Shown here: one piece after another, positions 1-64,000 of the stretch | How the letters are laid out: every line of letters begins with the position of its first letter | Numbering within the stretch: position 1 is the first letter of the stretch | Virus record (IMG/VR): IMGVR_UViG_3300010403_000705 | Coordinates: 186,001 to 250,000 of that record | Direction: 5' to 3' (one strand) | Length of the DNA: 64,000 bases | Source: a virus | The notes under the pieces: generated by a model | What the model was told of the DNA's origin: nothing | Databases searched by the model: none | Seen by the model: the letters and a program-made list of their open reading frames with translations, nothing else | Position numbers and translations under genes: made by a program

Positions 1-1004
1 ATGGTACAACTTTATTTAAAGCAGAAGATGTAATTTTTACAGTTACTAATACTGGTCTAAAATTAAATATCACTGAAGCAGTTAGAAAAGTTCTTGGTAT
101 TTCTTCTGCAATTTCCATACCTAATAACATAAAAATTGTTAGAGTTACTAAAATGGAAAAAGTAGTAACAGTCAGCGCAAGTAATGATGAAGTACTACAA
201 GTGTTAACAGTGTATGATTTAAAAAATGCGATAGTGCAAAATAATTTATTATATCCAAATGAATTATTAGCAAATCCTACATTATCAAACTTAGATATTA
301 TATTGCCTAGTACCACAAATAATATGTTGAATAATAATACACATAATTTACCTACTTTAGGTGATAAAATTAAAATAACTTTTTATTATATTATTGAAAA
401 TGATTCGGAAAATTTGTCATATACCAGAAATGGCACACTATATACTAATAAAAAATTCGCTTTTATCAATAAAACTTATATATCTAGCGGTTTCAAATCT
501 TCTCAATCTACTAAATTTACCGCTACCTCTTTTACTCAGCCTAGTTTGGGATCTCGATATAAAACATTCTATGATTATTTAGCTCCAAAACCAAACGAAA
601 GAATCGTGGTTCGTTATAACTATAATAAAATAATCTCCGATGTTACTTTTAATTTAGAAAATACAAGACCCATTAATGCAGATGTTATTGCTCGTGAAGC
701 AAAACAAGTGCTTATAGATTTAACTATGAATGTAGTAATAAACGAAACTGCACAATCGTCTACAACAACAATTTTGCAAAACTTACGAGATCAATTAATT
801 TCTGCCATGACTACTACTAAATTAGGAGATATAGTTGATACATTTAGTTTGATTAATGTGGCTCAAGCTGTAAAAGGTATCGCTCGTGCTAGAATACTTT
901 ATTTTAATAAGAGTGGCAAATTAGGGCAAGTATTAAATGTTCAAGCCCAACAAGACGAATATCTAACACCTAATAATGTGATTATTAATACAGAGACCAG
1001 ATAA
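1..1004 (+). CDS. Baseplate J-like structural protein, 5' end outside window
   Basis: The frame starting at base 3 is open from the window edge to the TAA at 1002-1004, so the gene begins upstream; the first ATG at 153 is internal. The C-terminal third has a short beta/alpha/beta layout: a segment with NADVIAREAKQVLIDL, then a helical stretch before IARARILYF. This resembles the end of baseplate J/gp47-like wedge proteins, which connect baseplate to tail. Three bases separate it from the giant structural gene downstream, consistent with one late operon. The family call rests on general resemblance and context only. Confidence 0.55.
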   Translation, partial: GTTLFKAEDVIFTVTNTGLKLNITEAVRKVLGISSAISIPNNIKIVRVTKMEKVVTVSASNDEVLQVLTVYDLKNAIVQNNLLYPNELLANPTLSNLDIILPSTTNNMLNNNTHNLPTLGDKIKITFYYIIENDSENLSYTRNGTLYTNKKFAFINKTYISSGFKSSQSTKFTATSFTQPSLGSRYKTFYDYLAPKPNERIVVRYNYNKIISDVTFNLENTRPINADVIAREAKQVLIDLTMNVVINETAQSSTTTILQNLRDQLISAMTTTKLGDIVDTFSLINVAQAVKGIARARILYFNKSGKLGQVLNVQAQQDEYLTPNNVIINTETR

Positions 1005-1007
1005 ATC

Positions 1008-4000
1008 ATGCAAAATTTAAGAATCATTAATGTACAAGTAAACAATAGTTCAAATATTGATGTTATTTTTACAGACAACTTAACTAGTAATCTTACAACA
1101 TCAAATGTAGTTATTATAACAGATACGCCAGACGTACCTTCTTCTGAGGTGTTAGAAATAAAAGTAATAGGTAATACGCTAAGCATTATTTGTCAACCAT
1201 TAACTCCATTAGCCGCTTATTTTGTTAAATTTGAATCTACAACTTTACACCCATTTATTTCTTTAAATGGAGAAGCTAAAATATCTGAAGATGGCGTTTC
1301 AAATAAATATTTAATACTTGGACCATTAGCTCCAGATAATGCTGTCAAAAATTATTTTCTTTCTTATTTTAAAGATAATGTTTATGATATTAACGATGAT
1401 AATGCTCTTGTCACAAAATATATAAACTCTTTATCTATAGCTTTATCTAGAGCCTTATATGATATTGGTCAATTGAAAAATGAAAATTATCTTTCTTTTA
1501 CTGTTACTGATGAACAAAAAACAAGAGGTGAAGGACCATTTGATAGATTAAATGAAGAGGGAGCATATGATATCATTAGAGTAGGCAGAAATGTAAGTAC
1601 TGCTAATGCAAAAATGATATTTTCTATAGATAATTTTCCTACTTTCCCGATTACCTTACAACAACAGAGTAATATAGAATATTTAAAGACTAATTCTATA
1701 GACGAGGCGGGTTATTTTAACATCAATAATCTAATTTTAAATTTAAATACTTCTCCCATAACAAAAATTAAAAGTATCATTTTTACGTTAACTACTAACA
1801 ATCCAATTTACGTATATGATATAGAAAAATTAGGTTATCAGATAAGAAATTCTAGATATGATCAAGAGTTCGCTTTTGATTATATTTTGTTAAATGATAA
1901 TCAGGTGAAAATTAGTGATAAAATTTTAGAGGATGCTAATTTTTCTTTAAATAATATTTTTAACATAGAAGTTAATTATGAATCAAAGGATTTAGGTAGA
2001 ATTATAGAGGATAATAGTTTAACAATAACAACTGTAAAAACCTCTATTCGAGAAGTGTTACCCCCAATAATTAATATTTTTAATCTAAAGCACGCTCCTA
2101 TTGTAGATGTTAATGGTAATACTAATCAACTTAATGGTATAATTTTTACCGACCCTAATACCACTACTGGGTCTAAACATCCGGCTTTTATAACAGAATT
2201 ACCATTTCGATTAAATGGATTACCTTTTAGTCCTGGACAATATAGTATAGATTATTCTACTGGAACTGTTTATGTGTATGGTGCTGATTTGTCTAATGAT
2301 GGTACAGGTCCTTTTCCACCATTAGCTACTTATAATTATTTGTTAGTATATAAACAAGAACAAGACTACATTTTTGATTCAGATTTATCTGATTTAGTTG
2401 CTTTACCTCATGGTAATTTAATTTCCTCACAAGGTAATATTAGTTTTAATTATGAAGAAGTTTTAATTCCGGGCACAGATTATATAGCAGGTTTACATAG
2501 AGAAGCTTTGGCAGAAAGAATTAATAATAATCTAGTAGCTGCAAATACTATTAAAACATTACATTCACCTATTACAAATGTTTTTAGAATTTATAATGAA
2601 ACCTCGGGTGAAATTTATACTCTAGATAGATGGAATAATAATAAAATATATTTTAGATACAATAATCCACCTGCCGTAAAACAAATAACTAATGAAAGAG
2701 TAACGTTTAATTCGGTTATAAATGAGTTATTATTTATTAATACTTATTTTGTAAATTCTAATAACATTAATATTATTAAAATATTGCTTAAAAATAATTC
2801 CATAATCTCTAGCACAGAAGACAGTTTGGCGACTTCTTTTAATAGTAGTTTAAGATTTGCAAATACTAATATTTTCCTTAATGAAAAATGGTTTGATAGG
2901 CAGTCCGAAGAAACATTTAATACGAATAGACTATTTAATATAGGTGAATACATGGTGGATTACATAAATGGTATTATATATTGTGCCGTTACTGATCCAC
3001 AAAATTTTAACATTGGTACAGCGTCATATAAAAATAAAGCTATTACTACATTATTCCCACATCTTATTAGCGTAGAAGATATTTATTATCAAACTGATAT
3101 TCTAGGTAAAAGAAATAAAAAATTTTCTTATTTATCATTTGGTGATAAGACAATAGTTCCAGATATTTTAGATTTTGCAGATGAGTTATCATTAAACAAC
3201 AATGCTGTTTCAATTTATCAAGTGAATAATAATACCGTAGGTGTTTTTGTTGATAATGTGGTGTTTGTTCCTGGCGTTACTAATCAAATTAAATTTGTTC
3301 GTGGTATATTTGAATATAATGATTTACTTTATAATACTCATCCATTAAATTTTGCCAATTTCAGTTTGAGTGATGGCTTTGATATTCATATTAGCCCAAT
3401 ATCAGGGCAAGTATTTGAAAATGTACAATTTGATGGAATGAATTATTATGTTTTGATTAATCAAAACATAACATATTTATCAAGTAGTATAACATATACT
3501 TTTAATATTACTAGATTATCTGATTCGATAACACTTTGGGATACTGCTGGTATAATTATTCCAGGTAATCCAACTAAATTAATTTTATCTGGTATAGGTT
3601 CTCCTATAGAAGGAGATTTAGTCAGTATTAATTTTTCGTTTAATATAAATAATCTATCACGAGTAGTAGTAGATTATAATAAAGGAGAATATTATATTGA
3701 TTACACATACATAGCGGATGAAATTATCATTAGTTATGAATATGGAGATAATGTAATAGATTTTAGGCAAAACAAAAATCTGCCTGCTAATACTTCTTAT
3801 TATGTGACTTACAAAGCGGGAGCACTAAGAGATGCTTTGTTGAGAAATTTTGGTACATTAGTTGATATACCTGAATTATCTAATTTTGATATCGATTTTG
3901 ACCGAGAAAGATATCGTGATGCTTTGACAGCCGCTTTAACATCTTTTATACAAGGACCAACCTTATCAGCTATTAAAAATATTGGAAAAACTATTTCTCA

Positions 4001-7000
4001 TATTACACCAGAAGTTATAGAGTCTGTTTTTCAAAATTGGTCATTAGGAAATACTTTATTAAGTCAGGAACAAATTAAGACTACTGGTAATTTTCAATTG
4101 CTACCAGCCAAATTTGATAACGGAGTATTAATTAATTCACCTGATCAAATTATAAAATTTCCTATTAATTCTAATGTTAGATTTGAAGAAGGTACGTTTG
4201 AAACTTGGATAAATCCGTTGTGGAACGGTTTAGATAATGATGCTACACTAGTTTTCAATATATTACAAGATGGATATGTCATAGATCCTAGTAAAGTATT
4301 TATTGGGATAGCAGAGTATCATCCTATCATAAATAATGGTATATTTTCTATTTCTAAATTAACTAACGTATCGGGTATTCCAAACAAAAACAAAGATGGA
4401 ATTTTTATATATTATGACCAAGATATTTCTGGAAATTTTCAAAGATGGTATGTAGAAATAATAGATGGATATGTGGCTGCTGATAGTTCTAATTATAAAA
4501 TCAAAATTACATCTACAGGTGGTTTTTATGATACAAAGAGTTTGAATACGCCAAAACCATCCAATCTTAATATTTTTACAGGAACCAGCAGTATTAATTT
4601 AAGCATCAACGGAACAGCACCTATAGATGAAGGAATTACGTTTGTTTCTGATGTGGATCATTACATTTTGGACACCGGGCAAGAAAAAAATAAAAATAGA
4701 CTATCTATTTATAAGGATATTAGTGGTTATCTTAATTTTAGAGTATACGATAATAATAGAGTACCTTATACATTGAGTGCAGATATTTCTGGATGGAAGG
4801 CTGGTGATTTACACCATATGGCTACCTCATGGAAATTAAACACTATAAATAATAGAGACGAGATGCATTTATTTATAGATGGTTTTGAAGTGCCCAATAT
4901 TATTAAGTATGGACAAAAATTGAAACCTTACTTACATGAGAAATTTAGGACAGTTGATCCTGAAGAAATTATTGGTTTAGTTGATAGAGATATATTATCA
5001 TCTACTGATCTGCAAACCACTACTGGTAGCGTAGCCGTCACTTCTAGCATTAATTTTAGTACATATAACATTTTTGTAGGTGACACAATTCATATAGATG
5101 AAATAGGTTTTGCTAATCCTGGATATACTATTTTATCTATTAATGGGCAAAATTTGATCTTATCTGCTCCTATGCCGCAGACATTAAGCAACGGTAGATT
5201 CTCTATTAATAGAACCCAATTTACGGTAATTTCAAATATTGATGTTTCGCCCAATATTTCAGTGTCTACTATACATGCATTGATATCTGGTACAGATATC
5301 AATGCATTAGCTGGATCTAACTTAGTAACTTCCTCAAGCATAAATTTTTCTACCTTAAATGTACAACCAGGTTATACAATAAGAATTGATAATTTACTTT
5401 TAAGGACAGTCTATACTATTTTGCAAGTAATAGGTAATTCACTCATCATTGATGATACATTGCCTGTTAATATTACAAACACAGATTTTAAAATATATAG
5501 TCATGTAGAAAATGAAATTCCGGGTATTCGCGCTTTGTATCCAGCATATCATATTTCTAAAGATACTAATTTTAATAACGTATTAACGATTTCGGACAAA
5601 GCAGTAGCAGGAGATTTAATACTCATCAGGACTTTAGGATTAAATCATAGAAAAATAAAAAAAGAGTATTATGTATGGAGTGATAATACGGAAAATATAT
5701 TAATGACTAATTTGCCAGCTCCTATTTCATTAGATGAGGTAAGAATTACCAAAATAATTTTGCCCAAAACCTCTATTGACCTAACTAATTCAACACTATT
5801 AGGTGGCATTCTAACATCAAATAATTTAGTAACCGCCCAACCATCATCATTACAAGGTGGAAGAAGTTTAAGCATAACTCTAAGTGGGACTAATGTAGAT
5901 TTTTCGACTCCAGTACAGGTACTAATAAATGGTATTAGTGAGACTGGTCTTACTAATGAAACCATTATATTTAATGAATATGGTACATTAGATTTTATAA
6001 ATTTGTACTCGTTAGTTAATTATATTAATATTATTGTAAAACCTATTAATATTAATAGGGCGGCAGCTGTGGTAACTGTAAAAGAAAAATATTCTATTAC
6101 ACATCCAGAATCTGATGGATATTATCCTATTGTTAGAGTTAGTTATCCAATAGCATATGGATATACTCTTTATCAAAGTGGAGTAAATACAGTAACAGAT
6201 GATAATAATTTGTTTAGTAATTTAGATATTAATAATTATTTGTTAATTACTACACCAGAAAATGTAGTTGGATTTTATAAAATTATTGGAGTATCCAGTG
6301 ACAGAAAAACTTTGCTTGTAGATGCATCACTCGGACCTTTTACCAATGGTACGTATCAAATTTTGAATGTTAGTACATATAGAAGTGGTTTACAGAACGG
6401 TTTTTTTACATTTGAAAATAGTGTTCTATTTGGTCAACCATACTTTTTAAATAAAGGGTTTTATGAATTTGAATATTTTACTTATACCAAGATTAAATTA
6501 GATCCAATGAATACAAAGGTATTTTTAGGAACGGATTTTCAAGGAACACATCAATTATATGGTATAATGGATCAAGTAAAAATATATTCAACTATGTTAA
6601 CAGATACACGTACTGGTGAAAATATTCCTAATAATCAAAGATCTATCACTAAAGATTTTAATTCTTTAAAATCTTTAAAAAAAGATAACAATACCCTTAT
6701 GTTAATCGATTTCAATAAATTTCCATTTATTAATTCAGCAGATTTTTATACCTCTTTGGGTTCAATTAAAAAACATTTTAACTCTTCTGTAGTAGTCAAT
6801 GAAAATTTTGAGAATAGTTTAGTATTATTAGATGATCCAATTATTTTATCTAATGATGGTATTTTAGATGCTAGAAAAGAAGGCACCATAGAATTTTGGA
6901 TGAACCCATTATTTGATACCTATAATGATCCTAATAAAAGATTTTATTTTGATGCATTTGGAGCAATTGAAGAAGAAGCAATTAGTACAGATAATGTTTC

Positions 7001-8126
7001 TGTAAAATTATCCAATTCTGCTAGTACTATTTTAAGTGTTAAGTTAAAAAGCGGAGATTCGCGTATAGATTATTTTGCAGGTGGAAGAATAGAGATTGAT
7101 ACTCAAAATGCCATATCAGAAGAAGGTATTAGTTTAACTAATAACTCTATAATTGTTTCAAAACCAGCCTTGCAAATAATTAGTGTAAAAATAATTGGCG
7201 ATCTAACTAATACGGATTATTTTACTAATGGTAGTATTAGTACTGATATGAAAACTATATATTTAGGTAAGTTATTACCAGCAAATAACTTACCTTTATC
7301 TATTGTATATCAAACAACAGAAAATAATAACCGTACTATTAACACTCAAATCATAAGATTAAATAAAAAATTACCTTATCAAAAATCACATGTACTAGTA
7401 AATTATATACCTAAAGGTATGCAAGGAGACCGTATAGCTATTTTTAAAGATGAAGTCGGACATATAAATTTTGCTCTTACTGCATCTCATAAAGATTATA
7501 TTATAAGAGCACCGATATTTTGGTCCAAAAACACTTGGCATAGAATTAAAGCTAGTTATAAAGTTAATAGTAAAAATAATACTGATGAAATGAGACTATT
7601 TTTAGATGGTTATCAGTATAATAATATTTTAGTTGGCAGTAATATTATTTTTGGTAATTTACCTATCATTGTAGGTGAAGTTACGCTAGGTGATGGTTAT
7701 GGATCTTTGGGAAATGTCAGATTTAAAGATTCCATTAATGAGTTATTTATAGGAACACAATATAATAAAGAGTTTCCTATCTTTGCTTTACTAGATAATT
7801 TAAGAATTAGTAGTAATGCTAGACCTATTTATGCGCCTTATGGCGAACCAATTGACGTTAATTATACTTCTAATCTAGATATGGTGTTTCCAGTAACAGA
7901 AGATTTATTTACAACTTATCTCTTAAATTCCGATATTATTTCTGTTATAAATGATGATTTTGCTGTATTAAAAAATAGAGAAACAGGTCTATTCGATTTT
8001 TCTGTTAATATAATTGATTCTTTGGGTATAGTTAGTAATAGTATAAAGTCTAGAGAGGCTTTAGAAAAATTGATAAAAGTTCTCAAACCTGCTAACTCTA
8101 GGGTATTTATACAGTATATTAAATGA
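1008..8126 (+). CDS. Giant virion protein with two LamG/concanavalin-like domains
   Basis: This 2,372-residue protein is the largest in the window. The first 90 residues look like an Ig/fibronectin-type beta domain. Two copies of a lectin-like (LamG/concanavalin A) jelly roll can be recognised by their edge strands: GTFETWINPLW near residue 1061 with EMHLFIDGFEVPN near 1284, and GTIEFWMNPLF near 1957 with EMRLFLDGYQ near 2193. Much of the rest is Asn/Ile/Thr-rich beta repeats. Such domains commonly bind glycans. It lies between the baseplate gene and a fibre-like gene, so a baseplate or tail-fibre role in host-surface recognition is inferred. Confidence 0.6.
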   Translation: MQNLRIINVQVNNSSNIDVIFTDNLTSNLTTSNVVIITDTPDVPSSEVLEIKVIGNTLSIICQPLTPLAAYFVKFESTTLHPFISLNGEAKISEDGVSNKYLILGPLAPDNAVKNYFLSYFKDNVYDINDDNALVTKYINSLSIALSRALYDIGQLKNENYLSFTVTDEQKTRGEGPFDRLNEEGAYDIIRVGRNVSTANAKMIFSIDNFPTFPITLQQQSNIEYLKTNSIDEAGYFNINNLILNLNTSPITKIKSIIFTLTTNNPIYVYDIEKLGYQIRNSRYDQEFAFDYILLNDNQVKISDKILEDANFSLNNIFNIEVNYESKDLGRIIEDNSLTITTVKTSIREVLPPIINIFNLKHAPIVDVNGNTNQLNGIIFTDPNTTTGSKHPAFITELPFRLNGLPFSPGQYSIDYSTGTVYVYGADLSNDGTGPFPPLATYNYLLVYKQEQDYIFDSDLSDLVALPHGNLISSQGNISFNYEEVLIPGTDYIAGLHREALAERINNNLVAANTIKTLHSPITNVFRIYNETSGEIYTLDRWNNNKIYFRYNNPPAVKQITNERVTFNSVINELLFINTYFVNSNNINIIKILLKNNSIISSTEDSLATSFNSSLRFANTNIFLNEKWFDRQSEETFNTNRLFNIGEYMVDYINGIIYCAVTDPQNFNIGTASYKNKAITTLFPHLISVEDIYYQTDILGKRNKKFSYLSFGDKTIVPDILDFADELSLNNNAVSIYQVNNNTVGVFVDNVVFVPGVTNQIKFVRGIFEYNDLLYNTHPLNFANFSLSDGFDIHISPISGQVFENVQFDGMNYYVLINQNITYLSSSITYTFNITRLSDSITLWDTAGIIIPGNPTKLILSGIGSPIEGDLVSINFSFNINNLSRVVVDYNKGEYYIDYTYIADEIIISYEYGDNVIDFRQNKNLPANTSYYVTYKAGALRDALLRNFGTLVDIPELSNFDIDFDRERYRDALTAALTSFIQGPTLSAIKNIGKTISHITPEVIESVFQNWSLGNTLLSQEQIKTTGNFQLLPAKFDNGVLINSPDQIIKFPINSNVRFEEGTFETWINPLWNGLDNDATLVFNILQDGYVIDPSKVFIGIAEYHPIINNGIFSISKLTNVSGIPNKNKDGIFIYYDQDISGNFQRWYVEIIDGYVAADSSNYKIKITSTGGFYDTKSLNTPKPSNLNIFTGTSSINLSINGTAPIDEGITFVSDVDHYILDTGQEKNKNRLSIYKDISGYLNFRVYDNNRVPYTLSADISGWKAGDLHHMATSWKLNTINNRDEMHLFIDGFEVPNIIKYGQKLKPYLHEKFRTVDPEEIIGLVDRDILSSTDLQTTTGSVAVTSSINFSTYNIFVGDTIHIDEIGFANPGYTILSINGQNLILSAPMPQTLSNGRFSINRTQFTVISNIDVSPNISVSTIHALISGTDINALAGSNLVTSSSINFSTLNVQPGYTIRIDNLLLRTVYTILQVIGNSLIIDDTLPVNITNTDFKIYSHVENEIPGIRALYPAYHISKDTNFNNVLTISDKAVAGDLILIRTLGLNHRKIKKEYYVWSDNTENILMTNLPAPISLDEVRITKIILPKTSIDLTNSTLLGGILTSNNLVTAQPSSLQGGRSLSITLSGTNVDFSTPVQVLINGISETGLTNETIIFNEYGTLDFINLYSLVNYINIIVKPININRAAAVVTVKEKYSITHPESDGYYPIVRVSYPIAYGYTLYQSGVNTVTDDNNLFSNLDINNYLLITTPENVVGFYKIIGVSSDRKTLLVDASLGPFTNGTYQILNVSTYRSGLQNGFFTFENSVLFGQPYFLNKGFYEFEYFTYTKIKLDPMNTKVFLGTDFQGTHQLYGIMDQVKIYSTMLTDTRTGENIPNNQRSITKDFNSLKSLKKDNNTLMLIDFNKFPFINSADFYTSLGSIKKHFNSSVVVNENFENSLVLLDDPIILSNDGILDARKEGTIEFWMNPLFDTYNDPNKRFYFDAFGAIEEEAISTDNVSVKLSNSASTILSVKLKSGDSRIDYFAGGRIEIDTQNAISEEGISLTNNSIIVSKPALQIISVKIIGDLTNTDYFTNGSISTDMKTIYLGKLLPANNLPLSIVYQTTENNNRTINTQIIRLNKKLPYQKSHVLVNYIPKGMQGDRIAIFKDEVGHINFALTASHKDYIIRAPIFWSKNTWHRIKASYKVNSKNNTDEMRLFLDGYQYNNILVGSNIIFGNLPIIVGEVTLGDGYGSLGNVRFKDSINELFIGTQYNKEFPIFALLDNLRISSNARPIYAPYGEPIDVNYTSNLDMVFPVTEDLFTTYLLNSDIISVINDDFAVLKNRETGLFDFSVNIIDSLGIVSNSIKSREALEKLIKVLKPANSRVFIQYIK

Positions 8127-8130
8127 GAAA

Positions 8131-11100
8131 ATGATGACAAAAAGAAATCCCGTATCTGCTCTACAAAATATTTGGTTTGATTCTCAACAAGTTGATGATA
8201 CTGATTTAACTTTGGAACAAGATTATAATAATATTATCAATTCTGGCGTGATCAACAATCATATAGGTTCTGGCGCATTATCAGAAGTGTTAGAGCAAAA
8301 TGTTTTATTTGACTCTACGCTTATAACAGGTTTTTTGGATGGTGCCATAATACAAACGCAGCAACAACCTGCTGATAAAAATTTTGGCAATCAATTAGAA
8401 ATAGAATTATCACAATCTACAGTTGCTGGTAAGAAAGCTATTAAGATATGCGTTATTGGTTTAGATTTTCAAAGTAATTTAATATATGAAACATTTTATT
8501 TTAAAACTAATGAAATTCAAATTAGTTATAGACATTTTACAAATATATTACTTATATTATTTAATGATTTCATTGGAGACTCATCATTATCATTAAATTT
8601 AGGTGGTAGAATATTTATTAGAGAAGCTCAACCATTAACTTTGTCAAGAAACCCTATCATGGTGGCACAAAATGTACAGCCTAACCTGTTTTTTAGAGAT
8701 TTCTTTCTAGAAGGTTTTATATCTTTACAAAACCTTTTGACAAATGCATTACCTTTATATAATATAGATAGTTTAAACATATTTACGACACCACTGGATA
8801 ATAAAATACTTTTAAGTAATGATGTTACTACCCAAATAGGACAAAAATTTACAGCAACCACTAATAATATACAAAAAGTTACTTTTTTATTATCAGTCCA
8901 AAATACTGAGACCGGCAATGAGACAGATTTAGTATGGAATGGTGATTTGGTAATTAGTATTTATCCTTTACAATCTACTGTAGATTGCTCTTCTGATATC
9001 GCGCCTAATTTAGCTATAGATTTTTCTCCATCTAATATTCCAGTGGGACAGATCAGTGTAAATTATGCTACGTTACAAGCAGCTGGTATTATATTAGACT
9101 CAGTTCCGCAGCCCGTAGATTTTGTTTTTAGTAATAGTCCTATAGCCTCTGGTAATGTGTTAACTGTGGGAAACTATTATGCTGTTACCATAAAAAGATC
9201 AGGATCTGCTAATAAATGTAACATTTTAATTGCAGTAGGATCTAACAGAACTATTGATTCTAGAATAACCACTTTCACTGGAACTTTATGGGTAGATATA
9301 CCAGAACAAGACTTATGGTTTGAAATATGGACAGATTCTGCTAAAATATCTGATGGTCAAGCTTATGAAAATGGTTATGGAATAATCTTACCTAAAATTA
9401 AAGAAAATATTAATACTTCATCCAATATTGATTACTGCTTAACTAATTTGCAATTTACAGGGAATGAAGTATTTCGCGCAGTAGTTGCAGCCGTAACTGA
9501 AGAATCTGTTGCTATTCCAGATCAACGTACCGGGAATCCAATTTTGTCCAGACAGCAATTGATTCCTGATATTAAATTATTAAATACTATAGATATTACT
9601 AATTTAGAAAAGGCTTCTGAACCATTAATTATTGGTGCTATTGCAGATAAGAATAGAAAATTTTTTGATTCTATTTCTTCAATTATAAATTGTAAATTAT
9701 ATAGTGCCGCTATGGTACATGACGAATTAATAATTAAAATAGTGGATGATCCAACTGATACAATCAGATTCGACACATCTGTTAATAGTTTAATTACTAA
9801 TCTATTAAATGGTGATCTAGCTGATGCACAGATATACCCTAATTCTAATAATACGAATGTTTTTTTTAGAATTGCTTCAGCAAAATTAGCTTCATCAATT
9901 TTAGGCGATGTTAATGGTGATGGTATTATAGATGTTGAAGATCTAGATCTATTAAATACTTATCTAGATTATAATTTAAATATTGGATTACCTGTTAATA
10001 CTTCAATAACCACAGATGGTTATACAACTATTTTTACTAATGGTTATACTACTTATACACTTCCATTTAGTAATTTGTTTGGTATCAATTTTCAATTGGT
10101 AGATGTTATCAATGGAACTGTTGTTGCTAGTGGGAATGATGGTGTGTTGGTTGCTAATCCAGTAAATAATAGGTTAGCTCAATTCACTAGTGCTAGTGTC
10201 GCTTTTAACGTTATTGTTGGGCTAAGTTCTTTTAAACTTATTATTTTATCTCCACTTAATCAAGAGAATCATGGTGGATTTGAAATAGTTTCTATTGATT
10301 CTTTAACTGATGTTATCACCATAAGAAAAATTTTCTTAACTGGTGATGTTATCATGGAAATGTTAAGAGCAGATATTGATGGAGATTTTCATGTTACTTA
10401 TAATGATGGATATTTGTTACAAAATTATATAGATAGAGCTGAATTGAGTTTTTCGCCTGTTAATACATATCCTGGTCCAGCTACTAATCCATTTACTAAA
10501 ATTGGAACTAGGTTTAATACAATAAGATTAAGATTAGAAAAATTTGTTGATAGAAATGATGATTATTCGCCAGTTATTTTAGATAGGGCTAGCGTTGTAC
10601 ATACTTCTCCTGATATTTTTATGTCAGATGGATATTTTGAAGAACATAATTTTTATGCGGGACCTGTTTCAGTATCTATACAAAAACAGTTAACTTGGGA
10701 TGAGTCACTTATTGTTTCAAATAGCAAGTCTAGATTAGTTCCTACAATTTTTACTAATATATTTGGTTCTAATGAAAAGAGTTGTCAGATAAATGGGGTA
10801 AATATTAATATTTATGGATCAAAACCAGATTTTGATCCAGGTCGTGTTGATGTATTTGTTCCAGATAATCTGATCATAGGAAAAGGTGGTGAATTACACA
10901 GACCAGATGGTAATTTTTACAAAGTAGATTTTGAAGTAGGTACTATAGTACTAGAAATACCTGATGGCTTATTTGGTTCTGAAAGAACTATCAATATCCT
11001 AGATGATTTTATAGCTGATTATACTGGGGACGGAAGAACTCGTTTGGGTTTTCCATCTATGAAGTTCGCAGACTGCTCATTAGTGACAGCAGACGCTCTG

Positions 11101-12129
11101 ACAAAAGATCAATTAAGATTTTCTGTTGCTGTACAATCATTTTCTCCTAATACGAATGGATTTGGAGACGGATACAATGATTCATTTGTTGATGGTAAAA
11201 TAGGAGTAGCGATAGATTACCAAACAGGTTTACTTACACTTAATTTTACTAATTTGTTTCAAGATGCTGTACTGCAAACTCTTAGCACAAAAATACAGAT
11301 TCATGTATTCTTAAAAAAAGGTGGATTTAATAATCAAACATTATTTGTTGATGCTGTAAAAATGCAAAATATGTTAAAATTAATTAGCGTTTTCAGTGGA
11401 GCGGTTGATGGCGGACCTTCTGCTTTGGTTGATCTACAAAGTGATGTGACGGGCATTTTACCTATTATACATGGTGGGACAGGATTGAATGGTGTAGGCG
11501 CATTTGGAACAGTATTAACTAGTAACGGTAGTGGTTTAAGTTATCAATTTGTGTCAGACATGGGAAACGTAATAGCTTTTTCTACCGGAATAGCGGATGC
11601 AGATAAAGTACCTAAAACTGATGGATATGGATTTTTAGATCCTAGTTTTATGTATAAAAATCCTGTATATATTTATGGTACGGCGGGTGTATTTTCTAAT
11701 GATAGTGCTACTCCTGCTATTATCGGAGCTTTTCCATTTAGATTCGACAAATATATTTTACAAAGTTTACAGAGTATAAAATTAGAAGTAATTCTAGAAA
11801 CTACAAATACTATAAATACCGCTCGAATACAATTATTTAATACAACAACAAATACTTATATAAATATTAATGGTGTTAGTCCGATATTAGCGACTACTAG
11901 TAATTCTCCAACATTATTAACTTCAAGTGACATTAAAAATTTATTATCAGAAGGGGCTTCAGATTTTATTTATGAGATTCATTTAAGTTTATCTCCTTCT
12001 AGTGCTCTAGAAACAGCTATTTGTAAAATGGCTAGAATAGTATTGACATATGCTAATCCGTTAGTCACACCCCCTCTTGCGCATAGTTCAAATTTTGTGC
12101 CTTTCTTACCTTCACCAATTTCAGTATGA
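8131..12129 (+). CDS. Fibre-like structural protein with dockerin-like calcium loops
   Basis: This 1,332-residue protein starts five bases after the giant gene. Two dockerin/EF-hand-like loops are visible: GDVNGDGIIDVEDLDLLN near residue 591 and ADIDGDFHVTYNDGYLLQN near 745. Both have the DxNxDG or DxDGD spacing followed by a helix, as in type I dockerin repeats, which bind calcium. Near residue 1113, the HGGTGLNGVGAFG...LTSNG motif is of the kind repeated in phage tail fibres ahead of the C-terminal domain. A tail fibre or spike is the likely role. Calcium binding is inferred from the loop residues. Confidence 0.55.
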   Translation: MMTKRNPVSALQNIWFDSQQVDDTDLTLEQDYNNIINSGVINNHIGSGALSEVLEQNVLFDSTLITGFLDGAIIQTQQQPADKNFGNQLEIELSQSTVAGKKAIKICVIGLDFQSNLIYETFYFKTNEIQISYRHFTNILLILFNDFIGDSSLSLNLGGRIFIREAQPLTLSRNPIMVAQNVQPNLFFRDFFLEGFISLQNLLTNALPLYNIDSLNIFTTPLDNKILLSNDVTTQIGQKFTATTNNIQKVTFLLSVQNTETGNETDLVWNGDLVISIYPLQSTVDCSSDIAPNLAIDFSPSNIPVGQISVNYATLQAAGIILDSVPQPVDFVFSNSPIASGNVLTVGNYYAVTIKRSGSANKCNILIAVGSNRTIDSRITTFTGTLWVDIPEQDLWFEIWTDSAKISDGQAYENGYGIILPKIKENINTSSNIDYCLTNLQFTGNEVFRAVVAAVTEESVAIPDQRTGNPILSRQQLIPDIKLLNTIDITNLEKASEPLIIGAIADKNRKFFDSISSIINCKLYSAAMVHDELIIKIVDDPTDTIRFDTSVNSLITNLLNGDLADAQIYPNSNNTNVFFRIASAKLASSILGDVNGDGIIDVEDLDLLNTYLDYNLNIGLPVNTSITTDGYTTIFTNGYTTYTLPFSNLFGINFQLVDVINGTVVASGNDGVLVANPVNNRLAQFTSASVAFNVIVGLSSFKLIILSPLNQENHGGFEIVSIDSLTDVITIRKIFLTGDVIMEMLRADIDGDFHVTYNDGYLLQNYIDRAELSFSPVNTYPGPATNPFTKIGTRFNTIRLRLEKFVDRNDDYSPVILDRASVVHTSPDIFMSDGYFEEHNFYAGPVSVSIQKQLTWDESLIVSNSKSRLVPTIFTNIFGSNEKSCQINGVNINIYGSKPDFDPGRVDVFVPDNLIIGKGGELHRPDGNFYKVDFEVGTIVLEIPDGLFGSERTINILDDFIADYTGDGRTRLGFPSMKFADCSLVTADALTKDQLRFSVAVQSFSPNTNGFGDGYNDSFVDGKIGVAIDYQTGLLTLNFTNLFQDAVLQTLSTKIQIHVFLKKGGFNNQTLFVDAVKMQNMLKLISVFSGAVDGGPSALVDLQSDVTGILPIIHGGTGLNGVGAFGTVLTSNGSGLSYQFVSDMGNVIAFSTGIADADKVPKTDGYGFLDPSFMYKNPVYIYGTAGVFSNDSATPAIIGAFPFRFDKYILQSLQSIKLEVILETTNTINTARIQLFNTTTNTYININGVSPILATTSNSPTLLTSSDIKNLLSEGASDFIYEIHLSLSPSSALETAICKMARIVLTYANPLVTPPLAHSSNFVPFLPSPISV

Positions 12130-12220
12130 TTATTTTAAATATGAAAATAAAAGTATTATGAAAATGACTTTTCGAAGGCGTCAAATTTACTGATTTTTAC
12201 ATGACGATATAGATACCATC

Positions 12221-13357
12221 ATGAAAATATGTTGGTTCGGATTTTTATCAAGAAATCACTCTTGGAGTATTGTAGCACAGAATATTTCTAGAGAATTAAT
12301 TAGAATGGGACATCAAGTAGATTTATTTTCTACTAATGGTATAGAACATTTTCCAGAAGATTTGAAACCTTATCTTAAAGGTTTTATTGAGGAAAATTTA
12401 CAGGTTGATAATACTAATTATATAAAATTAATAGGATCAAAACTAGACAAGAATTATGATATGCAGCTATCATATACTGCATTGAAAAATTTTCCTCATT
12501 ATTTTATTAGAGGGTCTTTAAATAGGTTTGGCATTTGGAATTATGAGACTACTGTCTTGCCTAAAACTTTTGCTAAACAACATAAATATGTAGATAAATT
12601 ATTACCTTCTTCTAATTTTTCTAAAAATATTTTTATGAATAATGGTATTCCTGAAGAAAAACAAATGGTAGTTCCTCATGGTATACATCTTGAAAAGTTT
12701 TTAAAGACAGAAAGATTTCCATTAAAAAGTAAGAAAAAATATAAGATACTAGCTAATATTGCACAACCACATCTAAGAAAAAATATTCCTGCATTATTAA
12801 AAACTTTTGGGAAAGCATTTACCAAGGATGATGATGTATGTTTAGTTTTAAAAATTTCTAAGAGAAATACTGGTTCTGCTTTTGAGGTTAATTTTGACCA
12901 ATTATATAAGGAATTTAAAAGTAATTTCAGAAATCATGGTGACATTGAAATTATAGATAAGTTCATTATTGATATTGAATCTTTATATAATGCATGTGAT
13001 GTTGTAATCACAATGGCACATAGTGAATGTTTCTGGATGCCTGGTATAGAAGGTTTTGCAGCTAATAAAATTGTTATTGCGCCAAGATATGGTGGACAAT
13101 TAGACTACATGAATGATAGTAATTCTATTTTAATTGGTGGAAAAGAAATTCGTGCAGATATGAAAATGCAGTATTGGGAACCTTCTCCATATGCTAAAGT
13201 ATTTGATCCAGATATAAATGAATGTGTACATAAGTTAAAAGATGTTATATCTAATTATGATGATTATCTGAAAAAATTCAGCCCTAAAATGCAAGAGATA
13301 TTACCTCACTATACCTGGACTAATGTCTCAAAAAAAATAATAAGTTTTTGTAAATAA
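12221..13357 (+). CDS. Glycosyltransferase, GT4 type
   Basis: This is a 378-residue GT-B fold sugar transferase. The N-terminus (KICWFGFLSRNHSWSIVAQN, then a helix ending RMGHQVDLFS) is the usual GT4 acceptor domain start. The C-terminal domain shows the EX7E signature in SECFWMPGIEGF near residues 268-276, followed by IVIAPRYGGQLDY. It heads a sugar cassette placed directly after the fibre genes. Modification of virion or host-surface glycans is plausible, but the substrate is unknown. Confidence 0.8.
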   Translation: MKICWFGFLSRNHSWSIVAQNISRELIRMGHQVDLFSTNGIEHFPEDLKPYLKGFIEENLQVDNTNYIKLIGSKLDKNYDMQLSYTALKNFPHYFIRGSLNRFGIWNYETTVLPKTFAKQHKYVDKLLPSSNFSKNIFMNNGIPEEKQMVVPHGIHLEKFLKTERFPLKSKKKYKILANIAQPHLRKNIPALLKTFGKAFTKDDDVCLVLKISKRNTGSAFEVNFDQLYKEFKSNFRNHGDIEIIDKFIIDIESLYNACDVVITMAHSECFWMPGIEGFAANKIVIAPRYGGQLDYMNDSNSILIGGKEIRADMKMQYWEPSPYAKVFDPDINECVHKLKDVISNYDDYLKKFSPKMQEILPHYTWTNVSKKIISFCK

Positions 13358-13362
13358 ATAAT

Positions 13363-13593
13363 ATGAATATACCATATACTTCAGTAAGACAAAATATAGT
13401 AGTTTTGCCGGCTGATGCGCCCATAAACTCGATAGGCATTCACGATTGGAATATTATTAATGCTCACGGTAAATTTCTTCATAAAAGTAGACGCTTGATT
13501 CTTGGATGGACAATGAAAGAAAATATAGGAGTAGGTGTAGCAAACATTAAAGGTATTAAAAAATTCACATTAATTAATAAGTCAAGAAAATAA
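13363..13593 (+). CDS. Small hypothetical protein
   Basis: This 76-residue basic protein starts five bases after the GT4 gene and ends 13 bases before a GT2 gene, so it is co-transcribed with the sugar cassette. Nothing recognisable is present. It has alternating beta-strand-like segments and a Lys-rich C-terminus, with no signal peptide or membrane helix. Confidence 0.55.
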   Translation: MNIPYTSVRQNIVVLPADAPINSIGIHDWNIINAHGKFLHKSRRLILGWTMKENIGVGVANIKGIKKFTLINKSRK

Positions 13594-13606
13594 CTCTGGA
13601 AAAATA

Positions 13607-14314
13607 ATGAATAAAATATTAAGTATTGTTATACCAGTTTTTAATAAATATAACTTTACTAAATCTTGTTTAAATGATTTAGTAAAGTTACCATCTGATC
13701 ACGAAATAATTATTATTGATAATGGTAGTTCTGATGAAACTCAATCATCATTAGAATTTTCTAAAGAGATAACCTATCATAGAAATAAATATAATCAGGG
13801 TTTTGCTAAAGCTTGTAACATTGGATATTCTATATCTCAGTCATCTAATGTGCTATTTTTAAATAACGACATTAGAGTTAAATCTAATCATAGTGCTTGG
13901 ACACAAATACTAATAGATCATTGCAACACATCACTAGTAGGTCCCACCATGGGGCAACTAGATAACGAATTTAATTTTATTCAAGAAGCTAATCATATAT
14001 TACCTGGTAAATCTTATATGTCAGGTTGGTGCGTGGCTTCATCTAAAGAAATTTGGAAAAAACTAGAAATTCCTTGTGGACCTTTATCATTAAATGATTA
14101 TACTGTACATCAAATTTTTTCTGAGGAATTTGGTTTAGCCTATTTTGAAGATACGGATTTAGGATTCAGAGCTAGAAAATTAAATATTCCAATGAAAGTA
14201 GTACAAATCCCTGTAGTACATTTTGGACAACAGACTAGTAAACAATTGAATACCAGACAATTATATAAAACGGCTAGAGAAATTTTTGTTAAAAAATGGA
14301 AAAATACTAAATGA
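13607..14314 (+). CDS. Glycosyltransferase family 2
   Basis: This is a 235-residue GT-A fold enzyme. The start LSIVIPVFNKYNFT and IIIIDNGSSDET are the nucleotide-sugar binding strands of GT2. LFLNNDIRV near residues 84-91 holds the metal-binding acidic motif. FEDTDLGFRAR near residue 182 is the usual ED base motif. The stop codon overlaps the next ATG (ATGA). It likely works with the neighbouring GT4 and the second GT2 on the same glycan; donor and acceptor are unknown. Confidence 0.8.
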   Translation: MNKILSIVIPVFNKYNFTKSCLNDLVKLPSDHEIIIIDNGSSDETQSSLEFSKEITYHRNKYNQGFAKACNIGYSISQSSNVLFLNNDIRVKSNHSAWTQILIDHCNTSLVGPTMGQLDNEFNFIQEANHILPGKSYMSGWCVASSKEIWKKLEIPCGPLSLNDYTVHQIFSEEFGLAYFEDTDLGFRARKLNIPMKVVQIPVVHFGQQTSKQLNTRQLYKTAREIFVKKWKNTK

Positions 14315-14667
14315 TAACTGCCAATAATTTATATATAAGAGATGGTTATTTTGTATTTTTGCCATGGAATAGAAACAATATTAGTAAATCTTGGAGTCGA
14401 AATATAACCTCATCTGGACATATTCCAATAGATCAAATAGTAGTAGTACCTCCTACTGCAGTTAATGTCAATGGTTTTTCTAAAACATTCAATACTATGG
14501 GAGTGGTTAGATTTCCGTATTCTCCTAAATTAAAATATATCGAATACTTCTATAAAAATTTTTATGCTTTACAATACCAATGTTGGACAGAAAAGCATGT
14601 TGAGAACATAAAAAATCTTTTAGATATGATAATAGTTAGATTTGAGAAGTTAATGATTTTTACTTAA
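14311..14667 (+). CDS. Hypothetical protein with tail-like C-terminus
   Basis: This 118-residue protein is translationally coupled to the GT2 gene by an ATGA overlap. No domain is recognised. The last residues, VRFEKLMIFT, form a basic helix followed by a hydrophobic end with Phe next to last. This is the weakest early member of the C-terminal tail family described in the findings. Confidence 0.6.
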   Translation: MITANNLYIRDGYFVFLPWNRNNISKSWSRNITSSGHIPIDQIVVVPPTAVNVNGFSKTFNTMGVVRFPYSPKLKYIEYFYKNFYALQYQCWTEKHVENIKNLLDMIIVRFEKLMIFT

Positions 14668-14710
14668 ATTTATATAATTGCCTTGCTATATTTTACATCA
14701 TTCTAGCCAA

Positions 14711-14739
14711 TTGACAAACTGCGTAAGTATGTCTAAATT
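14711..14739 (+). promoter_or_regulatory. Sigma70-type promoter before the glycosylase gene
   Basis: TTGACA at 14711-14716, a 17-bp spacer, then TAAATT at 14734-14739. The -35 is perfect and the -10 matches four of six. Transcription would begin near 14746. That is downstream of the first two in-frame candidate starts of the glycosylase and supports a start further inside. Confidence 0.5.
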
Positions 14740-14773
14740 ACCAGAAGCTAATTTTATAGAAAGGATGTGTCCC

Positions 14774-15640
14774 ATTCCTGAAGGTGTCGAGGTGCGCATT
14801 AGCGCAGAATTAATTAAGCCATTGGTTATTAATAAAATAGTTGATAAAATTTATGTGGGTAATAACAGTAGATATGTTAATAACCCACCAGAAGGATATA
14901 ACGAATTTAATAAATGTATTAAAAAAATAGAAGATATTGGAAGCACAAAAAGTCATGTGAAAATTTCAGATATAAAAACAAAGGGAAAATTTACATATTG
15001 GACTTTTAATAATAATTGGTATATGTTCTCTACATTTGGAATGACAGGGCAATGGTCACCTAATGAGGGAAAGCATGTTTGTTTTTGTTTTAGATTATAT
15101 GATGAGAAGAATGATATATTTAATTATATATATTTCAATGATCCTAGACATTTTGGAACTATCAGATTTGTGTATTCTGATAAAGAATTAAAAAATAAAC
15201 TTAATGAACTAGGTTGGGATCCGCTTAGTAGTTCTGGATTGAATGATGCTTGGTTAAATTGGATTCATAGCGAATTAATGAAATTAAATAAACCTATTGG
15301 ACAAGCTCTTTTAGACCAAACTATTTTTGCAGGAGTAGGAAACTATATAAGAGCAGAAGCTTTATATCTTGCTAAACTATCTCCCTGGAGAATTTCTAAT
15401 ACCTTATCTAAAAATGAAATAAAACACTTATCACAAGCCATCATAGATGTAATGCAAGAATCTTATAAACATCAAGGAGCTACCTTATTAACATATAAAG
15501 ATTCGTATGGTAATGAAGGAAAGTATTCCTCTTGTTTTAAAGTTTATGGTAGGCATACTGATACATTAGGTAATACAATAAAAACAGAATTGACTCCTGA
15601 AGGAAGAACTATTCATTGGTGCCCTAATATTCAAAAATAA
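14774..15640 (+). CDS. Fpg/Nei-family DNA glycosylase, probable ATT start
   Basis: This is an Fpg/Nei (formamidopyrimidine/endonuclease VIII) base-excision glycosylase and AP lyase. Family members begin Met-Pro-Glu, and Pro2 is the catalytic nucleophile. Here PEGVEVR follows an ATT codon at 14774, with AAGGA at 14761-14765 eight bases upstream. Starting at ATT gives exactly MPEGVEVR, whereas the ATG at 14765 would bury the Pro. Further family motifs are KGKFTYW (catalytic Lys region), FNDPRHFGTIR, and the helix-two-turn-helix LLDQTIFAGVGNYIRAEAL. The C-terminal zinc finger has lost most cysteines (VYGRHTDTLG and WCPNIQK remain), so it is probably zincless. It lies inside the sugar cassette but has its own promoter. 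Confidence 0.85.
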   Translation: MPEGVEVRISAELIKPLVINKIVDKIYVGNNSRYVNNPPEGYNEFNKCIKKIEDIGSTKSHVKISDIKTKGKFTYWTFNNNWYMFSTFGMTGQWSPNEGKHVCFCFRLYDEKNDIFNYIYFNDPRHFGTIRFVYSDKELKNKLNELGWDPLSSSGLNDAWLNWIHSELMKLNKPIGQALLDQTIFAGVGNYIRAEALYLAKLSPWRISNTLSKNEIKHLSQAIIDVMQESYKHQGATLLTYKDSYGNEGKYSSCFKVYGRHTDTLGNTIKTELTPEGRTIHWCPNIQK

Positions 15641-15659
15641 AAATTGTAGAGGAAATATA

Positions 15660-16022
15660 ATGAATAAATATATCGGTTTGATTTTATTATCTTTGTCTTG
15701 TAGTTGTTCATCATCTAGTCATGATAGGGCAATTATTTCTGCCAATGAAATTCATGAAATAGCAATTTCAGAGGCTAGAATTATTAATACATATTGTGTT
15801 TCAAAATACGAATCATCTAAAACTAAAGAAGATATTGTAGCTGTCGACAAAATTTGTTTACCGGCACAAAAATCTTATCATGCTGTTAAATCAGCTTGGG
15901 AAACTTTAGTATTAGTTATTAAAAATCCTGAGCAAAATAATGTTTCACAAATAGAAAAATCGGTACTAAATTTGTCTAGGTCTTTATTAGAGTTAGAGCA
16001 AATAACAGATGAAATGAGATAA
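15660..16022 (+). CDS. Small lipoprotein
   Basis: This 120-residue protein starts with a short signal peptide, NKYIGLILLSLS, ending at a lipobox-like LSLSC/LSCSC, so lipidation and export are likely. The mature part is helical with two cysteines and probably periplasmic. A good ribosome site (GAGGAAATATA) precedes the ATG. The next small gene begins one base after its stop, which could indicate a two-component lysis (spanin-like) pair, but no family match supports that. Confidence 0.65.
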   Translation: MNKYIGLILLSLSCSCSSSSHDRAIISANEIHEIAISEARIINTYCVSKYESSKTKEDIVAVDKICLPAQKSYHAVKSAWETLVLVIKNPEQNNVSQIEKSVLNLSRSLLELEQITDEMR

Positions 16023-16023
16023 C

Positions 16024-16197
16024 ATGAAGCCTGCAGAAATTATAACACTATTAACATTCCTTGATGAACTTTTTAATTTAGGAGGAAAATTAATTATCGC
16101 TGCTATTCAAAAAAATCCAGAATTGCAAGTTGAACCTTTGCCAGAATTGCAAATTGATTTAGCTAGAGCACAGGCTATCGCAAAGATAGAAAAATAA
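16024..16197 (+). CDS. 57-aa small protein downstream of the lipoprotein
   Basis: ATG at 16024 follows the lipoprotein stop by one base, and the frame runs 57 codons to TAA at 16195-16197. The translation begins MKPAEIITLLTFLDELF and has a short hydrophobic segment LIIAAI, then a Leu/Pro/Glu repeat (NPELQVEPLPELQ). Its tight spacing suggests coupled translation. Function unknown. Confidence 0.5.
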   Translation: MKPAEIITLLTFLDELFNLGGKLIIAAIQKNPELQVEPLPELQIDLARAQAIAKIEK

Positions 16198-16255
16198 TTG
16201 TGGGTAGCTAACATCAATATAATAAAAAAGAATAATTGAAAGGACATAATTTTAA

Positions 16256-17083
16256 ATGAGTCATGTTTGGATATTTACATTAACATGGAATGGCATCGAC
16301 AAACTATCTAAACTTAAAGAGTCTTTGATTCCGGCTTTGCAAGGAATAAATTATACTTGGTTGATTAAAGATAATGCTTCTAAAGATGATACTGTAGAAA
16401 AAGCTTTACAATGGGGAGATAAAGTTAAAATTATTCCTTATAAAAACAATTTACAGAATTTTTCAGCTGGTATGAATTACCTATTTAATGAAGCTTCACC
16501 GGCAGATAAAGATTTAATAATATTACTCAACAATGACATCATTGTTAATGATAAAAAATCCATTAAGAATATGATAGATTTAATGATGGCAGATGATGAT
16601 GTTGGTGTTGTAGGAGCAAGATTGTTATATACAGAAACAGATCGATTACAGCATGCAGGCGTAGTATTTTCTAATAGATTCAAATTACCGTTACATTTTA
16701 GATTGAATGAACAAACAGATAAAAATGCTGAAAAAAATAGAATTTTTCAAGTAGTTACTGGCGCAATATTGTTGACCAAAGCTGAATATTTTAAAAATGT
16801 TTGTACCAGTAACATTTCTGGAATAAATGGTATGGATGAAAATTATCATTGGGCATTTGATGATGTGGATTTGTGTTTATCTATTCATCACAATATGAAA
16901 AAGAAGATTGTATATTGCGGTAATACTAATATTTTTCATGAAGAAAGTGCGACTTTAAAAAAGAATCCTACTAATAAATTATTTTTGCCACACAATACCG
17001 GTTATTTAAAACAAAAATGGGAAAAAAGATATGTATTAGATCAAGATACATATATAAAAGATGCAAAATATAATCTTTATTAA
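16256..17083 (+). CDS. Glycosyltransferase family 2
   Basis: This is a 275-residue GT-A sugar transferase. WIFTLTWNG and WLIKDNASKDDT are the N-terminal nucleotide-binding strands, LIILLNNDIIV near residue 83 carries the metal-binding Asp, and WAFDDVDLCLS near residue 200 carries the catalytic acidic motif. FHEESAT resembles the usual C-terminal His-Glu segment. GAAAGGA precedes the ATG, and a TATAAT box with no clear -35 lies at 16218-16223. It precedes the RmlB-like gene by eight bases. Confidence 0.8.
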   Translation: MSHVWIFTLTWNGIDKLSKLKESLIPALQGINYTWLIKDNASKDDTVEKALQWGDKVKIIPYKNNLQNFSAGMNYLFNEASPADKDLIILLNNDIIVNDKKSIKNMIDLMMADDDVGVVGARLLYTETDRLQHAGVVFSNRFKLPLHFRLNEQTDKNAEKNRIFQVVTGAILLTKAEYFKNVCTSNISGINGMDENYHWAFDDVDLCLSIHHNMKKKIVYCGNTNIFHEESATLKKNPTNKLFLPHNTGYLKQKWEKRYVLDQDTYIKDAKYNLY

Positions 17084-17091
17084 GAGAAAAT

Positions 17092-18054
17092 ATGAATAAG
17101 AAAAAAGTATTGATAACAGGTTCTTGTGGATTTATATTTGGAAATTTTATTAGAAAAGCCATTTATGAAAAACAACCATATCAATTTGTAAGTTTGGATA
17201 GAGTGACCGCTAATGCTGTTAATTCAATGTATTGGAATAAAAATCATGTTTTCCATATAGCTGATATAAGGGACCAACATACTATAGACGTAATTTTTCA
17301 ATTTGAAAAACCAGATATTGTTATTCATGGAGCTGCAGAAACTTTTGTTGATTATTCTTTAGAAGATCCTAATTCTTTTATTACATCTAATGTTTTAGGG
17401 ACGCAAGTTATTATAAACGCTTGCCTTAAACATAAAGTAGAAAAATTAATTTATATATCTACTGATGAAGTATATGGACAATTAACAGATGAGTCATCTA
17501 AGTCTTGGACAGAATCTTCTGCATTAAATCCAAGAAATCCATATGCTGCTGCCAAAGCTGCGGGAGAGTTATTAGTGAAAGCAGCGTCTGATTCTCATGG
17601 ATTAATTTATAACATTACTAGAAGCTCAAATAATTATGGACCTCGCCAGACACCAGAAAAATTAATTCCAAAGGTTATAAAATGCATTTTGCATAACGAA
17701 AAAATACCTGTCTATGGTCAAGGCTTGCAGATCAGAGATTGGACACATGTATTTGACAATTGTGCAGCTATATTAACTATCTTAAATAAAGGTGAATCTA
17801 ATCAGATATATAATATTTCTGCTAATCAGGAATTTTCAAATATCGAAGTTGTGCAGAAAATATGTAACTATATGTCTCGGGGACACGAACTTATTACATT
17901 TATTCAAGACCCACGAAAATCACATGATTTTAGATATAGTATAAATTGTGATAAGATAAGGACACTAGGGTGGGAGCCAAAAATAAAATTTAAAGATGGT
18001 GTAGGAGACCAATGTATATTATGGTATTTAAACAATCAATGGTGGTTTAAATAA
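17092..18054 (+). CDS. NAD-dependent sugar-nucleotide dehydratase/epimerase (RmlB-like)
   Basis: This is a 320-residue extended short-chain dehydrogenase. The NAD-binding fold starts LITGSCGFIFG. The third glycine of the usual GxxGxxG is shifted by one residue with Phe in its place. STDEVYG at 123-129 gives the Thr-Asp-Glu triad typical of dTDP-glucose 4,6-dehydratase, and YAAAK at 151-155 gives the catalytic Tyr and Lys. SSNNYGPRQ and RDWTHVFDNC are RmlB-like. It would make a keto-deoxy sugar nucleotide for the neighbouring transferases. Exact substrate uncertain. Confidence 0.8.
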   Translation: MNKKKVLITGSCGFIFGNFIRKAIYEKQPYQFVSLDRVTANAVNSMYWNKNHVFHIADIRDQHTIDVIFQFEKPDIVIHGAAETFVDYSLEDPNSFITSNVLGTQVIINACLKHKVEKLIYISTDEVYGQLTDESSKSWTESSALNPRNPYAAAKAAGELLVKAASDSHGLIYNITRSSNNYGPRQTPEKLIPKVIKCILHNEKIPVYGQGLQIRDWTHVFDNCAAILTILNKGESNQIYNISANQEFSNIEVVQKICNYMSRGHELITFIQDPRKSHDFRYSINCDKIRTLGWEPKIKFKDGVGDQCILWYLNNQWWFK

Positions 18055-18093
18055 TTAAATATTCATAAGATATAATAATAGTGAGTAATATTT

Positions 18094-18351
18094 ATGTCAT
18101 TGAAATATGCCTTAGATTTGTTAAAAGCAGCACATAGTATTATCGAGATAAAAGACGGACCTTTTAGTAAAGGTAAACACGCCTTGACACTCGAAAAAGA
18201 CTATTTAATGTTAAGTATTAATACGGGTTTGGAATTTAAAAATTTTATTCTTGATGATAGGGATTTGAATAAAGACCCTCAAGATCTTATTTTAGAGATA
18301 TTGGGATATTTAGAAACATATCCTACACTAGATTTAAAAGGAATGAATTAA
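18094..18351 (+). CDS. Small hypothetical protein upstream of the tubulin-like gene
   Basis: This 85-residue acidic protein ends directly before the ATG of the tubulin-like gene (TAA then ATG), so the two are co-translated. A TATAAT box lies at 18071-18076. No domain is recognised; it has an N-terminal amphipathic helix and a beta-like middle. Its position makes it a candidate partner of the GTPase. Confidence 0.6.
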   Translation: MSLKYALDLLKAAHSIIEIKDGPFSKGKHALTLEKDYLMLSINTGLEFKNFILDDRDLNKDPQDLILEILGYLETYPTLDLKGMN

Positions 18352-19752
18352 ATGCCAGTAATACATTCAATACAACACGATAAACCAGAGGAAGTGATTG
18401 ACGATATGAGTGACAATAAAGATAAATTAATTAATGAAACAAATAATGAAGAATTGAATAAAAAAGAACAAGAAAAATTAGCAGCTCTAAAAGCAAAAAA
18501 TCAAGCAAAACAACAAGAAAATCAAACAAAACAGGAGAGTAAATTGGCATCCAAAATTGTTGCAAAAAAAGAGAGAAGTCTGTCACTAGGCGTTTTAGGA
18601 TCTGGGCAGGCAGGATCTAGAATTGCTGAGGCATTTTATAAACTTGGTTACGACACTATAGTAGTTAATACAGCAATGCAAGATTTAAAATTTATTGATA
18701 TTCCAGATTCTAATAAATTGTTACTTGAATACGGTTTGGGAGGCGCAGCTAAAGAAATTGAAATTGGTAGATCTGCCGCTGAAGCTCATCGTGGAGAAGT
18801 TTTGCAATTAGTTAATGATAAATTATCTAATTCTCAAGTCAATGTATTATGTTTAAGTTTAGGTGGTGGATCCGGAGCAGGATCCTGTGAAACTTTAGTA
18901 GATCTTTTATCAGAACTAGGTAAACCTTTAATAGTAATTACAGTATTACCAATGGATACTGAAGATGCACAAACTAAAAGTAATGCACTAGAAACTTTAT
19001 CTAAATTAGCTAGGTTAACTCAAAATAAAAAAGTTAACAATTTGATTGTCGTAGATAATGCAAAAATTGAAGCCATATATCATCATATTAATCAAGTAGA
19101 TTTTTATAACGTAGCCAACAAGGCTATTGTAGATCCAATTGATGTTTTTAATACATTATCTTCTATGCCTTCCTCTACTAAAGCATTAGATCCTATGGAG
19201 TGGTCTAAATTATTTATAGATGGTGAGGGTCTTAGTGTATATGGAGAATTTTCAGTCGATAATTATCAAGAAGACACTGCTATAGCAGAAGCAGTTATTA
19301 ACAATCTTGCCGGAAATCTGTTAGCAGAAGGTTTTGATCTAAAACAATCAAAATATGTAGGTTTTATTATCGCCGCAAATAAAGAAGTTTGGTCCAAAAT
19401 TCCAGCTTCTAGTGTTAATTATGCTAGTAGTATGATTAATGATTTATGTGGAAATCCAAAAGGCGTGTTTAAGGGTATGTATATCATAGATTCTCCGGAA
19501 AATAATGTGAAAGTATTTTCGATGTTTTCTGGTCTAGGTTTGCCTACGGTAAGAGTTGAACAGCTAAAAGCTGAAACTAAAGAATTGCAGAGTAAGGTAA
19601 AGAATAAGGATGAATCAAGAAACTTAACCTTACAATTAGACACTGGAACAAATGAAACGGTATCAGCCGCTCAAAAAATTAAAGAAAAGATCGCTCAAAA
19701 ATCTTCGGCTTTTGGCAAATTAATGGGCGGGGTTGTAGATAGGAGAAAATAA
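18352..19752 (+). CDS. Tubulin/FtsZ-superfamily GTPase
   Basis: This is a 466-residue cytoskeletal GTPase. Residues 1-75 are a charged, Lys/Gln-rich coiled-coil-like extension. The GTPase fold starts near 76 with SLGVLGSGQAGSRIAE (first nucleotide loop). The tubulin signature GGGSGAGS lies at 171-178, in place of GGGTGTG in FtsZ. VVDNAKIE corresponds to the ribose/guanine-binding strand, and LDPMEWSKLFIDG is placed like the synergy loop that completes the next subunit's active site. Filament formation is expected from the family. Whether it centres DNA, segregates it or does something else is not visible. It is coupled to an Sm-like gene (stop and start overlap by one base). Confidence 0.8.
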   Translation: MPVIHSIQHDKPEEVIDDMSDNKDKLINETNNEELNKKEQEKLAALKAKNQAKQQENQTKQESKLASKIVAKKERSLSLGVLGSGQAGSRIAEAFYKLGYDTIVVNTAMQDLKFIDIPDSNKLLLEYGLGGAAKEIEIGRSAAEAHRGEVLQLVNDKLSNSQVNVLCLSLGGGSGAGSCETLVDLLSELGKPLIVITVLPMDTEDAQTKSNALETLSKLARLTQNKKVNNLIVVDNAKIEAIYHHINQVDFYNVANKAIVDPIDVFNTLSSMPSSTKALDPMEWSKLFIDGEGLSVYGEFSVDNYQEDTAIAEAVINNLAGNLLAEGFDLKQSKYVGFIIAANKEVWSKIPASSVNYASSMINDLCGNPKGVFKGMYIIDSPENNVKVFSMFSGLGLPTVRVEQLKAETKELQSKVKNKDESRNLTLQLDTGTNETVSAAQKIKEKIAQKSSAFGKLMGGVVDRRK

Positions 19753-19955
19753 TGACACAAACATTTAGTAATTATCTAGATTCGGTAGTAGGGCAGGATT
19801 TTAATTTTTGGCTCAATAGCCCAGTCCTCAATGGCAGATATGAAGTGCCAGGTAAGATATTGCTTTCAGAAGATGATTATATAGTAGTATTAGTAGATTC
19901 AAATATAAAAATGTATATCAAAAAAAATGCCATATCAGCTTTAACATATCTTTAA
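19752..19955 (+). CDS. Hfq/Sm-like small protein
   Basis: This 67-residue protein overlaps the GTPase stop by one base. The pattern LNGRYEVPGKILLSEDDYIV, then KMYIKKNAISAL, follows the Sm1/Sm2 layout of Hfq, in which an N-G turn, G-x-I, D-x-[FY]-V and a final Y-K-x-A-I-S strand form the ring-forming barrel. The KKNAISAL segment is close to the Hfq KHAIS motif. An RNA-binding ring is inferred. No experimental or database support is available here, and a different small beta barrel is possible. Confidence 0.55.
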   Translation: MTQTFSNYLDSVVGQDFNFWLNSPVLNGRYEVPGKILLSEDDYIVVLVDSNIKMYIKKNAISALTYL

Positions 19956-19967
19956 TAGAGGTAAAAG

Positions 19968-20180
19968 ATGACAATCCTCACTATAGGAGATATAGTTACT
20001 TCATTAATTAATAAAGAAGTGGTAGTGTTTGGAAATAACACTATTCGAATTCGAGGCATACTTATAGATTTTAATGGCTATGTTTTACATGTACAAAATA
20101 ATAAAAAAAACTATTACATAAAAATTGAAAGTTTAGATGCTATAAAAACTGCAGAAGAGGTGAAAATTATTAGTCAGTAA
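19968..20180 (+). CDS. Second Sm-like small protein
   Basis: This 70-residue protein starts 12 bases after the first Sm-like gene, with GAGGTAAAAG as ribosome site. It shows the same order of strands: a helix, then TIRIRGILIDFNGYVLHV, then YYIKIESLDAI. The G-x-L-x-D-[FY]-x-[GY]-V and final YIK segments parallel its neighbour, so the two are probably diverged paralogues or form a mixed ring. The Hfq signature is weaker than in the first copy. Confidence 0.5.
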   Translation: MTILTIGDIVTSLINKEVVVFGNNTIRIRGILIDFNGYVLHVQNNKKNYYIKIESLDAIKTAEEVKIISQ

Positions 20181-20222
20181 TTATGGATTTTATAAAAGGT
20201 ATATTACAGATATATATGATTT

Positions 20223-21695
20223 ATGCCTTTTAATACAAAAATCACGATATTAAACAACAAAAAATGCCAGATTATTTCGGACGATGTAGCTATGTTAAAA
20301 AAGCTACATCGTCATTTATCATTTAAGATTGCTGGCGCTGAGTATTCCGCAGCTTATCAAAATGGTTGGAGCGGTATTACCTACTTACTAAGTAAAAATG
20401 GAAAATTTGATTTGGGATTATTAGAGAAAGTCAAAATATTTCTAGATAAATCTTTTATTAGTTATTCTATAGAAGATACAAGAAAACCTAAAATTATAAA
20501 CGAAGAATTAGATATTTCTAATAATTTGAAAAAATACGATTTAATTCCAAGAGAACATCAATTACGAATTAAAGAAATTACATCAACTTATGATCGTGGT
20601 ATTATAAGAGCGGCTACTGGAGCAGGTAAGACTTTATGCGCTGCTCTTATAACTGCAAAAATAAATAAGCCTACAATCATTTATGTAATTGGATTAGATT
20701 TGCTGGATCAGTTTTATAAATTATTCAGTAAACTTTTTGATGAGGAAATTGGGTATATTGGTAACGGTGTTTGTAACCCTGCTAGGATTACTATTGCATC
20801 TATTTGGACTATTGGTAGAGCGTTAAATTTAGATAAAAATACTATTACTGATGATGAAATAGAACTGTCAGAAAAAGATATAGATGAAAATAATAGCGCT
20901 AAAATCATCAGTTTATTAAAACAAACTAAGCTACATATTTTTGATGAAAGTCATGTTGTAACAACAAGTACAATCACTGAAATATATAAAAACATAGATC
21001 CAGAATACATTTACGGATTCAGTGGAACTCCATTTAGAGATGATGGTTCTGATTTACAGATTAATGGCATTTTAGGCGAACAAATTATTAATGTACCTGC
21101 TTCGGAATTAATAGAAAAAGGTCTGTTAGCTAAACCTATTATAAAGTTTGTTACAGTACCCAAGATGTTAACCTTAGGTACACAATACTTATCAGTATAC
21201 AAAGATTACATAGTTGAAAATGAAGTGCGTAATGATATTATAATTAATAATATTAAAGACTTGCTAAAAAAGAAATATACTCCACTTGTTTTATTTAAAC
21301 AAATCAAACATGGTAATATCATTTTTGAAAAAATGGTAGCACAAGGTATTAAATGTGGAATGTTGTATGGTAATGATTCTTTAGAAAAAAGGAATGAAGT
21401 AAAATATATGCTTTTATCCAAAGAGATAGAAGTAATATTAGCGAGTACTATTTTTGATTTAGGTTTAGATTTACCAGAATTAAGTGGTTTAGTTTTGTGT
21501 GGTGGTGGCAAAAGTAGTATCAGAGCCTTGCAAAGAATCGGTAGAGTACTACGCATGATTCCAGGCAAAAAAATCGCCGCAGTTGTAGACTTTTATGATC
21601 AAGCTAAGTTTCTTAAAAAACATTCACATATAAGACAGAAAGTATATGAATCTGAGCCGGGATTTAAAATTATTAAATCTAAAGAAATGAAATAA
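20223..21695 (+). CDS. UvsW-like SF2 DNA/RNA helicase
   Basis: This is a 490-residue superfamily 2 helicase resembling T4 UvsW, which unwinds branched DNA and R-loops in recombination-dependent replication. Residues 1-95 are an N-terminal domain, Walker A is ATGAGKT at 131-137, the DExH box is DESH at 241-244, and motif III is SGTP. Motifs V and VI are in FDLGLDLPELSGLV and ALQRIGRVLR. The C-terminus is the usual VDFYDQ region. A perfect 12-bp stem with a 10-nt loop lies within codons 20-31. It is followed by a strong promoter for the next operon. Confidence 0.85.
   Translation: MPFNTKITILNNKKCQIISDDVAMLKKLHRHLSFKIAGAEYSAAYQNGWSGITYLLSKNGKFDLGLLEKVKIFLDKSFISYSIEDTRKPKIINEELDISNNLKKYDLIPREHQLRIKEITSTYDRGIIRAATGAGKTLCAALITAKINKPTIIYVIGLDLLDQFYKLFSKLFDEEIGYIGNGVCNPARITIASIWTIGRALNLDKNTITDDEIELSEKDIDENNSAKIISLLKQTKLHIFDESHVVTTSTITEIYKNIDPEYIYGFSGTPFRDDGSDLQINGILGEQIINVPASELIEKGLLAKPIIKFVTVPKMLTLGTQYLSVYKDYIVENEVRNDIIINNIKDLLKKKYTPLVLFKQIKHGNIIFEKMVAQGIKCGMLYGNDSLEKRNEVKYMLLSKEIEVILASTIFDLGLDLPELSGLVLCGGGKSSIRALQRIGRVLRMIPGKKIAAVVDFYDQAKFLKKHSHIRQKVYESEPGFKIIKSKEMK
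20280..20313 (+). other. Perfect 12-bp hairpin inside the helicase 5' coding region
   Basis: GACGATGTAGCT at 20280-20291 pairs exactly with AGCTACATCGTC at 20302-20313 across a 10-nt loop. It is GC-richer than the surrounding AT-rich DNA and has no T-run after it, so it is not a simple terminator. It could reduce or time translation of the helicase, or bind a protein. Confidence 0.45.
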
Positions 21696-21697
21696 AT

Positions 21698-21726
21698 TTG
21701 ACATAGTTAATGTACATGATTATACT
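21698..21726 (+). promoter_or_regulatory. Strong sigma70-type promoter
   Basis: TTGACA at 21698-21703, a 17-bp spacer and TATACT at 21721-21726. This is the best host-type promoter match in the window. It lies between the helicase stop and the ATG at 21751 and would drive the run of tightly overlapping genes from 21751 through the helicase loader and DnaB-like helicase. This suggests early expression by host polymerase. Confidence 0.75.
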
Positions 21727-21750
21727 ATAACATATTTAAGCATTTTAAAA

Positions 21751-22080
21751 ATGAAAAATAAAATTATTAAGACATCATATACTATGGGTGCTAGTGTATT
21801 TATAATTAAAGTGTTTCCAGAACTTGAGATAATACAACTCCCTGATATATATGCTAATTCTTCAGATATAACACATAGATTATATAGTAAAAACATAAAT
21901 TTCTTCTTTCTAACAACATTATCAAAACAAGAATTACAACGAGCTTTCTATTCGTTTAATAGTAATATGTTGGCATTGAAATTTCCTAGTTCTTATTTGA
22001 TTATGCCTCTTAATATGATAGATTTATTAGAAATTCTTAAAGAGATAGAGAGATTAAAAAATTTGAAAGCATTTTGGTAA
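21751..22080 (+). CDS. Small protein with KAFW C-terminal tail
   Basis: This 109-residue protein is the first gene after the strong promoter. No domain is recognised. The C-terminal helix (DLLEILKEIERLKNLKAFW) ends in the M/L-K-A-F-W tail shared by many small proteins here. The rest is a mixed beta/alpha sequence without a signal peptide. Confidence 0.65.
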   Translation: MKNKIIKTSYTMGASVFIIKVFPELEIIQLPDIYANSSDITHRLYSKNINFFFLTTLSKQELQRAFYSFNSNMLALKFPSSYLIMPLNMIDLLEILKEIERLKNLKAFW

Positions 22081-22084
22081 ATTT

Positions 22085-22690
22085 ATGATTAATAAAAACT
22101 CAGAATTAACGGGCGGAGAATTATATGATCCGCCTAATGAATATTACAGAAATTTCTTTAAAAAATTCGAAGAAATTGAAACATTAGAAGTACATAAATG
22201 GAAGCCTGTTCATATCTTATCTTACTTCTGTAAGAAGTATAAAGATCATTATAATGTTAATTATCAATTCAAGTTTAATACCTCATCGCCATCAAAATGT
22301 TTTGAAATTTTTCAGATAAAAAAATTGGCAATGCATTTAACAGCCAGTCCTGTTTTGTTGAAAGAATATATAGATTGGATATTTATTGATAAAATAATAA
22401 AAGCAAAAAGAAAATTTACATCCATTTCTTTTATAACTAATGAAACAACAGTCAAAGAATATAAATTTAATGTTTTATTATCAGATAAGAAAAATGCTAA
22501 TATTAACAGGTCAACTTTGTTATCCAATGAATATAAAACAGTATTTGCCCAACTAAACTTCCCAGCTAATACATATGGTGATTTGGCTTTTATATCACAA
22601 ATGCCTGATATGCCTATTGAATTAGTTAAAGCATTTACAATGCTAGAAAGCATGGGATTTGATAAAAATATATTAAAAAAAATAGTATGA
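22085..22690 (+). CDS. Hypothetical protein in replication operon
   Basis: This is a 201-residue basic protein, mostly helical, with a Lys-rich middle (DKIIKAKRKF). It starts four bases after the KAFW gene and its stop overlaps the next ATG. It lacks the hydrophobic tail. Being in an operon with the helicase loader and helicase suggests a replication or recombination accessory role, but no family could be recognised. Confidence 0.6.
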   Translation: MINKNSELTGGELYDPPNEYYRNFFKKFEEIETLEVHKWKPVHILSYFCKKYKDHYNVNYQFKFNTSSPSKCFEIFQIKKLAMHLTASPVLLKEYIDWIFIDKIIKAKRKFTSISFITNETTVKEYKFNVLLSDKKNANINRSTLLSNEYKTVFAQLNFPANTYGDLAFISQMPDMPIELVKAFTMLESMGFDKNILKKIV

Positions 22691-23067
22691 TGTTATTTAA
22701 AGTTGATAAAAAGATGATGGATGATTTTAATGGAATATCACCCAATAAATTGTTAGATATAATAGGGATTCCATGGACTATGATGTCTGCTGAACCCAAC
22801 TCAATTGAAAAGGATATCATTTCAATACTGAAATTTCAATATAACCATCTGATAATAGTAAAGGGAGGACAAATCCAATATGCTAAAACAACATCAATAG
22901 ATTTTAGTAGAGAGATCGAAACAGATAAGTTAGTAGGTTTCTATATCGACAATTATGATTTGAACCAAACGAACTATTTGTGTTGCATTGTTTTATCATA
23001 CATAAATGATTATGACGAATTAATCAAAACAATGATACGACACGCAAATATGAAAGCATTTTTATGA
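22687..23067 (+). CDS. Small protein with KAFL C-terminal tail
   Basis: This 126-residue protein has ATGA overlaps at both ends. No domain is recognised. The last segment DELIKTMIRHANMKAFL has the acidic cap, amphipathic basic helix and M-K-A-F-L end typical of the tail family. The order of segments resembles the gene at 23333, so the two may be distant paralogues. Confidence 0.65.
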   Translation: MMLFKVDKKMMDDFNGISPNKLLDIIGIPWTMMSAEPNSIEKDIISILKFQYNHLIIVKGGQIQYAKTTSIDFSREIETDKLVGFYIDNYDLNQTNYLCCIVLSYINDYDELIKTMIRHANMKAFL

Positions 23068-23336
23068 GAATTATGAAAAATTATTTTAATAATTTGATAA
23101 ATTTAATATTAAAAAATGAGCCTATTGATATTGAAATTAAGCATGTTAAAAAAGCCTTGAAGAGATATAAAAATGAACTAATTGATATAGAAATAAGCTG
23201 GGACAATTCTGATCAAATTTGTTGTATCGATTGCATGTTCCCGGAAAGAGTTGATTTATTAAAAAAGATTGAGCGAGTTGAATTTCAATTAAATCGTTTG
23301 ATTTATAAAAAAAATAAGCGTAAACAAAATCTATGA
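23064..23336 (+). CDS. Small hypothetical basic protein
   Basis: This 90-residue helical protein carries a CCIDC cluster and a strongly basic end (KKNKRKQNL). It overlaps both neighbours by four bases (ATGA). The CxxC pair plus basic residues could bind a metal or nucleic acid, but only one such pair is present. Function unknown. Confidence 0.6.
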   Translation: MRIMKNYFNNLINLILKNEPIDIEIKHVKKALKRYKNELIDIEISWDNSDQICCIDCMFPERVDLLKKIERVEFQLNRLIYKKNKRKQNL

Positions 23337-23725
23337 ATCAGTATATAGAGTTGGAAACTTCTAATATTTTTTTGGGAATTGAACATAAAATAGATATGGC
23401 TTTAATTAAAGAAGGATGCCGTATTTTTAATATACCATATATAGGTGGCGGAATATTTTTCGTACCACAAGAAAAATTATCCTCCATTATTGTATCTACA
23501 ATTGATCTACAAATTAAAAATATCTCAAACACTAAAGATGAGATAGATGCTTTTAAGCAACAAATAGAAAAACAACTTTATGGTAGAGATCATCTTATTA
23601 TATATACTAGACTTAATAAGTATCACCCAAGATATGTATATTATAATGCTGTTGCTATCGCCTCTTCCAACGTTAATGACTTCAAAAAAGTAATGAGAAT
23701 TCACAAAATGAAAGCGTTTTTATGA
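23333..23725 (+). CDS. Small protein with KAFL tail carrying a piece copied from the loader gene
   Basis: This is a 130-residue protein. Residues 47-64 (EKLSSIIVSTIDLQIKNI) match residues 22-39 of the helicase-loader gene at 24083 at 16 of 18 positions, and the DNA is likewise nearly identical, so part of one gene was copied into the other in frame. The C-terminus DFKKVMRIHKMKAFL is a clear tail-family end. Otherwise unknown. Confidence 0.65.
   Translation: MNQYIELETSNIFLGIEHKIDMALIKEGCRIFNIPYIGGGIFFVPQEKLSSIIVSTIDLQIKNISNTKDEIDAFKQQIEKQLYGRDHLIIYTRLNKYHPRYVYYNAVAIASSNVNDFKKVMRIHKMKAFL
23471..23524 (+). repeat. 54-bp direct repeat, copy 1 (partner 24146-24199)
   Basis: Copy 1 of a near-identical direct repeat of about 54 bp, with about six differences that I counted by eye. 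It lies within the 23333 gene and is read in the same frame as copy 2 in the helicase-loader gene 675 bp downstream. Confidence 0.8.
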
Positions 23726-24123
23726 TACCACAAAAAGGACAACATATTAAATGTATAATGCGAAATAACTTGATTATTGATGGAATTGTTGAATCTTGGT
23801 CTGGTGCTCAATCCGTATTACGATCTATAGATAATACTGGATTCTCTATCATTCAACATACCGATCAAGATATAGTAGCAATAAAAATAATTATAAAGGA
23901 TTCGGTAAAAATAAAAAATGAGTTAGAAGAAAAATTTGAAGAAGTCCATCAACTGCCTAGTAGTAATGAATTAAGAATTAAAAATATGGCAGAGTTGAAA
24001 ACTATGATGGCAGAACAAGAAAAACAAATTATTTCAGAAAAAATTAAAAACCATCATATTAAAGATATTAAAAGGGTAATATATGAGCAACCTAGATTTT
24101 TCCAGAAGTCGCGCACTAAATAA
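23722..24123 (+). CDS. Hypothetical protein, possible Sm-like N-terminus
   Basis: This 133-residue protein overlaps its upstream neighbour by ATGA and the loader gene by 41 bases. The first 60 residues run GQHIKCIMRNNLIIDGIVES, then a loop, then GFSIIQHTDQDIVAIKII. That is a small beta barrel order resembling Sm/LSm proteins, weaker than at 19752. The C-terminal half is a charged helix. RNA binding is speculative. Confidence 0.5.
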   Translation: MIPQKGQHIKCIMRNNLIIDGIVESWSGAQSVLRSIDNTGFSIIQHTDQDIVAIKIIIKDSVKIKNELEEKFEEVHQLPSSNELRIKNMAELKTMMAEQEKQIISEKIKNHHIKDIKRVIYEQPRFFQKSRTK

Positions 24124-24787
24124 CATTCCACAAAAAAAATTGGAAGAGAAATTATCCTCTATTATTGCATCTACGAATGATCTACAAATTAAAAATATAA
24201 AATTAATTGCTATTAATAGGTATGCAGAAAGTAATATTCCAATAGAGTATTGGGATTTGAAAATGGAAAAAGATTTTCATGGTGATTTGAGATTATTAAA
24301 TAAGTATAAAGAATATATAAATGACTTAAAAAAATCTTATATTGAAGGAGTTTCCATTTGTTTTGCTGGTGCACATGGACTGGGCAAAACAATGACTGTT
24401 TCTTGTATTTTAAAAAAAGCCTGTAATAAAAATTTTAGTTGTTTATACACCACCCTAAGTGATATTGTAACTGTATTAACTCAATCTTCTGGAGAAGACA
24501 AATATTTATCCAAGAGAGAATTATCTTTAGTTGATTTTTTGGTAATTGATGAATTTGATTCTAGGTTTATGTCTTCTGACAATGCGGCTGATCTATATGC
24601 TAGAAGTTTAGAGGGAGTATTTAGAACACGAAGTCAAAACAAGTTACCTACATTAATGTGTACTAATAGTCCTAATATCATAGAGTCTTTTAATGGATCA
24701 TTAAAGGTATCTCTTGATAGTTTGATGAAAGGTTATTTAAAGACTTTTCCCGTGTTTGGAGAGGATTTTAGAAAGAAAAAAATATGA
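24083..24787 (+). CDS. DnaC/IstB-like AAA+ helicase loader
   Basis: This is a 234-residue AAA+ ATPase. Walker A is GAHGLGKT at 96-103, Walker B is FLVIDEFDS at 152-160, and LMCTNSPN is the sensor 1 region. Residues 1-85 form a helical N-terminal domain of the kind that binds the replicative helicase. The gene ends four bases into the DnaB-like gene, so loader and helicase are translated together. Ribosome site AAAAGGG lies before the ATG. Residues 22-39 are shared with the 23333 protein. Confidence 0.8.
   Translation: MSNLDFSRSRALNNIPQKKLEEKLSSIIASTNDLQIKNIKLIAINRYAESNIPIEYWDLKMEKDFHGDLRLLNKYKEYINDLKKSYIEGVSICFAGAHGLGKTMTVSCILKKACNKNFSCLYTTLSDIVTVLTQSSGEDKYLSKRELSLVDFLVIDEFDSRFMSSDNAADLYARSLEGVFRTRSQNKLPTLMCTNSPNIIESFNGSLKVSLDSLMKGYLKTFPVFGEDFRKKKI
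24146..24199 (+). repeat. 54-bp direct repeat, copy 2 (partner 23471-23524)
   Basis: Copy 2, inside the helicase-loader coding sequence. The resemblance extends slightly upstream (a shared Pro-Gln pair) after a short insertion of about 12 bases, which supports real duplication rather than chance. Confidence 0.8.
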
Positions 24788-26196
24788 GTTATAATTTAGA
24801 TTTAGTTATATTGAAAACTTTAATTAGCAATAAAAAATATGCTTTAGATTTTGCTAATGAATGTGATACTAAATTATTTGCACCAGAAGTATGGAATTTT
24901 GCCAACATAGTTGTTGGCTATGTTAGAACTTATAAAGATATTCCAACTATAAGAGTTATAGTTGAAAAATTAAATAAAGGTAATAATGATAAGTTAATTG
25001 AAAGCATTAATAAAACTTGGGAACAACTAGATGGTATCGAATACAACGACAAAGAATATAAACATGACTTAGAAAAAATAAAGAAAAGATTTGCAGAAAA
25101 GCAAATTACATCGATAAAAGAAAAATTATCTTGTATAGAGTCTGGGTCCGACATTGATGTTAATAAAACTGTAATTGAACTACAAAAAACAGTTCAATCT
25201 ATTAAAAGTTTAAATCAAACCAAAGCTTACGAAAGGAAAACTTTAAAAGAAGCCGTTCCAATTTTTAGGGATGAATATAATGCAAAAATGGATGATCCTC
25301 ATTTTGATAGGGGTGTCAAAACTGGTTACTCATATTTTGACAATGTAACTGATGGTTTAAGACCTGGAGAATTAATTCTTATTGGAGGTGAATCTGGTGG
25401 CGGTAAGTCTATGTTGCTAATGAACATGGCAGTTCAGTTGTGGATGCAAGAGAATTCTATCTATACGGAAGAAAACCAATTTACCTCTGGACATGGTGTA
25501 TTGTATTTTTCATTAGAAATGCCATTCAAACCGTGCTTGAATCGTGTTTTATCTAGGATGTCTAATACTCCATCTAAATTAATTAGAAACGCTAAACTAA
25601 ATCCAGAAGAAGCTATTAAATTAAAAAAAGCATTAAAATTTATCACTAAGTATCCTCACCAATTTGAAATAGTAGATATTCCTAGAGGTGCTACTATGGA
25701 AAGTTTAGAATTGATATATGAGGATGCCAAAGCTAATTATGATCCCAAGATTGTAGTAATTGATTATCTCGGATTGATGGATTATTCTGGCTCAGAAATG
25801 GACGATTGGTTAAAACTTGGTAAGATAGCAGAAAGGATTCATGAATTTGCTAGGGTGCATAATCTTATTGTTTTAAGTGCTGTTCAGTTAAACCGTTCTA
25901 AAGGTGGAAAAGAGATAGAAGATAAAATTGGACTGCATAGAATTGGTCGATCAGCCTTGATAATGCAAAATGCAAACATTGCCATCCAAATAGAAACTCG
26001 AGGCAATGAAAAGCAGTATCCGGATATGTATTATCATCTAATCAAAAATCGAGACGGTGAATTAGGCAAAGGAAAATTAATAAAAAATTTAGCATGCGGC
26101 ACATTACTAGATGATAAAATTGAAGAGGATAATACAGAATTTTACGATAGAGATCCAGATGATATTTCAGAAAAATTAGATTTATTAGATATATAA
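24784..26196 (+). CDS. DnaB-like replicative helicase
   Basis: This 470-residue hexameric helicase resembles DnaB/T4 gp41. Residues 1-150 are a helical N-terminal domain, and the RecA-like core starts near 180 (GYSYFDNVTDGLRPGEL). Walker A is GGESGGGKS at 201-209, Walker B is IVVIDYLGLMDY near 323, and LSAVQLNR is the DnaB motif IV region. The arginine-finger region lies near SRxALIMQNAN and the final KNRDGELGKG is the usual DnaB C-terminal strand. It unwinds the phage replication fork with the loader encoded just upstream. Confidence 0.88.
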   Translation: MSYNLDLVILKTLISNKKYALDFANECDTKLFAPEVWNFANIVVGYVRTYKDIPTIRVIVEKLNKGNNDKLIESINKTWEQLDGIEYNDKEYKHDLEKIKKRFAEKQITSIKEKLSCIESGSDIDVNKTVIELQKTVQSIKSLNQTKAYERKTLKEAVPIFRDEYNAKMDDPHFDRGVKTGYSYFDNVTDGLRPGELILIGGESGGGKSMLLMNMAVQLWMQENSIYTEENQFTSGHGVLYFSLEMPFKPCLNRVLSRMSNTPSKLIRNAKLNPEEAIKLKKALKFITKYPHQFEIVDIPRGATMESLELIYEDAKANYDPKIVVIDYLGLMDYSGSEMDDWLKLGKIAERIHEFARVHNLIVLSAVQLNRSKGGKEIEDKIGLHRIGRSALIMQNANIAIQIETRGNEKQYPDMYYHLIKNRDGELGKGKLIKNLACGTLLDDKIEEDNTEFYDRDPDDISEKLDLLDI

Positions 26197-26229
26197 AAAT
26201 TACCAAATTAAAAACATATTGGCAAAAAT

Positions 26230-26421
26230 ATGAAATCAGATGAAGAAGTTATTGCTGAAGCAAGCAGAATAGAATACGAAGAAAAAACTGGTAAGTTGTT
26301 TATTGTTTTTGAGGTGATTAATGAAAAATTAAAACAAGACATCAAAAAAAATTGGACAAAAGATATTGAATATAAAATAATAGACAAATGTTTAGTTTTA
26401 AATTTAAATGAAGATGAATGA
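26230..26421 (+). CDS. Small hypothetical acidic protein
   Basis: This 63-residue charged protein lies downstream of the replicative helicase and overlaps the next gene by 14 bases. No domain is recognised; it looks like a helix followed by two strands. Confidence 0.5.
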   Translation: MKSDEEVIAEASRIEYEEKTGKLFIVFEVINEKLKQDIKKNWTKDIEYKIIDKCLVLNLNEDE

Positions 26422-26758
26422 AAACATATTTGACAATATTAAAGCAATTTGCGCTAATTATCCTAATATTTCTCTATCCATTCAAGATTGGTGCTCTATA
26501 ATGAAAGATAAAAATTCTCTTTGGAAAATGGTAGATATAGTAACAACCAAAGATCTTCTAATGAATGGAAACTATGGTATTTTATTTGGATGTAGAATAA
26601 TTGTTAGCAGGGTTATTCCAGAGGGAAATTTTAGAGTATCAATGAAAATAGATCCTATTAATCCAAGCAAGAAATTAGAAGATTGGTCTCCACAAATGAA
26701 TCTAAAAATCAATTTACATGATATAGAAAGATATCTAAAATTAGTAGCATTTTGGTGA
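26408..26758 (+). CDS. Small protein with VAFW C-terminal tail
   Basis: This 116-residue protein has no recognised domain. Its end, LHDIERYLKLVAFW, is a tail-family variant with Val in place of Lys. DNA at its stop (GTAGCATTTTGGTGA) closely matches the other AFW genes. The next gene starts three bases later. Confidence 0.65.
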   Translation: MKMNENIFDNIKAICANYPNISLSIQDWCSIMKDKNSLWKMVDIVTTKDLLMNGNYGILFGCRIIVSRVIPEGNFRVSMKIDPINPSKKLEDWSPQMNLKINLHDIERYLKLVAFW

Positions 26759-26761
26759 AAA

Positions 26762-26950
26762 ATGAATACGACTGTCAATGAATTACCACATTTTATAAAT
26801 GATAAGTTACATAGGCAAGATGGTCCAGCTCTAGTAAATTATCTTTGTCGCAAGGGAGTAAATTATTGGTTTTTTAATGGACTGATAATACCAAACTGTT
26901 CAACACAGGAATATTTTAATAAAGCAATTAAGTTATTAGTTTTCTTGTAA
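26762..26950 (+). CDS. Small HRxDGPA-repeat protein with VFL tail
   Basis: This is a 62-residue protein. KLHRQDGPALVNY followed by NYWFFNGL is the short HR-x-DGPA...W-x-x-NG repeat seen in many small phage and bacterial proteins of unknown, possibly protein-binding role. The C-terminus KAIKLLVFL fits the hydrophobic tail family in weakened form. Confidence 0.6.
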   Translation: MNTTVNELPHFINDKLHRQDGPALVNYLCRKGVNYWFFNGLIIPNCSTQEYFNKAIKLLVFL

Positions 26951-26997
26951 AATAACTTAATTAATACCACAAATAAATTTAACAATAAGGGAAAACA

Positions 26998-27315
26998 ATG
27001 CCTACATATTTATATAAATGTCCGATCCATAATGAATTTGAAGAAGAACACTCAATAAAAATTAAACTAGATTTTTGTCCTAAGTGCAAAGAAGAAGGTA
27101 AGGATGAGATTAAAATCGAAAGATTAATTAATTGTATGACAATAGGAGTAGTAGAACTTACAGGACAAGATTTAGTAAATAAAATTAAACAAGACGCCAA
27201 AAATTTGAAAGAAGATGCATCAAAAAACGAGAAGATTTATGCTAATCTGTTAGGAGAGGACAAATATCAAAATCTTCAATCGCAAATGGATCGAAGGAAG
27301 TATAACCGTAAATAA
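26998..27315 (+). CDS. FmdB-like zinc-ribbon protein 1
   Basis: This is a 105-residue protein. MPTYLYKCPIHNEFEEEHSI then FCPKCKEEG is the FmdB-type putative regulatory zinc ribbon. The first CxxC has become C-P-I-H, so the ligands would be Cys/His plus CxxC. The C-terminal 55 residues are a charged helix not found in the second copy. Ribosome site AGGGAAAACA precedes the ATG. The paralogue at 27446 follows after a 130-bp gap holding a palindrome. Confidence 0.65.
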   Translation: MPTYLYKCPIHNEFEEEHSIKIKLDFCPKCKEEGKDEIKIERLINCMTIGVVELTGQDLVNKIKQDAKNLKEDASKNEKIYANLLGEDKYQNLQSQMDRRKYNRK

Positions 27316-27320
27316 CTATT

Positions 27321-27342
27321 GTAAAAAATATATATTTTTTAC
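27321..27342. terminator. AT-rich palindrome, possible terminator
   Basis: GTAAAAAATAT at 27321-27331 is followed directly by its exact complement ATATTTTTTAC at 27332-27342. It lies in a 130-bp gap between two paralogous genes. The A-run/T-run arms would work as a weak bidirectional terminator. A TTGACA at 27370-27375 follows but has no good -10. Confidence 0.4.
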
Positions 27343-27445
27343 TTCTATAAAACAAAAAAAATCTGGCAATTGACATTCCAAAAAAAGAATTTAACTTATC
27401 TCTACAGTAGTTAATATCTTAATAAAAATTTTGGAGATGCTTATT

Positions 27446-27634
27446 ATGCCCACATACTTATATAAATGTGAAAAACATAGTGAATTTGAATATGAACATT
27501 CAATAAAAGAAAAAATAGAATTTTGCCCTAAATGTAAAGAAGAAGGGCAAACAAAGGAAGTAACTAGATTAATTTGCCCTGGTATTGGATTTATTTTAAG
27601 TGGTTCGGGTTGGGCTAAGGATAATTATAGTTAA
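27446..27634 (+). CDS. FmdB-like zinc-ribbon protein 2
   Basis: This is a 62-residue protein. The ATG at 27446 is chosen over one 15 bases upstream because TTGGAGA lies at the right distance and because MPTYLYKC then matches its paralogue and the FmdB family start. It retains C-E-K-H and FCPKC, and ends GFILSGSGWAKDNYS, the FmdB C-terminal signature. FmdB-like proteins are assumed to be regulators; the role here is unknown. It precedes the sigma factor gene. Confidence 0.65.
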   Translation: MPTYLYKCEKHSEFEYEHSIKEKIEFCPKCKEEGQTKEVTRLICPGIGFILSGSGWAKDNYS

Positions 27635-27693
27635 ACTAACTGTATCAATAATTAAGTATAACAATACTTCCATTTCATAGCGAGAATTTACTA

Positions 27694-28314
27694 ATGTTAA
27701 CAGAACAAGAAGCGCAAGATTTGATGATTAAATTAATTGATCTTAGATCAAAATCCGATAATCCAAACAATTTAAATGAATTAAAAAAACATGAACAGGT
27801 TTGTATTGAAAAGTTTAAATATCTAGTGACAATGAAAACTGGTCGATATAAAGCTTTTAGTAATTATGATGATTTAAATCAAGAAGGTTTTGAGGCTTTA
27901 ATTAAGGCTATGAATAATTATAACCCTAAGAGAGGCTCTTTTTTTTGGTGGGCACATAAATATATCGACACGCGAATTTCTAGAAGTGCTAATTTACATA
28001 CTACCATTAGATATCCTTTAAAGGTTGCAAAAAATAACACGCCACATAAAGAGACAATAATGCCAACTCTAATTGAAGAAAGACATTGCCCAGATAAAGA
28101 ATTGGAAAATTCTCAATTAGATCATGCAATACAGGGTGTGTTTACACTATTAACCACTGAACAAAAACAAGTAATTAATTTAGCATATGGTTTTGATGGA
28201 GATAAACCAATGTCTATCAATAAGATATGTAAAAAATTAAACATGTCTCGATTAAACTGTATTAAAACTATTAACAATGCTCTTTCATTAATGAAAGAGA
28301 ATATTAAAATATAA
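27694..28314 (+). CDS. Sigma-70-family RNA polymerase sigma factor
   Basis: This is a 206-residue sigma factor. Residues 55-100 (YDDLNQEGFEALIKAMNNY, then FFWWAHKYIDTRISR) match region 2, which binds polymerase and melts the -10. Residues 150-200 (LLTTEQKQVINLAYG, then a helix-turn-helix) match region 4. It is short, as phage late sigma factors are. It may direct host polymerase to promoters that have a TATAAT box but no clear -35 (for example 36720, 40277, 18071). That link is inferred. Confidence 0.8.
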   Translation: MLTEQEAQDLMIKLIDLRSKSDNPNNLNELKKHEQVCIEKFKYLVTMKTGRYKAFSNYDDLNQEGFEALIKAMNNYNPKRGSFFWWAHKYIDTRISRSANLHTTIRYPLKVAKNNTPHKETIMPTLIEERHCPDKELENSQLDHAIQGVFTLLTTEQKQVINLAYGFDGDKPMSINKICKKLNMSRLNCIKTINNALSLMKENIKI

Positions 28315-28344
28315 TAATTACAAATAAGGTTTTCGTAGGTTAAT

Positions 28345-29319
28345 ATGAGTTTATTTACGCCGAGACCCACTTATGCACCTTTTGAGTATCCGAAGGCTTA
28401 TAATTACTGGGAACTACAACAGCAATCCCACTGGTTGCATACAGAAATTTCCATGGCATCAGATATCAATGATTGGAAATTGAATCTTAATGAAACTGAA
28501 AAAAATGTTATTGGGCATATCTTAAAAGGTTTTACACAATCTGAAGTTTTTATACAAGAGTATTGGGGGCAAATGGTTGGGAAGTGGTTTAAGAAGCCAG
28601 AAATTCAGATGATGGCAGCCACCTTTTCTGCTTTTGAATCTATACATGCAGTATCTTACGCATACCTCAACCAATCTCTAGGATTAGAAGATTTTGATTC
28701 ATTTCTTCATGAACCTACAGCAAAAGCAAAAATTGATAGATTAATTAATACAAAAGGTAAATCGAAAGAAGAAATTGCTAAGAGTTTAGCAATATTTTCT
28801 GCTTTTAATGAAGGAGTAAATCTTTTTTCTTCATTTGCGGTGTTATTGAATTTTTCTAGATTCAACAAATTAAAAGGGGTTGGGCAAATAATAGCTTTTT
28901 CTATCAAAGATGAATCTTTACATTCTGAAGCAGGTTGCTGGTTATTTAGAGTTCTAGTGGAAGAGTTTCCAGAAATTTTTAATGATATTTTAAAAAAAGA
29001 AATTTATGATGCCGCTCGATTAACAGTTGAGCTTGAAGATAATTTTATCAATAAAGCTTTTGAACTAGGACCAATAGAAGGTATTGACTCTCATGATTTA
29101 AAGACTTTTATTAGATTTAGAGCAAATACTAAGTTAAATGATTTAGGTTTGAAAAAAATCTGGAAGAATTTAGATAAACAAGCACTCGAAAGAATGTCAT
29201 GGTTTGACATTATGAGTGCGGGTGTTTCACACGCAGACTTTTTTGCATCGAGAGTTTCTGATTATGCTAAAGGTGCAATAGACTTTTCTAATATTTGGGA
29301 TGACAATACCGATGAGTAA
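28345..29319 (+). CDS. nrdB: Class I ribonucleotide reductase small subunit
   Basis: This 324-residue R2 protein makes the diferric/tyrosyl radical for dNTP synthesis. Ligands by spacing to E. coli R2 are Glu67 (normally Asp84), Glu98 and His101 in FESIH, radical Tyr105, a Glu in FNEGVNLF, and Glu/His in KDESLHSE. The Asp-to-Glu change at the first ligand is also known in class Ic enzymes, but the radical Tyr is retained here. nrdB precedes nrdA with overlapping ends, the reverse of the common bacterial order. Confidence 0.88.
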   Translation: MSLFTPRPTYAPFEYPKAYNYWELQQQSHWLHTEISMASDINDWKLNLNETEKNVIGHILKGFTQSEVFIQEYWGQMVGKWFKKPEIQMMAATFSAFESIHAVSYAYLNQSLGLEDFDSFLHEPTAKAKIDRLINTKGKSKEEIAKSLAIFSAFNEGVNLFSSFAVLLNFSRFNKLKGVGQIIAFSIKDESLHSEAGCWLFRVLVEEFPEIFNDILKKEIYDAARLTVELEDNFINKAFELGPIEGIDSHDLKTFIRFRANTKLNDLGLKKIWKNLDKQALERMSWFDIMSAGVSHADFFASRVSDYAKGAIDFSNIWDDNTDE

Positions 29320-31009
29320 ATTGGACGAACTTAAAAGTAATAATGATGCACCAGAGTGGATGAACGAAGAAGGATTTAAGACGTTAAATTCTGGTTATCT
29401 ATTAAATAATGAAACACCACGTGAAATGTATATACGTATATCTAAAGCTGCTGCTAGTTATTATTTAGATAGTGAAGAATATGAAAAGAAGTTTTTTCAT
29501 ATTCTTTGGAAAAACTGGCTATGTCCAGCCTCGCCTATATTAAGTAATTTAGGTACTAACAGAGGTTTGCCTATCTCTTGTAATACAATTCATGTAGATG
29601 ACAGCCTAGATTCTATTTTTATGAAAAATTACGAATTTGCCACACTATCTAAAAATGGTGCAGGTGTAGGTATTTACTTTGGAGATATTAGAGGTCGTGG
29701 AGTGCCTATTAAAGGCAATGGATATTCTGAAGGTATTATTCCTTGGGCTAGGGTATTTGACATAACAACTCTATCAGTTAATCAAGGATCTACTAGACGT
29801 GGAGCCTCCGCTATTTATCTACCTATTGACCATCCAGATATTCAAGAATTTATTAATATAAGAAGACCTACTGGAGATGTTAACCGTAGATGTTTAAATA
29901 TCAATCATGGCGTCTGCATCAGCGATTCATGGATGAAAACCATGCTTAAAGGAGATAAAGAAAAAAGAAAATTATGGACAGAAATATTAAAAGCTAGGGT
30001 AGAAACTGGCGAACCTTATATGTTTTTTACAGATAATGTAAATGTAAATAATCCAGAATGTTATATAAAAAATGGTTTAACTGTCAAGAGCTCTAATATT
30101 TGCAGTGAAATAGCATTATATACAGATCCGGACCATAGTTTTGTATGCTGTTTATCTTCTTTAAATTTAGTTCGTTGGCATGAATGGAAAAACACAGATA
30201 CTGTTAATCTAGCCGTGAGGTTCTTAGATGCTGTATTATCAGAATATATTGAAAAAGCTGGCGTAATGAAAGGTATGGAAGCTTCTAGAAGATCGGCTTT
30301 AAAAGGTAGAGCCATCGGTATTGGTGTATTAGGTTGGCATTCTTTTCTTCAAGAAGAAAAAATATCTTTTGATAGCTTTGATGCTATGAATTTAAATGCT
30401 GAAATTTTTAAGACAATAAATAAAAAAGCCAATGAAGAAACTGCCATTCTAGCGCAAGAATTAGGAGAACCAGAATGGTGTAGAGGTTTTAACAGACGTA
30501 ATACACATTTGATTGCTATTGCGCCTACAGTAAGTAATTCAACTATTTCTGGCGGTTATAGTGCTGGTATAGAACCAATTTCAGCTAATGTATTCTCTCA
30601 AAAATCTGCTAAAGGTACCTTTATACGCAAAAATACTGTATTAGAAAAATTATTAAAAGATAAAGAACAAAACACTCCAGAAGTATGGAAATCTATAAAT
30701 GAACAAAATGGAAGTGTACAACATTTAGATTGTTTAAGTAAAGAAGAGAAAGAAATATTCTTAACAGCCAGAGAAATAAACCAACATACAATAGTTAAGC
30801 TAGCCGTTCAAAGGCAGAAATGGGTTGATCAAGCACAATCTGTTAATTTATTTTTTGCTACGAACTCATTGCCCAAATATATTCATGATGTACATGTTCA
30901 AGCATGGAAAAATGGATTAAAAACATTATATTATTTGCGTAGCGATGGAGTAATAAAAAGTGATTTGGCTTTTAGAAATAAAGATGAATGCAAAGCTTGT
31001 GAAGGTTAA
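29312..31009 (+). CDS. nrdA: Class I ribonucleotide reductase large subunit
   Basis: This roughly 565-residue alpha subunit overlaps nrdB by eight bases. The ATG at 29312 is preferred over 29300 because GGGAT lies upstream at a usable distance. Active-site features are PISCNTI (first redox Cys), NICSEIAL (N-x-C-x-E radical site), CCLSSLNL (second redox Cys), TLYYLRS (radical-transfer Tyr pair) and a C-terminal CKACEG thiol pair. It is shorter than E. coli NrdA, and no N-terminal ATP-cone is visible, so allosteric activity control is probably lost. Confidence 0.88.
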   Translation: MSKLDELKSNNDAPEWMNEEGFKTLNSGYLLNNETPREMYIRISKAAASYYLDSEEYEKKFFHILWKNWLCPASPILSNLGTNRGLPISCNTIHVDDSLDSIFMKNYEFATLSKNGAGVGIYFGDIRGRGVPIKGNGYSEGIIPWARVFDITTLSVNQGSTRRGASAIYLPIDHPDIQEFINIRRPTGDVNRRCLNINHGVCISDSWMKTMLKGDKEKRKLWTEILKARVETGEPYMFFTDNVNVNNPECYIKNGLTVKSSNICSEIALYTDPDHSFVCCLSSLNLVRWHEWKNTDTVNLAVRFLDAVLSEYIEKAGVMKGMEASRRSALKGRAIGIGVLGWHSFLQEEKISFDSFDAMNLNAEIFKTINKKANEETAILAQELGEPEWCRGFNRRNTHLIAIAPTVSNSTISGGYSAGIEPISANVFSQKSAKGTFIRKNTVLEKLLKDKEQNTPEVWKSINEQNGSVQHLDCLSKEEKEIFLTAREINQHTIVKLAVQRQKWVDQAQSVNLFFATNSLPKYIHDVHVQAWKNGLKTLYYLRSDGVIKSDLAFRNKDECKACEG

Positions 31010-31071
31010 TTTTCTTACGAATGTATCAGATCAAATATCTAAAAATATTTTTTAATGTGAGTATTATATAA

Positions 31072-31455
31072 ATGCAAGGAACAATTCTTCTCAATTACAA
31101 TGAGAATATACATAAAGTAGAAGAAGAAGAAAAAAATAGATTTCTGAAGGGATTGCTTGACCAAATGGGTATTCCTATTAGTGAATTTTGGTCAGATGAT
31201 CAACCATTATCAATAGATCAAAAAATAAAATTAAGGAATTTGCTCATTACTTATTCTATTCAAGTTATAGATGATTTAGATGGACATTTGACGATATATG
31301 TCGAAGGTGAATTAGTAGGAGAATGGAAAAAATCTACTTATAAATTGAAAAGAGATTTAAGCCAAATTGATCCAAAAAAGCAATTGTATTTAGAGATGGA
31401 AATTAATTGTTGGTCTTTATTTGAAGACTCAGGAACAGGAAATTATGATTTATAA
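31072..31455 (+). CDS. Hypothetical protein
   Basis: This 127-residue acidic protein lies between the reductase and the NUMOD fragment. It has a helical N-terminus with a run of Glu and a beta-rich second half (HLTIYVEGELVGEWKK). No domain or tail motif is recognised. Its last codons overlap the start of the small NUMOD gene. Confidence 0.55.
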   Translation: MQGTILLNYNENIHKVEEEEKNRFLKGLLDQMGIPISEFWSDDQPLSIDQKIKLRNLLITYSIQVIDDLDGHLTIYVEGELVGEWKKSTYKLKRDLSQIDPKKQLYLEMEINCWSLFEDSGTGNYDL

Positions 31456-31579
31456 ATCGATAACTGAAGCCAGTAAAATATTAGCCATTGCTGGCACTAA
31501 TATTTCCAAGGTATGTAAAGGTAAAAAAACAGCTGGTGGATATTTTTGGAAATACAATGAGGTAAAATTAGATGCGTAA
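31445..31579 (+). CDS. Stand-alone NUMOD-like DNA-binding peptide, homing-endonuclease relic
   Basis: ATG at 31445 opens a 44-codon frame ending TAA at 31579, overlapping the genes on both sides. The translation EASKILAIAGTNISKVCKGK followed by TAGGYFWKY matches the NUMOD1-type modular helix-turn-helix that targets phage HNH/GIY-YIG homing endonucleases. No nuclease domain is present nearby, so it is either a relic of a lost mobile endonuclease or a domesticated DNA-binding peptide. Confidence 0.6.
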   Translation: MIYKSITEASKILAIAGTNISKVCKGKKTAGGYFWKYNEVKLDA

Positions 31580-32885
31580 AACTTATATTCTTGATACATC
31601 AGTCTTAATTCAAGATCCTGGGGCTTATAAATATTTTAATCATAGTGATGTAGTAATCCCAATTGCTGTCATAACTGAATTAGATAAATTAAAAAAGCAA
31701 CTCAATGAAGTAGGTAAAAATGCTAGAGTAGCAATAAGATTATTGGATGAGATATCTAATATTGGGGATATTAGTACAGGTATATTATTAGAAAATGATA
31801 TTCTTTTAAAAATTGACGCATCTTATTATGATTTGAACAATCCTATTTTTCTAGGATTCGGTGATCATAATTATGGCGATACACAAATCTTAGCTTGCAT
31901 GTATATTACTTGGAAAGAACATCCATATAATGATGTAATTTTGGTAAGTAATGATTTTAATTTAAGATTAAAAGTCAAAGGTAGAGGCATGAGTGCCCAG
32001 GCTCACGAGAATGTGAAGTATTCATTAAATGAATTATATACTGGCATGCAAACTATTGTAAACGAAGAAGCAGGATATCAACTACAGCAACATAATTATA
32101 TTGATCCAGTTACGTTTGGATTTGATTTGAAACCTAATGAATGTGTATTATTCCAAAATGATTCTGGCGATGGCATTGCAATGGGTCGTCAAATTAATTA
32201 TAATAAGATTAAGTTATTAAAAAAACATTTTCCTTGGGGTGTATCTAGTAGGAATAAAGAACAATCTTTTGCTATTGATTTATTAATGGATAAGAATATA
32301 GATCTTGTAACCTTAATTGGAAGAGCGGGCACAGGAAAAAGTTTAATAGTATTAGCTAGTGCTCTCGAATTAGTTTTAAATAGAAAAGAATACAGTAAAT
32401 TTATTATATATAGACCAATCCAACCTGTTGGAAATGATATAGGTTATTTACCTGGGACAATGGAAGAAAAATTAGCACCATGGTTTCAAGCTATTATGGA
32501 CAATTTCGAATTTCTATTTTCTTCAAAAAATGGTAATACTGATTGGAAAAGAAATCTGGAAATGTATCAAAAAAAAGGTTCCATAGAAATGGAAGCCATT
32601 ACATACATTCGTGGTAGAAGTATTCCTAATTCAATAATTTTAATAGATGAGTGTCAGAATTTATCCAAAGAGGATGTAAAGACTATATTGACGCGTGCAG
32701 GAGAAGGTACAAAAATAATTTTAACAGGTGATATAGAGCAAATCGACAATTCTTCATTAGATGCAACCAGTAATGGTTTAGCTCATGTAATTGAAAAGTT
32801 TAAAGATTCCGAACTAGCTGGACATGTGACATTTATTCAAGGTGAAAGAAGTAAATTAGCATCTAAAGCTGCTGATATTTTATGA
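31572..32885 (+). CDS. PIN-PhoH fusion ATPase/ribonuclease (PhoH2-like)
   Basis: This is a 437-residue two-domain protein. Residues 1-140 are a PIN nuclease domain with acidic residues in LDTSVLI, ITELDKLKK, YGDTQIL and SNDFNLRL. Residues 200-437 are a PhoH P-loop ATPase with Walker A GRAGTGKS near 251 and Walker B IILIDECQN near 355. PhoH2 proteins act as RNA helicase/ribonucleases. It overlaps the NUMOD peptide by eight bases. Role in RNA turnover during infection is inferred. Confidence 0.85.
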   Translation: MRKTYILDTSVLIQDPGAYKYFNHSDVVIPIAVITELDKLKKQLNEVGKNARVAIRLLDEISNIGDISTGILLENDILLKIDASYYDLNNPIFLGFGDHNYGDTQILACMYITWKEHPYNDVILVSNDFNLRLKVKGRGMSAQAHENVKYSLNELYTGMQTIVNEEAGYQLQQHNYIDPVTFGFDLKPNECVLFQNDSGDGIAMGRQINYNKIKLLKKHFPWGVSSRNKEQSFAIDLLMDKNIDLVTLIGRAGTGKSLIVLASALELVLNRKEYSKFIIYRPIQPVGNDIGYLPGTMEEKLAPWFQAIMDNFEFLFSSKNGNTDWKRNLEMYQKKGSIEMEAITYIRGRSIPNSIILIDECQNLSKEDVKTILTRAGEGTKIILTGDIEQIDNSSLDATSNGLAHVIEKFKDSELAGHVTFIQGERSKLASKAADIL

Positions 32886-32895
32886 AAGGTATATT

Positions 32896-33168
32896 ATGAG
32901 TTTAGAAAAAAATAATGAGCCTGTAGAAGTAGAAACAAAACCAAAATTACAAGAAGTAGATAGATTAGTGTTAGAGGTGGCTAAAGCAAATAAAAAAACT
33001 GCTTTAGCTTATGCAGAAAAAGCTTTGGCTCAAAATGAAACTGCTGAATTGGCATATAAATATGTTGTTATACAATTATATATGAAATATAATCTAACAG
33101 AAGCTGATGCTATTAATGAATTTGGAGAAATCATTAAAAATGGCGCTTTATTAAAAGGTCAACAATAA
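32896..33168 (+). CDS. Small hypothetical helical protein
   Basis: This 90-residue protein starts ten bases after PhoH and ends directly before the next ATG. The sequence is almost all helical and Ala/Glu/Lys-rich (KKTALAYAEKALAQNETAEL), like one tetratricopeptide-type helical pair. No function can be assigned. Confidence 0.55.
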   Translation: MSLEKNNEPVEVETKPKLQEVDRLVLEVAKANKKTALAYAEKALAQNETAELAYKYVVIQLYMKYNLTEADAINEFGEIIKNGALLKGQQ

Positions 33169-33414
33169 ATGGATTTAAAAGAATTAACAGATTTAATTGC
33201 TGTTAGACAATATGTTATTAATACAACAGGTAACATGAGCATAGATAGAGCAACAGTTAATGAACTTAATGGCATACTTATCTTACTAGATAAAAAAATA
33301 ATTAGTATTTTGAAAGATACTGAATTTAAAAATTACATAGGGTATCAAAATGTCAAGCAAGCAATACAAGATGTAGCTCGCATAACTAATATAAAATCTG
33401 GATTAAAAAAGTAA
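33169..33414 (+). CDS. Small hypothetical protein
   Basis: This 81-residue helical protein has no gap from the preceding gene (TAA-ATG). No domain is recognised. It precedes methionine aminopeptidase by 23 bases. Confidence 0.55.
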   Translation: MDLKELTDLIAVRQYVINTTGNMSIDRATVNELNGILILLDKKIISILKDTEFKNYIGYQNVKQAIQDVARITNIKSGLKK

Positions 33415-33437
33415 TTTTTGTTTAAGGTATATTCAAA

Positions 33438-34244
33438 ATGAGATTATCGTCAAACGAAGCATTTGCTTCAAATAATTTTATTACTCTAAAAAACCAAGAT
33501 TGGTTAGAAAAACAAAGAGTTGCTGGTAGAGTAGTTGCTGATGTTCTTTCGTTATTAGAAGCACAGGTAAAGAATAACACTAATTTATCATTAAATGAAT
33601 TAAATAAAATTGCTGAAGAATTTATTTTGGATAATAGATGCCAACTTACATTTAAAGGATACAAAGGTTTTCCAGCTGGAGTCTGTATTTCTGTTAATAA
33701 ACAATTGGTACATGGAATACCGTCTGATTATCATTTACAATCAGGGGATATAGTTAGTTTTGATTTAGGAGCTACTTTTGAAGGAGCAATTGCTGATGCA
33801 GCTATAACATGTATATATGGAAAACCTAAATCAGATATGCATATTATGTTAATAGAAGCTACTAAAGATTGTTTAATGAATGGCATTAATACTATCAAGA
33901 TTGGTAAAAAATTAGGATGTATTGGAGATGCTATTAGTAAATGTAATAAGAAATATGGTTTTGGATTAATAACTAAATATGGTGGTCATGGTTTAGATTG
34001 GAATAAACCCCACGCCCCACCATTTGTAGAAAATAAATCAAGTAGTGAGCAGGGTATAAGAATTCAATCCGGATTAACTATTGCTATAGAACCAATGTTG
34101 ATAATAGGTGACACTTATACTTATGTAGACAAAGATGGTTGGACAGTTTATGGTTCTGGTATTAGTGCTCATTTCGAACATTCAATTTTTATTCATGAAA
34201 ACAAAGTAGAGATACTTACACAAAGGAATTGTGACATCTACTAA
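33438..34244 (+). CDS. map: Methionine aminopeptidase, type I
   Basis: This 268-residue enzyme removes the initiator Met from new proteins. The metal ligands are present: Asp109 and Asp120 in SFDLGATFEGAIAD, His in GGHGLDWNKPH, Glu in LTIAIEPML and Glu in SAHFEHSIF. Length and motif spacing match type I enzymes. Together with IF-1 and RF2 it makes three translation or maturation factors in this window. The Fpg-like enzyme, which needs an exposed Pro2, would be a natural substrate. Confidence 0.9.
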   Translation: MRLSSNEAFASNNFITLKNQDWLEKQRVAGRVVADVLSLLEAQVKNNTNLSLNELNKIAEEFILDNRCQLTFKGYKGFPAGVCISVNKQLVHGIPSDYHLQSGDIVSFDLGATFEGAIADAAITCIYGKPKSDMHIMLIEATKDCLMNGINTIKIGKKLGCIGDAISKCNKKYGFGLITKYGGHGLDWNKPHAPPFVENKSSSEQGIRIQSGLTIAIEPMLIIGDTYTYVDKDGWTVYGSGISAHFEHSIFIHENKVEILTQRNCDIY

Positions 34245-34578
34245 TTTAGTATTTATTTCAAAAAATACCAATAAAGGTATAAAGCTCTTTAGATGTCTAT
34301 ATTGTAATGATAATATAAAAGCTCATTTTTTATCAGAAACTAGATGTTATTTTTACTGTAAAATCTGTAAATGTCAGTTCATAAACCAACACGATATTTT
34401 AGTTGAAATAGATATTAAAACAAAAATTAATAGCAAATTTTATACTGTGAAATTAGATCTAGCAAAGAATCGAACTAATTTAGTTTCAGGTCACATAATA
34501 TATTCATGTGATGAGTGTGTATTGGTTACCCCTCAAAATATAAACAATAAAATACGCATGTGGTTATTAATGCAGTAA
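34231..34578 (+). CDS. Zinc-ribbon protein with GTG start
   Basis: This 115-residue protein begins at GTG 34231, inside the end of map, with AAAGGA four bases upstream. FRCLYCNDN...YFYCKICKCQF is a C-x2-C...C-x2-C zinc ribbon, and a further YSCDEC lies near the end. It may bind nucleic acid or a polymerase. No family name can be given. Confidence 0.6.
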   Translation: MTSTNLVFISKNTNKGIKLFRCLYCNDNIKAHFLSETRCYFYCKICKCQFINQHDILVEIDIKTKINSKFYTVKLDLAKNRTNLVSGHIIYSCDECVLVTPQNINNKIRMWLLMQ

Positions 34579-34591
34579 AATGGAGAATAGA

Positions 34592-35104
34592 ATGAAAAAA
34601 TACTTATCAATGTTAATATTTTTATTTATTGGGTGTACGACTAGCGAAACAAACGTAAATGCACCTAATGATGAAGATGCTGGGTCTGTGCCTCCATGTA
34701 TTTCTGATATTGTAGAATGTCAACCACATCAATGTGGTGAGATACTAGATAACTGTGGAAATATTTTCAACTGTTATTGTGATTCGTTAAAATATGATAG
34801 AGAATGTGGTTCACAAGGTTTTGATCTTAATGGAGAGATAGTATCTATGGATAAAAATGTCTGTGGATTTGGATGTTTTTCTTTACCGTTAAATAGTGAA
34901 GATATTAATTGTGAAGATTTAATTTTTCCTAATAGTTCTCATGCTGATAATATTTACAAATGGTGGTGTCCAGATGATAAAAGTGGACATGTGTTTAGTC
35001 CCAACAATTACACTTCTAAATCTGGAACTTCTTGTAGCAGTGATGGTACCATCACTAGTCATTTTGGGTTACTGGGCAATGTTTTTTGCTGTAACAACAA
35101 ATAA
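34592..35104 (+). CDS. Cys-rich lipoprotein
   Basis: This is a 170-residue lipoprotein. ATG 34592 is chosen over 34580 because GGAG lies six bases before it and gives a normal signal peptide (KKYLSMLIFLFIGC, lipobox ending in Cys). The mature part is acidic then Cys-rich. PHQCGEILDNCGNIFNCYC resembles the short Cys motif common in secreted proteins of myxobacteria and relatives. It is expected to be anchored to the cell envelope and may alter the host surface, for example for superinfection exclusion. Confidence 0.65.
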   Translation: MKKYLSMLIFLFIGCTTSETNVNAPNDEDAGSVPPCISDIVECQPHQCGEILDNCGNIFNCYCDSLKYDRECGSQGFDLNGEIVSMDKNVCGFGCFSLPLNSEDINCEDLIFPNSSHADNIYKWWCPDDKSGHVFSPNNYTSKSGTSCSSDGTITSHFGLLGNVFCCNNK

Positions 35105-35109
35105 AATAT

Positions 35110-35430
35110 ATGTGTAATAAAAATGATAACCAACAACATCAAAATAATATATTGATAAATGAAGAATTATCTAAACATTCATGGAGAACTATAAGGAAAT
35201 TTGAAGAATTATTTCCGTGTTTAAATCCATTACATATTATTGAAGTGCAGAATAAAGAGTATCTTGATGAACAAAAAATTATTTCTTTAAAAATGAAGCT
35301 AGCTAAGAATCAAGGAACAGAATATAAAAAAATTCCTGAAACATTTACGACAGAACATATTCGTTACGAATCTGTCGAAGAATTTTGGCAAAGATGGAAT
35401 CGTTTCAAAAAAGTAAAATCATTTATATAA
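35110..35430 (+). CDS. Small protein with KSFI C-terminal tail
   Basis: This is a 106-residue protein of unknown function. The C-terminus YESVEEFWQRWNRFKKVKSFI shows the acidic cap, basic amphipathic helix and K-S-F-I end of the tail family. It is downstream of the lipoprotein by five bases but has no signal peptide, so it is cytoplasmic. Confidence 0.65.
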   Translation: MCNKNDNQQHQNNILINEELSKHSWRTIRKFEELFPCLNPLHIIEVQNKEYLDEQKIISLKMKLAKNQGTEYKKIPETFTTEHIRYESVEEFWQRWNRFKKVKSFI

Positions 35431-35498
35431 AAATAAGATGTTGTATTGCTTACTATTACACGCATATTTTTTAAATATATTACAAAATTAAAGTTTTT

Positions 35499-35669
35499 AT
35501 GAAAATACAATTTGATGATAAATCTTATATAGAATGTCGTAAGTTAAATGACAAAATAATTGTTATAGTTTCAGCCAAAGATTACAATAATCCGCTAAAA
35601 AAAATTACTAACTCTGTAGAATTAAATATTGAAGAATTCAGAAAATTAATTTCAGATGTCCAGACGTAA
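35499..35669 (+). CDS. 56-aa small protein
   Basis: ATG at 35499 opens a 56-codon frame to TAA at 35669, overlapping the start of the next gene by 14 bases as several gene pairs do here. The translation begins MKIQFDDKSYIECRK and ends EEFRKLISDVQT. No homology is recognised. It fills most of an otherwise empty gap. Confidence 0.45.
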   Translation: MKIQFDDKSYIECRKLNDKIIVIVSAKDYNNPLKKITNSVELNIEEFRKLISDVQT

Positions 35670-36141
35670 GTTATTTTTACATAATGACGAGCTAATTAAT
35701 CAAAAAGCTGAAGAAAGAGCGGAAGAACTATGGAATAAATTAATTATTGATTATCCTTTAAAAGAATCTTCTTTATTAAATAATCTGTTTAAAAATATTA
35801 AACATATTACATATGCTTATATTGCTGGATTTACAGATTTCCACAAAAAATTTGATGAAAATTTTTGTATAACTGCTATTCATAAAACACAAAATAGCTG
35901 GGCAGCCTCATTAGATATTAATCAATGTTTGAATAAAAGAAGCTGGCTATTAAATAATGCATGTAATAATAAGTGGCGCAGTAAATTTACTATTTATTAT
36001 ATTGATCATCAGTTTGATATAGATTATCCATGTCCTCATGGTGATGATTATAAGGATGTATATTTAATGTTTTTTACTGAAGACGAAAAACAAACCGCTC
36101 AAATGTTAGAAAAATTTAATAGATTAAAGGCATTTGTATGA
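35656..36141 (+). CDS. Small protein with KAFV C-terminal tail
   Basis: This is a 161-residue protein without recognised domain. The end EDEKQTAQMLEKFNRLKAFV is a clear member of the tail family. Its stop overlaps the ATG of the P-loop kinase gene (ATGA). Confidence 0.65.
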   Translation: MSRRKLFLHNDELINQKAEERAEELWNKLIIDYPLKESSLLNNLFKNIKHITYAYIAGFTDFHKKFDENFCITAIHKTQNSWAASLDINQCLNKRSWLLNNACNNKWRSKFTIYYIDHQFDIDYPCPHGDDYKDVYLMFFTEDEKQTAQMLEKFNRLKAFV

Positions 36142-36689
36142 AGATTTATTTTATTGGGTCACATTCAACAGGAAAAACTACATGTGCAAGATACGTTTCT
36201 GAGACGTATAAAATACCTATGATTACTGAAGTGGCACGCATGATTTTATCAGAAAAAGAATTACATTTAGATTCTTTGCGTACTAATTTGGATATAGTAG
36301 ATGACTATCAATCAAAAATATTTAATAGACAGATTGAACAAGAAAGTAAATATAATAGTTTTGTATCTGATAGAAGTTTTGATTGTCTGGCTTATGCTGC
36401 GCAGCATGCTAGAATTTTGCCATCTCTCTTAAAATCAGCTGAGTTAAAAAATTATATAGATAATTTAAAATCATATGACTCTTTCATTTTTTTTATTAGA
36501 CCATCGAAGGCAACTTTAAAAGATGATGGCATAAGAGAGAATTTAACCTGGGAGGGTATAATTTCTATAGATGCTCAAGTTAAATTCTTATGTGAAATGT
36601 TTGAATTAAGATATTTTCAAATTAACACTGATAATATGCAAGAAAGAGTTAAATTAGTAAATTCAGTATTATCACTATATAGAATATAA
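36138..36689 (+). CDS. P-loop kinase/ATPase, NadR-like
   Basis: This 183-residue protein has Walker A GSHSTGKTT at residues 7-15, then ITEVARMI and VSDRSFDCLAYA. These are the features of the AAA_28/NadR kinase-like group, small P-loop kinases that phosphorylate nucleosides or NAD precursors. The lid region has DDGIREN. The substrate cannot be told from sequence; ribosylnicotinamide or a deoxynucleoside are both possible. Confidence 0.7.
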   Translation: MKIYFIGSHSTGKTTCARYVSETYKIPMITEVARMILSEKELHLDSLRTNLDIVDDYQSKIFNRQIEQESKYNSFVSDRSFDCLAYAAQHARILPSLLKSAELKNYIDNLKSYDSFIFFIRPSKATLKDDGIRENLTWEGIISIDAQVKFLCEMFELRYFQINTDNMQERVKLVNSVLSLYRI

Positions 36690-36719
36690 TCTCTACTAAA
36701 CTTATGACATTCTCTTGAA

Positions 36720-36725
36720 TATAAT
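36720..36725 (+). promoter_or_regulatory. TATAAT box without -35, before the fibre operon
   Basis: TATAAT lies 12 bases before the ATG of the fibre gene at 36738, with GAGAGGGATTGC as ribosome site. No -35 hexamer is found 15-19 bases upstream. Similar lone boxes precede 16256 (16218), 18094 (18071) and 40309 (40277). In this AT-rich genome chance matches are common, so this is a weak call. Confidence 0.35.
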
Positions 36726-36737
36726 GAGAGGGATTGC

Positions 36738-38054
36738 ATGACTAATATTTTAAAACCTGGCTATCTTAGGTGGGATGGTTTAAAATTCGTTTTAGACCCT
36801 GACATAGAAGTAACGGGGGCAGTAGGACCACAAGGTGCTCCAGGTCCGATCGGACCTGGACTTGGTATAGTAGGAGCTAACGAACAACCAGTTTGGTATA
36901 TTGATTCTATTAATGGGGATAATGATAGAGATGGAGCAACACCCAATACTTCTATTAACTCTATCGCTGAGTTTACCAAAAGAATTGGAGCACAAGTTAT
37001 AAATTCAGGGGTGACTGTAAATATCTTACAATCAGACGCGTCATTTTGGGATATAGATATCAATGTTGGAATCACTGGAGTGGTTACTTTTGTAGGACAA
37101 AAAAACATAGTAATTTCTAGTACGCTTAGCGTAGTAAACGTTTGGAATCCCAACACTCAAACTATTGGTTCTTATCAATTATCTGGTAATCCCGACATTT
37201 CTACTTTTTGCAAAAATTCTTTTATACAAACTGTAGGAGGAAATAAATTTAGTCCTATTGGTAAGAGCCTTGGGGCGGGTGCATTTAATGGTGTATGGAG
37301 AGATACAGGAGATAATTCTACAGAACCATCAGTGTCTGATGCCATAGAAATTTATCAAATTAATTCGGTAAATTTAATAAATATTTCAGCTCAAGGTTCT
37401 GGTACAATAAATTTTGTAAATATAGAAATAGATCAATTATTGAATAGAGGTCTAACTAATATTTCATTGCGTGGTTGTAAAATAAATGTTTTAACTAATT
37501 TCTCCACACCTAATTCTCTATTTATTTCTAGTTCTCATGTGGGCAGTTTAACTCTGGCAAATACTATTGGAGATTGTTTTCTCAGTGGTAACGTAGTTTT
37601 ACAATCAAGTATTTTTTATAGATTTACTGCTTTTGGTTTTGGCAATATTACTATAGTAGGACCAGTAATTATTCAAAATACCACCTTAAATCTTGACGGC
37701 AACACAAATGCTTTTAGTTTTAGTGGTCCTGTTAGTTTATGTATAACACCTTTTGGAATGCTTGCAATAAATGATTATGATGATACTGGAATTGGTATTG
37801 AAATAGGCGCCAATAGTTTATTACGTGTTGAGTCGTATTTATTTATAGTTGCTGATAATGCAGAAAATACTGGTATACATATCAAATCTGGTGGTTATTT
37901 ATTTTTTAAATCTGGATTCTTGCCTGTTGTTGCTGCAGTACAACCTTCCGCACCGTGGAACATAGGTGGTATTTCAAAAACGCAATTAGATATTGCTCTT
38001 GGTAATGGTTTCGTAAACTCTACTAATTTGGCTTGTGTAGCCATAGAAGCATAA
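36738..38054 (+). CDS. Fibre protein with collagen-like segment and beta-helix
   Basis: This is a 438-residue structural protein. Residues 27-43 hold a short collagen-like G-x-P run (GAVGPQGAPGPIGPG), followed by WYIDSINGDNDRDGATP, the usual entrance to a right-handed pectate-lyase-type beta-helix. The middle is regular beta sequence rich in Asn, Ser and Ile. It heads the second structural block. A trimeric tail fibre or spike is inferred, not a proven depolymerase. Confidence 0.65.
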   Translation: MTNILKPGYLRWDGLKFVLDPDIEVTGAVGPQGAPGPIGPGLGIVGANEQPVWYIDSINGDNDRDGATPNTSINSIAEFTKRIGAQVINSGVTVNILQSDASFWDIDINVGITGVVTFVGQKNIVISSTLSVVNVWNPNTQTIGSYQLSGNPDISTFCKNSFIQTVGGNKFSPIGKSLGAGAFNGVWRDTGDNSTEPSVSDAIEIYQINSVNLINISAQGSGTINFVNIEIDQLLNRGLTNISLRGCKINVLTNFSTPNSLFISSSHVGSLTLANTIGDCFLSGNVVLQSSIFYRFTAFGFGNITIVGPVIIQNTTLNLDGNTNAFSFSGPVSLCITPFGMLAINDYDDTGIGIEIGANSLLRVESYLFIVADNAENTGIHIKSGGYLFFKSGFLPVVAAVQPSAPWNIGGISKTQLDIALGNGFVNSTNLACVAIEA

Positions 38055-38056
38055 AT

Positions 38057-39283
38057 ATGACAATACAATATTACATGAGAGCGTTCAAAACAACTGTTCC
38101 AACTGGTTATGTTGATTGGATAGTTAATGATCAACCAGACAATACTGGTATTTATTCTGGATATCCAATAAATTCTTTAATTAATATTATTGTAACTAAA
38201 ACAGTCTCATCTAAAATAGAAAATTTTCTCAAAGCACAAAATCCCTCAGACGGGTATTTTTTTCATATTAATAGTTATGATTGGTTACACCCTAACGCTC
38301 CTATTACAATACCCACAAAAAATACAGGTATCGCTATCGTGCGAGGTTCAGTAGATGGAATCACGCCTAGAGATTACGCGACTATTTTATGGAATGAAAA
38401 TACTCAACAATGGAAATTTGCGTACAATATAAATGGAGACGGATATACTATTGGAAATTCTTTACCTATAGCAGTAGGAGATTTGCAACTTGATGGATAC
38501 ATAACCATAGGTAATAACTCAGCACAATCTGGTATTATTAGAATACCCAACCAAAATTTTATTAATTCTAGAAATGTTTTAAATAATGCTGATATTACAC
38601 TTATTGGTACAGATAACTTAAATAGAGTCCAAATAGGTTCTCTTTCATCGACCATTCATATACTTAATAATTTAACCAGTGATGGTTATATTGTTATAGG
38701 AAATAATCCTTCGCAATCTGGTTTATTAAGAACAAGTAGTTCTACCACTATTATCACATCTAGAAATTCAAGCAATAGTGCTGATTTAACGTTATTATCT
38801 ACGGATGCTTCTAATAGAATTTTGTTAGGAAGTACATCGCTAGCGGGACATATTTTTAATACATCTAGTTCATCATTATATGATTTTCAAATTAATTCTT
38901 CCTCTCAACTTCAAATTGGATCTCAATTTATTAGATATGGTGTTAATCCGGCTACAACAGGTTTTTTACGAGCACCTAATAATTCAATTGGGGCAGCAGC
39001 TAGAAATGCTGCTAATAATGATGATGTACTTATTTGGTCTGTAGATAATTTTGATATCTTACAGCTAGGAACAAACAACAATAGAGTTTCCATAAATGCA
39101 AATAATATATCATTGATGTCTGCTATTGGATCATTTGCCAATGGTAATAAGGTTATATTTATAATCAATGCTACTAGTATTCCTGACACTTTTCCTAGTG
39201 GAGGAGGTGTTTTATATGTAGATAATGGGGCACTAAAATATGTAGGATCTAATGGTACAATTACTACTATTGCTAGTGCATGA
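38057..39283 (+). CDS. Fibre protein with three internal repeats
   Basis: This is a 408-residue protein. ATG 38057 is chosen over a TTG at 38033, which would overlap the upstream gene. Three repeats of about 50 residues follow the pattern IGNN...SG.[IL]R......[NS]RN..N.ADITL...D..NR[VI]..GS (nucleotides about 38500-39070), typical of phage fibre shaft or cap regions. The end GGGVLYVDNGALKYVGSNG is also fibre-like. The distal part of the tail fibre is likely. Confidence 0.65.
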   Translation: MTIQYYMRAFKTTVPTGYVDWIVNDQPDNTGIYSGYPINSLINIIVTKTVSSKIENFLKAQNPSDGYFFHINSYDWLHPNAPITIPTKNTGIAIVRGSVDGITPRDYATILWNENTQQWKFAYNINGDGYTIGNSLPIAVGDLQLDGYITIGNNSAQSGIIRIPNQNFINSRNVLNNADITLIGTDNLNRVQIGSLSSTIHILNNLTSDGYIVIGNNPSQSGLLRTSSSTTIITSRNSSNSADLTLLSTDASNRILLGSTSLAGHIFNTSSSSLYDFQINSSSQLQIGSQFIRYGVNPATTGFLRAPNNSIGAAARNAANNDDVLIWSVDNFDILQLGTNNNRVSINANNISLMSAIGSFANGNKVIFIINATSIPDTFPSGGGVLYVDNGALKYVGSNGTITTIASA

Positions 39284-39300
39284 TATAAGGACAAAAAATT

Positions 39301-39699
39301 ATGGCAGGTATCGTATTAATTAATGATATTGTAGAAGGTTCGATATTAAGTAGCGCCAGTTCAACTGATATATTATTATATGATACCGCAGTTGGACTAA
39401 GAGGTAATGTACTAAACAGTGCTACCTTTTCCATGACATCTACTATAGTAGGTTATGATAGTATTAACAAATTAGGTGCTGGTGGAAGGATAACTAGTTT
39501 TTTTAGAATTAATGAAGGAATAGTGCAAATAGGAGCTACTCACATAGATGTTCCTGTAACAGCAGATCTATTAGTTCCTTCTGTTACTTTTTCACATGTT
39601 ATATCTAGCTTATCTGTAATTCTAAGAGTTTCTGGTTCTGAAGGCGGACAAACAGTATTATGGCGCGGCAGATCAGAAATTACTGTTATAAAATCTTAA
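39301..39699 (+). CDS. Small structural protein of the fibre block
   Basis: This 132-residue beta-rich protein follows the repeat fibre after 17 bases, with AAGGACAAAAAATT as ribosome site. Low Cys, many Ser/Thr/Gly, and context suggest a fibre tip or attachment protein. No family is recognised. Confidence 0.5.
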   Translation: MAGIVLINDIVEGSILSSASSTDILLYDTAVGLRGNVLNSATFSMTSTIVGYDSINKLGAGGRITSFFRINEGIVQIGATHIDVPVTADLLVPSVTFSHVISSLSVILRVSGSEGGQTVLWRGRSEITVIKS

Positions 39700-39744
39700 T
39701 GAAATTATGTTAAATAACATAATGCCATTTTTACTATAAATAAT

Positions 39745-40239
39745 ATGAAAACAAATATAATTTTTAAATTAGCCGATAAATTTATATATAAATTACAAAA
39801 ACATGCACAAAGCAGTGAGGTAGACAATTCATCAGTGATTTTAGCAGTTAGACCAACTGTTAATAGTATATTAACAAAAATAAATTTTAATTCACTTATA
39901 TCCAAGACTTTGCAAGATGTAGTAAACAAAATAAGTGAAGCAAATCAAGAAATACACGGAGATATAAAAATAGATATTTTTGTAACTAATGCAACTGGCG
40001 GAATTGGAAAATGGCGAATTGATCATGCTACCAGTGGTTTAAAATTTACTGGATCTTTGGTAAATGACAAAACTGTAGGACCAGTTTTTAAACAACTTAT
40101 CTCTAAAGCAAATAGTTTAATTTTCCCATCCTTGGAAAAAGAGTTTAATAGAATATCACAAGTTGATAAACAAGGTTGGGCGGGCGACAAAATTACAAAT
40201 CATGAGACCAATATTAATGAAGTTAATTTAAATGTTTGA
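39745..40239 (+). CDS. Hypothetical protein after the fibre block
   Basis: This 164-residue alpha/beta protein is preceded by TATAAATA about ten bases before the ATG, which resembles a T4-type late promoter box but is close to the start. ATGGIGKWRIDHATSGLKFTG is a Gly-rich turn region. No domain is recognised. Possibly virion-associated by position. Confidence 0.5.
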   Translation: MKTNIIFKLADKFIYKLQKHAQSSEVDNSSVILAVRPTVNSILTKINFNSLISKTLQDVVNKISEANQEIHGDIKIDIFVTNATGGIGKWRIDHATSGLKFTGSLVNDKTVGPVFKQLISKANSLIFPSLEKEFNRISQVDKQGWAGDKITNHETNINEVNLNV

Positions 40240-40308
40240 GTAATCAAATTTTCTAGTGAATTTATACGTCTATTGATATAATACGATTGTCTAGTCATTA
40301 GGATACAC

Positions 40309-41517
40309 ATGAATATTTTTGATGTTGGAATTATTGGCGCAGGAGTTGCAGGTGCTTTTGCTACCTTAAAAATAGCTAAAGATTACAAAAATATAAAAAC
40401 TATAGTCTTTGACGTAGGGCGTCCGCCAATGAAAAGAAGAAGACAATTAGAAGGTTGGTTAGGATGTTTACCAAATAGTGATGGCAAATTATATGCAAAC
40501 GATATTAATAAAGTATCTGCAATAGTAGGTAACAAAAAAGGTAAATCTTCTAATACTTGGTTCAATAATATTATATCTAATGTTAATGATTTTAGCATTA
40601 TAAAAGATAAATCTCCATCAACATCTATGGATAAAAAATTGAGGAAAATTGGATATGATATTTCTTTAAATGATTATATTCAAATATATCCTAAAGATAT
40701 ACATGCTTTATCTAAATATATGGCAGAAGCTATAGAATATTGTGATAACATAAATTTTAGTTTTGATAACGAAGTAAAAAATGTTTTTAAACAAAAAAAC
40801 ATTTTCATAGTAGTAACAGAAAAAGAAGAATATAAGTGTAAAAATATTATAATTGCGACTGGTAGAAGTGGATGGCGTTGGACACAAGAGTTATATTCTA
40901 AATTAGGAATTATAAAAGATAATAGTGTATCAAAATATGGAATAAGAATAGAATTAAATACATCTTATATGAAGGATTTTAATAAATCTAACTGCACTTT
41001 AACAAAAAATGACATTGAAATTGGTCCATTTAATTGGTTTGGTACTGTAATACCTGAAGATCATATAGATTTAGCTATTTCTTCTTTTAGATCAAATGAA
41101 AATAGATGGAAAACTGATAAAGTTTCCTTTACATTATTTGGTAATAGAATATTTCCTAATAAGGGTTTTGAACAAACAGACAGAATTGGTAAACTAACTT
41201 TTGTTTTAGCTAATGATAGAATTATTAAAGAAAAAGTATCAATGATTTTAAATAACAAAAGTAAAATATCTATTATTCCGGAATATGATTGGATGAAAGC
41301 AGTTCTAACTGAATTATCTATAGCAGTACCAGAAATTACTACTAAAGCGTATTTTCATGTACCTACAATTTTACCTAGCATCCCTAAAATAATTATTAAA
41401 CCTAATCTAGAAACAGAAGTAGATGGCATGTTTGTTGTAGGAGAAAGTGCAGGAATTAATGGTATATTATCAGCAGCTACTATGGGAATTATTGCAGCTG
41501 ATAATATATGTAAATAA
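40309..41517 (+). CDS. FAD-dependent oxidoreductase
   Basis: This 402-residue flavoprotein has the Rossmann motif VGIIGAGVAGAFAT at residues 6-19, IIIATGRSGW (second dinucleotide-contact motif), and the C-terminal GMFVVGESAGINGIL...AATMGIIAADNI that closes over FAD in this large family. The middle is variable substrate-binding sequence. Substrate unknown. Such enzymes are rare in phages; tRNA or base modification, or sugar chemistry, are possibilities. A TATAAT box lies at 40277-40282. Confidence 0.75.
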   Translation: MNIFDVGIIGAGVAGAFATLKIAKDYKNIKTIVFDVGRPPMKRRRQLEGWLGCLPNSDGKLYANDINKVSAIVGNKKGKSSNTWFNNIISNVNDFSIIKDKSPSTSMDKKLRKIGYDISLNDYIQIYPKDIHALSKYMAEAIEYCDNINFSFDNEVKNVFKQKNIFIVVTEKEEYKCKNIIIATGRSGWRWTQELYSKLGIIKDNSVSKYGIRIELNTSYMKDFNKSNCTLTKNDIEIGPFNWFGTVIPEDHIDLAISSFRSNENRWKTDKVSFTLFGNRIFPNKGFEQTDRIGKLTFVLANDRIIKEKVSMILNNKSKISIIPEYDWMKAVLTELSIAVPEITTKAYFHVPTILPSIPKIIIKPNLETEVDGMFVVGESAGINGILSAATMGIIAADNICK

Positions 41518-41526
41518 GGAATGTAA

Positions 41527-41880
41527 ATGAAAACTACTGCTAGTCACACCACCTCAGAACAATCATCAAACTCGGAAGATTTTAAAGATCAGAATCTTAA
41601 ATATAGTTTAAGTAAATTTGAATATGATTTATATCATGACGAAGATAATAAATTAGAAAAAATAATAAGAGTAAAAAGATTTGCTAACTCTAAAGAAGAA
41701 AAATGGAAAATATTTGAAGATAATAAAATTATTTTAACTGTTGAGGGTTCTAAATTAAATAATAAAGAAAAAGAATTTTTAAGAACACCAGAGGGAGTTA
41801 ATTTTTTAATTTTACAATACAAAAATGGAATCGAATCTTTTAGTATCATAAAAAACGAAATAAAGAAAAAACTAAAATAA
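41527..41880 (+). CDS. Hypothetical charged protein
   Basis: This 117-residue, Lys/Glu-rich protein has a disordered Ser/Thr-rich N-terminus (residues 1-20). No domain is recognised. It follows the flavoprotein by nine bases with AAGGAATGTAA as ribosome site. Confidence 0.55.
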   Translation: MKTTASHTTSEQSSNSEDFKDQNLKYSLSKFEYDLYHDEDNKLEKIIRVKRFANSKEEKWKIFEDNKIILTVEGSKLNNKEKEFLRTPEGVNFLILQYKNGIESFSIIKNEIKKKLK

Positions 41881-41888
41881 TATGCGTC

Positions 41889-41916
41889 TTGACTTTCATA
41901 TTATCATGTTTATTAT
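41889..41916 (+). promoter_or_regulatory. Sigma70-type promoter for exonuclease gene
   Basis: TTGACT at 41889-41894, a 16-bp spacer and TATTAT at 41911-41916. The TTG here could be mistaken for a start codon of the exonuclease. The presence of a promoter, and a proper ribosome site further down, argues against that. Confidence 0.5.
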
Positions 41917-41942
41917 ATAAGATAATAAATGAGGTAATTATA

Positions 41943-42533
41943 ATGGAATATATAATATATTTAGCTGATACAGAGACCACAGGGTTAGATAGCCATAATA
42001 ATGATATTATTGAATTATCATTTTATAGGTTGAATGATGGTATACAAAAAACCTGGTTTCTAAAACCACTAAACTATTCTACAATTGATTCTGCTGCATT
42101 GAGAGTAAATGGTCATAAATTAGAAGATTTGAGATTAGAAACAAAATATGGAAAAGAAACATATCAAGATCCTTCAAAAGTTATTGTAGAAGTAGAGAAC
42201 TGGATTGCTGAAGATGGATTGCCAACGGATAATCGTGTTCTTTGTGGGCATAATGTACATTTTGATAAAAATATGTTAGAACAGTTATGGATAAAATGTG
42301 AATCTGCAGATTCTTACCCTCTAAGTAAAAAACGTACTTTGGATACTATGCAAATAGAATTTTTTCTAGATTGGTGCAAAGGTTCCATGGCAGAAGGATA
42401 TAGCTTAGCCAATTTAGTTAAAAAGTATGGTGTAAAGAATGAAAAAGCACATTCTGCCGCTGCTGACACTAAAGCTACTAAAGAAGTTTTTGAGAGGCAG
42501 GTAGAAATATTTAGAAAAATTTTAAATGCTTAA
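41943..42533 (+). CDS. DEDDh 3'-5' exonuclease (DnaQ/RNase T-like)
   Basis: This is a 196-residue nuclease. ATG 41943 is chosen because GAGGTAATTATA precedes it and the fold starts immediately. Motif I is LADTETTGLDSHNNDIIELS (Asp and Glu), motif II is GHNVHFDKNML, and motif III is KAHSAAADTKAT (His and Asp). It may trim DNA or RNA 3' ends or proofread. A second DEDDh enzyme is encoded at 49900 on the other strand, with limited similarity apart from the motifs. Confidence 0.82.
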   Translation: MEYIIYLADTETTGLDSHNNDIIELSFYRLNDGIQKTWFLKPLNYSTIDSAALRVNGHKLEDLRLETKYGKETYQDPSKVIVEVENWIAEDGLPTDNRVLCGHNVHFDKNMLEQLWIKCESADSYPLSKKRTLDTMQIEFFLDWCKGSMAEGYSLANLVKKYGVKNEKAHSAAADTKATKEVFERQVEIFRKILNA

Positions 42534-43515
42534 AATTTTATATGCAGCTAATAATAGTTATGATGCGAGAATCTCTTTACAGAGGTTTTTGTTTTATGTC
42601 AAAGATAAACCTTATACTATTAAAATAGCTGCATATAAAAAATCTAGCCCTCCAGTGAATATTGATTGGACTTTAGATTCTTTATTAAACATTTATAATC
42701 CTAACCATGTTTCTTTAGAAGACAATGATAATCTATTAACATATTATGAGCAAATAAAATATTATTCTCCAGACCTTATAATTAGTGATTTAGAATATTT
42801 TACTTCTTACATAGCTAACTTACTAAATGTTAATTTATGGCAATGCAGCCCTTTATTAATCAACTATGCCATTAATAAAGAAGAAAAATATAATTTGGGT
42901 TTATTTAAAAAATATTCATATCTCCTCAATAGAAACCCAACTATAAACCAAAGAAATATTAACATTATTGATAACTCCAATAAAAATTTTATCTATTCCC
43001 ATTTTGGAGATTTATCACACCCCCCAACAATAAAAAAAAATTATGAATGGATTAGACCATATCATAAAATTGGCAAGGTTTCTAAACCTTGCCAACATAA
43101 TATCGTTGTTGGTTCCCTAAACAATAATAAAGATATTTTTTCTTTTCTAAAAAATAATTCTGACTGCATAAATTTTAGCCATTTTTTAGGAGAAAAATAT
43201 GATAATATAAGTATAAAAAATTATGATAATCAAGAAGAATATTTTTGTAATTTACGTAATTGCAGACTATTTGTGTGTGAGGGACAAATAAATTTTCTTG
43301 CTGATGCTTTCTATAACAAAAAATATACTGTAGTTGTATTAAATTTTAATAATTTAGATGGCATAATTAATAGTGCTTTTTCAGAAAAGTTTAAGTTATC
43401 AGTTTGTATTTATGACAAAAATAAAAATTTAGATTTAATAGAAATTCCAAAGATAGATTATCAATATAATAATAAAATACATTATCTTCATGAAAAAATA
43501 GAAACACTAATATAA
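42526..43515 (+). CDS. Putative GT-B-fold glycosyltransferase
   Basis: This 329-residue protein overlaps the exonuclease by eight bases. KILYAANNSYDARISLQRFL, PDLIISDLEYFTSYIANLL and CRLFVCEGQINFLADAFYNK follow the layout of MurG/UGT-like GT-B enzymes, with the last segment in the nucleotide-binding position. Usual HExE-type catalytic residues are not evident, so the call is tentative. A perfect 26-bp palindrome lies in the middle of the gene. Confidence 0.45.
   Translation: MLKILYAANNSYDARISLQRFLFYVKDKPYTIKIAAYKKSSPPVNIDWTLDSLLNIYNPNHVSLEDNDNLLTYYEQIKYYSPDLIISDLEYFTSYIANLLNVNLWQCSPLLINYAINKEEKYNLGLFKKYSYLLNRNPTINQRNINIIDNSNKNFIYSHFGDLSHPPTIKKNYEWIRPYHKIGKVSKPCQHNIVVGSLNNNKDIFSFLKNNSDCINFSHFLGEKYDNISIKNYDNQEEYFCNLRNCRLFVCEGQINFLADAFYNKKYTVVVLNFNNLDGIINSAFSEKFKLSVCIYDKNKNLDLIEIPKIDYQYNNKIHYLHEKIETLI
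43070..43095. other. Perfect 26-bp palindrome within coding sequence
   Basis: TTGGCAAGGTTT at 43070-43081 and AAACCTTGCCAA at 43084-43095 flank a CT centre. The local sequence is richer in G and C than its surroundings. No T-run follows. It could form a stable hairpin in mRNA or a dyad binding site. Confidence 0.45.
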
Positions 43516-43559
43516 ACTTGATATATCTAGAATTGTCAGATCAATTAACAAGGATTATC

Positions 43560-44048
43560 ATGAATAAACAGGAAGAAAAATTAGATAATAGATTTAAACC
43601 TCAAGGCAAGATGAAAATAATTAAAGGTAGTATCTTAGCTCCTGAAAATGCCGGATTGAGATTCGTACTATCAGTAAATAATATGTTAGGAAAAACTGAT
43701 GGTTCATGGTTAAAGATCTTTGATAAGAAGTGGAAGAAAGTTAGAGAAGAAACAAAAGGCTGGTATAATACTAGAACTGGAGCTTACAAACTAGGTGCTG
43801 TTAATACTACAGCTGTACAAAGTGATACCTGGGTAATTCATCTCTTGTGCCAAGATGAAAAAATGAATACTGATTTAAAAAGTCTTGGAGATTGTTTAAA
43901 AAAAGTGTGTAATATGGCTAAATATGAAAAAGCTACTGTGCACGTTTCTAGTCTAATTACTGAAAGTATACCAGAATTAACTGAATTAGTAGCGCAACAC
44001 TTAGTATCTAATGGTGTAAGTGTATATTTTTACGATGAACCTAAATAA
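43560..44048 (+). CDS. Macro-domain-like protein
   Basis: This 162-residue protein starts at ATG 43560 with AAGGA upstream; the longer TTG start has no ribosome site. KIIKGSILAPENAGLRFVLS, LGAVNTTAVQSDTWVIHLLC and the closing VSNGVSVYFYDE follow the strand order of macro (ADP-ribose-binding) domains of the Poa1-like group. Macro domains remove or bind ADP-ribose, including in NAD-depleting phage defence. Resemblance is moderate. A strong terminator follows. Confidence 0.5.
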   Translation: MNKQEEKLDNRFKPQGKMKIIKGSILAPENAGLRFVLSVNNMLGKTDGSWLKIFDKKWKKVREETKGWYNTRTGAYKLGAVNTTAVQSDTWVIHLLCQDEKMNTDLKSLGDCLKKVCNMAKYEKATVHVSSLITESIPELTELVAQHLVSNGVSVYFYDEPK

Positions 44049-44072
44049 AATATTTACGAATAATTAAATAAT

Positions 44073-44114
44073 AGAATCCAATTCAGGAAATTTCCTGAAT
44101 TGGATTCTTTTTTT
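44073..44114 (+). terminator. Rho-independent terminator
   Basis: AGAATCCAATTCAGGAAA at 44073-44090 is followed by its exact complement at 44091-44108 (effective 16-bp stem, 4-nt loop), then a run of seven T ending at 44114. It closes the 40.3-44.0 kb operon. It is the clearest terminator in the window. Confidence 0.92.
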
Positions 44115-44140
44115 AATAGGTTATAATTGGATATTCAAAT

Positions 44141-44833
44141 ATGAATTTAGATAATTTATTAAACGATGCTATTAAAAATCTATTTGGCATAAACCCTTCC
44201 TTATCTGTAAAAAAAGTCAATCCAAAGAACTTATTAAATACTTCCATAAATGAACATGGCGAGGGAACTAGTTCTTTCGGTAGTAAAGTATTATCTAAAG
44301 CTAGGTCAGACATAGGAGTACATGAAGACTTAGGTAAGAATGATGGTAAAAGAATAAGAGAGTATTTTAAATATTTTAAAATGGGTGGAGGACAGGATTG
44401 GTGTGCGGCGGCAGTATCTGCATGGTTAATAGAAGCTGGCGGCGGACCAATTTCTGGAGCTGTTGGTGCCAGAAATGTTGGCGCTCAATTTGCACAAGCA
44501 GGAAGGTGGGTAGCAAGAGATAAAATATCTGCAAATCACATGATTCCAGGTAATATAGTCGTCTGGAGTCGAGGAGGTCCGGATTCTTGGAAAGGTCATA
44601 TAGGTGTTATAGAATCTTTTGATGGTCGTAATTCTTTCACATCTATCGAAGGAAACTCTGGACCACGCTCTGATGCAGTGGTTGTAAATACTCATTCCAT
44701 TAAAGACGCTAATTTATTAGGAGTAGGAATATTGTCTGATTATGTTCCAAGCTTTTCTAAAAAAAGTTTTGATAAAATTGATAAAATGGCGAATATATAT
44801 TACCAAAAAGCTTTTAAACTTATTAATTTTTGA
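44141..44833 (+). CDS. CHAP/NlpC-like cell-wall amidase, probable endolysin
   Basis: This is a 230-residue protein. The fold starts near residue 51 (SKARSDIGVHEDLGKNDG). DWCAAAVSAW gives the catalytic Cys88, GHIGVIE gives His153, and SIEGN gives the polar third residue near 170-172, as in CHAP-type peptidoglycan amidases. Residues 1-45 are a polar N-terminal segment; no cell-wall-binding domain or signal peptide is seen. It stands alone between a terminator and a convergent gene, as a late lysis gene could. A virion-associated murein hydrolase is an alternative. Confidence 0.7.
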   Translation: MNLDNLLNDAIKNLFGINPSLSVKKVNPKNLLNTSINEHGEGTSSFGSKVLSKARSDIGVHEDLGKNDGKRIREYFKYFKMGGGQDWCAAAVSAWLIEAGGGPISGAVGARNVGAQFAQAGRWVARDKISANHMIPGNIVVWSRGGPDSWKGHIGVIESFDGRNSFTSIEGNSGPRSDAVVVNTHSIKDANLLGVGILSDYVPSFSKKSFDKIDKMANIYYQKAFKLINF

Positions 44834-45303
44834 CAATGATTTGTAAATTCTGTATGACAGCGTTTTCCTTTAATTTTAGGTTGAACACACAATCCTATAG
44901 ATAGTAAATCATTTCTATTATATATCTTCAAATATTTTTTAAAAACAAAAATATTGAAAGGTTCGTTACCATAAGTTACAACAGCAGTCTCTAGTAATGG
45001 ATTTAATTGTTCTTTAATATGATCAATATAATATTCTTTAGAAATAACCCAACTAGGACAATGATAAACATTTATTTGATGTCCACAGGTAACAATACCT
45101 GTCCCAAAACTACAAAGTGTAATATTATTTGATGTTACTATATTATTTAAATGTATCTCTGTCCATTGTTTAGTTTGTCCATCATACATTGAATTTTCAC
45201 GTATATATGGAAATTCAGGATTACTACAAAGAGTTAGAATACCATTTCTATTATAAAAAGAAAAATCTTGATAATTTTTAGCTACTGTTTCATATACCTT
45301 CAT
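44800..45303 (-). CDS. Protein with KAFW C-terminal tail
   Basis: This is a 167-residue protein. Start ATG at 45303 (overlapping the thyX end by 14 bases) is preferred over 45363, which would overlap by 74. CSNPEFPYIRENSMYDG and many Cys/His (CGHQINVYHCP) suggest metal binding, but the pattern is not a known finger. It ends NHCQKLISLKAFW, a classic tail. Its 3' end overlaps the endolysin 3' end by 34 bases on the other strand. Confidence 0.65.
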   Translation of the reverse strand: MKVYETVAKNYQDFSFYNRNGILTLCSNPEFPYIRENSMYDGQTKQWTEIHLNNIVTSNNITLCSFGTGIVTCGHQINVYHCPSWVISKEYYIDHIKEQLNPLLETAVVTYGNEPFNIFVFKKYLKIYNRNDLLSIGLCVQPKIKGKRCHTEFTNHCQKLISLKAFW

Positions 45304-45940
45304 AAATTTTCTCTTTCGTCCAACCAAAAGCTGATAAGGATAAATTGAATTTTTCAGTTTCATACACTTTTTGTAACATGTTTTTAGCTATTTTACGAAC
45401 TTCTAATTGGGCATGTGTGCTATTCCTTAGTCCTTGAAAATGCATAAAAGATCGAAAATTAAACATAATATCTGCTGTTAGTTGATTAGCATATGGAAGA
45501 TAAAATCTAGCACTCTCTTTAGCACGTTTTTTAGAAATACCAGAATTAATAAGCCTACTTAAACATTCATGATATTTTTTTAAAGATTCTTCGCAATGAT
45601 GAATCAATAGTAATTGCTCATCTTTTTCCCAATCAGAAGGTATATAATATTTATCATCTTTTAATTCTTTATATCTTGGTGATTCAGAATTAAAAGAAAC
45701 TCCAATCCTGTGTTTTAGAATATGTATATGTGTAGCCATATCTGTTGTAATTAAAAAATGCAAACTAGATTTTTCAAAAGGTGTATGATGACCCTCTTCT
45801 CCCAACATATTTAATAATTTATCTACTCTATTTCTTTTTTCCTCATTTATTTCTCTTTTAGTTGATGTCCATGCAGATAGCGCGTGCGTTTCATCTGATC
45901 CGTAAAAACCTACTAATTCTATTTTATTTTCATGTTTCAT
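45290..45940 (-). CDS. thyX: Flavin-dependent thymidylate synthase
   Basis: This is a 216-residue ThyX, which makes dTMP from dUMP using FAD and methylene-tetrahydrofolate. The signature is KHRIGVSFNSESPRY, where the usual first Arg of RHRxxS is Lys. HTPFEKSSLHFLITTDMATH and DIMFNFRSFMHF are the other conserved flavin- and substrate-contact regions. It works in the dTTP pathway with the dUTPase and reductase encoded here. Lies 17 bases downstream of the IMPDH-like gene. Confidence 0.92.
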   Translation of the reverse strand: MKHENKIELVGFYGSDETHALSAWTSTKREINEEKRNRVDKLLNMLGEEGHHTPFEKSSLHFLITTDMATHIHILKHRIGVSFNSESPRYKELKDDKYYIPSDWEKDEQLLLIHHCEESLKKYHECLSRLINSGISKKRAKESARFYLPYANQLTADIMFNFRSFMHFQGLRNSTHAQLEVRKIAKNMLQKVYETEKFNLSLSAFGWTKEKIYEGI

Positions 45941-45957
45941 TGTTATTTCCTTAATAA

Positions 45958-47010
45958 TTATTTTATGATTACATCATGAGGGTGTGACTCACGTAGTCCC
46001 GATGTAGTAATTTTAATAAATACTGGATTATCTTTGAGTTTCATTACATGATTTACCCCTTGATATGAACATCCAGATTGTATTCCTTCTAACATTTTAG
46101 TAAGAATATTTTTAAAACTACCTTTGGAGGGAACTATAGCCGCTACTCCTTCTATATGATTTGCTTTATGAGTAGAACTTCCTACATATTCTTTGTATGA
46201 TCTTCCGTCGATAGTTAAAATTTCTCCTGGTGTCTCTTCGCAGCCGGCAAATACATTACCAACCATAACCATATCAGATAAACATAAAGCTTTTACAGTA
46301 TCACCCGCATTTTTAATACCACCATCAGATATTATTAATCTTTGTTTGGAAGAGTGATGAGAAGATGCTTCTATTTTTTTTAGAGATTGACTAGCTTCCA
46401 TTAAAGCTGATAACTGAGGTACTCCGTTACCAGTTTCTATTCTTGTTGTACATAAAGATCCTGGTCCTACACCTACTTTAACAATATCTGCCCCAGCTGC
46501 CCATAAACTATAGGCACCATTATAAGTTGCCACGTTCCCAGCAATTAATAATACATGTGGATACATATTTGAAATATATTCACACATGTCTATACATAAT
46601 TTTGAATGACCATGAGCCACATCAATGCATAATATTTTAGCACCTCGTGCTACTAAATAATCTACTTCCAAATTATCTTCACTTTTTACACCCACAGAAA
46701 AACCTAGAAAAGACCAAACACTTTCATTAAATTCCTCTTGCAATTTATGCAAAATATTTAATTGCTCATCTACAGATATAAACCTATGCAATAAACCTAA
46801 TCCACCAGAAAGGTAGACAGCTCTTGCCATTTGATATCCTATAATGGTTTTCATATTAGCAGGAATTATAGGATGCTTCATTGTTTTATTTAATTTATCA
46901 ATTTTCACTGATAAATCTATTAATGAACGAGTTTTAATTTCTGAATATCGAGGCTCCAATAAAACATCATCAAATGTTAATCCATCTTTAATCATTTCTA
47001 GTTTCTCCAT
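45958..47010 (-). CDS. IMP dehydrogenase/GMP reductase family enzyme lacking CBS domains
   Basis: This 350-residue TIM-barrel enzyme has [15 protein letters not shown] at the start, GNVATYNGA, and the catalytic loop [14 protein letters not shown] with Cys187. The C-terminus ESHPHDV is IMPDH-like. The regulatory CBS pair found between barrel strands in normal IMPDH is missing, so the length matches GMP reductase and CBS-less IMPDH. It either makes XMP from IMP or returns GMP to IMP; the direction cannot be fixed by eye. It is the first gene of a leftward operon. Confidence 0.8.
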
Positions 47011-47055
47011 ATTTAAGCATAGTTATAGAATATAATACTGCATGACTTACATTTA

Positions 47056-47083
47056 AACATATAAATATAAAATTAAATGTCAA
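47056..47083 (-). promoter_or_regulatory. Leftward promoter for the IMPDH-thyX operon
   Basis: On the minus strand, TTGACA (47083-47078), a 16-bp spacer and TATGTT (47061-47056). It lies in the 109-bp divergent gap. Perfect -35, moderate -10. A rightward promoter for 47120 must be in the same gap but no convincing match was found. Confidence 0.5.
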
Positions 47084-47119
47084 GTGATTAATATAAGATA
47101 AAATTATCAAGGGGAATTT

Positions 47120-47839
47120 ATGGATATCAAATCTTGGATAAACTCTTTACCAAATAACCCATGTTTAGAAAGAGATCGGGCAATTTTAAAAGCGGTGGAA
47201 AATAATATAATAAGTTATAAATGGGTATCCATAACATCTAAAATCAAAAATCATACTGCTATTTTTCAAGTATGTGATGATGCTATTCGTGTGGAAATAG
47301 AAGATGGAACTAGGTTTAGGTTTCAGGTATCAGCTACTTTAGCACAACAATGTGCGGATGCGATGGATGCTTCTTTTATTACGGCTAAGATTAGTGATTT
47401 ATCTTATCAACAAGCAGAAATAATTGTAGATGCATCTATATTATATCCTACTCCAGACATGGTTACAATCAACAGATCTAAAGATTGGAACAGGATGGTA
47501 GAAAAAAAACGTGCTGGCAGAATAGGTTTATTTAGAGATTGTGGTAAATCATGGATACTCAGCAACAGATTATCGACTACTAATGGTGCTATTAATTATG
47601 GATTCTACGATCATACTGCTCCTTATGTAGGACCAGGAGGATTAAATATGTGGCAAACTGTTGGTACTAGGCATGATAGGTTACATACTGATTATAGTCA
47701 AACTTTGCTTTTAATGAATAAAAAATGTCAAGTAGATGGAAAATCTACGAATGTAGTTGAAGTAATGAAAAATCCAGAATTAGCTTCTCTTTTAAGTTAT
47801 GAAGGCGTATTACACCACACTAGACAACCAGGAGTTTAA
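47120..47839 (+). CDS. Hypothetical protein, paired with next gene
   Basis: This 239-residue protein follows a good ribosome site (AAGGGGAATTT). It reads like an all-beta/alpha enzyme or structural protein with many His/Trp near the end (GLNMWQTVGTRHDRLHTDY). Only two bases separate it from the next gene, and the pair stands alone, rightward, among leftward genes, so the two probably act together. No family name can be given. Confidence 0.6.
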   Translation: MDIKSWINSLPNNPCLERDRAILKAVENNIISYKWVSITSKIKNHTAIFQVCDDAIRVEIEDGTRFRFQVSATLAQQCADAMDASFITAKISDLSYQQAEIIVDASILYPTPDMVTINRSKDWNRMVEKKRAGRIGLFRDCGKSWILSNRLSTTNGAINYGFYDHTAPYVGPGGLNMWQTVGTRHDRLHTDYSQTLLLMNKKCQVDGKSTNVVEVMKNPELASLLSYEGVLHHTRQPGV

Positions 47840-47841
47840 AT

Positions 47842-48759
47842 ATGAGTTTTAAAGATGAATTTCTAAGAACTCCTTCAGGTCCAATAAGGGAAGCTTTGAT
47901 TTATCAGGCGGCTATTAAGCAGGGTCCACCTAAAAATTTAGTACCAGTTACTGTGCCTGGACCTAACGGAACTAAAATAACTTATAAAGTTATGGCTGAT
48001 TATATGATGATTGATGGTATAAGAGTTCCTATGACACCTTTAACTGCACAAAAAATAGCTAATTATTTTGGCATGTCATTACCAACAGATAAAATGTCTA
48101 AACAGATTTATAATGCTGCTGATACGAAAGTCAGAGCCGCCCCACTTTCGGGAAGCGGTTACGTTAGTCCATTAACTGGAAAAAAATATTCACCTCAGGA
48201 AGTAGTGAAGAATAGAATAGGCGAATCGGATGCCGCTGTTTATTATAGCAAATTAACTGATGAAGCAATAGCTAAATCAAAAGGTGATAACAAGCCTGTT
48301 CTTATTGGGGGTCATGGGAAAGAAATTACTGAACCAACATCTAGCGCCAGTGTAAATGATGTTAGTTTTGGAGGATGGCAAGGGGCACAAGGCGATGCAT
48401 TACAGCCATATACTTATGCTCATAAGGGACAAGCTGCTGCGCATACAGAATATGCATTAAACACACGATTAATAGATGGAAATGTAACGATAACCTTACC
48501 AAATGGAAAAACCATATCTACTACCATGGATAAATTAAGATCTAATCCAAATCTATCTAGCGCAATAGCTAACACTACTGTGGTAAGGCAATATGGTTCT
48601 AAAAACAAAGAGTCGCCATCTACTACTAAAATAGAACAAAAAATGACGACTCATCCTGTTAAGCAAATAACAGAAAACTACAATCCTAATAAACCACAAT
48701 CGGGCAGATTAACTCTACTGCAAAGAATTGATAGTTTGCTGAATCAATTTGGAAAATAA
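47842..48759 (+). CDS. Hypothetical protein, second of the pair
   Basis: This 305-residue protein has residues 50-90 reading YKVMADYMMIDGIRVPMTPL, then TAQKIANYFGMSLPTDKMSKQI, a motif combination I associate with uncharacterised bacterial proteins acting near the cell envelope. The C-terminal third is Gly/Ser/Lys-rich and probably flexible. No signal peptide is seen. Function unknown; virion-associated or toxin-like roles remain open. Confidence 0.6.
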   Translation: MSFKDEFLRTPSGPIREALIYQAAIKQGPPKNLVPVTVPGPNGTKITYKVMADYMMIDGIRVPMTPLTAQKIANYFGMSLPTDKMSKQIYNAADTKVRAAPLSGSGYVSPLTGKKYSPQEVVKNRIGESDAAVYYSKLTDEAIAKSKGDNKPVLIGGHGKEITEPTSSASVNDVSFGGWQGAQGDALQPYTYAHKGQAAAHTEYALNTRLIDGNVTITLPNGKTISTTMDKLRSNPNLSSAIANTTVVRQYGSKNKESPSTTKIEQKMTTHPVKQITENYNPNKPQSGRLTLLQRIDSLLNQFGK

Positions 48760-48764
48760 ATTGA

Positions 48765-49004
48765 TTACCAAAAAGTCTTCATTTTTAGCATCCTTACAAA
48801 TTCATCTTCTCGGTAGCCTTTATTATCAAAAGATATCAAATATTCCGTTAGATTATTTGATGTTGTTATGAAGAATATGGTTAACTTAGGGGTCTTAAAA
48901 GTAAAAGATTTTACACTTCCCACTTCATGAATACTTTTTATATTACTTTCGGATAAATCACCAATGAATTTTTTTATGTCTGTATGAATGTCATTAATTT
49001 CCAT
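48765..49004 (-). CDS. Small protein with KTFW C-terminal tail
   Basis: This 79-residue protein starts directly after the IF-1 stop (TAG-ATG). It ends DEFVRMLKMKTFW, a tail-family end. The rest is a helix plus beta strands. Its 3' end is five bases from the convergent gene at 48759. Confidence 0.65.
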   Translation of the reverse strand: MEINDIHTDIKKFIGDLSESNIKSIHEVGSVKSFTFKTPKLTIFFITTSNNLTEYLISFDNKGYREDEFVRMLKMKTFW

Positions 49005-49223
49005 CTATATTTTATGTCTGTATGTTATGCGTCCCTGAGATGTATCATATTCTGACACTTCAACAGTTACCTTATCACCTATTAAAATCTTTACTGAATT
49101 AACCCTTATTTTACCACTCAGGGTGCAAAGCACAATTAAGGAATCATTAACTTTAACTTTAAATTTTCCTTTGTTAGCATCTACTACTTCGCCTTGTAAT
49201 TCTAATCTATCTCTGTTAGACAT
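49005..49223 (-). CDS. infA: Translation initiation factor IF-1
   Basis: This is a 72-residue S1/OB-fold protein of the same length as bacterial IF-1. LELQGEVVDANKGKFKVKV, LSGKIRVNSVKILIGDKVTV and SQGRITYRHK align segment by segment with IF-1, which binds the ribosomal A site during initiation. It uses a rare TAG stop, immediately followed by the tail-protein ATG. Its start overlaps the upstream gene by eight bases. A phage-encoded IF-1 is very unusual. Confidence 0.85.
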   Translation of the reverse strand: MSNRDRLELQGEVVDANKGKFKVKVNDSLIVLCTLSGKIRVNSVKILIGDKVTVEVSEYDTSQGRITYRHKI

Positions 49224-49899
49224 ATTTTTTGTCTTCTAATCCTTTTGAAATAAAAATTGAAAAATCAACATCATGCCGCTTTTTCAAAATGTTTAAAAAA
49301 TTCTCTGTAAGAGGTAGACAACATATCCACTCAGTTACCGAGTTGCAAGGTGTCATAAAATTTTCTTTATTTGATAATTCATGAAAATATTTAATATTTA
49401 AATAATTATAGATGCGTTTTAACCTTTTTAATCCTAAAAGTAAAGGAGAGTTGTTGTTCCATTTAGAATCATCATATATATAAGATCTTAAATAATTATC
49501 CACACCCAAAAAAGTTACCATAATATACGTTTTTTTTGTATCTTCATTAATTCCAATAATAAAATGTGCTATTTTGCTAAAACTAAGTATCTTATCTATA
49601 GATAATCCAAAATACAAATCAGTTGATGTAAGTATGCCATTATTACGTATTTTTAAATCATTATATATAATTTTAATTCTCTTATTTTTTACAATATTTA
49701 ATGAATTACCAAATTCATCAAACCATTCTTTATATAATTTAAGATTATATTTTTTTCTTTGTTCACCAAATAATTCTAAGGGTTTTAATCTACAAGATTT
49801 AATAATAAAAACTAGTTCTGGTATCTCAGTAAAAGCAGCTGCCAAAACTATTGCTTTGTGTATTTGTAAATAAAATTTTTCTAGAGATGGTGTTTTCAT
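49216..49899 (-). CDS. Hypothetical protein
   Basis: This is a 227-residue basic protein, alpha/beta, with clustered Lys and Tyr residues. No domain or tail is recognised. It sits between the DEDDh exonuclease (no gap) and infA (overlap), so all three are expected to be made together. Confidence 0.6.
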   Translation of the reverse strand: MKTPSLEKFYLQIHKAIVLAAAFTEIPELVFIIKSCRLKPLELFGEQRKKYNLKLYKEWFDEFGNSLNIVKNKRIKIIYNDLKIRNNGILTSTDLYFGLSIDKILSFSKIAHFIIGINEDTKKTYIMVTFLGVDNYLRSYIYDDSKWNNNSPLLLGLKRLKRIYNYLNIKYFHELSNKENFMTPCNSVTEWICCLPLTENFLNILKKRHDVDFSIFISKGLEDKKYV

Positions 49900-50538
49900 T
49901 TAATCATCTAATAAAGACAAATCTAATCCCTCATAATCATTTTCAGATGAAGATATAGTATGTACTGCGGTTTTTATAAAAGGTAAATAATCTATACCTT
50001 TTTCTTCTACCAAGTTTCTATGTAGTAAATAACAATTTCTGCTATCAACTTTAGCATTATGCGCTTCTGATATTTTTTTTACACCAACAATATCACAAGC
50101 GGCGTGTAAATTAACCTTTGGTTTTATTATTCCATTTTTTTTTGCATATTCTTTGGTAAGAGAAATAGTGTCTAGCCATAAATGTGCTGGAAAAATATTA
50201 TTTTCACTTTCCCATAAAGCATGTAAAAACCTTCTATCAAAAGCAGCGTTGTGCGCAACTATTACTCTGTGCGCAGATGTCACCCCATCTTCTGCAAAGA
50301 ATTTATTACATTCCGATACTACAACAGATTTATCATAACCTTTATCTAAATCAGCTAATGTTTTTTTTGTAATAGTTAAAGCGTCGAAACTAGCACGCTC
50401 TGGATAAATACATTTTATACATCTATGTAATTGTACACGATCTTTTACTCTGATTATTCCTATTTCTGTCATTTCATGGAAATTAACTTTTAATCCTGTT
50501 GTTTCTGTATCAATTACATAATATTGGAGCCCTAACAT
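49900..50538 (-). CDS. DEDDh 3'-5' exonuclease, second copy
   Basis: This is a 212-residue nuclease. Motif I is YVIDTETTGLKVNFHEMTEIG, shown here as IDTETTG plus the Glu in EMTEIG. Motif II is VAHNAAFDRRFL, and motif III is EAHNAKVDSRN with His and Asp. It is an RNase T/DnaQ-type exonuclease. The acidic C-terminus (SSSENDYEGLDLSLLDD) is an unusual tail for this family and might contact a partner. It has the same fold as the 41943 enzyme but clearly diverged from it. Confidence 0.82.
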   Translation of the reverse strand: MLGLQYYVIDTETTGLKVNFHEMTEIGIIRVKDRVQLHRCIKCIYPERASFDALTITKKTLADLDKGYDKSVVVSECNKFFAEDGVTSAHRVIVAHNAAFDRRFLHALWESENNIFPAHLWLDTISLTKEYAKKNGIIKPKVNLHAACDIVGVKKISEAHNAKVDSRNCYLLHRNLVEEKGIDYLPFIKTAVHTISSSENDYEGLDLSLLDD

Positions 50539-50542
50539 ATTT

Positions 50543-50824
50543 TCACCAAAATGCTTTCATCTTTTTTATTTTTTCTATTAGTAGTTTCATTTCATCCAAA
50601 TGGCTTGTTATTTTACGTTTATCCTCCATTTCTTCTATTATCGAAAGATCTGAATTTTTTAATTGTTCTATAAGAATACAAAATTCTTGATAATCCTCAA
50701 TTATATTCGTAATGTCATTGGGTGTTCCTACAACTAATTTTTTCTTAGCCATCTCATGAAATGACACTACAACATTTAGTATATGTTTATACGGATTCTT
50801 GATTATTTTTGTCTTTTTTGTCAT
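50543..50824 (-). CDS. Small protein with KAFW C-terminal tail
   Basis: This is a 93-residue, mostly helical Lys-rich protein. Its start overlaps the SET gene stop (ATGA). It ends DEMKLLIEKIKKMKAFW, a textbook tail-family end. It seems to be little more than coiled helices plus the tail. Confidence 0.65.
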   Translation of the reverse strand: MTKKTKIIKNPYKHILNVVVSFHEMAKKKLVVGTPNDITNIIEDYQEFCILIEQLKNSDLSIIEEMEDKRKITSHLDEMKLLIEKIKKMKAFW

Positions 50825-51297
50825 TTAAACATTTTCTCTTTTATAAACAAAGGTAGCATATTTTTTTTGTTAAAATATTCTAGTGTTTTTTGAGGAACAT
50901 ATTGTAAACCACTAATAATTTTTCTACAATTTATAGATCCACACTTACATTCCATTTGCCATTCGTCTAAGTTATCAGTTGAACTAGTAGAATAATCAAA
51001 AGTGATTTCTGTATTTTCTAGAATTACATACAGAGAATAAAGTATAGCTCTATTTCCAACTATATGTAGATAACAATTAGGATCACAACTATGATTAATT
51101 TCATCATCTATTCCGCCAGAGGGACCAATAAATAAGTTTGGAGCTACCTGTAACATAGCTGGATGTTGCGGTAAATTTTCCCCATTAAACAAATCTCCAG
51201 TTATTTCCATTATAGGAATGTTAGAGGGTATTTTTATTGTCGTAAACACTCCCTTTCCGATCTTGTTTGGAATAACTTTTAAATACTGATTATACAT
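50821..51297 (-). CDS. SET-domain protein lysine methyltransferase
   Basis: This is a 158-residue protein. GKGVFTTIKIPSN is the SET-N region. INHSCDPNCYLHIVG at 67-81 has the NHSCxPN pseudoknot motif, EITFDYS at 97-103 is the catalytic Tyr motif, and ECKCGSINCRKIISG at 116-130 is a post-SET-like zinc site with CxCxxxxC. It would transfer methyl from S-adenosylmethionine to lysine, target unknown. It lies three genes upstream of infA, suggesting a host protein or ribosome-related target as one possibility. Confidence 0.82.
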   Translation of the reverse strand: MYNQYLKVIPNKIGKGVFTTIKIPSNIPIMEITGDLFNGENLPQHPAMLQVAPNLFIGPSGGIDDEINHSCDPNCYLHIVGNRAILYSLYVILENTEITFDYSTSSTDNLDEWQMECKCGSINCRKIISGLQYVPQKTLEYFNKKNMLPLFIKEKMFK

Positions 51298-51507
51298 TTA
51301 CCAAAATGCTTTCATATTAAAAAAAGAACTGATTTCCTTGCCTACAAAAATTGCACCATCTTTTTCTATAGAAATTAAATTATTTTTTTCAAAATTAAAC
51401 ATAATGCCACCACTTGTTATAGCAAGGGTATTTTTTTGTTTATTTTCTGCTATATCAAAATCAGAATCACATAAATTGACATATTTTATTAACTCACTCA
51501 ATATCAT
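51298..51507 (-). CDS. Small protein with KAFW C-terminal tail
   Basis: This is a 69-residue protein, nearly all beta strand plus the tail (KEISSFFNMKAFW). Its stop codon directly precedes the SET gene ATG. It is one of the shortest tail-family members, which helps show that the tail is a separable module. Confidence 0.65.
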   Translation of the reverse strand: MILSELIKYVNLCDSDFDIAENKQKNTLAITSGGIMFNFEKNNLISIEKDGAIFVGKEISSFFNMKAFW

Positions 51508-51743
51508 ATCAAATTCCTAAAAAACTTAATCATATTACTTCCTGCATCATAAACTGTAATTTTTAGTTCTTTACGACCAATTAAACGATGTCTTACTCCA
51601 TTAGGAGATTGATTTTTGATTAAAGTCGTAGCTTGTTGAGGATCTTCTGCTAGAACACGATAAGTTAAAGTAGCCGGTAACAGACACTCTATTTTTACAT
51701 CATAATAGAATTTAGGTTTTTGTTCGGGATTGTTCATAAACAT
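51504..51743 (-). CDS. Small hypothetical protein
   Basis: This is a 79-residue protein that overlaps the next gene by ATGA. A beta-alpha-beta layout (YYDVKIECLLPATLTYRVLA...ATTLIKN) resembles small ferredoxin-like phage proteins. No tail of the AFW type. Function unknown. Confidence 0.55.
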   Translation of the reverse strand: MFMNNPEQKPKFYYDVKIECLLPATLTYRVLAEDPQQATTLIKNQSPNGVRHRLIGRKELKITVYDAGSNMIKFFRNLI

Positions 51744-51758
51744 ATTTATATCAATGAT

Positions 51759-52469
51759 CTATAAGATCATAGAATCTACTAAGAAATAATATTTCACATC
51801 TGCTGGAGATAATGGAGATATTTTGAAAGGGGTCGGCTCTTTATTAAACCAATCAGTTCTTTTACAATTTAAGATATCTCTTCCTTCAGTGGCTAACAAT
51901 AACTTATCAGCCAATTTAACTGACTCTGGTTCTTCCTTGGGAAGGGAAAATCTAATACAAATTGCCGCCATTAATTTAGCTTCAACTTCTCTATAATTTT
52001 CAAATTTACCTGAATATTTTAATGGTCTACTGAAATCACTAATGTAAGCTTCACCTGCGTCATGCAACAATCCCCATAAACGATCTTTCCAATCACACAG
52101 ATAACTTACTAAAACAGAGTGCTGAGCTACACTATAAAATTCTTTCACATGCCCATTAAATCGACACTGCATAGATAGTGCCCTTGCTATATCTTGTATA
52201 ACAATAGTTTCAGGTTTAGGATTTAACGGAGTAAATCTTTGTCCAGAATAAGTCTGAATCCACGGCTCGTTAGGATCAAAAACACCTGAGCTGAACTCGT
52301 ATTTATTGATTTTATCAAGTTGATCTTTATTTTTTAATTCTGGATGTTCAGCGAAAAATTTCTCTATGACTAATTTTTCTTCTTCAGAGATTAGAGGTAG
52401 AAGATTGATATTCGACTTCTTATCCATTACTTCAATATTGGTTATTCCGCGATACTCTATTGTATTCAT
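51759..52469 (-). CDS. HD-domain phosphohydrolase (YfbR-like)
   Basis: This is a 236-residue protein. CRFNGHVKEFYSVAQHSVLV gives the first metal His, LLHDAGEAYISD gives the HD pair, and a later Asp in LADKLLLATE completes the site. Similar phage HD enzymes act as deoxynucleoside monophosphate phosphatases. Residues 1-80 are an extra N-terminal part. It ends at a rare TAG. It lies next to dut, consistent with a role in nucleotide pool control. Confidence 0.75.
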   Translation of the reverse strand: MNTIEYRGITNIEVMDKKSNINLLPLISEEEKLVIEKFFAEHPELKNKDQLDKINKYEFSSGVFDPNEPWIQTYSGQRFTPLNPKPETIVIQDIARALSMQCRFNGHVKEFYSVAQHSVLVSYLCDWKDRLWGLLHDAGEAYISDFSRPLKYSGKFENYREVEAKLMAAICIRFSLPKEEPESVKLADKLLLATEGRDILNCKRTDWFNKEPTPFKISPLSPADVKYYFLVDSMIL

Positions 52470-52494
52470 TTATTTATTCTTTCTTTCCTTCCTA

Positions 52495-53046
52495 TTATTT
52501 CTCATCGGTAGATCCAAAACCACCTTTTCTAAACGATTCCCTTTTTCTACATAAATCATCAAAATCCTCATTTGATATTTTATTGATATTCATCTCTATT
52601 CTTTTAAAGGGAATTATTTGGGCTATTGGTTCTCCAAATCTTATCGTCAATATATTTTTCCGCCAGTATCTTTGGCACGGTAAACCAATCGGATCATAAT
52701 CCGTAGCCATTTTCTCTTCTTCCTCGGGTAGATATTGTCCAGCAATTAATAATTCATTATTATAATGTTCGTCTATAATTCCTATTAGATTATGTATATA
52801 CTTTTTTGCAAAGGTTGAGCTTCTAGGATGCAGTTGAAACCACCAATGTTTTTCAGGAAACACTCTAAATCCTAGAGGTATTCTAAAATATTGTTTCGGT
52901 TGTAAAACAATATCTTTTCTATCAGTAGGTGCTGCTTTTACATCCCACCCTGTAGAATAAGGCTCTCCTTTTTGTGGTAAGAATAGATCGCCCGTGTCCT
53001 TCAAATCTTCTCTGATAGCAAACTTAAAAATTGGAATATTATCCAT
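52495..53046 (-). CDS. dut: dUTPase
   Basis: This 183-residue trimeric-type dUTPase has all five motifs: STGWDVKA, HPRSSTF, GIIDEHYNNEL, GEPIAQIIPF and RKGGFGSTDE. It hydrolyses dUTP to dUMP, feeding ThyX. The ATG at 53046 has GGAG six bases upstream and is preferred over 53058. About 25 residues between motifs III and IV (around EEEEKMATDYDPIG) are an insertion relative to typical enzymes. First gene of a leftward operon. Confidence 0.9.
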   Translation of the reverse strand: MDNIPIFKFAIREDLKDTGDLFLPQKGEPYSTGWDVKAAPTDRKDIVLQPKQYFRIPLGFRVFPEKHWWFQLHPRSSTFAKKYIHNLIGIIDEHYNNELLIAGQYLPEEEEKMATDYDPIGLPCQRYWRKNILTIRFGEPIAQIIPFKRIEMNINKISNEDFDDLCRKRESFRKGGFGSTDEK

Positions 53047-53069
53047 GTATCTCTCCATATCTGAAAAAA

Positions 53070-53097
53070 ATTTTAATCATAAAGTCAAAATTGTCAA
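53070..53097 (-). promoter_or_regulatory. Leftward promoter for dut operon
   Basis: On the minus strand TTGACA (53097-53092), a 16-bp spacer and TAAAAT (53075-53070). The perfect -35 hexamer shares bases with the rightward TTGTCA at 53091, so the two divergent promoters overlap head to head. Confidence 0.6.
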
Positions 53098-53118
53098 GGG
53101 TATAAAATATCATATAGT
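53091..53118 (+). promoter_or_regulatory. Rightward promoter opposite dut
   Basis: TTGTCA at 53091-53096, a 16-bp spacer and TATAGT at 53113-53118. The -10 ends two bases before the ATG of the Cys-cluster gene at 53121, so the transcript would be leaderless or nearly so, or the real promoter lies elsewhere. Confidence 0.4.
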
Positions 53119-53120
53119 TT

Positions 53121-53639
53121 ATGAAAATACCTTCTGCAATTATTTTTATTAACGCCGATTTATCAGATATTACTAAAAATAACTTAAAAACTCAACTAGA
53201 TATTACTGAAATTATGAATGATGTAGAATTTGATGCCCGAGTAAGAGCAGATCCAAACTACCCAATTTTTGTTCATTTAAATAATCAAAGAATACTAGTT
53301 ATTCGTCAGACTTTGCGGGATTATACAAATCGACAACTTGCGGATGTCGTATTATTTGTCAAGCAAGGTCTAGCTACAGTTTTACAAAATAATTTTGGAC
53401 CGCCCACACTCTCCTTACCTATAGATCGTATAAATATTTTTAATTTATTGGAAGGTATTAAAAATATTTATAGAACATTTATTTGTCGTAAATGTAAATG
53501 CTGCTGTAGGTGTTGTTGCTTTAAGCACTTACCAGTCCAATTACAACAAATGTTAATTAATCCATTTGATGCTAGTGGGGTACATGACGCTAATTGTGAC
53601 AATGAATATAATAATATAGATTTTATAAATAGGAAATAA
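53121..53639 (+). CDS. Protein with dense cysteine cluster
   Basis: This is a 172-residue protein. Residues 1-115 look like an ordinary alpha/beta domain. Then CRKCKCCCRCCCFKH near 122-136 packs nine cysteines into 13 residues, followed by NCDNE near the end. Such a cluster suggests a multi-metal site, palmitoylation-like modification or a redox role. No family is recognised. Confidence 0.6.
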   Translation: MKIPSAIIFINADLSDITKNNLKTQLDITEIMNDVEFDARVRADPNYPIFVHLNNQRILVIRQTLRDYTNRQLADVVLFVKQGLATVLQNNFGPPTLSLPIDRINIFNLLEGIKNIYRTFICRKCKCCCRCCCFKHLPVQLQQMLINPFDASGVHDANCDNEYNNIDFINRK

Positions 53640-53655
53640 TGTTATAATATAACAT
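53639..53655. promoter_or_regulatory. Palindrome overlapping a TATAAT box
   Basis: ATGTTATA-A-TATAACAT is a perfect dyad that contains a TATAAT (53643-53648) and lies 43 bases before the ATG at 53699. It could be an operator over a -10 box. In AT-rich DNA such dyads also arise by chance. Confidence 0.3.
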
Positions 53656-53698
53656 CATAATAATAGAACAGTGTATTTATACAAGAAGGTAATTAGCA

Positions 53699-54409
53699 AT
53701 GACTGATACAAAATCTTTACTCAAAAAAGCAGAAGTATTCGAAAGGTTAGCAATCTATGGTAGTAGAAGAGCATTTCTTAATTCCATAGCGCAAAATTCT
53801 GATATGCCTAATCAACAATTTAGTAATGCTAGGAAATACTTGCAAATGGCTAAAGATACCGTAAGAGACGACGTATTATCTCAACTTAATGGTAATATAT
53901 CTTCTGCATTTTCCTCTGTACAATCAGCCCCATCAGACATACCAGCATTAGAGAAACAATTTAATACTTTAAATTCTATTAGAAATGCAATATATAGAAA
54001 AAGTAAAGATGATATTTCGGGAACTTCCAATCAAGTTGCTTTGACTATGGGAAAATATTTAGGTCTAGTTTCTGATTTACTCAAATCACTAAAAGAATCA
54101 AATTTAGAAGAGAATTTGTTGAATTCTTCAGTACAACCAGAACCACCTACTGAGGATGTTAAATCTGATGCCTGGCTGGGTAAAACACCTAGCAAAATTG
54201 ACCCTAAAGTTCAATCTTCATTAAATGAATTATTAGGAATTAAGCTCAAAACTGACGGATGGATAGGCGCACAAACAGCCGCCGCTTTACAAATGTATAA
54301 AAATAAATATAATAATACCAAACATGTATTTGACCCTTCTTTATATCAAGATGTCATCAATAGTGCCAATGATAAAAAATCTGGATTAATTAGAAATACG
54401 CCTTTCTAA
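53699..54409 (+). CDS. Protein with C-terminal peptidoglycan-binding-like domain
   Basis: This is a 236-residue protein. The N-terminal 150 residues are helical (LLKKAEVFERLAIYGSRRAF at the start). The last 70 carry a PG_binding_1-like helical fold: VQSSLNELLGIKLKTDGWIG, then QTAAALQMYKN. Such domains anchor proteins to the cell wall. It may be a virion or lysis-related wall-binding protein. Ribosome site AGAAGGTAATT is present. Confidence 0.6.
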   Translation: MTDTKSLLKKAEVFERLAIYGSRRAFLNSIAQNSDMPNQQFSNARKYLQMAKDTVRDDVLSQLNGNISSAFSSVQSAPSDIPALEKQFNTLNSIRNAIYRKSKDDISGTSNQVALTMGKYLGLVSDLLKSLKESNLEENLLNSSVQPEPPTEDVKSDAWLGKTPSKIDPKVQSSLNELLGIKLKTDGWIGAQTAAALQMYKNKYNNTKHVFDPSLYQDVINSANDKKSGLIRNTPF

Positions 54410-54482
54410 TTAAATAAAATATATTTAAGTAACTCTCGACAAAAAGTTGGGGACTATATAATAGGGGAAGTAGTTACTATAA

Positions 54483-54507
54483 TATATAAGAAATAATTTC
54501 TTATATA
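54483..54507. terminator. Bidirectional hairpin between convergent genes
   Basis: TATATAAGAAA at 54483-54493 and its exact complement TTTCTTATATA at 54497-54507 flank TAA. It sits between the ends of convergent genes and covers the stop of the leftward one. The arms are AT-rich, and it probably serves as terminator in both directions. Confidence 0.5.
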
Positions 54508-55019
54508 AATGCAGTCAATTTTCTTATTGCTTGTAACCATCTGACGATATCTATTAAGACGTCTATAGTAATAGAATTTCCATATTTGAATTGATTAAAA
54601 TATGAATTCCAATTACATTTACTAAATCTAGAATCTTTAGTAGAATCTAATTTATAAAGCATTTTACAATTTCCTCCAGCTTGTGTATGTGTTTTTTCTT
54701 CATAGATACACATGTTCATTTTTAAATCGGACATGTCCGATTTAGTATAATCTGACTTGGTGATTTTAATCAAAAAATCACCAACTTTGATTGTGTTAGA
54801 TTTTAGAATGAAATCTTTTATCTTGTCTTTTTTGACGTCTGTTAAATCAACCATACCTTTATCTTTTGATTTAATTTTCTGTTTAATTTCAGATTCTGCT
54901 GGAATCCATGTCTCTTGATATACATCATCCGATGATGTATCATGATACTGTTGATCGACTAGACTCTTAATTAAATTATAGTATTCTTCAGTAGTAAAAG
55001 ATGTAGATCGTTTTATCAT
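54501..55019 (-). CDS. Tail-family protein encoded by palindrome-rich DNA
   Basis: This is a 172-residue protein of unknown function, Lys/Ser/Asp-rich. It ends DIVRWLQAIRKLTAFI, a tail-family variant with Thr for Lys and final Ile. The coding DNA holds three long perfect inverted repeats (54723, 54757, 54920) in addition to the terminal one, which is not seen in other genes here. Confidence 0.6.
   Translation of the reverse strand: MIKRSTSFTTEEYYNLIKSLVDQQYHDTSSDDVYQETWIPAESEIKQKIKSKDKGMVDLTDVKKDKIKDFILKSNTIKVGDFLIKITKSDYTKSDMSDLKMNMCIYEEKTHTQAGGNCKMLYKLDSTKDSRFSKCNWNSYFNQFKYGNSITIDVLIDIVRWLQAIRKLTAFI
54723..54744. other. Perfect 22-bp palindrome
   Basis: TAAATCGGACA is followed at once by TGTCCGATTTA (no loop). 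It lies within the leftward gene at 54501 and is a candidate dyad protein-binding site or mRNA hairpin. Confidence 0.5.
54757..54784. other. Perfect 11-bp stem with 6-nt loop
   Basis: TTGGTGATTTT at 54757-54767 pairs with AAAATCACCAA at 54774-54784. It lies 12 bp from the previous palindrome, inside the same coding region. Confidence 0.5.
54920..54940. other. Perfect 21-bp palindrome with one-base centre
   Basis: ATACATCATC-C-GATGATGTAT, near the 5' end of the leftward gene at 54501. It is the third perfect inverted repeat within this coding region. Confidence 0.5.
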
Positions 55020-55064
55020 AATATATTAAATATAACTTAGTATTAATAACTTGGTATTATTGCT

Positions 55065-55718
55065 ATGAATTTGATAAAAATAGTTAGAATGGCTGATTTA
55101 TATTATGTATTAGCTACTAATAAATCAGAAAAACTTCCAGAGAATAGTAACTCTTTATCTATTATATTAAAAAATATAGAAAATTTAGATACCTACCAAG
55201 CCAGAAAAAAATATGCAGAAAAAAATTTAAAACATTTATCTTCAGGATCATCAAGGATTGTATACGAATCACCAGAAGGTACCATAATTAAAATAGCAAA
55301 AAATGATAAGGGTATTGCACAAAATGAAGCAGAGTCTAACCCACAAATGAAATCTGATTTCTTAAATAAAATTATTAAACACGCCAAAAATTTTTCATGG
55401 ATCGAGACTTTTTATTTGGATAAAATAACAGAAGAAGATTTTAAGGATATGACTAAGTTGAAATTTTCGGATTTTGGCGATTCAATTAGTTATGGTTTGC
55501 GAGAAGTATCAAAATCTTCTTCAAAAGATAAACCTAAAAATTTTGATGAGGTCTGCAAATCAAAAATCTACAAAGAAATGAAAAGAATTGGTGAAAAGTT
55601 TAAATTGATGCCTGGAGATATAGCTAGAATATCTTCTTGGGGCACTAAAAATAATAAACCAATTTTAATAGATGCTGGATTAACAAAAGATATTTTTGAT
55701 AAATTTTATGAAGATTAA
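55065..55718 (+). CDS. Protein-kinase-like fold protein
   Basis: This is a 217-residue protein. HLSSGSSRIVYES is a glycine-rich loop, TIIKIAKN holds the VAIK-type Lys, AQNEAES supplies a helix-C Glu, and GDIARISSWG...KPILIDAGL resembles catalytic and DFG loops with D-A-G. This combination occurs in small kinase-like phage proteins. Activity is uncertain because the catalytic HRD is not clear. Confidence 0.5.
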   Translation: MNLIKIVRMADLYYVLATNKSEKLPENSNSLSIILKNIENLDTYQARKKYAEKNLKHLSSGSSRIVYESPEGTIIKIAKNDKGIAQNEAESNPQMKSDFLNKIIKHAKNFSWIETFYLDKITEEDFKDMTKLKFSDFGDSISYGLREVSKSSSKDKPKNFDEVCKSKIYKEMKRIGEKFKLMPGDIARISSWGTKNNKPILIDAGLTKDIFDKFYED

Positions 55719-55741
55719 GATTTTTGCGATTATGGGTGATT

Positions 55742-56314
55742 GTGCATAATATATCAAAATTTAATAAACTTATTGACTTTATGAAGATCAATACAAATTG
55801 TGTATTTTGTGGTAATAAAACACCCTTTCTTTTTAAAGAATATATGCACGAAAATGATGAACATCTTACTTATAAGTTAGATAAAGATAATAATGTAAAT
55901 CTACAAATTAGTCAATCTACTTTAAGAAATTTACAAGCTGAAAAATCTGCTTTTGTTGGCGAAGATTTTCCTAATTATTTTGTGAATTGTAATTCACAAA
56001 ATAATAGTTACTCGATCAGTTTACGCACAGATCCTATGAAAACTTGTCCGTTATTTTTTAGTGATTCTGGAACTATTGCTCCTTTTGAATTTGATTTTTT
56101 AAGATTTGAAATAATAAAAAATCAAAATGATTCTACTATTATTGTGATTAATAATTATTTTCATAGAAAAACTTTTTTAATTGACATATCCACAAGCGAG
56201 ACTCATTCTTCCATGAGACGCAGTGATTTTGTTGAGTTACCATTAATAGATTTTGATTTTACTAATAAAGAAAAAATATCACAAAAAATTAAAACTTTAA
56301 TCACATTTTTATAA
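55742..56314 (+). CDS. CxxC tail-family protein, tandem member 1
   Basis: This 190-residue protein is the first of nine neighbouring genes with one N-terminal CxxC motif (here NCVFCGNK) and a hydrophobic tail (EKISQKIKTLITFL). The GTG at 55742 is chosen because it leaves about 20 residues before CxxC as in its relatives; a TTG at 55724 is possible. The middle is beta-rich and poorly conserved. Only one strong CxxC is present, so zinc might be bound by a second pair further on or between subunits. Function unknown. Confidence 0.6.
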   Translation: MHNISKFNKLIDFMKINTNCVFCGNKTPFLFKEYMHENDEHLTYKLDKDNNVNLQISQSTLRNLQAEKSAFVGEDFPNYFVNCNSQNNSYSISLRTDPMKTCPLFFSDSGTIAPFEFDFLRFEIIKNQNDSTIIVINNYFHRKTFLIDISTSETHSSMRRSDFVELPLIDFDFTNKEKISQKIKTLITFL

Positions 56315-56895
56315 TGTTTTATAAAATACAAGACTTACTAGAGTATAAAAAATATTGTTCTATTTGTGATTACCCACTTTTGGCTATATTAAAAGATCGT
56401 AGTAGTGGAATACCAAATATAAATGTGAAGTTAAACAAAAATATATTCAAATTCAGATTACAATATACTTCAGCAAGTGATTACTTAAATGAAATTTGCA
56501 TTTTAAATGTAGATACTAATGAGTTAAGCATTCTCAACAAGGATAATGATTTATTAATCATACCGGTGGTAGAAAGAATTTTTGGATATGCTTGTGTGGC
56601 AGTAGAACTGCATTGCGTAAATAATAAATGCAAATATAATTATTACGTATGTACCACTTTCTTAAAACCAATTGCAAATAAGGATATTATAATTATTAAT
56701 CCAATTCTTATTGATATAGATTGCTATAATATCTCACATTTTTGGATTCAAAATGATTATTTAAATAAAATTACTAATATTTTTTCTACCTCTAAGCCGC
56801 AAAATAAACCCATTTCGGTTCCTTTATTGGAAATCGACCCCAATAACAAAAATAAAATTTTTAATAGAATTAAAACGATTGTTAATTTTTCTTGA
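56314..56895 (+). CDS. CxxC tail-family protein, tandem member 2
   Basis: This 193-residue protein overlaps the previous stop by one base. YCSICDYPL near residue 15, then LHCVNNKCKYNYYVC, suggest a four-Cys zinc site made from distant pairs. It ends IFNRIKTIVNFS, tail of the N/L-F-S type. Same family as its neighbours by layout rather than by high identity. Confidence 0.65.
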   Translation: MFYKIQDLLEYKKYCSICDYPLLAILKDRSSGIPNINVKLNKNIFKFRLQYTSASDYLNEICILNVDTNELSILNKDNDLLIIPVVERIFGYACVAVELHCVNNKCKYNYYVCTTFLKPIANKDIIIINPILIDIDCYNISHFWIQNDYLNKITNIFSTSKPQNKPISVPLLEIDPNNKNKIFNRIKTIVNFS

Positions 56896-56912
56896 AAAGA
56901 AAGATACCTGTC

Positions 56913-57641
56913 ATGCAAGATTTTTTATTGTCTAATAAAGTATGTCCTATTTGTCAGAATCCATTAACCTTATTCATGAAATGGTCTAGCCATGATCTGG
57001 TTATTAATAAACTTTTTAAAGGATATGAAACAAAAGATAATACATATCAATTTAAAGAATACATTGCAGCTGCGCCAATTGCGGAAAATAATTTTCATTC
57101 TTCAGATGAAATGTTGAGAAATGTGAAAGTTCTGATGATTCTAAAATTTATTAATAATGAATGCAATTTTCAATTTAATTCTCTAATAGCAGAGAAAATG
57201 GCTAAAGAACAGGAAGAATTATTTTTTTATTATATATGTAATCCTGCCGGTATTAAACCAGATAATATGATTAATATTTATGAAGCGTGTTATTATAGAG
57301 CCACTCCTCTTATGAAATTTATTGAGGGAGATTCTAGTTTATTGAAAATAAAACAATTAGACGAAAAATATAATGTCATTAATAGTTTAGAGTCTTTTAC
57401 TATAAAAGACGAAACTACTGATTCTGAATTAAAAAAGATATATATAGTTTATTTAAATTATCTTGATGAAAAACTTTCTTTTTATTACTACACGGCTACT
57501 GCTGAACAAGAAGCGTCAGAACATTATAATCCTAATATTTTTGTGGGTGAAATTCCTATTCCCAAAAATGGATTAAATCTTGATTTAAACGCCAGAGATA
57601 AATTAATTTCTAGAATGGATTCTTGGATTCTTATGTCATAA
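56913..57641 (+). CDS. CxxC tail-family protein, tandem member 3
   Basis: This is a 242-residue protein. ATG 56913 places VCPICQNPL 11 residues in, as in the others; the TTG at 56892 is less likely. It is the longest member, and its end (DKLISRMDSWILMS) keeps the basic helix but has Met instead of the usual Phe. The middle is alpha/beta with a second Cys-containing stretch (YYICNPAG). Confidence 0.65.
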   Translation: MQDFLLSNKVCPICQNPLTLFMKWSSHDLVINKLFKGYETKDNTYQFKEYIAAAPIAENNFHSSDEMLRNVKVLMILKFINNECNFQFNSLIAEKMAKEQEELFFYYICNPAGIKPDNMINIYEACYYRATPLMKFIEGDSSLLKIKQLDEKYNVINSLESFTIKDETTDSELKKIYIVYLNYLDEKLSFYYYTATAEQEASEHYNPNIFVGEIPIPKNGLNLDLNARDKLISRMDSWILMS

Positions 57642-57714
57642 TAGACACTATTACCCATCCAGCATAGAAACCTAGAAAATTGACATCTTTCTATCGGAAT
57701 AAAAAAAAATTTAT

Positions 57715-58800
57715 ATGCAAACAATAAATCAACTATTAGAATCTTGTAAAAATAAATTGGTATTTCTGCAAAATATGATACCTATCACGCAAAATCAAAA
57801 TAGGTTAAAAGAAATAGATGATTTGGTAAGTAATAGTAATATCTGGGCTTCTCCTAAAGAAGCCGCTTCTCTAATGAAAGAACGTCAAAAAGTTTCTGAC
57901 ATATTAAAGAAATTGTCTTCTTATCAAGATCAGATTAATTTTTACATAGAGTGTCAACAGTATATGCCAGAAGAATTAATAAAAATTTCTTCACAGGTAG
58001 AAGATTTGCATAAAGATATTTCTTTGTTTGAATTTAAACAGATGATGAATGATCCTATAGATGATAGTCCAGCTATTCTTACTATTAATGCTGGTGCTGG
58101 CGGATTAGAAGCTGCCAATTGGACCAGTATGTTATTGCGTATGTATTCTAGATATGCAGATTCAAATAAGTTTAAACTAGAAATGCTAGATATGAAACCC
58201 TCAGAAGAACATGCAAGTATTTGTACTGACTGTGTTTCTATAAGAGTGGAAGGTCCGTACGCATATGGATTTTTAAAAGGTGAGGCGGGAGTTCATAGAT
58301 TAATAAGAAATTCTCCGTTCAATTCAGGAGATGCTAGGCATACTTCTTTTGCTGCCGTGGCTGTTTTACCAGATATTGAAGACAAATTATCAATTGATAT
58401 TCAAATAAATGAGAAAGATATAGAAATTACTACTATGCGCGCCTCTGGTGCAGGTGGACAAAATGTTAATAAAGTAGAAAGTGCTGTTAGATTAAAACAC
58501 ATTCCAACAGGAATTGTAATTAATTCTCGTTCTGAAAGAGATCAGCATACCAATAGAAAAATAGCTATGAAGATTCTGAAAGCAAAACTTTATGAAATAG
58601 AAATGCAAAAACAGAATAAAGAGAAAGAAAAATATTTCTCCAGCATGCAAGATAATTCTTTTGGTCATCAAATAAGGTCTTATATTTTATTTCCAACTCA
58701 GATGGTCAAAGATCATCGAACAAATTTTGAAGTAAGAGATGCGGAAAAAGTCTTAGATGGAGATATTGAAGAATTCATTATGGCTTATTTACATTCTTAA
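57715..58800 (+). CDS. prfB: Peptide chain release factor 2
   Basis: This is a 361-residue class I release factor. [12 protein letters not shown] with the GGQ at 247-249 triggers peptide release, and SPF at 200-202 is the RF2-type anticodon determinant, so UGA and UAA are read. [20 protein letters not shown] and the C-terminal [14 protein letters not shown] also match RF2. The frame is continuous; the autoregulatory +1 frameshift common in bacterial prfB is absent. It is embedded among the CxxC genes. A TTGACA at 57680 has no clear -10. Confidence 0.92.
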
Positions 58801-58805
58801 TCAAA

Positions 58806-59381
58806 ATGATAAGTAATTTTACCATCAAAGATTTTATTAATTATAATAATCCATGTTTTTGCTGCGGAAATTCAGTTTCACTAAAAATGTTTTCTAGCGC
58901 AGATGAAATTATGGGCAGTGGAATAGTCCTAATTCCTGCCGTATATCAAAATGCACTAGAAGTGGATTTGGAAATTACCTATCTTTCAACTTTAAAATTA
59001 AAAATTTATCCAAAAACTAATAAATTTATTTCTTCGAGTCATGATAGCTTGACAAAATACTTACAAGGACGTAAACTGTCTTTGATAAGCAGATGTGATG
59101 GTTGTAGTACATTCGTTAAAAGTTTGAGTTTGGAATTTAATTTGGATAGAGAATTTATAAAACCTCTTTCTATTGAAGAAGAAATGTTGTTTTTATACGA
59201 TAAAGATTTTTTATTTAGGGTTAGATCTTTATTTAAAAATAATTACAGCGAATTGCTTATTATTAAATATAAAAAACCTTCCGAAACGTTCAAATTAACA
59301 ATGCCTCTTCAGCCAAGAAGTAAATTTAAAAATACACAACAGCTTCTAAAAAAAATAAAAACTTTAATGCTTTTCTCTTAA
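58806..59381 (+). CDS. CxxC tail-family protein, tandem member 4
   Basis: This 191-residue protein starts five bases after prfB. PCFCCGNSV near residue 17, then RCDGCSTFV near 95, may form a four-Cys zinc site. It ends QQLLKKIKTLMLFS, a tail nearly identical to members 1 and 5. The middle is beta-rich. Confidence 0.65.
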   Translation: MISNFTIKDFINYNNPCFCCGNSVSLKMFSSADEIMGSGIVLIPAVYQNALEVDLEITYLSTLKLKIYPKTNKFISSSHDSLTKYLQGRKLSLISRCDGCSTFVKSLSLEFNLDREFIKPLSIEEEMLFLYDKDFLFRVRSLFKNNYSELLIIKYKKPSETFKLTMPLQPRSKFKNTQQLLKKIKTLMLFS

Positions 59382-59425
59382 ATACATTGCTTATCATAAT
59401 GGTGTCCTTGCAGAAGGAATAAATT

Positions 59426-59767
59426 ATGAATAGTTCACACAATTGTCCGATTTGTAAAACTCTTATGATGGAAGATAAATATACTTTTCCAATCCCAGAA
59501 TCAACTGATTTGATCTGTCGTCAAGATAATCATTTTTTTGTAAAAAGAATTAGCCCAGTTACCAATCAAGTTTCGGAATTGAAAATTAAACTTCAGTGCG
59601 GAGAAGAAGAGCTGTATCTTAAAATAAATTATAATAGAAATTACACTGATGTATGGGCGACCGCAAATAATTCAAAACATATTAGAATTCCATATATCTT
59701 GATGTCAGATTTTGAAGATTTTAATAAAATTAAACATAAAATAAAAACTTGCCTTCTTTTTTCTTAA
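59426..59767 (+). CDS. CxxC tail-family protein, tandem member 5
   Basis: This is a 113-residue compact member. NCPICKTLM near residue 6, then a beta-rich core with one Cys in IKLQCGEE, then NKIKHKIKTCLLFS. Ribosome site AGAAGGAATAAATT. It is about half the length of members 1-4, as if the central domain had been lost. Confidence 0.65.
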   Translation: MNSSHNCPICKTLMMEDKYTFPIPESTDLICRQDNHFFVKRISPVTNQVSELKIKLQCGEEELYLKINYNRNYTDVWATANNSKHIRIPYILMSDFEDFNKIKHKIKTCLLFS

Positions 59768-59769
59768 TT

Positions 59770-60111
59770 ATGCAAATGCCAATTAAATGCCCAATCTGTT
59801 CCGGACCCATGAATAATGATTTTCTTCCATCTTCCGGCGGAAAAGAATATCTAAGGAAGTGTTGCGAAGTAAAACTAAATCATAAAATTATTTATACTTC
59901 TTCCATAAATCATGATGAGGTGCAGCAGTTTGATCTAATATTATCACTTGATAAGTTATCAGTAGCAAGATTTGTTTGGTCACCAAATCATAAAATACTT
60001 AATGTATATAAAAATAACACTCATACAACCAATATTCCATATTTTGAACCGCAATTAAATAACTTAAAAGCTCTAAAAGACAAGTTAAAATTGTATTTAT
60101 TATTCTTATAG
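59770..60111 (+). CDS. CxxC tail-family protein, tandem member 6
   Basis: This is a 113-residue protein. ATG 59770, two bases after the previous stop, gives MQMPIKCPICSGPM. YLRKCCEVKL could supply the second Cys pair. It ends LKDKLKLYLLFL and uses a TAG stop, one of very few in the window. Closest in length and layout to member 5. Confidence 0.65.
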   Translation: MQMPIKCPICSGPMNNDFLPSSGGKEYLRKCCEVKLNHKIIYTSSINHDEVQQFDLILSLDKLSVARFVWSPNHKILNVYKNNTHTTNIPYFEPQLNNLKALKDKLKLYLLFL

Positions 60112-60131
60112 CTGATGTTATATGAAATGCC

Positions 60132-60455
60132 ATGAAAGAGTTTTCCTATTGCCCAATTTGTGCGAATAAATTAAAAAGCCGACTGTTTAAGGATAACATT
60201 AAACTTCTTTCTTGCCAGGAAGGAGTGGCACATTACATTTCTTTTAAATTGCAAGACCAACAAATGTCAAACATGACATTATACTTAGATAATTATTCGT
60301 ACTTGGAAATGGATTTTTTAAAACAAATATCTACCTATTACTATGATCCTTTAAATGGGATGGCTAAGCTGGTGATTCCTAAAATTATAGAACCGGATTT
60401 TCCGCAACTCAAAAATTTAAAAGAAAAACTATTAAAGTATGTGTTGTTTACATAA
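60132..60455 (+). CDS. CxxC tail-family protein, tandem member 7
   Basis: This is a 107-residue protein. YCPICANKL near residue 6, LLSCQEGVAHY as second Cys/His stretch, beta-rich core, and KEKLLKYVLFT at the end. Downstream 40 bases show nothing notable. Confidence 0.65.
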   Translation: MKEFSYCPICANKLKSRLFKDNIKLLSCQEGVAHYISFKLQDQQMSNMTLYLDNYSYLEMDFLKQISTYYYDPLNGMAKLVIPKIIEPDFPQLKNLKEKLLKYVLFT

Positions 60456-60497
60456 TCTTTTGGTAATTTACCAGTCTCTTGCATCTGTTGTTTTTAT

Positions 60498-60860
60498 ATG
60501 AAATGTGTGTTTTGTGATAATGATTGTGTCATACAAGCCAGAAGTAATTCCGCTTGTGAAAAGTATATGAAATTTGCGATGTTTTATCCTATTTGTAAAA
60601 TATGTCAAATATCCTATAAAGTCAACTGGTCAAAAAGAGAATATATATCTGCGATTGTTTTTATGATCAAAGATCAAGAAACTTGTCCAACTATTGTTAC
60701 TAATCATCTGATTATAGACGTACAAGAAAATTCTACCAAACTATTCGGTCGTGCCAATTTTGATAAACCTATTATTGATCTTTCTTATGCGATGGACATT
60801 CATCCAAATAATTTGTATGAACGTTTAACAAAATTAAAGAAATTAATTTTATTCTCATAA
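60498..60860 (+). CDS. CxxC tail-family protein, tandem member 8
   Basis: This is a 120-residue protein. KCVFCDNDC at the very N-terminus, then YPICKICQIS near 33-42, makes a convincing C-x2-C...C-x2-C zinc ribbon, the clearest in the family. It ends RLTKLKKLILFS. One base separates its stop from the next ATG. Confidence 0.68.
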   Translation: MKCVFCDNDCVIQARSNSACEKYMKFAMFYPICKICQISYKVNWSKREYISAIVFMIKDQETCPTIVTNHLIIDVQENSTKLFGRANFDKPIIDLSYAMDIHPNNLYERLTKLKKLILFS

Positions 60861-60861
60861 T

Positions 60862-61194
60862 ATGAATTGTTATTACTGTAAACAAAATATTGATGTTATG
60901 TCATTGTGGTCTTATAGTAAAAATACTGTATTTTGTGAAAAATGTAAAGCTTATCAGAGTTATCACCAAGGATATTTATATAATATTTGTTTTATGTTCG
61001 ATGAAAATAAATCAGTCTCTGATCAGTCTACGAAAAAAGGTTACTGGATCGTAATCAATGTTGTGAGAAATCAATTCTCATTAGAGTTAAATAACTCAAT
61101 AATTATTAAGGATCTGCCCGAAGCTGATAAAATCACTCCTGCTAATGTACAAGAAACACTGTATAGACTATTGAGGTTAAAAGCGTATCTTTAA
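60862..61194 (+). CDS. CxxC tail-family protein, tandem member 9
   Basis: This is a 110-residue protein. NCYYCKQNI and FCEKCKAYQSYH form a full four-Cys zinc ribbon. It ends TLYRLLRLKAYL, intermediate between the LLFS tails of this array and the KAFW/KAFL tails elsewhere, which supports treating all of them as one group. Last gene before the composition change. Confidence 0.68.
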   Translation: MNCYYCKQNIDVMSLWSYSKNTVFCEKCKAYQSYHQGYLYNICFMFDENKSVSDQSTKKGYWIVINVVRNQFSLELNNSIIIKDLPEADKITPANVQETLYRLLRLKAYL

Positions 61195-61565
61195 GTTAGA
61201 GAGTGTGAGGTGTGTTATTAAAAGATAATGCTATAAGATGCTTAAATAAAGATTAAGAGATAAAAATCGATTATTGGAGATATGGTTGGTAATTTGAGAA
61301 GGTTTGAGGGTGAGTAGAAGCTGAGATATGATAATACTGAGAGTAAAATGCAGTTAAATTATTACTTAACCCTCATTTGGGGGGCAAGGATCGTGCCCGC
61401 TCGACCCATCGCCAACCTTTCCATCGCTCACTGTATTGCCCTGTGGCGCGTTCTGTCTCTAAGACCTTACCCATCCTTTATATGATGTATAATAATAAAT
61501 TTATCTTGTAGATAATGATCTTATTATTAATCATCTCCCATCATTGATCATATTAATAATTAATT
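61195..61565. other. Non-coding junction to DNA of different composition
   Basis: Bases 61195-61375 are AG/AT-rich without a convincing frame, ribosome site or tRNA. From about 61375 (TTTGGGGGGCAAGG) the sequence becomes clearly richer in G and C, then AT-rich again for 61480-61565. A short GGGCA/TGCCC hairpin lies at 61382-61398. The WCCCATC repeats start at 61404. No attachment-site duplication or insertion-sequence end was found. Confidence 0.6.
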
Positions 61566-61757
61566 ATGCAAACCAGACCCGTTATCGTGGTTTCCATTCA
61601 AACTAGCCTCAGATCATTCGAGATTCGGGCTTATCATGGGTCACCCATCGGCAAAAAGCGTTCGGCAGTCGATGCTATGCAAGCCGCACAACGTGGTAAG
61701 ACCGTGGTGTGGAGCAATGACGGGCGGGAACCCATCACCTTCAATGCCAGAGGCTAG
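61566..61757 (+). CDS. Small hypothetical protein
   Basis: This is a 63-residue basic protein in the GC-richer segment (VIVVSIQTSLRSFEIRAYHG at start), with a beta-alpha-beta feel. No ribosome site is evident before the ATG. It stops at TAG and precedes a membrane peptide by four bases. Two WCCCATC copies lie within it. Confidence 0.45.
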   Translation: MQTRPVIVVSIQTSLRSFEIRAYHGSPIGKKRSAVDAMQAAQRGKTVVWSNDGREPITFNARG

Positions 61758-61761
61758 GGAT

Positions 61762-61902
61762 ATGGATCCTGTCATCATGATTCTGGTTTGGATCGGCGGG
61801 GCTTTCGGCTTTCAAGAGCGTTGGCACTGGAAGGGAACCGTAGGGTATCTGATTACTACGATGGTCTTGCAGTTCATCATCAGTTACTCACCCATCATCT
61901 AA
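61762..61902 (+). CDS. 46-aa single/double-span membrane protein
   Basis: ATG 61762 gives a 46-residue protein: MDPVIMILVWIGGAFGFQER, then a short loop and VGYLITTMVLQFIISYS. It has two hydrophobic segments. A longer frame from 61636 is possible, but its extra residues are Pro/Cys-rich and look non-coding. It starts a run of four small membrane proteins. Confidence 0.45.
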   Translation: MDPVIMILVWIGGAFGFQERWHWKGTVGYLITTMVLQFIISYSPII

Positions 61903-61920
61903 TGGTCTCTGAGAGATATC

Positions 61921-62202
61921 ATGGAACTCCTTCTCACCAGCGTCCTGTTCATTGTCTGCTGTTTCATTGGCAAAGGCAAAGGAGTTGCAGCATACCTGAT
62001 TGGTACAGTGGCTATCATAGTGATGAGCAATCACCAAGCTGATATGTTGCAACTGTATAACAACCATCAGTTGCCGTTGCTTATCGGGGCTTCCATCATT
62101 CCCATCATCTCTATTATGATTAGCCGGTGGTGGGGACTATTCTTCTATCTGTTCGCTTCTATAGCAGTCACGGCTCTTGTCATAGCTACTGTCGTGGTCT
62201 AA
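61921..62202 (+). CDS. Small three-span membrane protein, paralogue A
   Basis: This is a 93-residue protein with three hydrophobic stretches (LLTSVLFIVCCFIG, a central one at LPLLIGASIIPIISIMI, and a C-terminal one). SNHQADMLQLYNNHQ and ISRWWGLFFYLFAS are closely echoed in the protein at 62335. No family known. A terminator-like hairpin follows at once. Confidence 0.6.
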   Translation: MELLLTSVLFIVCCFIGKGKGVAAYLIGTVAIIVMSNHQADMLQLYNNHQLPLLIGASIIPIISIMISRWWGLFFYLFASIAVTALVIATVVV

Positions 62203-62205
62203 TGA

Positions 62206-62228
62206 AGAGGGGGACTAGCGCCCCCTCT
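62206..62228 (+). terminator. GC-rich hairpin terminator
   Basis: AGAGGGGG at 62206-62213 pairs with CCCCCTCT at 62221-62228 across a 7-nt loop, followed by a moderately T-rich stretch (GTTGTTAGAGTT). It is placed right after the stop of paralogue A and just before a spaced promoter-like element. Confidence 0.65.
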
Positions 62229-62246
62229 GTTGTTAGAGTTGTGACT

Positions 62247-62283
62247 TGGTACATCACTTGCAGATTGCATATTCAATGCCAAG
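62247..62283 (+). promoter_or_regulatory. 37-bp spaced element, copy 1
   Basis: TGGTA, 6 bp, TTGCA, 16 bp, CCAAG. Same spacing as four copies further right. Because the element is partly symmetric, this copy also fits the opposite strand. It lies after a hairpin and before the gene at 62335. Confidence 0.6.
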
Positions 62284-62334
62284 TGATGTAGATGATTGTT
62301 AGAGACCCATCAAGTAATCAATCTGAAATTAACT

Positions 62335-62637
62335 ATGCTCCTCATCTCGATCCTCTCCTTGGTTCTGTCAATCACCTCGATCTTCGTGGGTGGTGGCAAA
62401 GGAATTGCTATGTGGGTGATTGGCACGATTGCCTTAATCATCGCTGGCAACTTTCTGGGGAATGTGATTCAGATGTACAGCAATCATCAGGGACCCATCC
62501 TCCTGGCAACTGCGGGGATTCAGGTAGTGGCGATTCTCATCTCGCGGTGGTGGGGTTTGGTTTTTTACTTCGTTGCTTCGGTGGGTCTTACCCTGGTTCT
62601 TTTCCTCGGTGCCCTGGCTACCATGACGGTTGGTTGA
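62335..62637 (+). CDS. Small three-span membrane protein, paralogue B
   Basis: This is a 100-residue protein. ATG 62335 is chosen over a TTG at 62296. It shares GGGKGIAMWVIGTIALI, MYSNHQGPILL and LISRWWGLVFYFVAS with the 61921 protein, so the two are tandem paralogues. Three hydrophobic spans, few charges. Likely inner-membrane; function unknown. Confidence 0.6.
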   Translation: MLLISILSLVLSITSIFVGGGKGIAMWVIGTIALIIAGNFLGNVIQMYSNHQGPILLATAGIQVVAILISRWWGLVFYFVASVGLTLVLFLGALATMTVG

Positions 62638-62671
62638 TAGACCCATCTACTTGTTGCTCGGAGAGATAGCA

Positions 62672-62815
62672 ATGCTAACCATCTTTTGGCTGATTGGTCT
62701 GCTTTACTGTTGCATTAAGTCCGGTTCGGAAGGAGTAGCTTTTTACCTGCTGGCAACCTTCCTGTTTTTTCTTCTGTTAGGTCGTGTCAATTACAGCTTG
62801 CATAGTGGGTTCTAA
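62672..62815 (+). CDS. 47-aa membrane protein, shortened paralogue
   Basis: ATG 62672 follows GGAGAG at a good distance; the longer frame from TTG 62630 is less likely. MLTIFWLIGLLYCCIKSGSE, then GVAFYLLATFLFFLLL, resembles the first half of the 61921 and 62335 proteins, suggesting a truncated third copy. Two hydrophobic spans. Confidence 0.5.
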   Translation: MLTIFWLIGLLYCCIKSGSEGVAFYLLATFLFFLLLGRVNYSLHSGF

Positions 62816-62835
62816 CCAATCTGTTGTATGCTGGT

Positions 62836-62870
62836 AGTCCTGGATCCTCCTAAAATAAGGATCCAGGACT
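62836..62870 (+). terminator. 13-bp hairpin, terminator-like
   Basis: AGTCCTGGATCCT at 62836-62848 pairs exactly with AGGATCCAGGACT at 62858-62870 across a 9-nt loop. It lacks a strong T-run, but sits between the end of the membrane gene and the next spaced element. Confidence 0.6.
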
Positions 62871-62890
62871 TACCTGTCATCTATTCTTGT

Positions 62891-62927
62891 TGGCATATCA
62901 ATTGCAATATACAGTATCTATACCAAG
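62891..62927 (+). promoter_or_regulatory. 37-bp spaced element, copy 2
   Basis: TGGCA, 6 bp, TTGCA, 16 bp, CCAAG. The TGGCA-N6-TTGCA half fits the -24/-12 spacing of sigma-54 promoters. Precedes the gene at 62979. Confidence 0.65.
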
Positions 62928-62978
62928 GTGCAAAAAAGACTACTGCAAACCCATCCATTATTGATCTTGCTCTAAGTT

Positions 62979-63134
62979 ATGAAGAACCTCTTTTGGTACG
63001 GTGTGGTCTTCGTGGGCGGTTTGTTCGTTGGGACGCAGTACATCTCTCCCATCCTGCCGCAGTTGAATCATACTGTGACGGCGATTTCGGATGGCGCCAG
63101 TAGCGTCAAGTCGTCTCTTCCCAAGGTCAAGTAA
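62979..63134 (+). CDS. 51-aa membrane-anchored protein, paralogue of next gene
   Basis: ATG 62979 to TAA 63134. KNLFWYGVVFVGGLFVGTQY is one hydrophobic span followed by ISPILPQ and a polar tail. The next gene has the same plan (VGG-x-x-VG-x-x-Y-[IV]-[SA]-P-I-[LV]-PQ), so they are tandem paralogues. Probably a signal-anchored peptide. Confidence 0.6.
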   Translation: MKNLFWYGVVFVGGLFVGTQYISPILPQLNHTVTAISDGASSVKSSLPKVK

Positions 63135-63169
63135 GTCCTGCGCCGACTCTTACATTACGATAAGCGACA

Positions 63170-63358
63170 ATGAAGACCATCTTTCTGACTTTGACTCTGG
63201 TTGTTGGTGGAATGTATGTGGGCGTCAAGTATGTGGCACCTATTGTGCCGCAAGCTCACATTCCGACGGCGGTAGAGTTCAAGGATGCTTTGCATAAGCT
63301 GCATCAGGAAGTCTCTTGTCCGGTCGGACCCAATCAGAGTAAGTGTCGCAAGATGTAA
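63170..63358 (+). CDS. 62-aa membrane-anchored protein, paralogue of previous gene
   Basis: This is a 62-residue protein. MKTIFLTLTLVVGGMYVGVK is the hydrophobic span, then YVAPIVPQ and a polar C-terminal part with two Cys (SCPVG, KCRKM). The shared N-terminal half with the 62979 protein indicates duplication. Exported part might be disulphide-bonded. Confidence 0.6.
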   Translation: MKTIFLTLTLVVGGMYVGVKYVAPIVPQAHIPTAVEFKDALHKLHQEVSCPVGPNQSKCRKM

Positions 63359-63388
63359 CCCATCACGATCGAAAGGATACTCAATATC

Positions 63389-63589
63389 ATGAATTATTCT
63401 CCGCAGAAGCGTGCTGCCCGTACTCGTGAGCTGAACCGGCTGATTGACGCGCAGCTCAAAGATGACGACGCTCGACCCGCCCGCGTCAAGCGTCTTCGGG
63501 CTCCCATCGACGACACCGATCTGCTGCCTGATCTCTACCGCTCTCCACGCGGTCGGCGTAAGCAGAAGCCGCACCATACCCACGACTGA
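63389..63589 (+). CDS. 66-aa highly basic protein
   Basis: This is a 66-residue protein rich in Arg and Lys (QKRAARTRELNRL, RPARVKRLRAP, SPRGRRKQKPHH) with an acidic patch DDTDLLPD. Good ribosome site (GAAAGGATACTC). Probably binds nucleic acid or an acidic partner. Codon use is strikingly GC-rich compared with the rest of the window. Confidence 0.6.
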   Translation: MNYSPQKRAARTRELNRLIDAQLKDDDARPARVKRLRAPIDDTDLLPDLYRSPRGRRKQKPHHTHD

Positions 63590-63596
63590 ACCAACT

Positions 63597-63630
63597 ATGC
63601 CTGGCACCTTTTAGGTTGCCAGGCATTATT
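63597..63630 (+). terminator. Rho-independent terminator
   Basis: ATGCCTGGCA at 63597-63606 pairs with TGCCAGGCAT at 63617-63626, followed by T-rich TATTATTT. It closes the basic-protein gene and precedes three spaced elements. Confidence 0.75.
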
Positions 63631-63646
63631 ATTTAAACTAGTTGTT

Positions 63647-63683
63647 TGGCATATGAGTTGCAATTAGCACAAGCTGTACCAAG
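63647..63683 (+). promoter_or_regulatory. 37-bp spaced element, copy 3
   Basis: TGGCA, 6 bp, TTGCA, 16 bp, CCAAG. Shares the inner sequence ATTAGCACAAGCTGTA closely with copy 4. Confidence 0.65.
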
Positions 63684-63708
63684 GGCAAATTTAATAAGCC
63701 TGCACTTA

Positions 63709-63745
63709 TGGCACGGAAGTTGTAATTAGCATAAGCTGTTCCAAG
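63709..63745 (+). promoter_or_regulatory. 37-bp spaced element, copy 4
   Basis: TGGCA, 6 bp, TTGTA, 16 bp, CCAAG. TGGCACG is the exact sigma-54 -24 consensus; the -12 half has TTGT instead of TTGC. Confidence 0.65.
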
Positions 63746-63750
63746 TCTTA

Positions 63751-63787
63751 TGGCACGCTAGTTGCTAACTACAAGTCTTGTACCAAG
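63751..63787 (+). promoter_or_regulatory. 37-bp spaced element, copy 5
   Basis: TGGCA, 6 bp, TTGCT, 16 bp, CCAAG. Third of three copies between 63647 and 63787, upstream of the long leader of the gene at 63979. Confidence 0.65.
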
Positions 63788-63893
63788 CTCTGTGATGTCT
63801 TAGAAGACACCCATCAATTACTATGATGTTGCTTAGACACCGGTTGACGCTAAGCAAAGCGCGAAACCGAAGCGGTGGCGAATAGCTGCTGCG

Positions 63894-63932
63894 CCCCTTA
63901 CGGTGGTTTCTCTCTCCCATCCCGTAAAGGGG
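63894..63932 (+). promoter_or_regulatory. Leader hairpin before the last gene
   Basis: CCCCTTACGG (63894-63903) pairs with CCGTAAAGGGG (63922-63932) with one bulge, in the roughly 190-base leader between the last spaced element and the ATG at 63979. Further TCTCTCT/AGAGAGA complementarity surrounds it. It could regulate translation or early termination. Confidence 0.4.
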
Positions 63933-63978
63933 TGATCCAATAAGAGAGACAGATTCCAGCAACCAAAAGGAGCGCATC

Positions 63979-64000
63979 ATGAATTCTCGCACCGACCACA
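63979..64000 (+). CDS. Start of a gene cut by the right edge
   Basis: ATG 63979 follows AAAAGGAGCGCATC, the best ribosome site in the last segment. Only seven codons (MNSRTDH) are inside the window, so nothing can be said about the product. Confidence 0.5.

What the first reader, a model, noticed from the sequence alone, without database searches (positions are those of the whole stretch)
21751..61194. A shared C-terminal tail on about 22 otherwise unlike small phage proteins
Seen directly: genes ending at 14667, 22080, 23067, 23725, 26758, 26950, 35430, 36141, (minus strand) 44800, 48765, 50543, 51298, 54501, and the nine genes from 55742 to 61194 all finish with an acidic cap, a basic amphipathic helix and a fixed hydrophobic end exactly at the stop codon. 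Examples: RLKNLKAFW, NMKAFL, KMKAFL, RLKAFV, KVKSFI, KMKTFW, KIKKMKAFW, KIKTLMLFS, RLLRLKAYL. A consensus is [KR]-x2-3-[LM]-[K/hydrophobic]-x-F-[WLSIVT]-COOH. The bodies differ (zinc ribbons, beta proteins, coiled helices, lengths 62-242). No recognised enzyme or virion protein has it. Occurrence on both strands and far apart argues against simple tandem duplication. Inference: a phage-specific tag or docking peptide, for example for a shared receptor, a virus-made compartment or the tubulin-like filament, virion loading, or controlled proteolysis. I know of no described system matching this.
Basis: partly seen in the sequence, partly recalled or inferred. Interest (0 to 1): 0.92.

Follow-up and report, generated by a model that had tools for sequence, protein, structure and literature searches.

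The report
Shared C-terminal tag on phage proteins
A 433-kb uncultured phage and its relatives end dozens to over a hundred otherwise unrelated small proteins with the same short peptide, which looks like an address label read by one common partner, and an unrelated huge phage does the same with a different label; what the label does is not yet known.

Summary
21 of the 22 listed genes end in the tail; the exception is 56892-57641. In the whole 433-kb record about 54 of 592 genes carry it, against 0.2 expected from internal 10-mers. The profile transfers out of sample to relatives: 110/671, 36/611 and 13/372 genes. Consensus: acidic stretch, [KR] at -9, [LM] at -5, F at -2, [WLSI] at -1, then stop. 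Bodies are mostly unrelated (217 tailed proteins, 163 body clusters). In 19 orthologous pairs the tail is 64% identical and the body 39%, with equal synonymous change, and codons follow genome usage. Selection is therefore on the peptide, not the DNA. A distant 642-kb phage, LR756502.1, has its own private tail, RDxKLxxLGI, on 52 body clusters. phiKZ, RaK2 and LR745208.1 (partial sequences) show no comparable motif. Phage G's superficially similar tail belongs to one homologous family. Best reading: a lineage-specific C-terminal docking or sorting peptide for one shared, probably phage-encoded partner. Which partner is open (Clp-type protease, phage compartment, capsid interior, ribosome). Tubulin, DNA-level, translational-coupling and simple duplication explanations are disfavoured. 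I found no description of such a system.

The parts
14635..14667 (+). tail VRFEKLMIFT-stop of gene 14311-14667 (118 aa)
   Evidence: held-out score 13.2
22048..22080 (+). tail ERLKNLKAFW-stop of gene 21751-22080 (109 aa)
   Evidence: 25.7
23035..23067 (+). tail IRHANMKAFL-stop of gene 22687-23067 (126 aa)
   Evidence: 11.7
23693..23725 (+). tail MRIHKMKAFL-stop of gene 23333-23725 (130 aa); body carries a 55-bp 91% copy of neighbouring gene 24083-24787
   Evidence: 16.3
26726..26758 (+). tail ERYLKLVAFW-stop of gene 26408-26758 (116 aa)
   Evidence: 23.8
26918..26950 (+). tail NKAIKLLVFL-stop of gene 26762-26950 (62 aa, MORN-like HRxDGPA body)
   Evidence: 16.8
35398..35430 (+). tail NRFKKVKSFI-stop of gene 35110-35430 (106 aa)
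   Evidence: 15.5
36109..36141 (+). tail EKFNRLKAFV-stop of gene 35656-36141 (161 aa)
   Evidence: 18.3
44800..44832 (-). tail QKLISLKAFW-stop of gene 44800-45363 (187 aa); downstream neighbour is convergent
   Evidence: 20.5
48765..48797 (-). tail VRMLKMKTFW-stop of gene 48765-49004 (79 aa); downstream neighbour is convergent
   Evidence: 21.5
50543..50575 (-). tail EKIKKMKAFW-stop of gene 50543-50824 (93 aa, all-helical body by inspection)
   Evidence: 26.8
51298..51330 (-). tail SSFFNMKAFW-stop of gene 51298-51507 (69 aa)
   Evidence: 18.2
54501..54533 (-). tail QAIRKLTAFI-stop of gene 54501-55019 (172 aa); downstream neighbour is convergent
   Evidence: 9.1
56282..56314 (+). tail QKIKTLITFL-stop of gene 55724-56314 (zinc ribbon); body carries a 53-bp 94% copy of the 1646-aa tail-protein gene
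   Evidence: 15.0
56863..56895 (+). tail NRIKTIVNFS-stop of gene 56314-56895 (193 aa, zinc ribbon)
   Evidence: 7.6
59349..59381 (+). tail KKIKTLMLFS-stop of gene 58806-59381 (191 aa); next to RF2, as are its homologs in G001 and G002
   Evidence: 13.7
59735..59767 (+). tail HKIKTCLLFS-stop of gene 59426-59767 (113 aa, zinc ribbon)
   Evidence: 10.5
60079..60111 (+). tail DKLKLYLLFL-stop of gene 59749-60111 (weaker)
   Evidence: 7.6
60423..60455 (+). tail EKLLKYVLFT-stop of gene 60132-60455 (107 aa)
   Evidence: 12.1
60828..60860 (+). tail TKLKKLILFS-stop of gene 60498-60860 (120 aa)
   Evidence: 13.7
61162..61194 (+). tail YRLLRLKAYL-stop of gene 60862-61194 (110 aa)
   Evidence: 13.9

Best explanation
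The tail is a lineage-specific C-terminal docking (sorting) peptide. Many unrelated small accessory proteins end in the same short helix, and its last residues, presented with the free carboxylate, are read by one shared partner, so that all these proteins are brought to the same place or machine. Shown: the peptide is real, C-terminal-only, under amino-acid-level selection, modular across unrelated bodies, and private to a phage lineage (a distant huge phage has a different private tail). Inferred: that a single receptor reads it, and that the receptor is phage-encoded. My order of candidate receptors: a Clp-type AAA+/ClpP proteolysis hub (tailed proteins as adaptors or clients), a phage-made compartment or assembly, the capsid interior, the ribosome.
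For: 54/592 ends versus 0.22 expected; held-out 53/592 versus 33/114,442 internal. Out-of-sample in relatives: G002 110/671, G001 36/611, G003 13/372, each with under 0.4 expected; an independent profile search gives hits that almost all end at the last profile column. 217 tailed proteins fall in 163 body clusters, 138 of them single. Bodies of clearly different fold: AlphaFold gives a MORN-like solenoid (pLDDT 95; best PDB matches MORN1, probability 1.00) and a different alpha+beta protein (pLDDT 88, no clear fold match). In 19 orthologous pairs the tail is 64% identical and the body 39%, pN 0.23 versus 0.41 at near-equal pS, and 19/19 align at the stop without a gap. Codons at F, K, L follow genome usage. 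Tail gain: G002_151913 (348 aa) has it, orthologs in G001 and G003 do not. Same MORN body class, different tails: KLKAFW here, RDYQIKNILD in LR756502.1, none of this kind in Atu_ph07 or P12053L. De novo, LR756502.1 has RxxKL and RDxK in 52 and 49 body clusters versus about 3 expected (Bonferroni 1e-35 or better), and its carriers include a BtpA-like enzyme.
Against: No receptor was identified. No expression, localisation or binding data exist for these uncultured phages. AlphaFold predicts the tail as a helix continuous with the body, and I had no coordinates to see whether it is free or packed. Some tailed proteins in arrays are tandem paralogs, so cluster counts overstate independence, and remote homology among the zinc-ribbon bodies was not excluded. 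Close relatives G004 and G005 have closely related terminase and ClpP genes but few or no tails in the stretches examined.
Confidence: 0.6

Rival explanations
1. Proteolysis tag or adaptor motif: the tail hands the proteins, or what their bodies bind, to a Clp-type AAA+/ClpP machine, as F-box/PRANC ends do for poxvirus ankyrin proteins. (A specific form of the docking model.)
For: The phage encodes two ClpP proteins and AAA+ proteins; ClpP is also in LR756502.1, which has its own tail. From memory, ClpX reads basic-plus-hydrophobic C-termini of the MuA type, which resembles [KR]xxKLKAF[WLI].
Against: ClpP also occurs in phages without a detectable shared tail in the stretches examined (G004, RaK2) and in phage G, whose tail belongs to one family; it is absent from phiKZ and LR745208.1. 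So presence does not discriminate. The near-fixed F at -2 and K/R at -9 are stricter than the degrons I know.
Confidence: 0.25
2. Virion loading: the tail is a capsid-targeting peptide that docks accessory proteins to the inner capsid or scaffold for injection. (A specific form of the docking model.)
For: Each of the two phage lineages has its own tail, as expected if it matches its own capsid. Three tailed bodies are diverged pieces of head proteins: MCP-like (G000_102111/G001_274685), a 328-aa head-module protein (G001_268755), the protease-fusion protein (G003_69467).
Against: No main structural gene (about 103-200 kb) carries the tail. Tails cluster among non-structural genes. G004 has a closely related head module without tails in the 200 kb examined.
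Confidence: 0.15
3. Routing to a phage-made compartment, filament or membrane, for instance by an amphipathic helix. (A specific form of the docking model.)
For: Basic, hydrophobic C-terminal helix; a tubulin-like gene at 18352-19752; three LR756502.1 tailed proteins begin with apparent transmembrane helices.
Against: Hydrophobic moment only slightly above untailed ends (0.31 versus 0.26). LR756502.1 lacks tubulin. Membrane helices do not need a fixed F at -2 in register with the stop.
Confidence: 0.2
4. The tail is just the last structural element of one very divergent protein family; nothing docks to it.
For: Phage G has exactly this: 30 proteins with a common YWKENDRYLAKIL end form one homologous family, part of which Iyer et al. 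noted as a zinc-ribbon expansion (PMC7824862). Many tailed genes here are tandem zinc-ribbon/beta proteins.
Against: 163 body clusters; MORN solenoid, alpha+beta, MCP-related and all-helical bodies cannot share one fold; tail gain on a 348-aa protein.
Confidence: 0.15
5. Nascent-chain signal: the tail acts in the ribosome at termination, linked to the phage RF2.
For: RF2 (57715-58800) sits inside a tail array in five phages; in the three counted, 40-52% of neighbours are tailed versus 6-16% genome-wide, Fisher about 1e-4 each.
Against: Stop-codon use of tailed genes is ordinary, including TAG, which RF2 does not read. LR756502.1's RF-like gene is not in a tail array. The arrays around RF2 are orthologous, so this is one conserved arrangement, not five events.
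Confidence: 0.06

Closest known systems
Poxvirus ankyrin-repeat/PRANC (F-box-like) proteins (PMC9414399, PMC4353913; abstracts seen)
   Same: Many proteins of a large DNA virus end in one common C-terminal module that recruits a shared machine
   Different: PRANC is a longer folded domain on one kind of body (ankyrin repeats) and works with the eukaryotic SCF ligase; here about 10-20 residues on many body types in a phage
Encapsulin cargo-loading peptides (PMC7355545) and phage capsid-targeting sequences such as T4 internal proteins (from memory)
   Same: Short terminal peptide that directs unlike proteins to a shell
   Different: Few cargos per shell, and the T4 signal is N-terminal and cleaved; no shell partner shown here
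ClpX C-terminal degrons of the MuA type (from memory)
   Same: Basic residues followed by a hydrophobic C-terminus, read together with the carboxylate
   Different: No fixed F at -2, not shared by dozens of proteins of one phage; no degradation shown here
Bacillus phage G zinc-ribbon expansion (PMC7824862)
   Same: Large related phage with dozens of small proteins sharing a C-terminal helix
   Different: One homologous family and a different peptide (YWKENDRYLAKIL); the window's tail is absent from the 400 kb of phage G examined and gave no hit in the whole record

Membership tests
Shared C-terminal tag (the claim itself) | Profile hits at protein ends only | tested here: met
Shared C-terminal tag (the claim itself) | On non-homologous bodies | tested here: met
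   163 clusters of 217; different predicted folds. Remote homology within the zinc-ribbon subset not excluded
Shared C-terminal tag (the claim itself) | Selected as peptide, not as DNA | tested here: met
   pN/pS contrast, codon usage
ClpX/ClpP degron or adaptor | Phage protease present where tails are, absent where not | tested here: not met
   ClpP also in G004, RaK2 and phage G
ClpX/ClpP degron or adaptor | Tail-dependent degradation | not testable with these tools
   needs experiment
Capsid-targeting peptide | Carried by scaffold or main head proteins | tested here: not met
   No structural gene at 103-200 kb has it; only diverged head-protein pieces do
Capsid-targeting peptide | Tailed proteins present in virions | not testable with these tools
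   no proteomics for these uncultured phages
Membrane-targeting amphipathic helix (MinD/FtsA type) | High hydrophobic moment | tested here: inconclusive
   0.31 versus 0.26 in controls
Phage G zinc-ribbon family | Same tail sequence and homologous bodies | tested here: not met
Poxvirus PRANC proteins | Ankyrin repeats followed by an F-box-like domain | tested here: not met
   no Pfam family in ten tailed window proteins at E <= 0.01

The most novel reading that the evidence does not exclude
Huge phages run their own protein-addressing code. Each lineage has a private C-terminal tag and a matching phage-encoded reader, and new accessory genes join the system by acquiring the tag, so that up to 9-16% of a phage's genes are delivered to one place or machine. 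Two such codes are visible here: KxxKLKAF[WLSI] in this clade and RDxKLxxLGI in LR756502.1.
Probability: 0.35. Interest if true: 0.93.

Novelty: categorically new. Interest (0 to 1): 0.82.

Why it matters
Most genes of huge phages are small and of unknown function. A common tag on a tenth or more of them groups these genes by destination without knowing what each one does, and gives a direct handle: find what binds the tail. If a receptor exists it would reveal a phage protein-sorting, proteolysis or packaging hub, and a private label per lineage would be a new principle of how large viruses organise the infected cell.

Tried and rejected
DNA-level element (terminator, promoter, repeat): rejected, synonymous codons used at genome frequencies apart from an A-ending excess for Ala and Ile near the stop. 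Simple duplication: rejected as a full account, bodies mostly unrelated and on both strands. Translational coupling to the next gene: rejected, coupling raised significantly only in G002, and tailed genes with convergent neighbours exist. Tubulin as universal reader: not supported. RF2 link: conserved synteny only. Capture of essential-gene fragments as a purpose: I first suspected this when tailed genes matched MCP, protease, EF-G and a tail protein. Against untailed small genes there is no excess (8/213 versus 121/1495 at E 1e-3), the EF-G case is a deletion scar joined to a neighbouring tail, and two others contain 53-55-bp templated copies. Phage G as a third modular tail: withdrawn, its 30 proteins are one family. 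Homology of the two tails: profile comparison found none, though spacing looks similar. First run of the de novo motif test had a counting error at the longest spacing and was redone. One search used a MORN-plus-tail query partly composed by me rather than a literal protein, so treat it as a lead only. Bacterial genomes: no relative found with the MORN-tail query. EF-G relatives in viral contigs: none found with that query. sigma70-like promoter comparison of tailed and other genes: uninformative. Papers: no description of such a tail found.
Full report
Setting. The window is bases 186,001-250,000 of a 432,844-base virus record. I read the whole record in stretches and called 592 genes with a simple script of my own, so gene counts are approximate. 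It is a tailed phage with terminase, portal, head protease fusion and major head protein; the head protein's closest annotated relative is that of Bacillus phage G (53% identity). Terminase relatives at 65-83% identity are common in IMG/VR.

Observation. The profile is 10 residues long: K/R at -9 (48 of 53), mostly hydrophobic at -8, L/M at -5, often K at -4, small or hydrophobic at -3, F at -2 (51 of 53), W/L/S/I at -1. An acidic stretch precedes it. In the record 54 of 592 protein ends match against 0.22 expected from 114,442 internal 10-mers. Tails occur from 2.4 to 430 kb, on both strands, but not in the structural block (103-200 kb) and hardly at all in 248-345 kb.

Relatives. With the same profile G002 (IMGVR 3300009545_000018, 448 kb) has 110/671 tailed genes, G001 (3300036715_004471, 447 kb) 36/611, and 280 kb of G003 (3300028558_000791) 13/372. 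G005 has 4 and G004 none in 200 kb each. Without any profile, F at -2 is enriched with z of 19.8, 9.4 and 5.3 in G002, G000 and G001, and not in phage G or G004.

Protein, not DNA. Of 348 reciprocal best pairs between G000 and G001, 19 are tailed in both and 6 in one only, four of these six ending in recognisable or borderline tails. In the 19 pairs the last ten residues are 64% identical, bodies 39%; non-synonymous change is 0.23 against 0.41 at near-equal synonymous change (0.64, 0.68); all 19 align at the stop without a gap. Codons for F, K and L are used at genome frequency; A-ending codons are in excess for Ala and Ile near the stop. Stop codons are ordinary (33 TAA, 16 TGA, 5 TAG).

Modularity. 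With the last 22 residues removed, 217 tailed proteins fall in 163 clusters. The largest is a MORN-like HRxDGPA family (15 members), many ending SSQEEFEKLLKLKAFW. AlphaFold models it at pLDDT 95 as a beta solenoid with a C-terminal helix (residues 96-108) and Foldseek matches MORN1 structures. A second family folds differently, with a C-terminal helix (165-172) of lower confidence. A 348-aa protein of G002 has a tail that its G001 and G003 orthologs lack. Ten tailed proteins of the window have no Pfam family at E <= 0.01, and ten have only weak PHROGs matches.

A second private tail. LR756502.1, a 642-kb uncultured phage whose whole record gave no match to the window's tail, ends many small genes in R[DN]xK[LI]xx[LI][GL]. 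A profile-free test that counts body clusters finds RxxKL in 52 clusters against 2.6 expected (Bonferroni 2e-43) in 400 kb of it. Its carriers include a MORN-like protein, a BtpA-like enzyme and proteins with apparent transmembrane starts. The same test finds nothing comparable in parts of phiKZ, RaK2, LR745208.1 or G004, and only weak signals in Atu_ph07 and phage G. Bonferroni values of about 1e-3 to 1e-4 also appear for odd motifs, so only far smaller ones should be trusted. Phage G has a family of 30 proteins with a common end, YWKENDRYLAKIL, but their bodies are homologous; Iyer and colleagues described a zinc-ribbon expansion there (PMC7824862). It shows that a one-family explanation is possible in general and why body independence had to be tested.

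What it is not. It is not a DNA signal, not a coupling signal (tailed genes 44800-45363, 48765-49004 and 54501-55019 have convergent downstream neighbours), and not simply duplicated genes. The tubulin gene is real, but tubulin is found in G004, G005 and phage G and not in LR756502.1. RF2 (57715-58800) lies inside tail arrays in five phages, but these arrays are orthologous and the RF-like gene of LR756502.1 is not in such an array.

Mechanism. A fixed register to the stop, a near-invariant F at -2 and a basic residue at -9 on many unrelated bodies are best explained by one partner that reads the free C-terminus. The phage has two ClpP proteins, so proteolysis or adaptor function is my leading guess at about one in four. 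ClpP is, however, common in large phages with and without tails, so the data do not select it. Virion loading, a compartment and the ribosome remain open.

Limits. Bodies may share remote homology that sequence search does not see.

Noticed in passing
LR756502.1 (W03), 242,429-642,428; L209, L213-L232: A different shared C-terminal tail (RDxKLxxLGI) on dozens of unlike small proteins of a 642-kb uncultured phage.
   Followed up: partly
Phage G NC_023719.1, 26-33 kb, 99.9 kb, 311 kb, 353.9-370.4 kb: 30 proteins of one family end in YWKENDRYLAKIL; 23 are about 200 aa in a tandem run and share a homologous segment with the known zinc ribbons, so the family is broader than the zinc ribbons.
   Followed up: partly
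window 61,200-64,000 and record 248-345 kb: GC rises from about 0.30 to 0.36-0.52, coding density in table 11 falls to 0.2-0.4 at 250-280 kb, and tails are nearly absent; some genes at 297-345 kb have G001 homologs, so it is not simply foreign. Possibly another code, many non-coding elements or an assembly problem.
   Followed up: no
window 57715-58800: Peptide chain release factor 2 (GGQ, SPF motif) conserved inside the tail array in five phages; an EF-G gene at record 426557-428638 also lies among tailed genes.
   Followed up: partly
window 23469-23523 and about 55928-55980: 53-55-bp stretches 91-94% identical to pieces of other genes (neighbour 24083-24787; 1646-aa tail protein at record 172719-172771): templated insertions inside fast-evolving tailed genes.
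   Followed up: partly
record 34201-36357 (L008:15201-17357): Conserved AAA+ protein interrupted at residues 40-387 by a LAGLIDADG-bearing insert with flanks in frame, absent from relatives: a probable intein.
   Followed up: partly
G003_69467 (L156:9467-9700), G001_274685 (L143:14685-15104), G001_268755 (L143:8755-9195): Tailed proteins whose bodies are diverged pieces of head proteins (protease-fusion protein, major head protein, 328-aa head-module protein); could be dominant-negative or capsid-binding.
   Followed up: partly
G005 (IMGVR_UViG_3300043177_000122), 46287-46370 and elsewhere: Only an 84-bp remnant of EF-G was found in the 200 kb read, joined to a neighbouring tail; many other genes of this record are split into consecutive pieces (introns, decay or sequencing errors).
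   Followed up: no
record 66529-67113 and 67110-67709: Two adjacent ClpP genes, conserved in the relatives; ClpP is widespread in large phages.
   Followed up: partly
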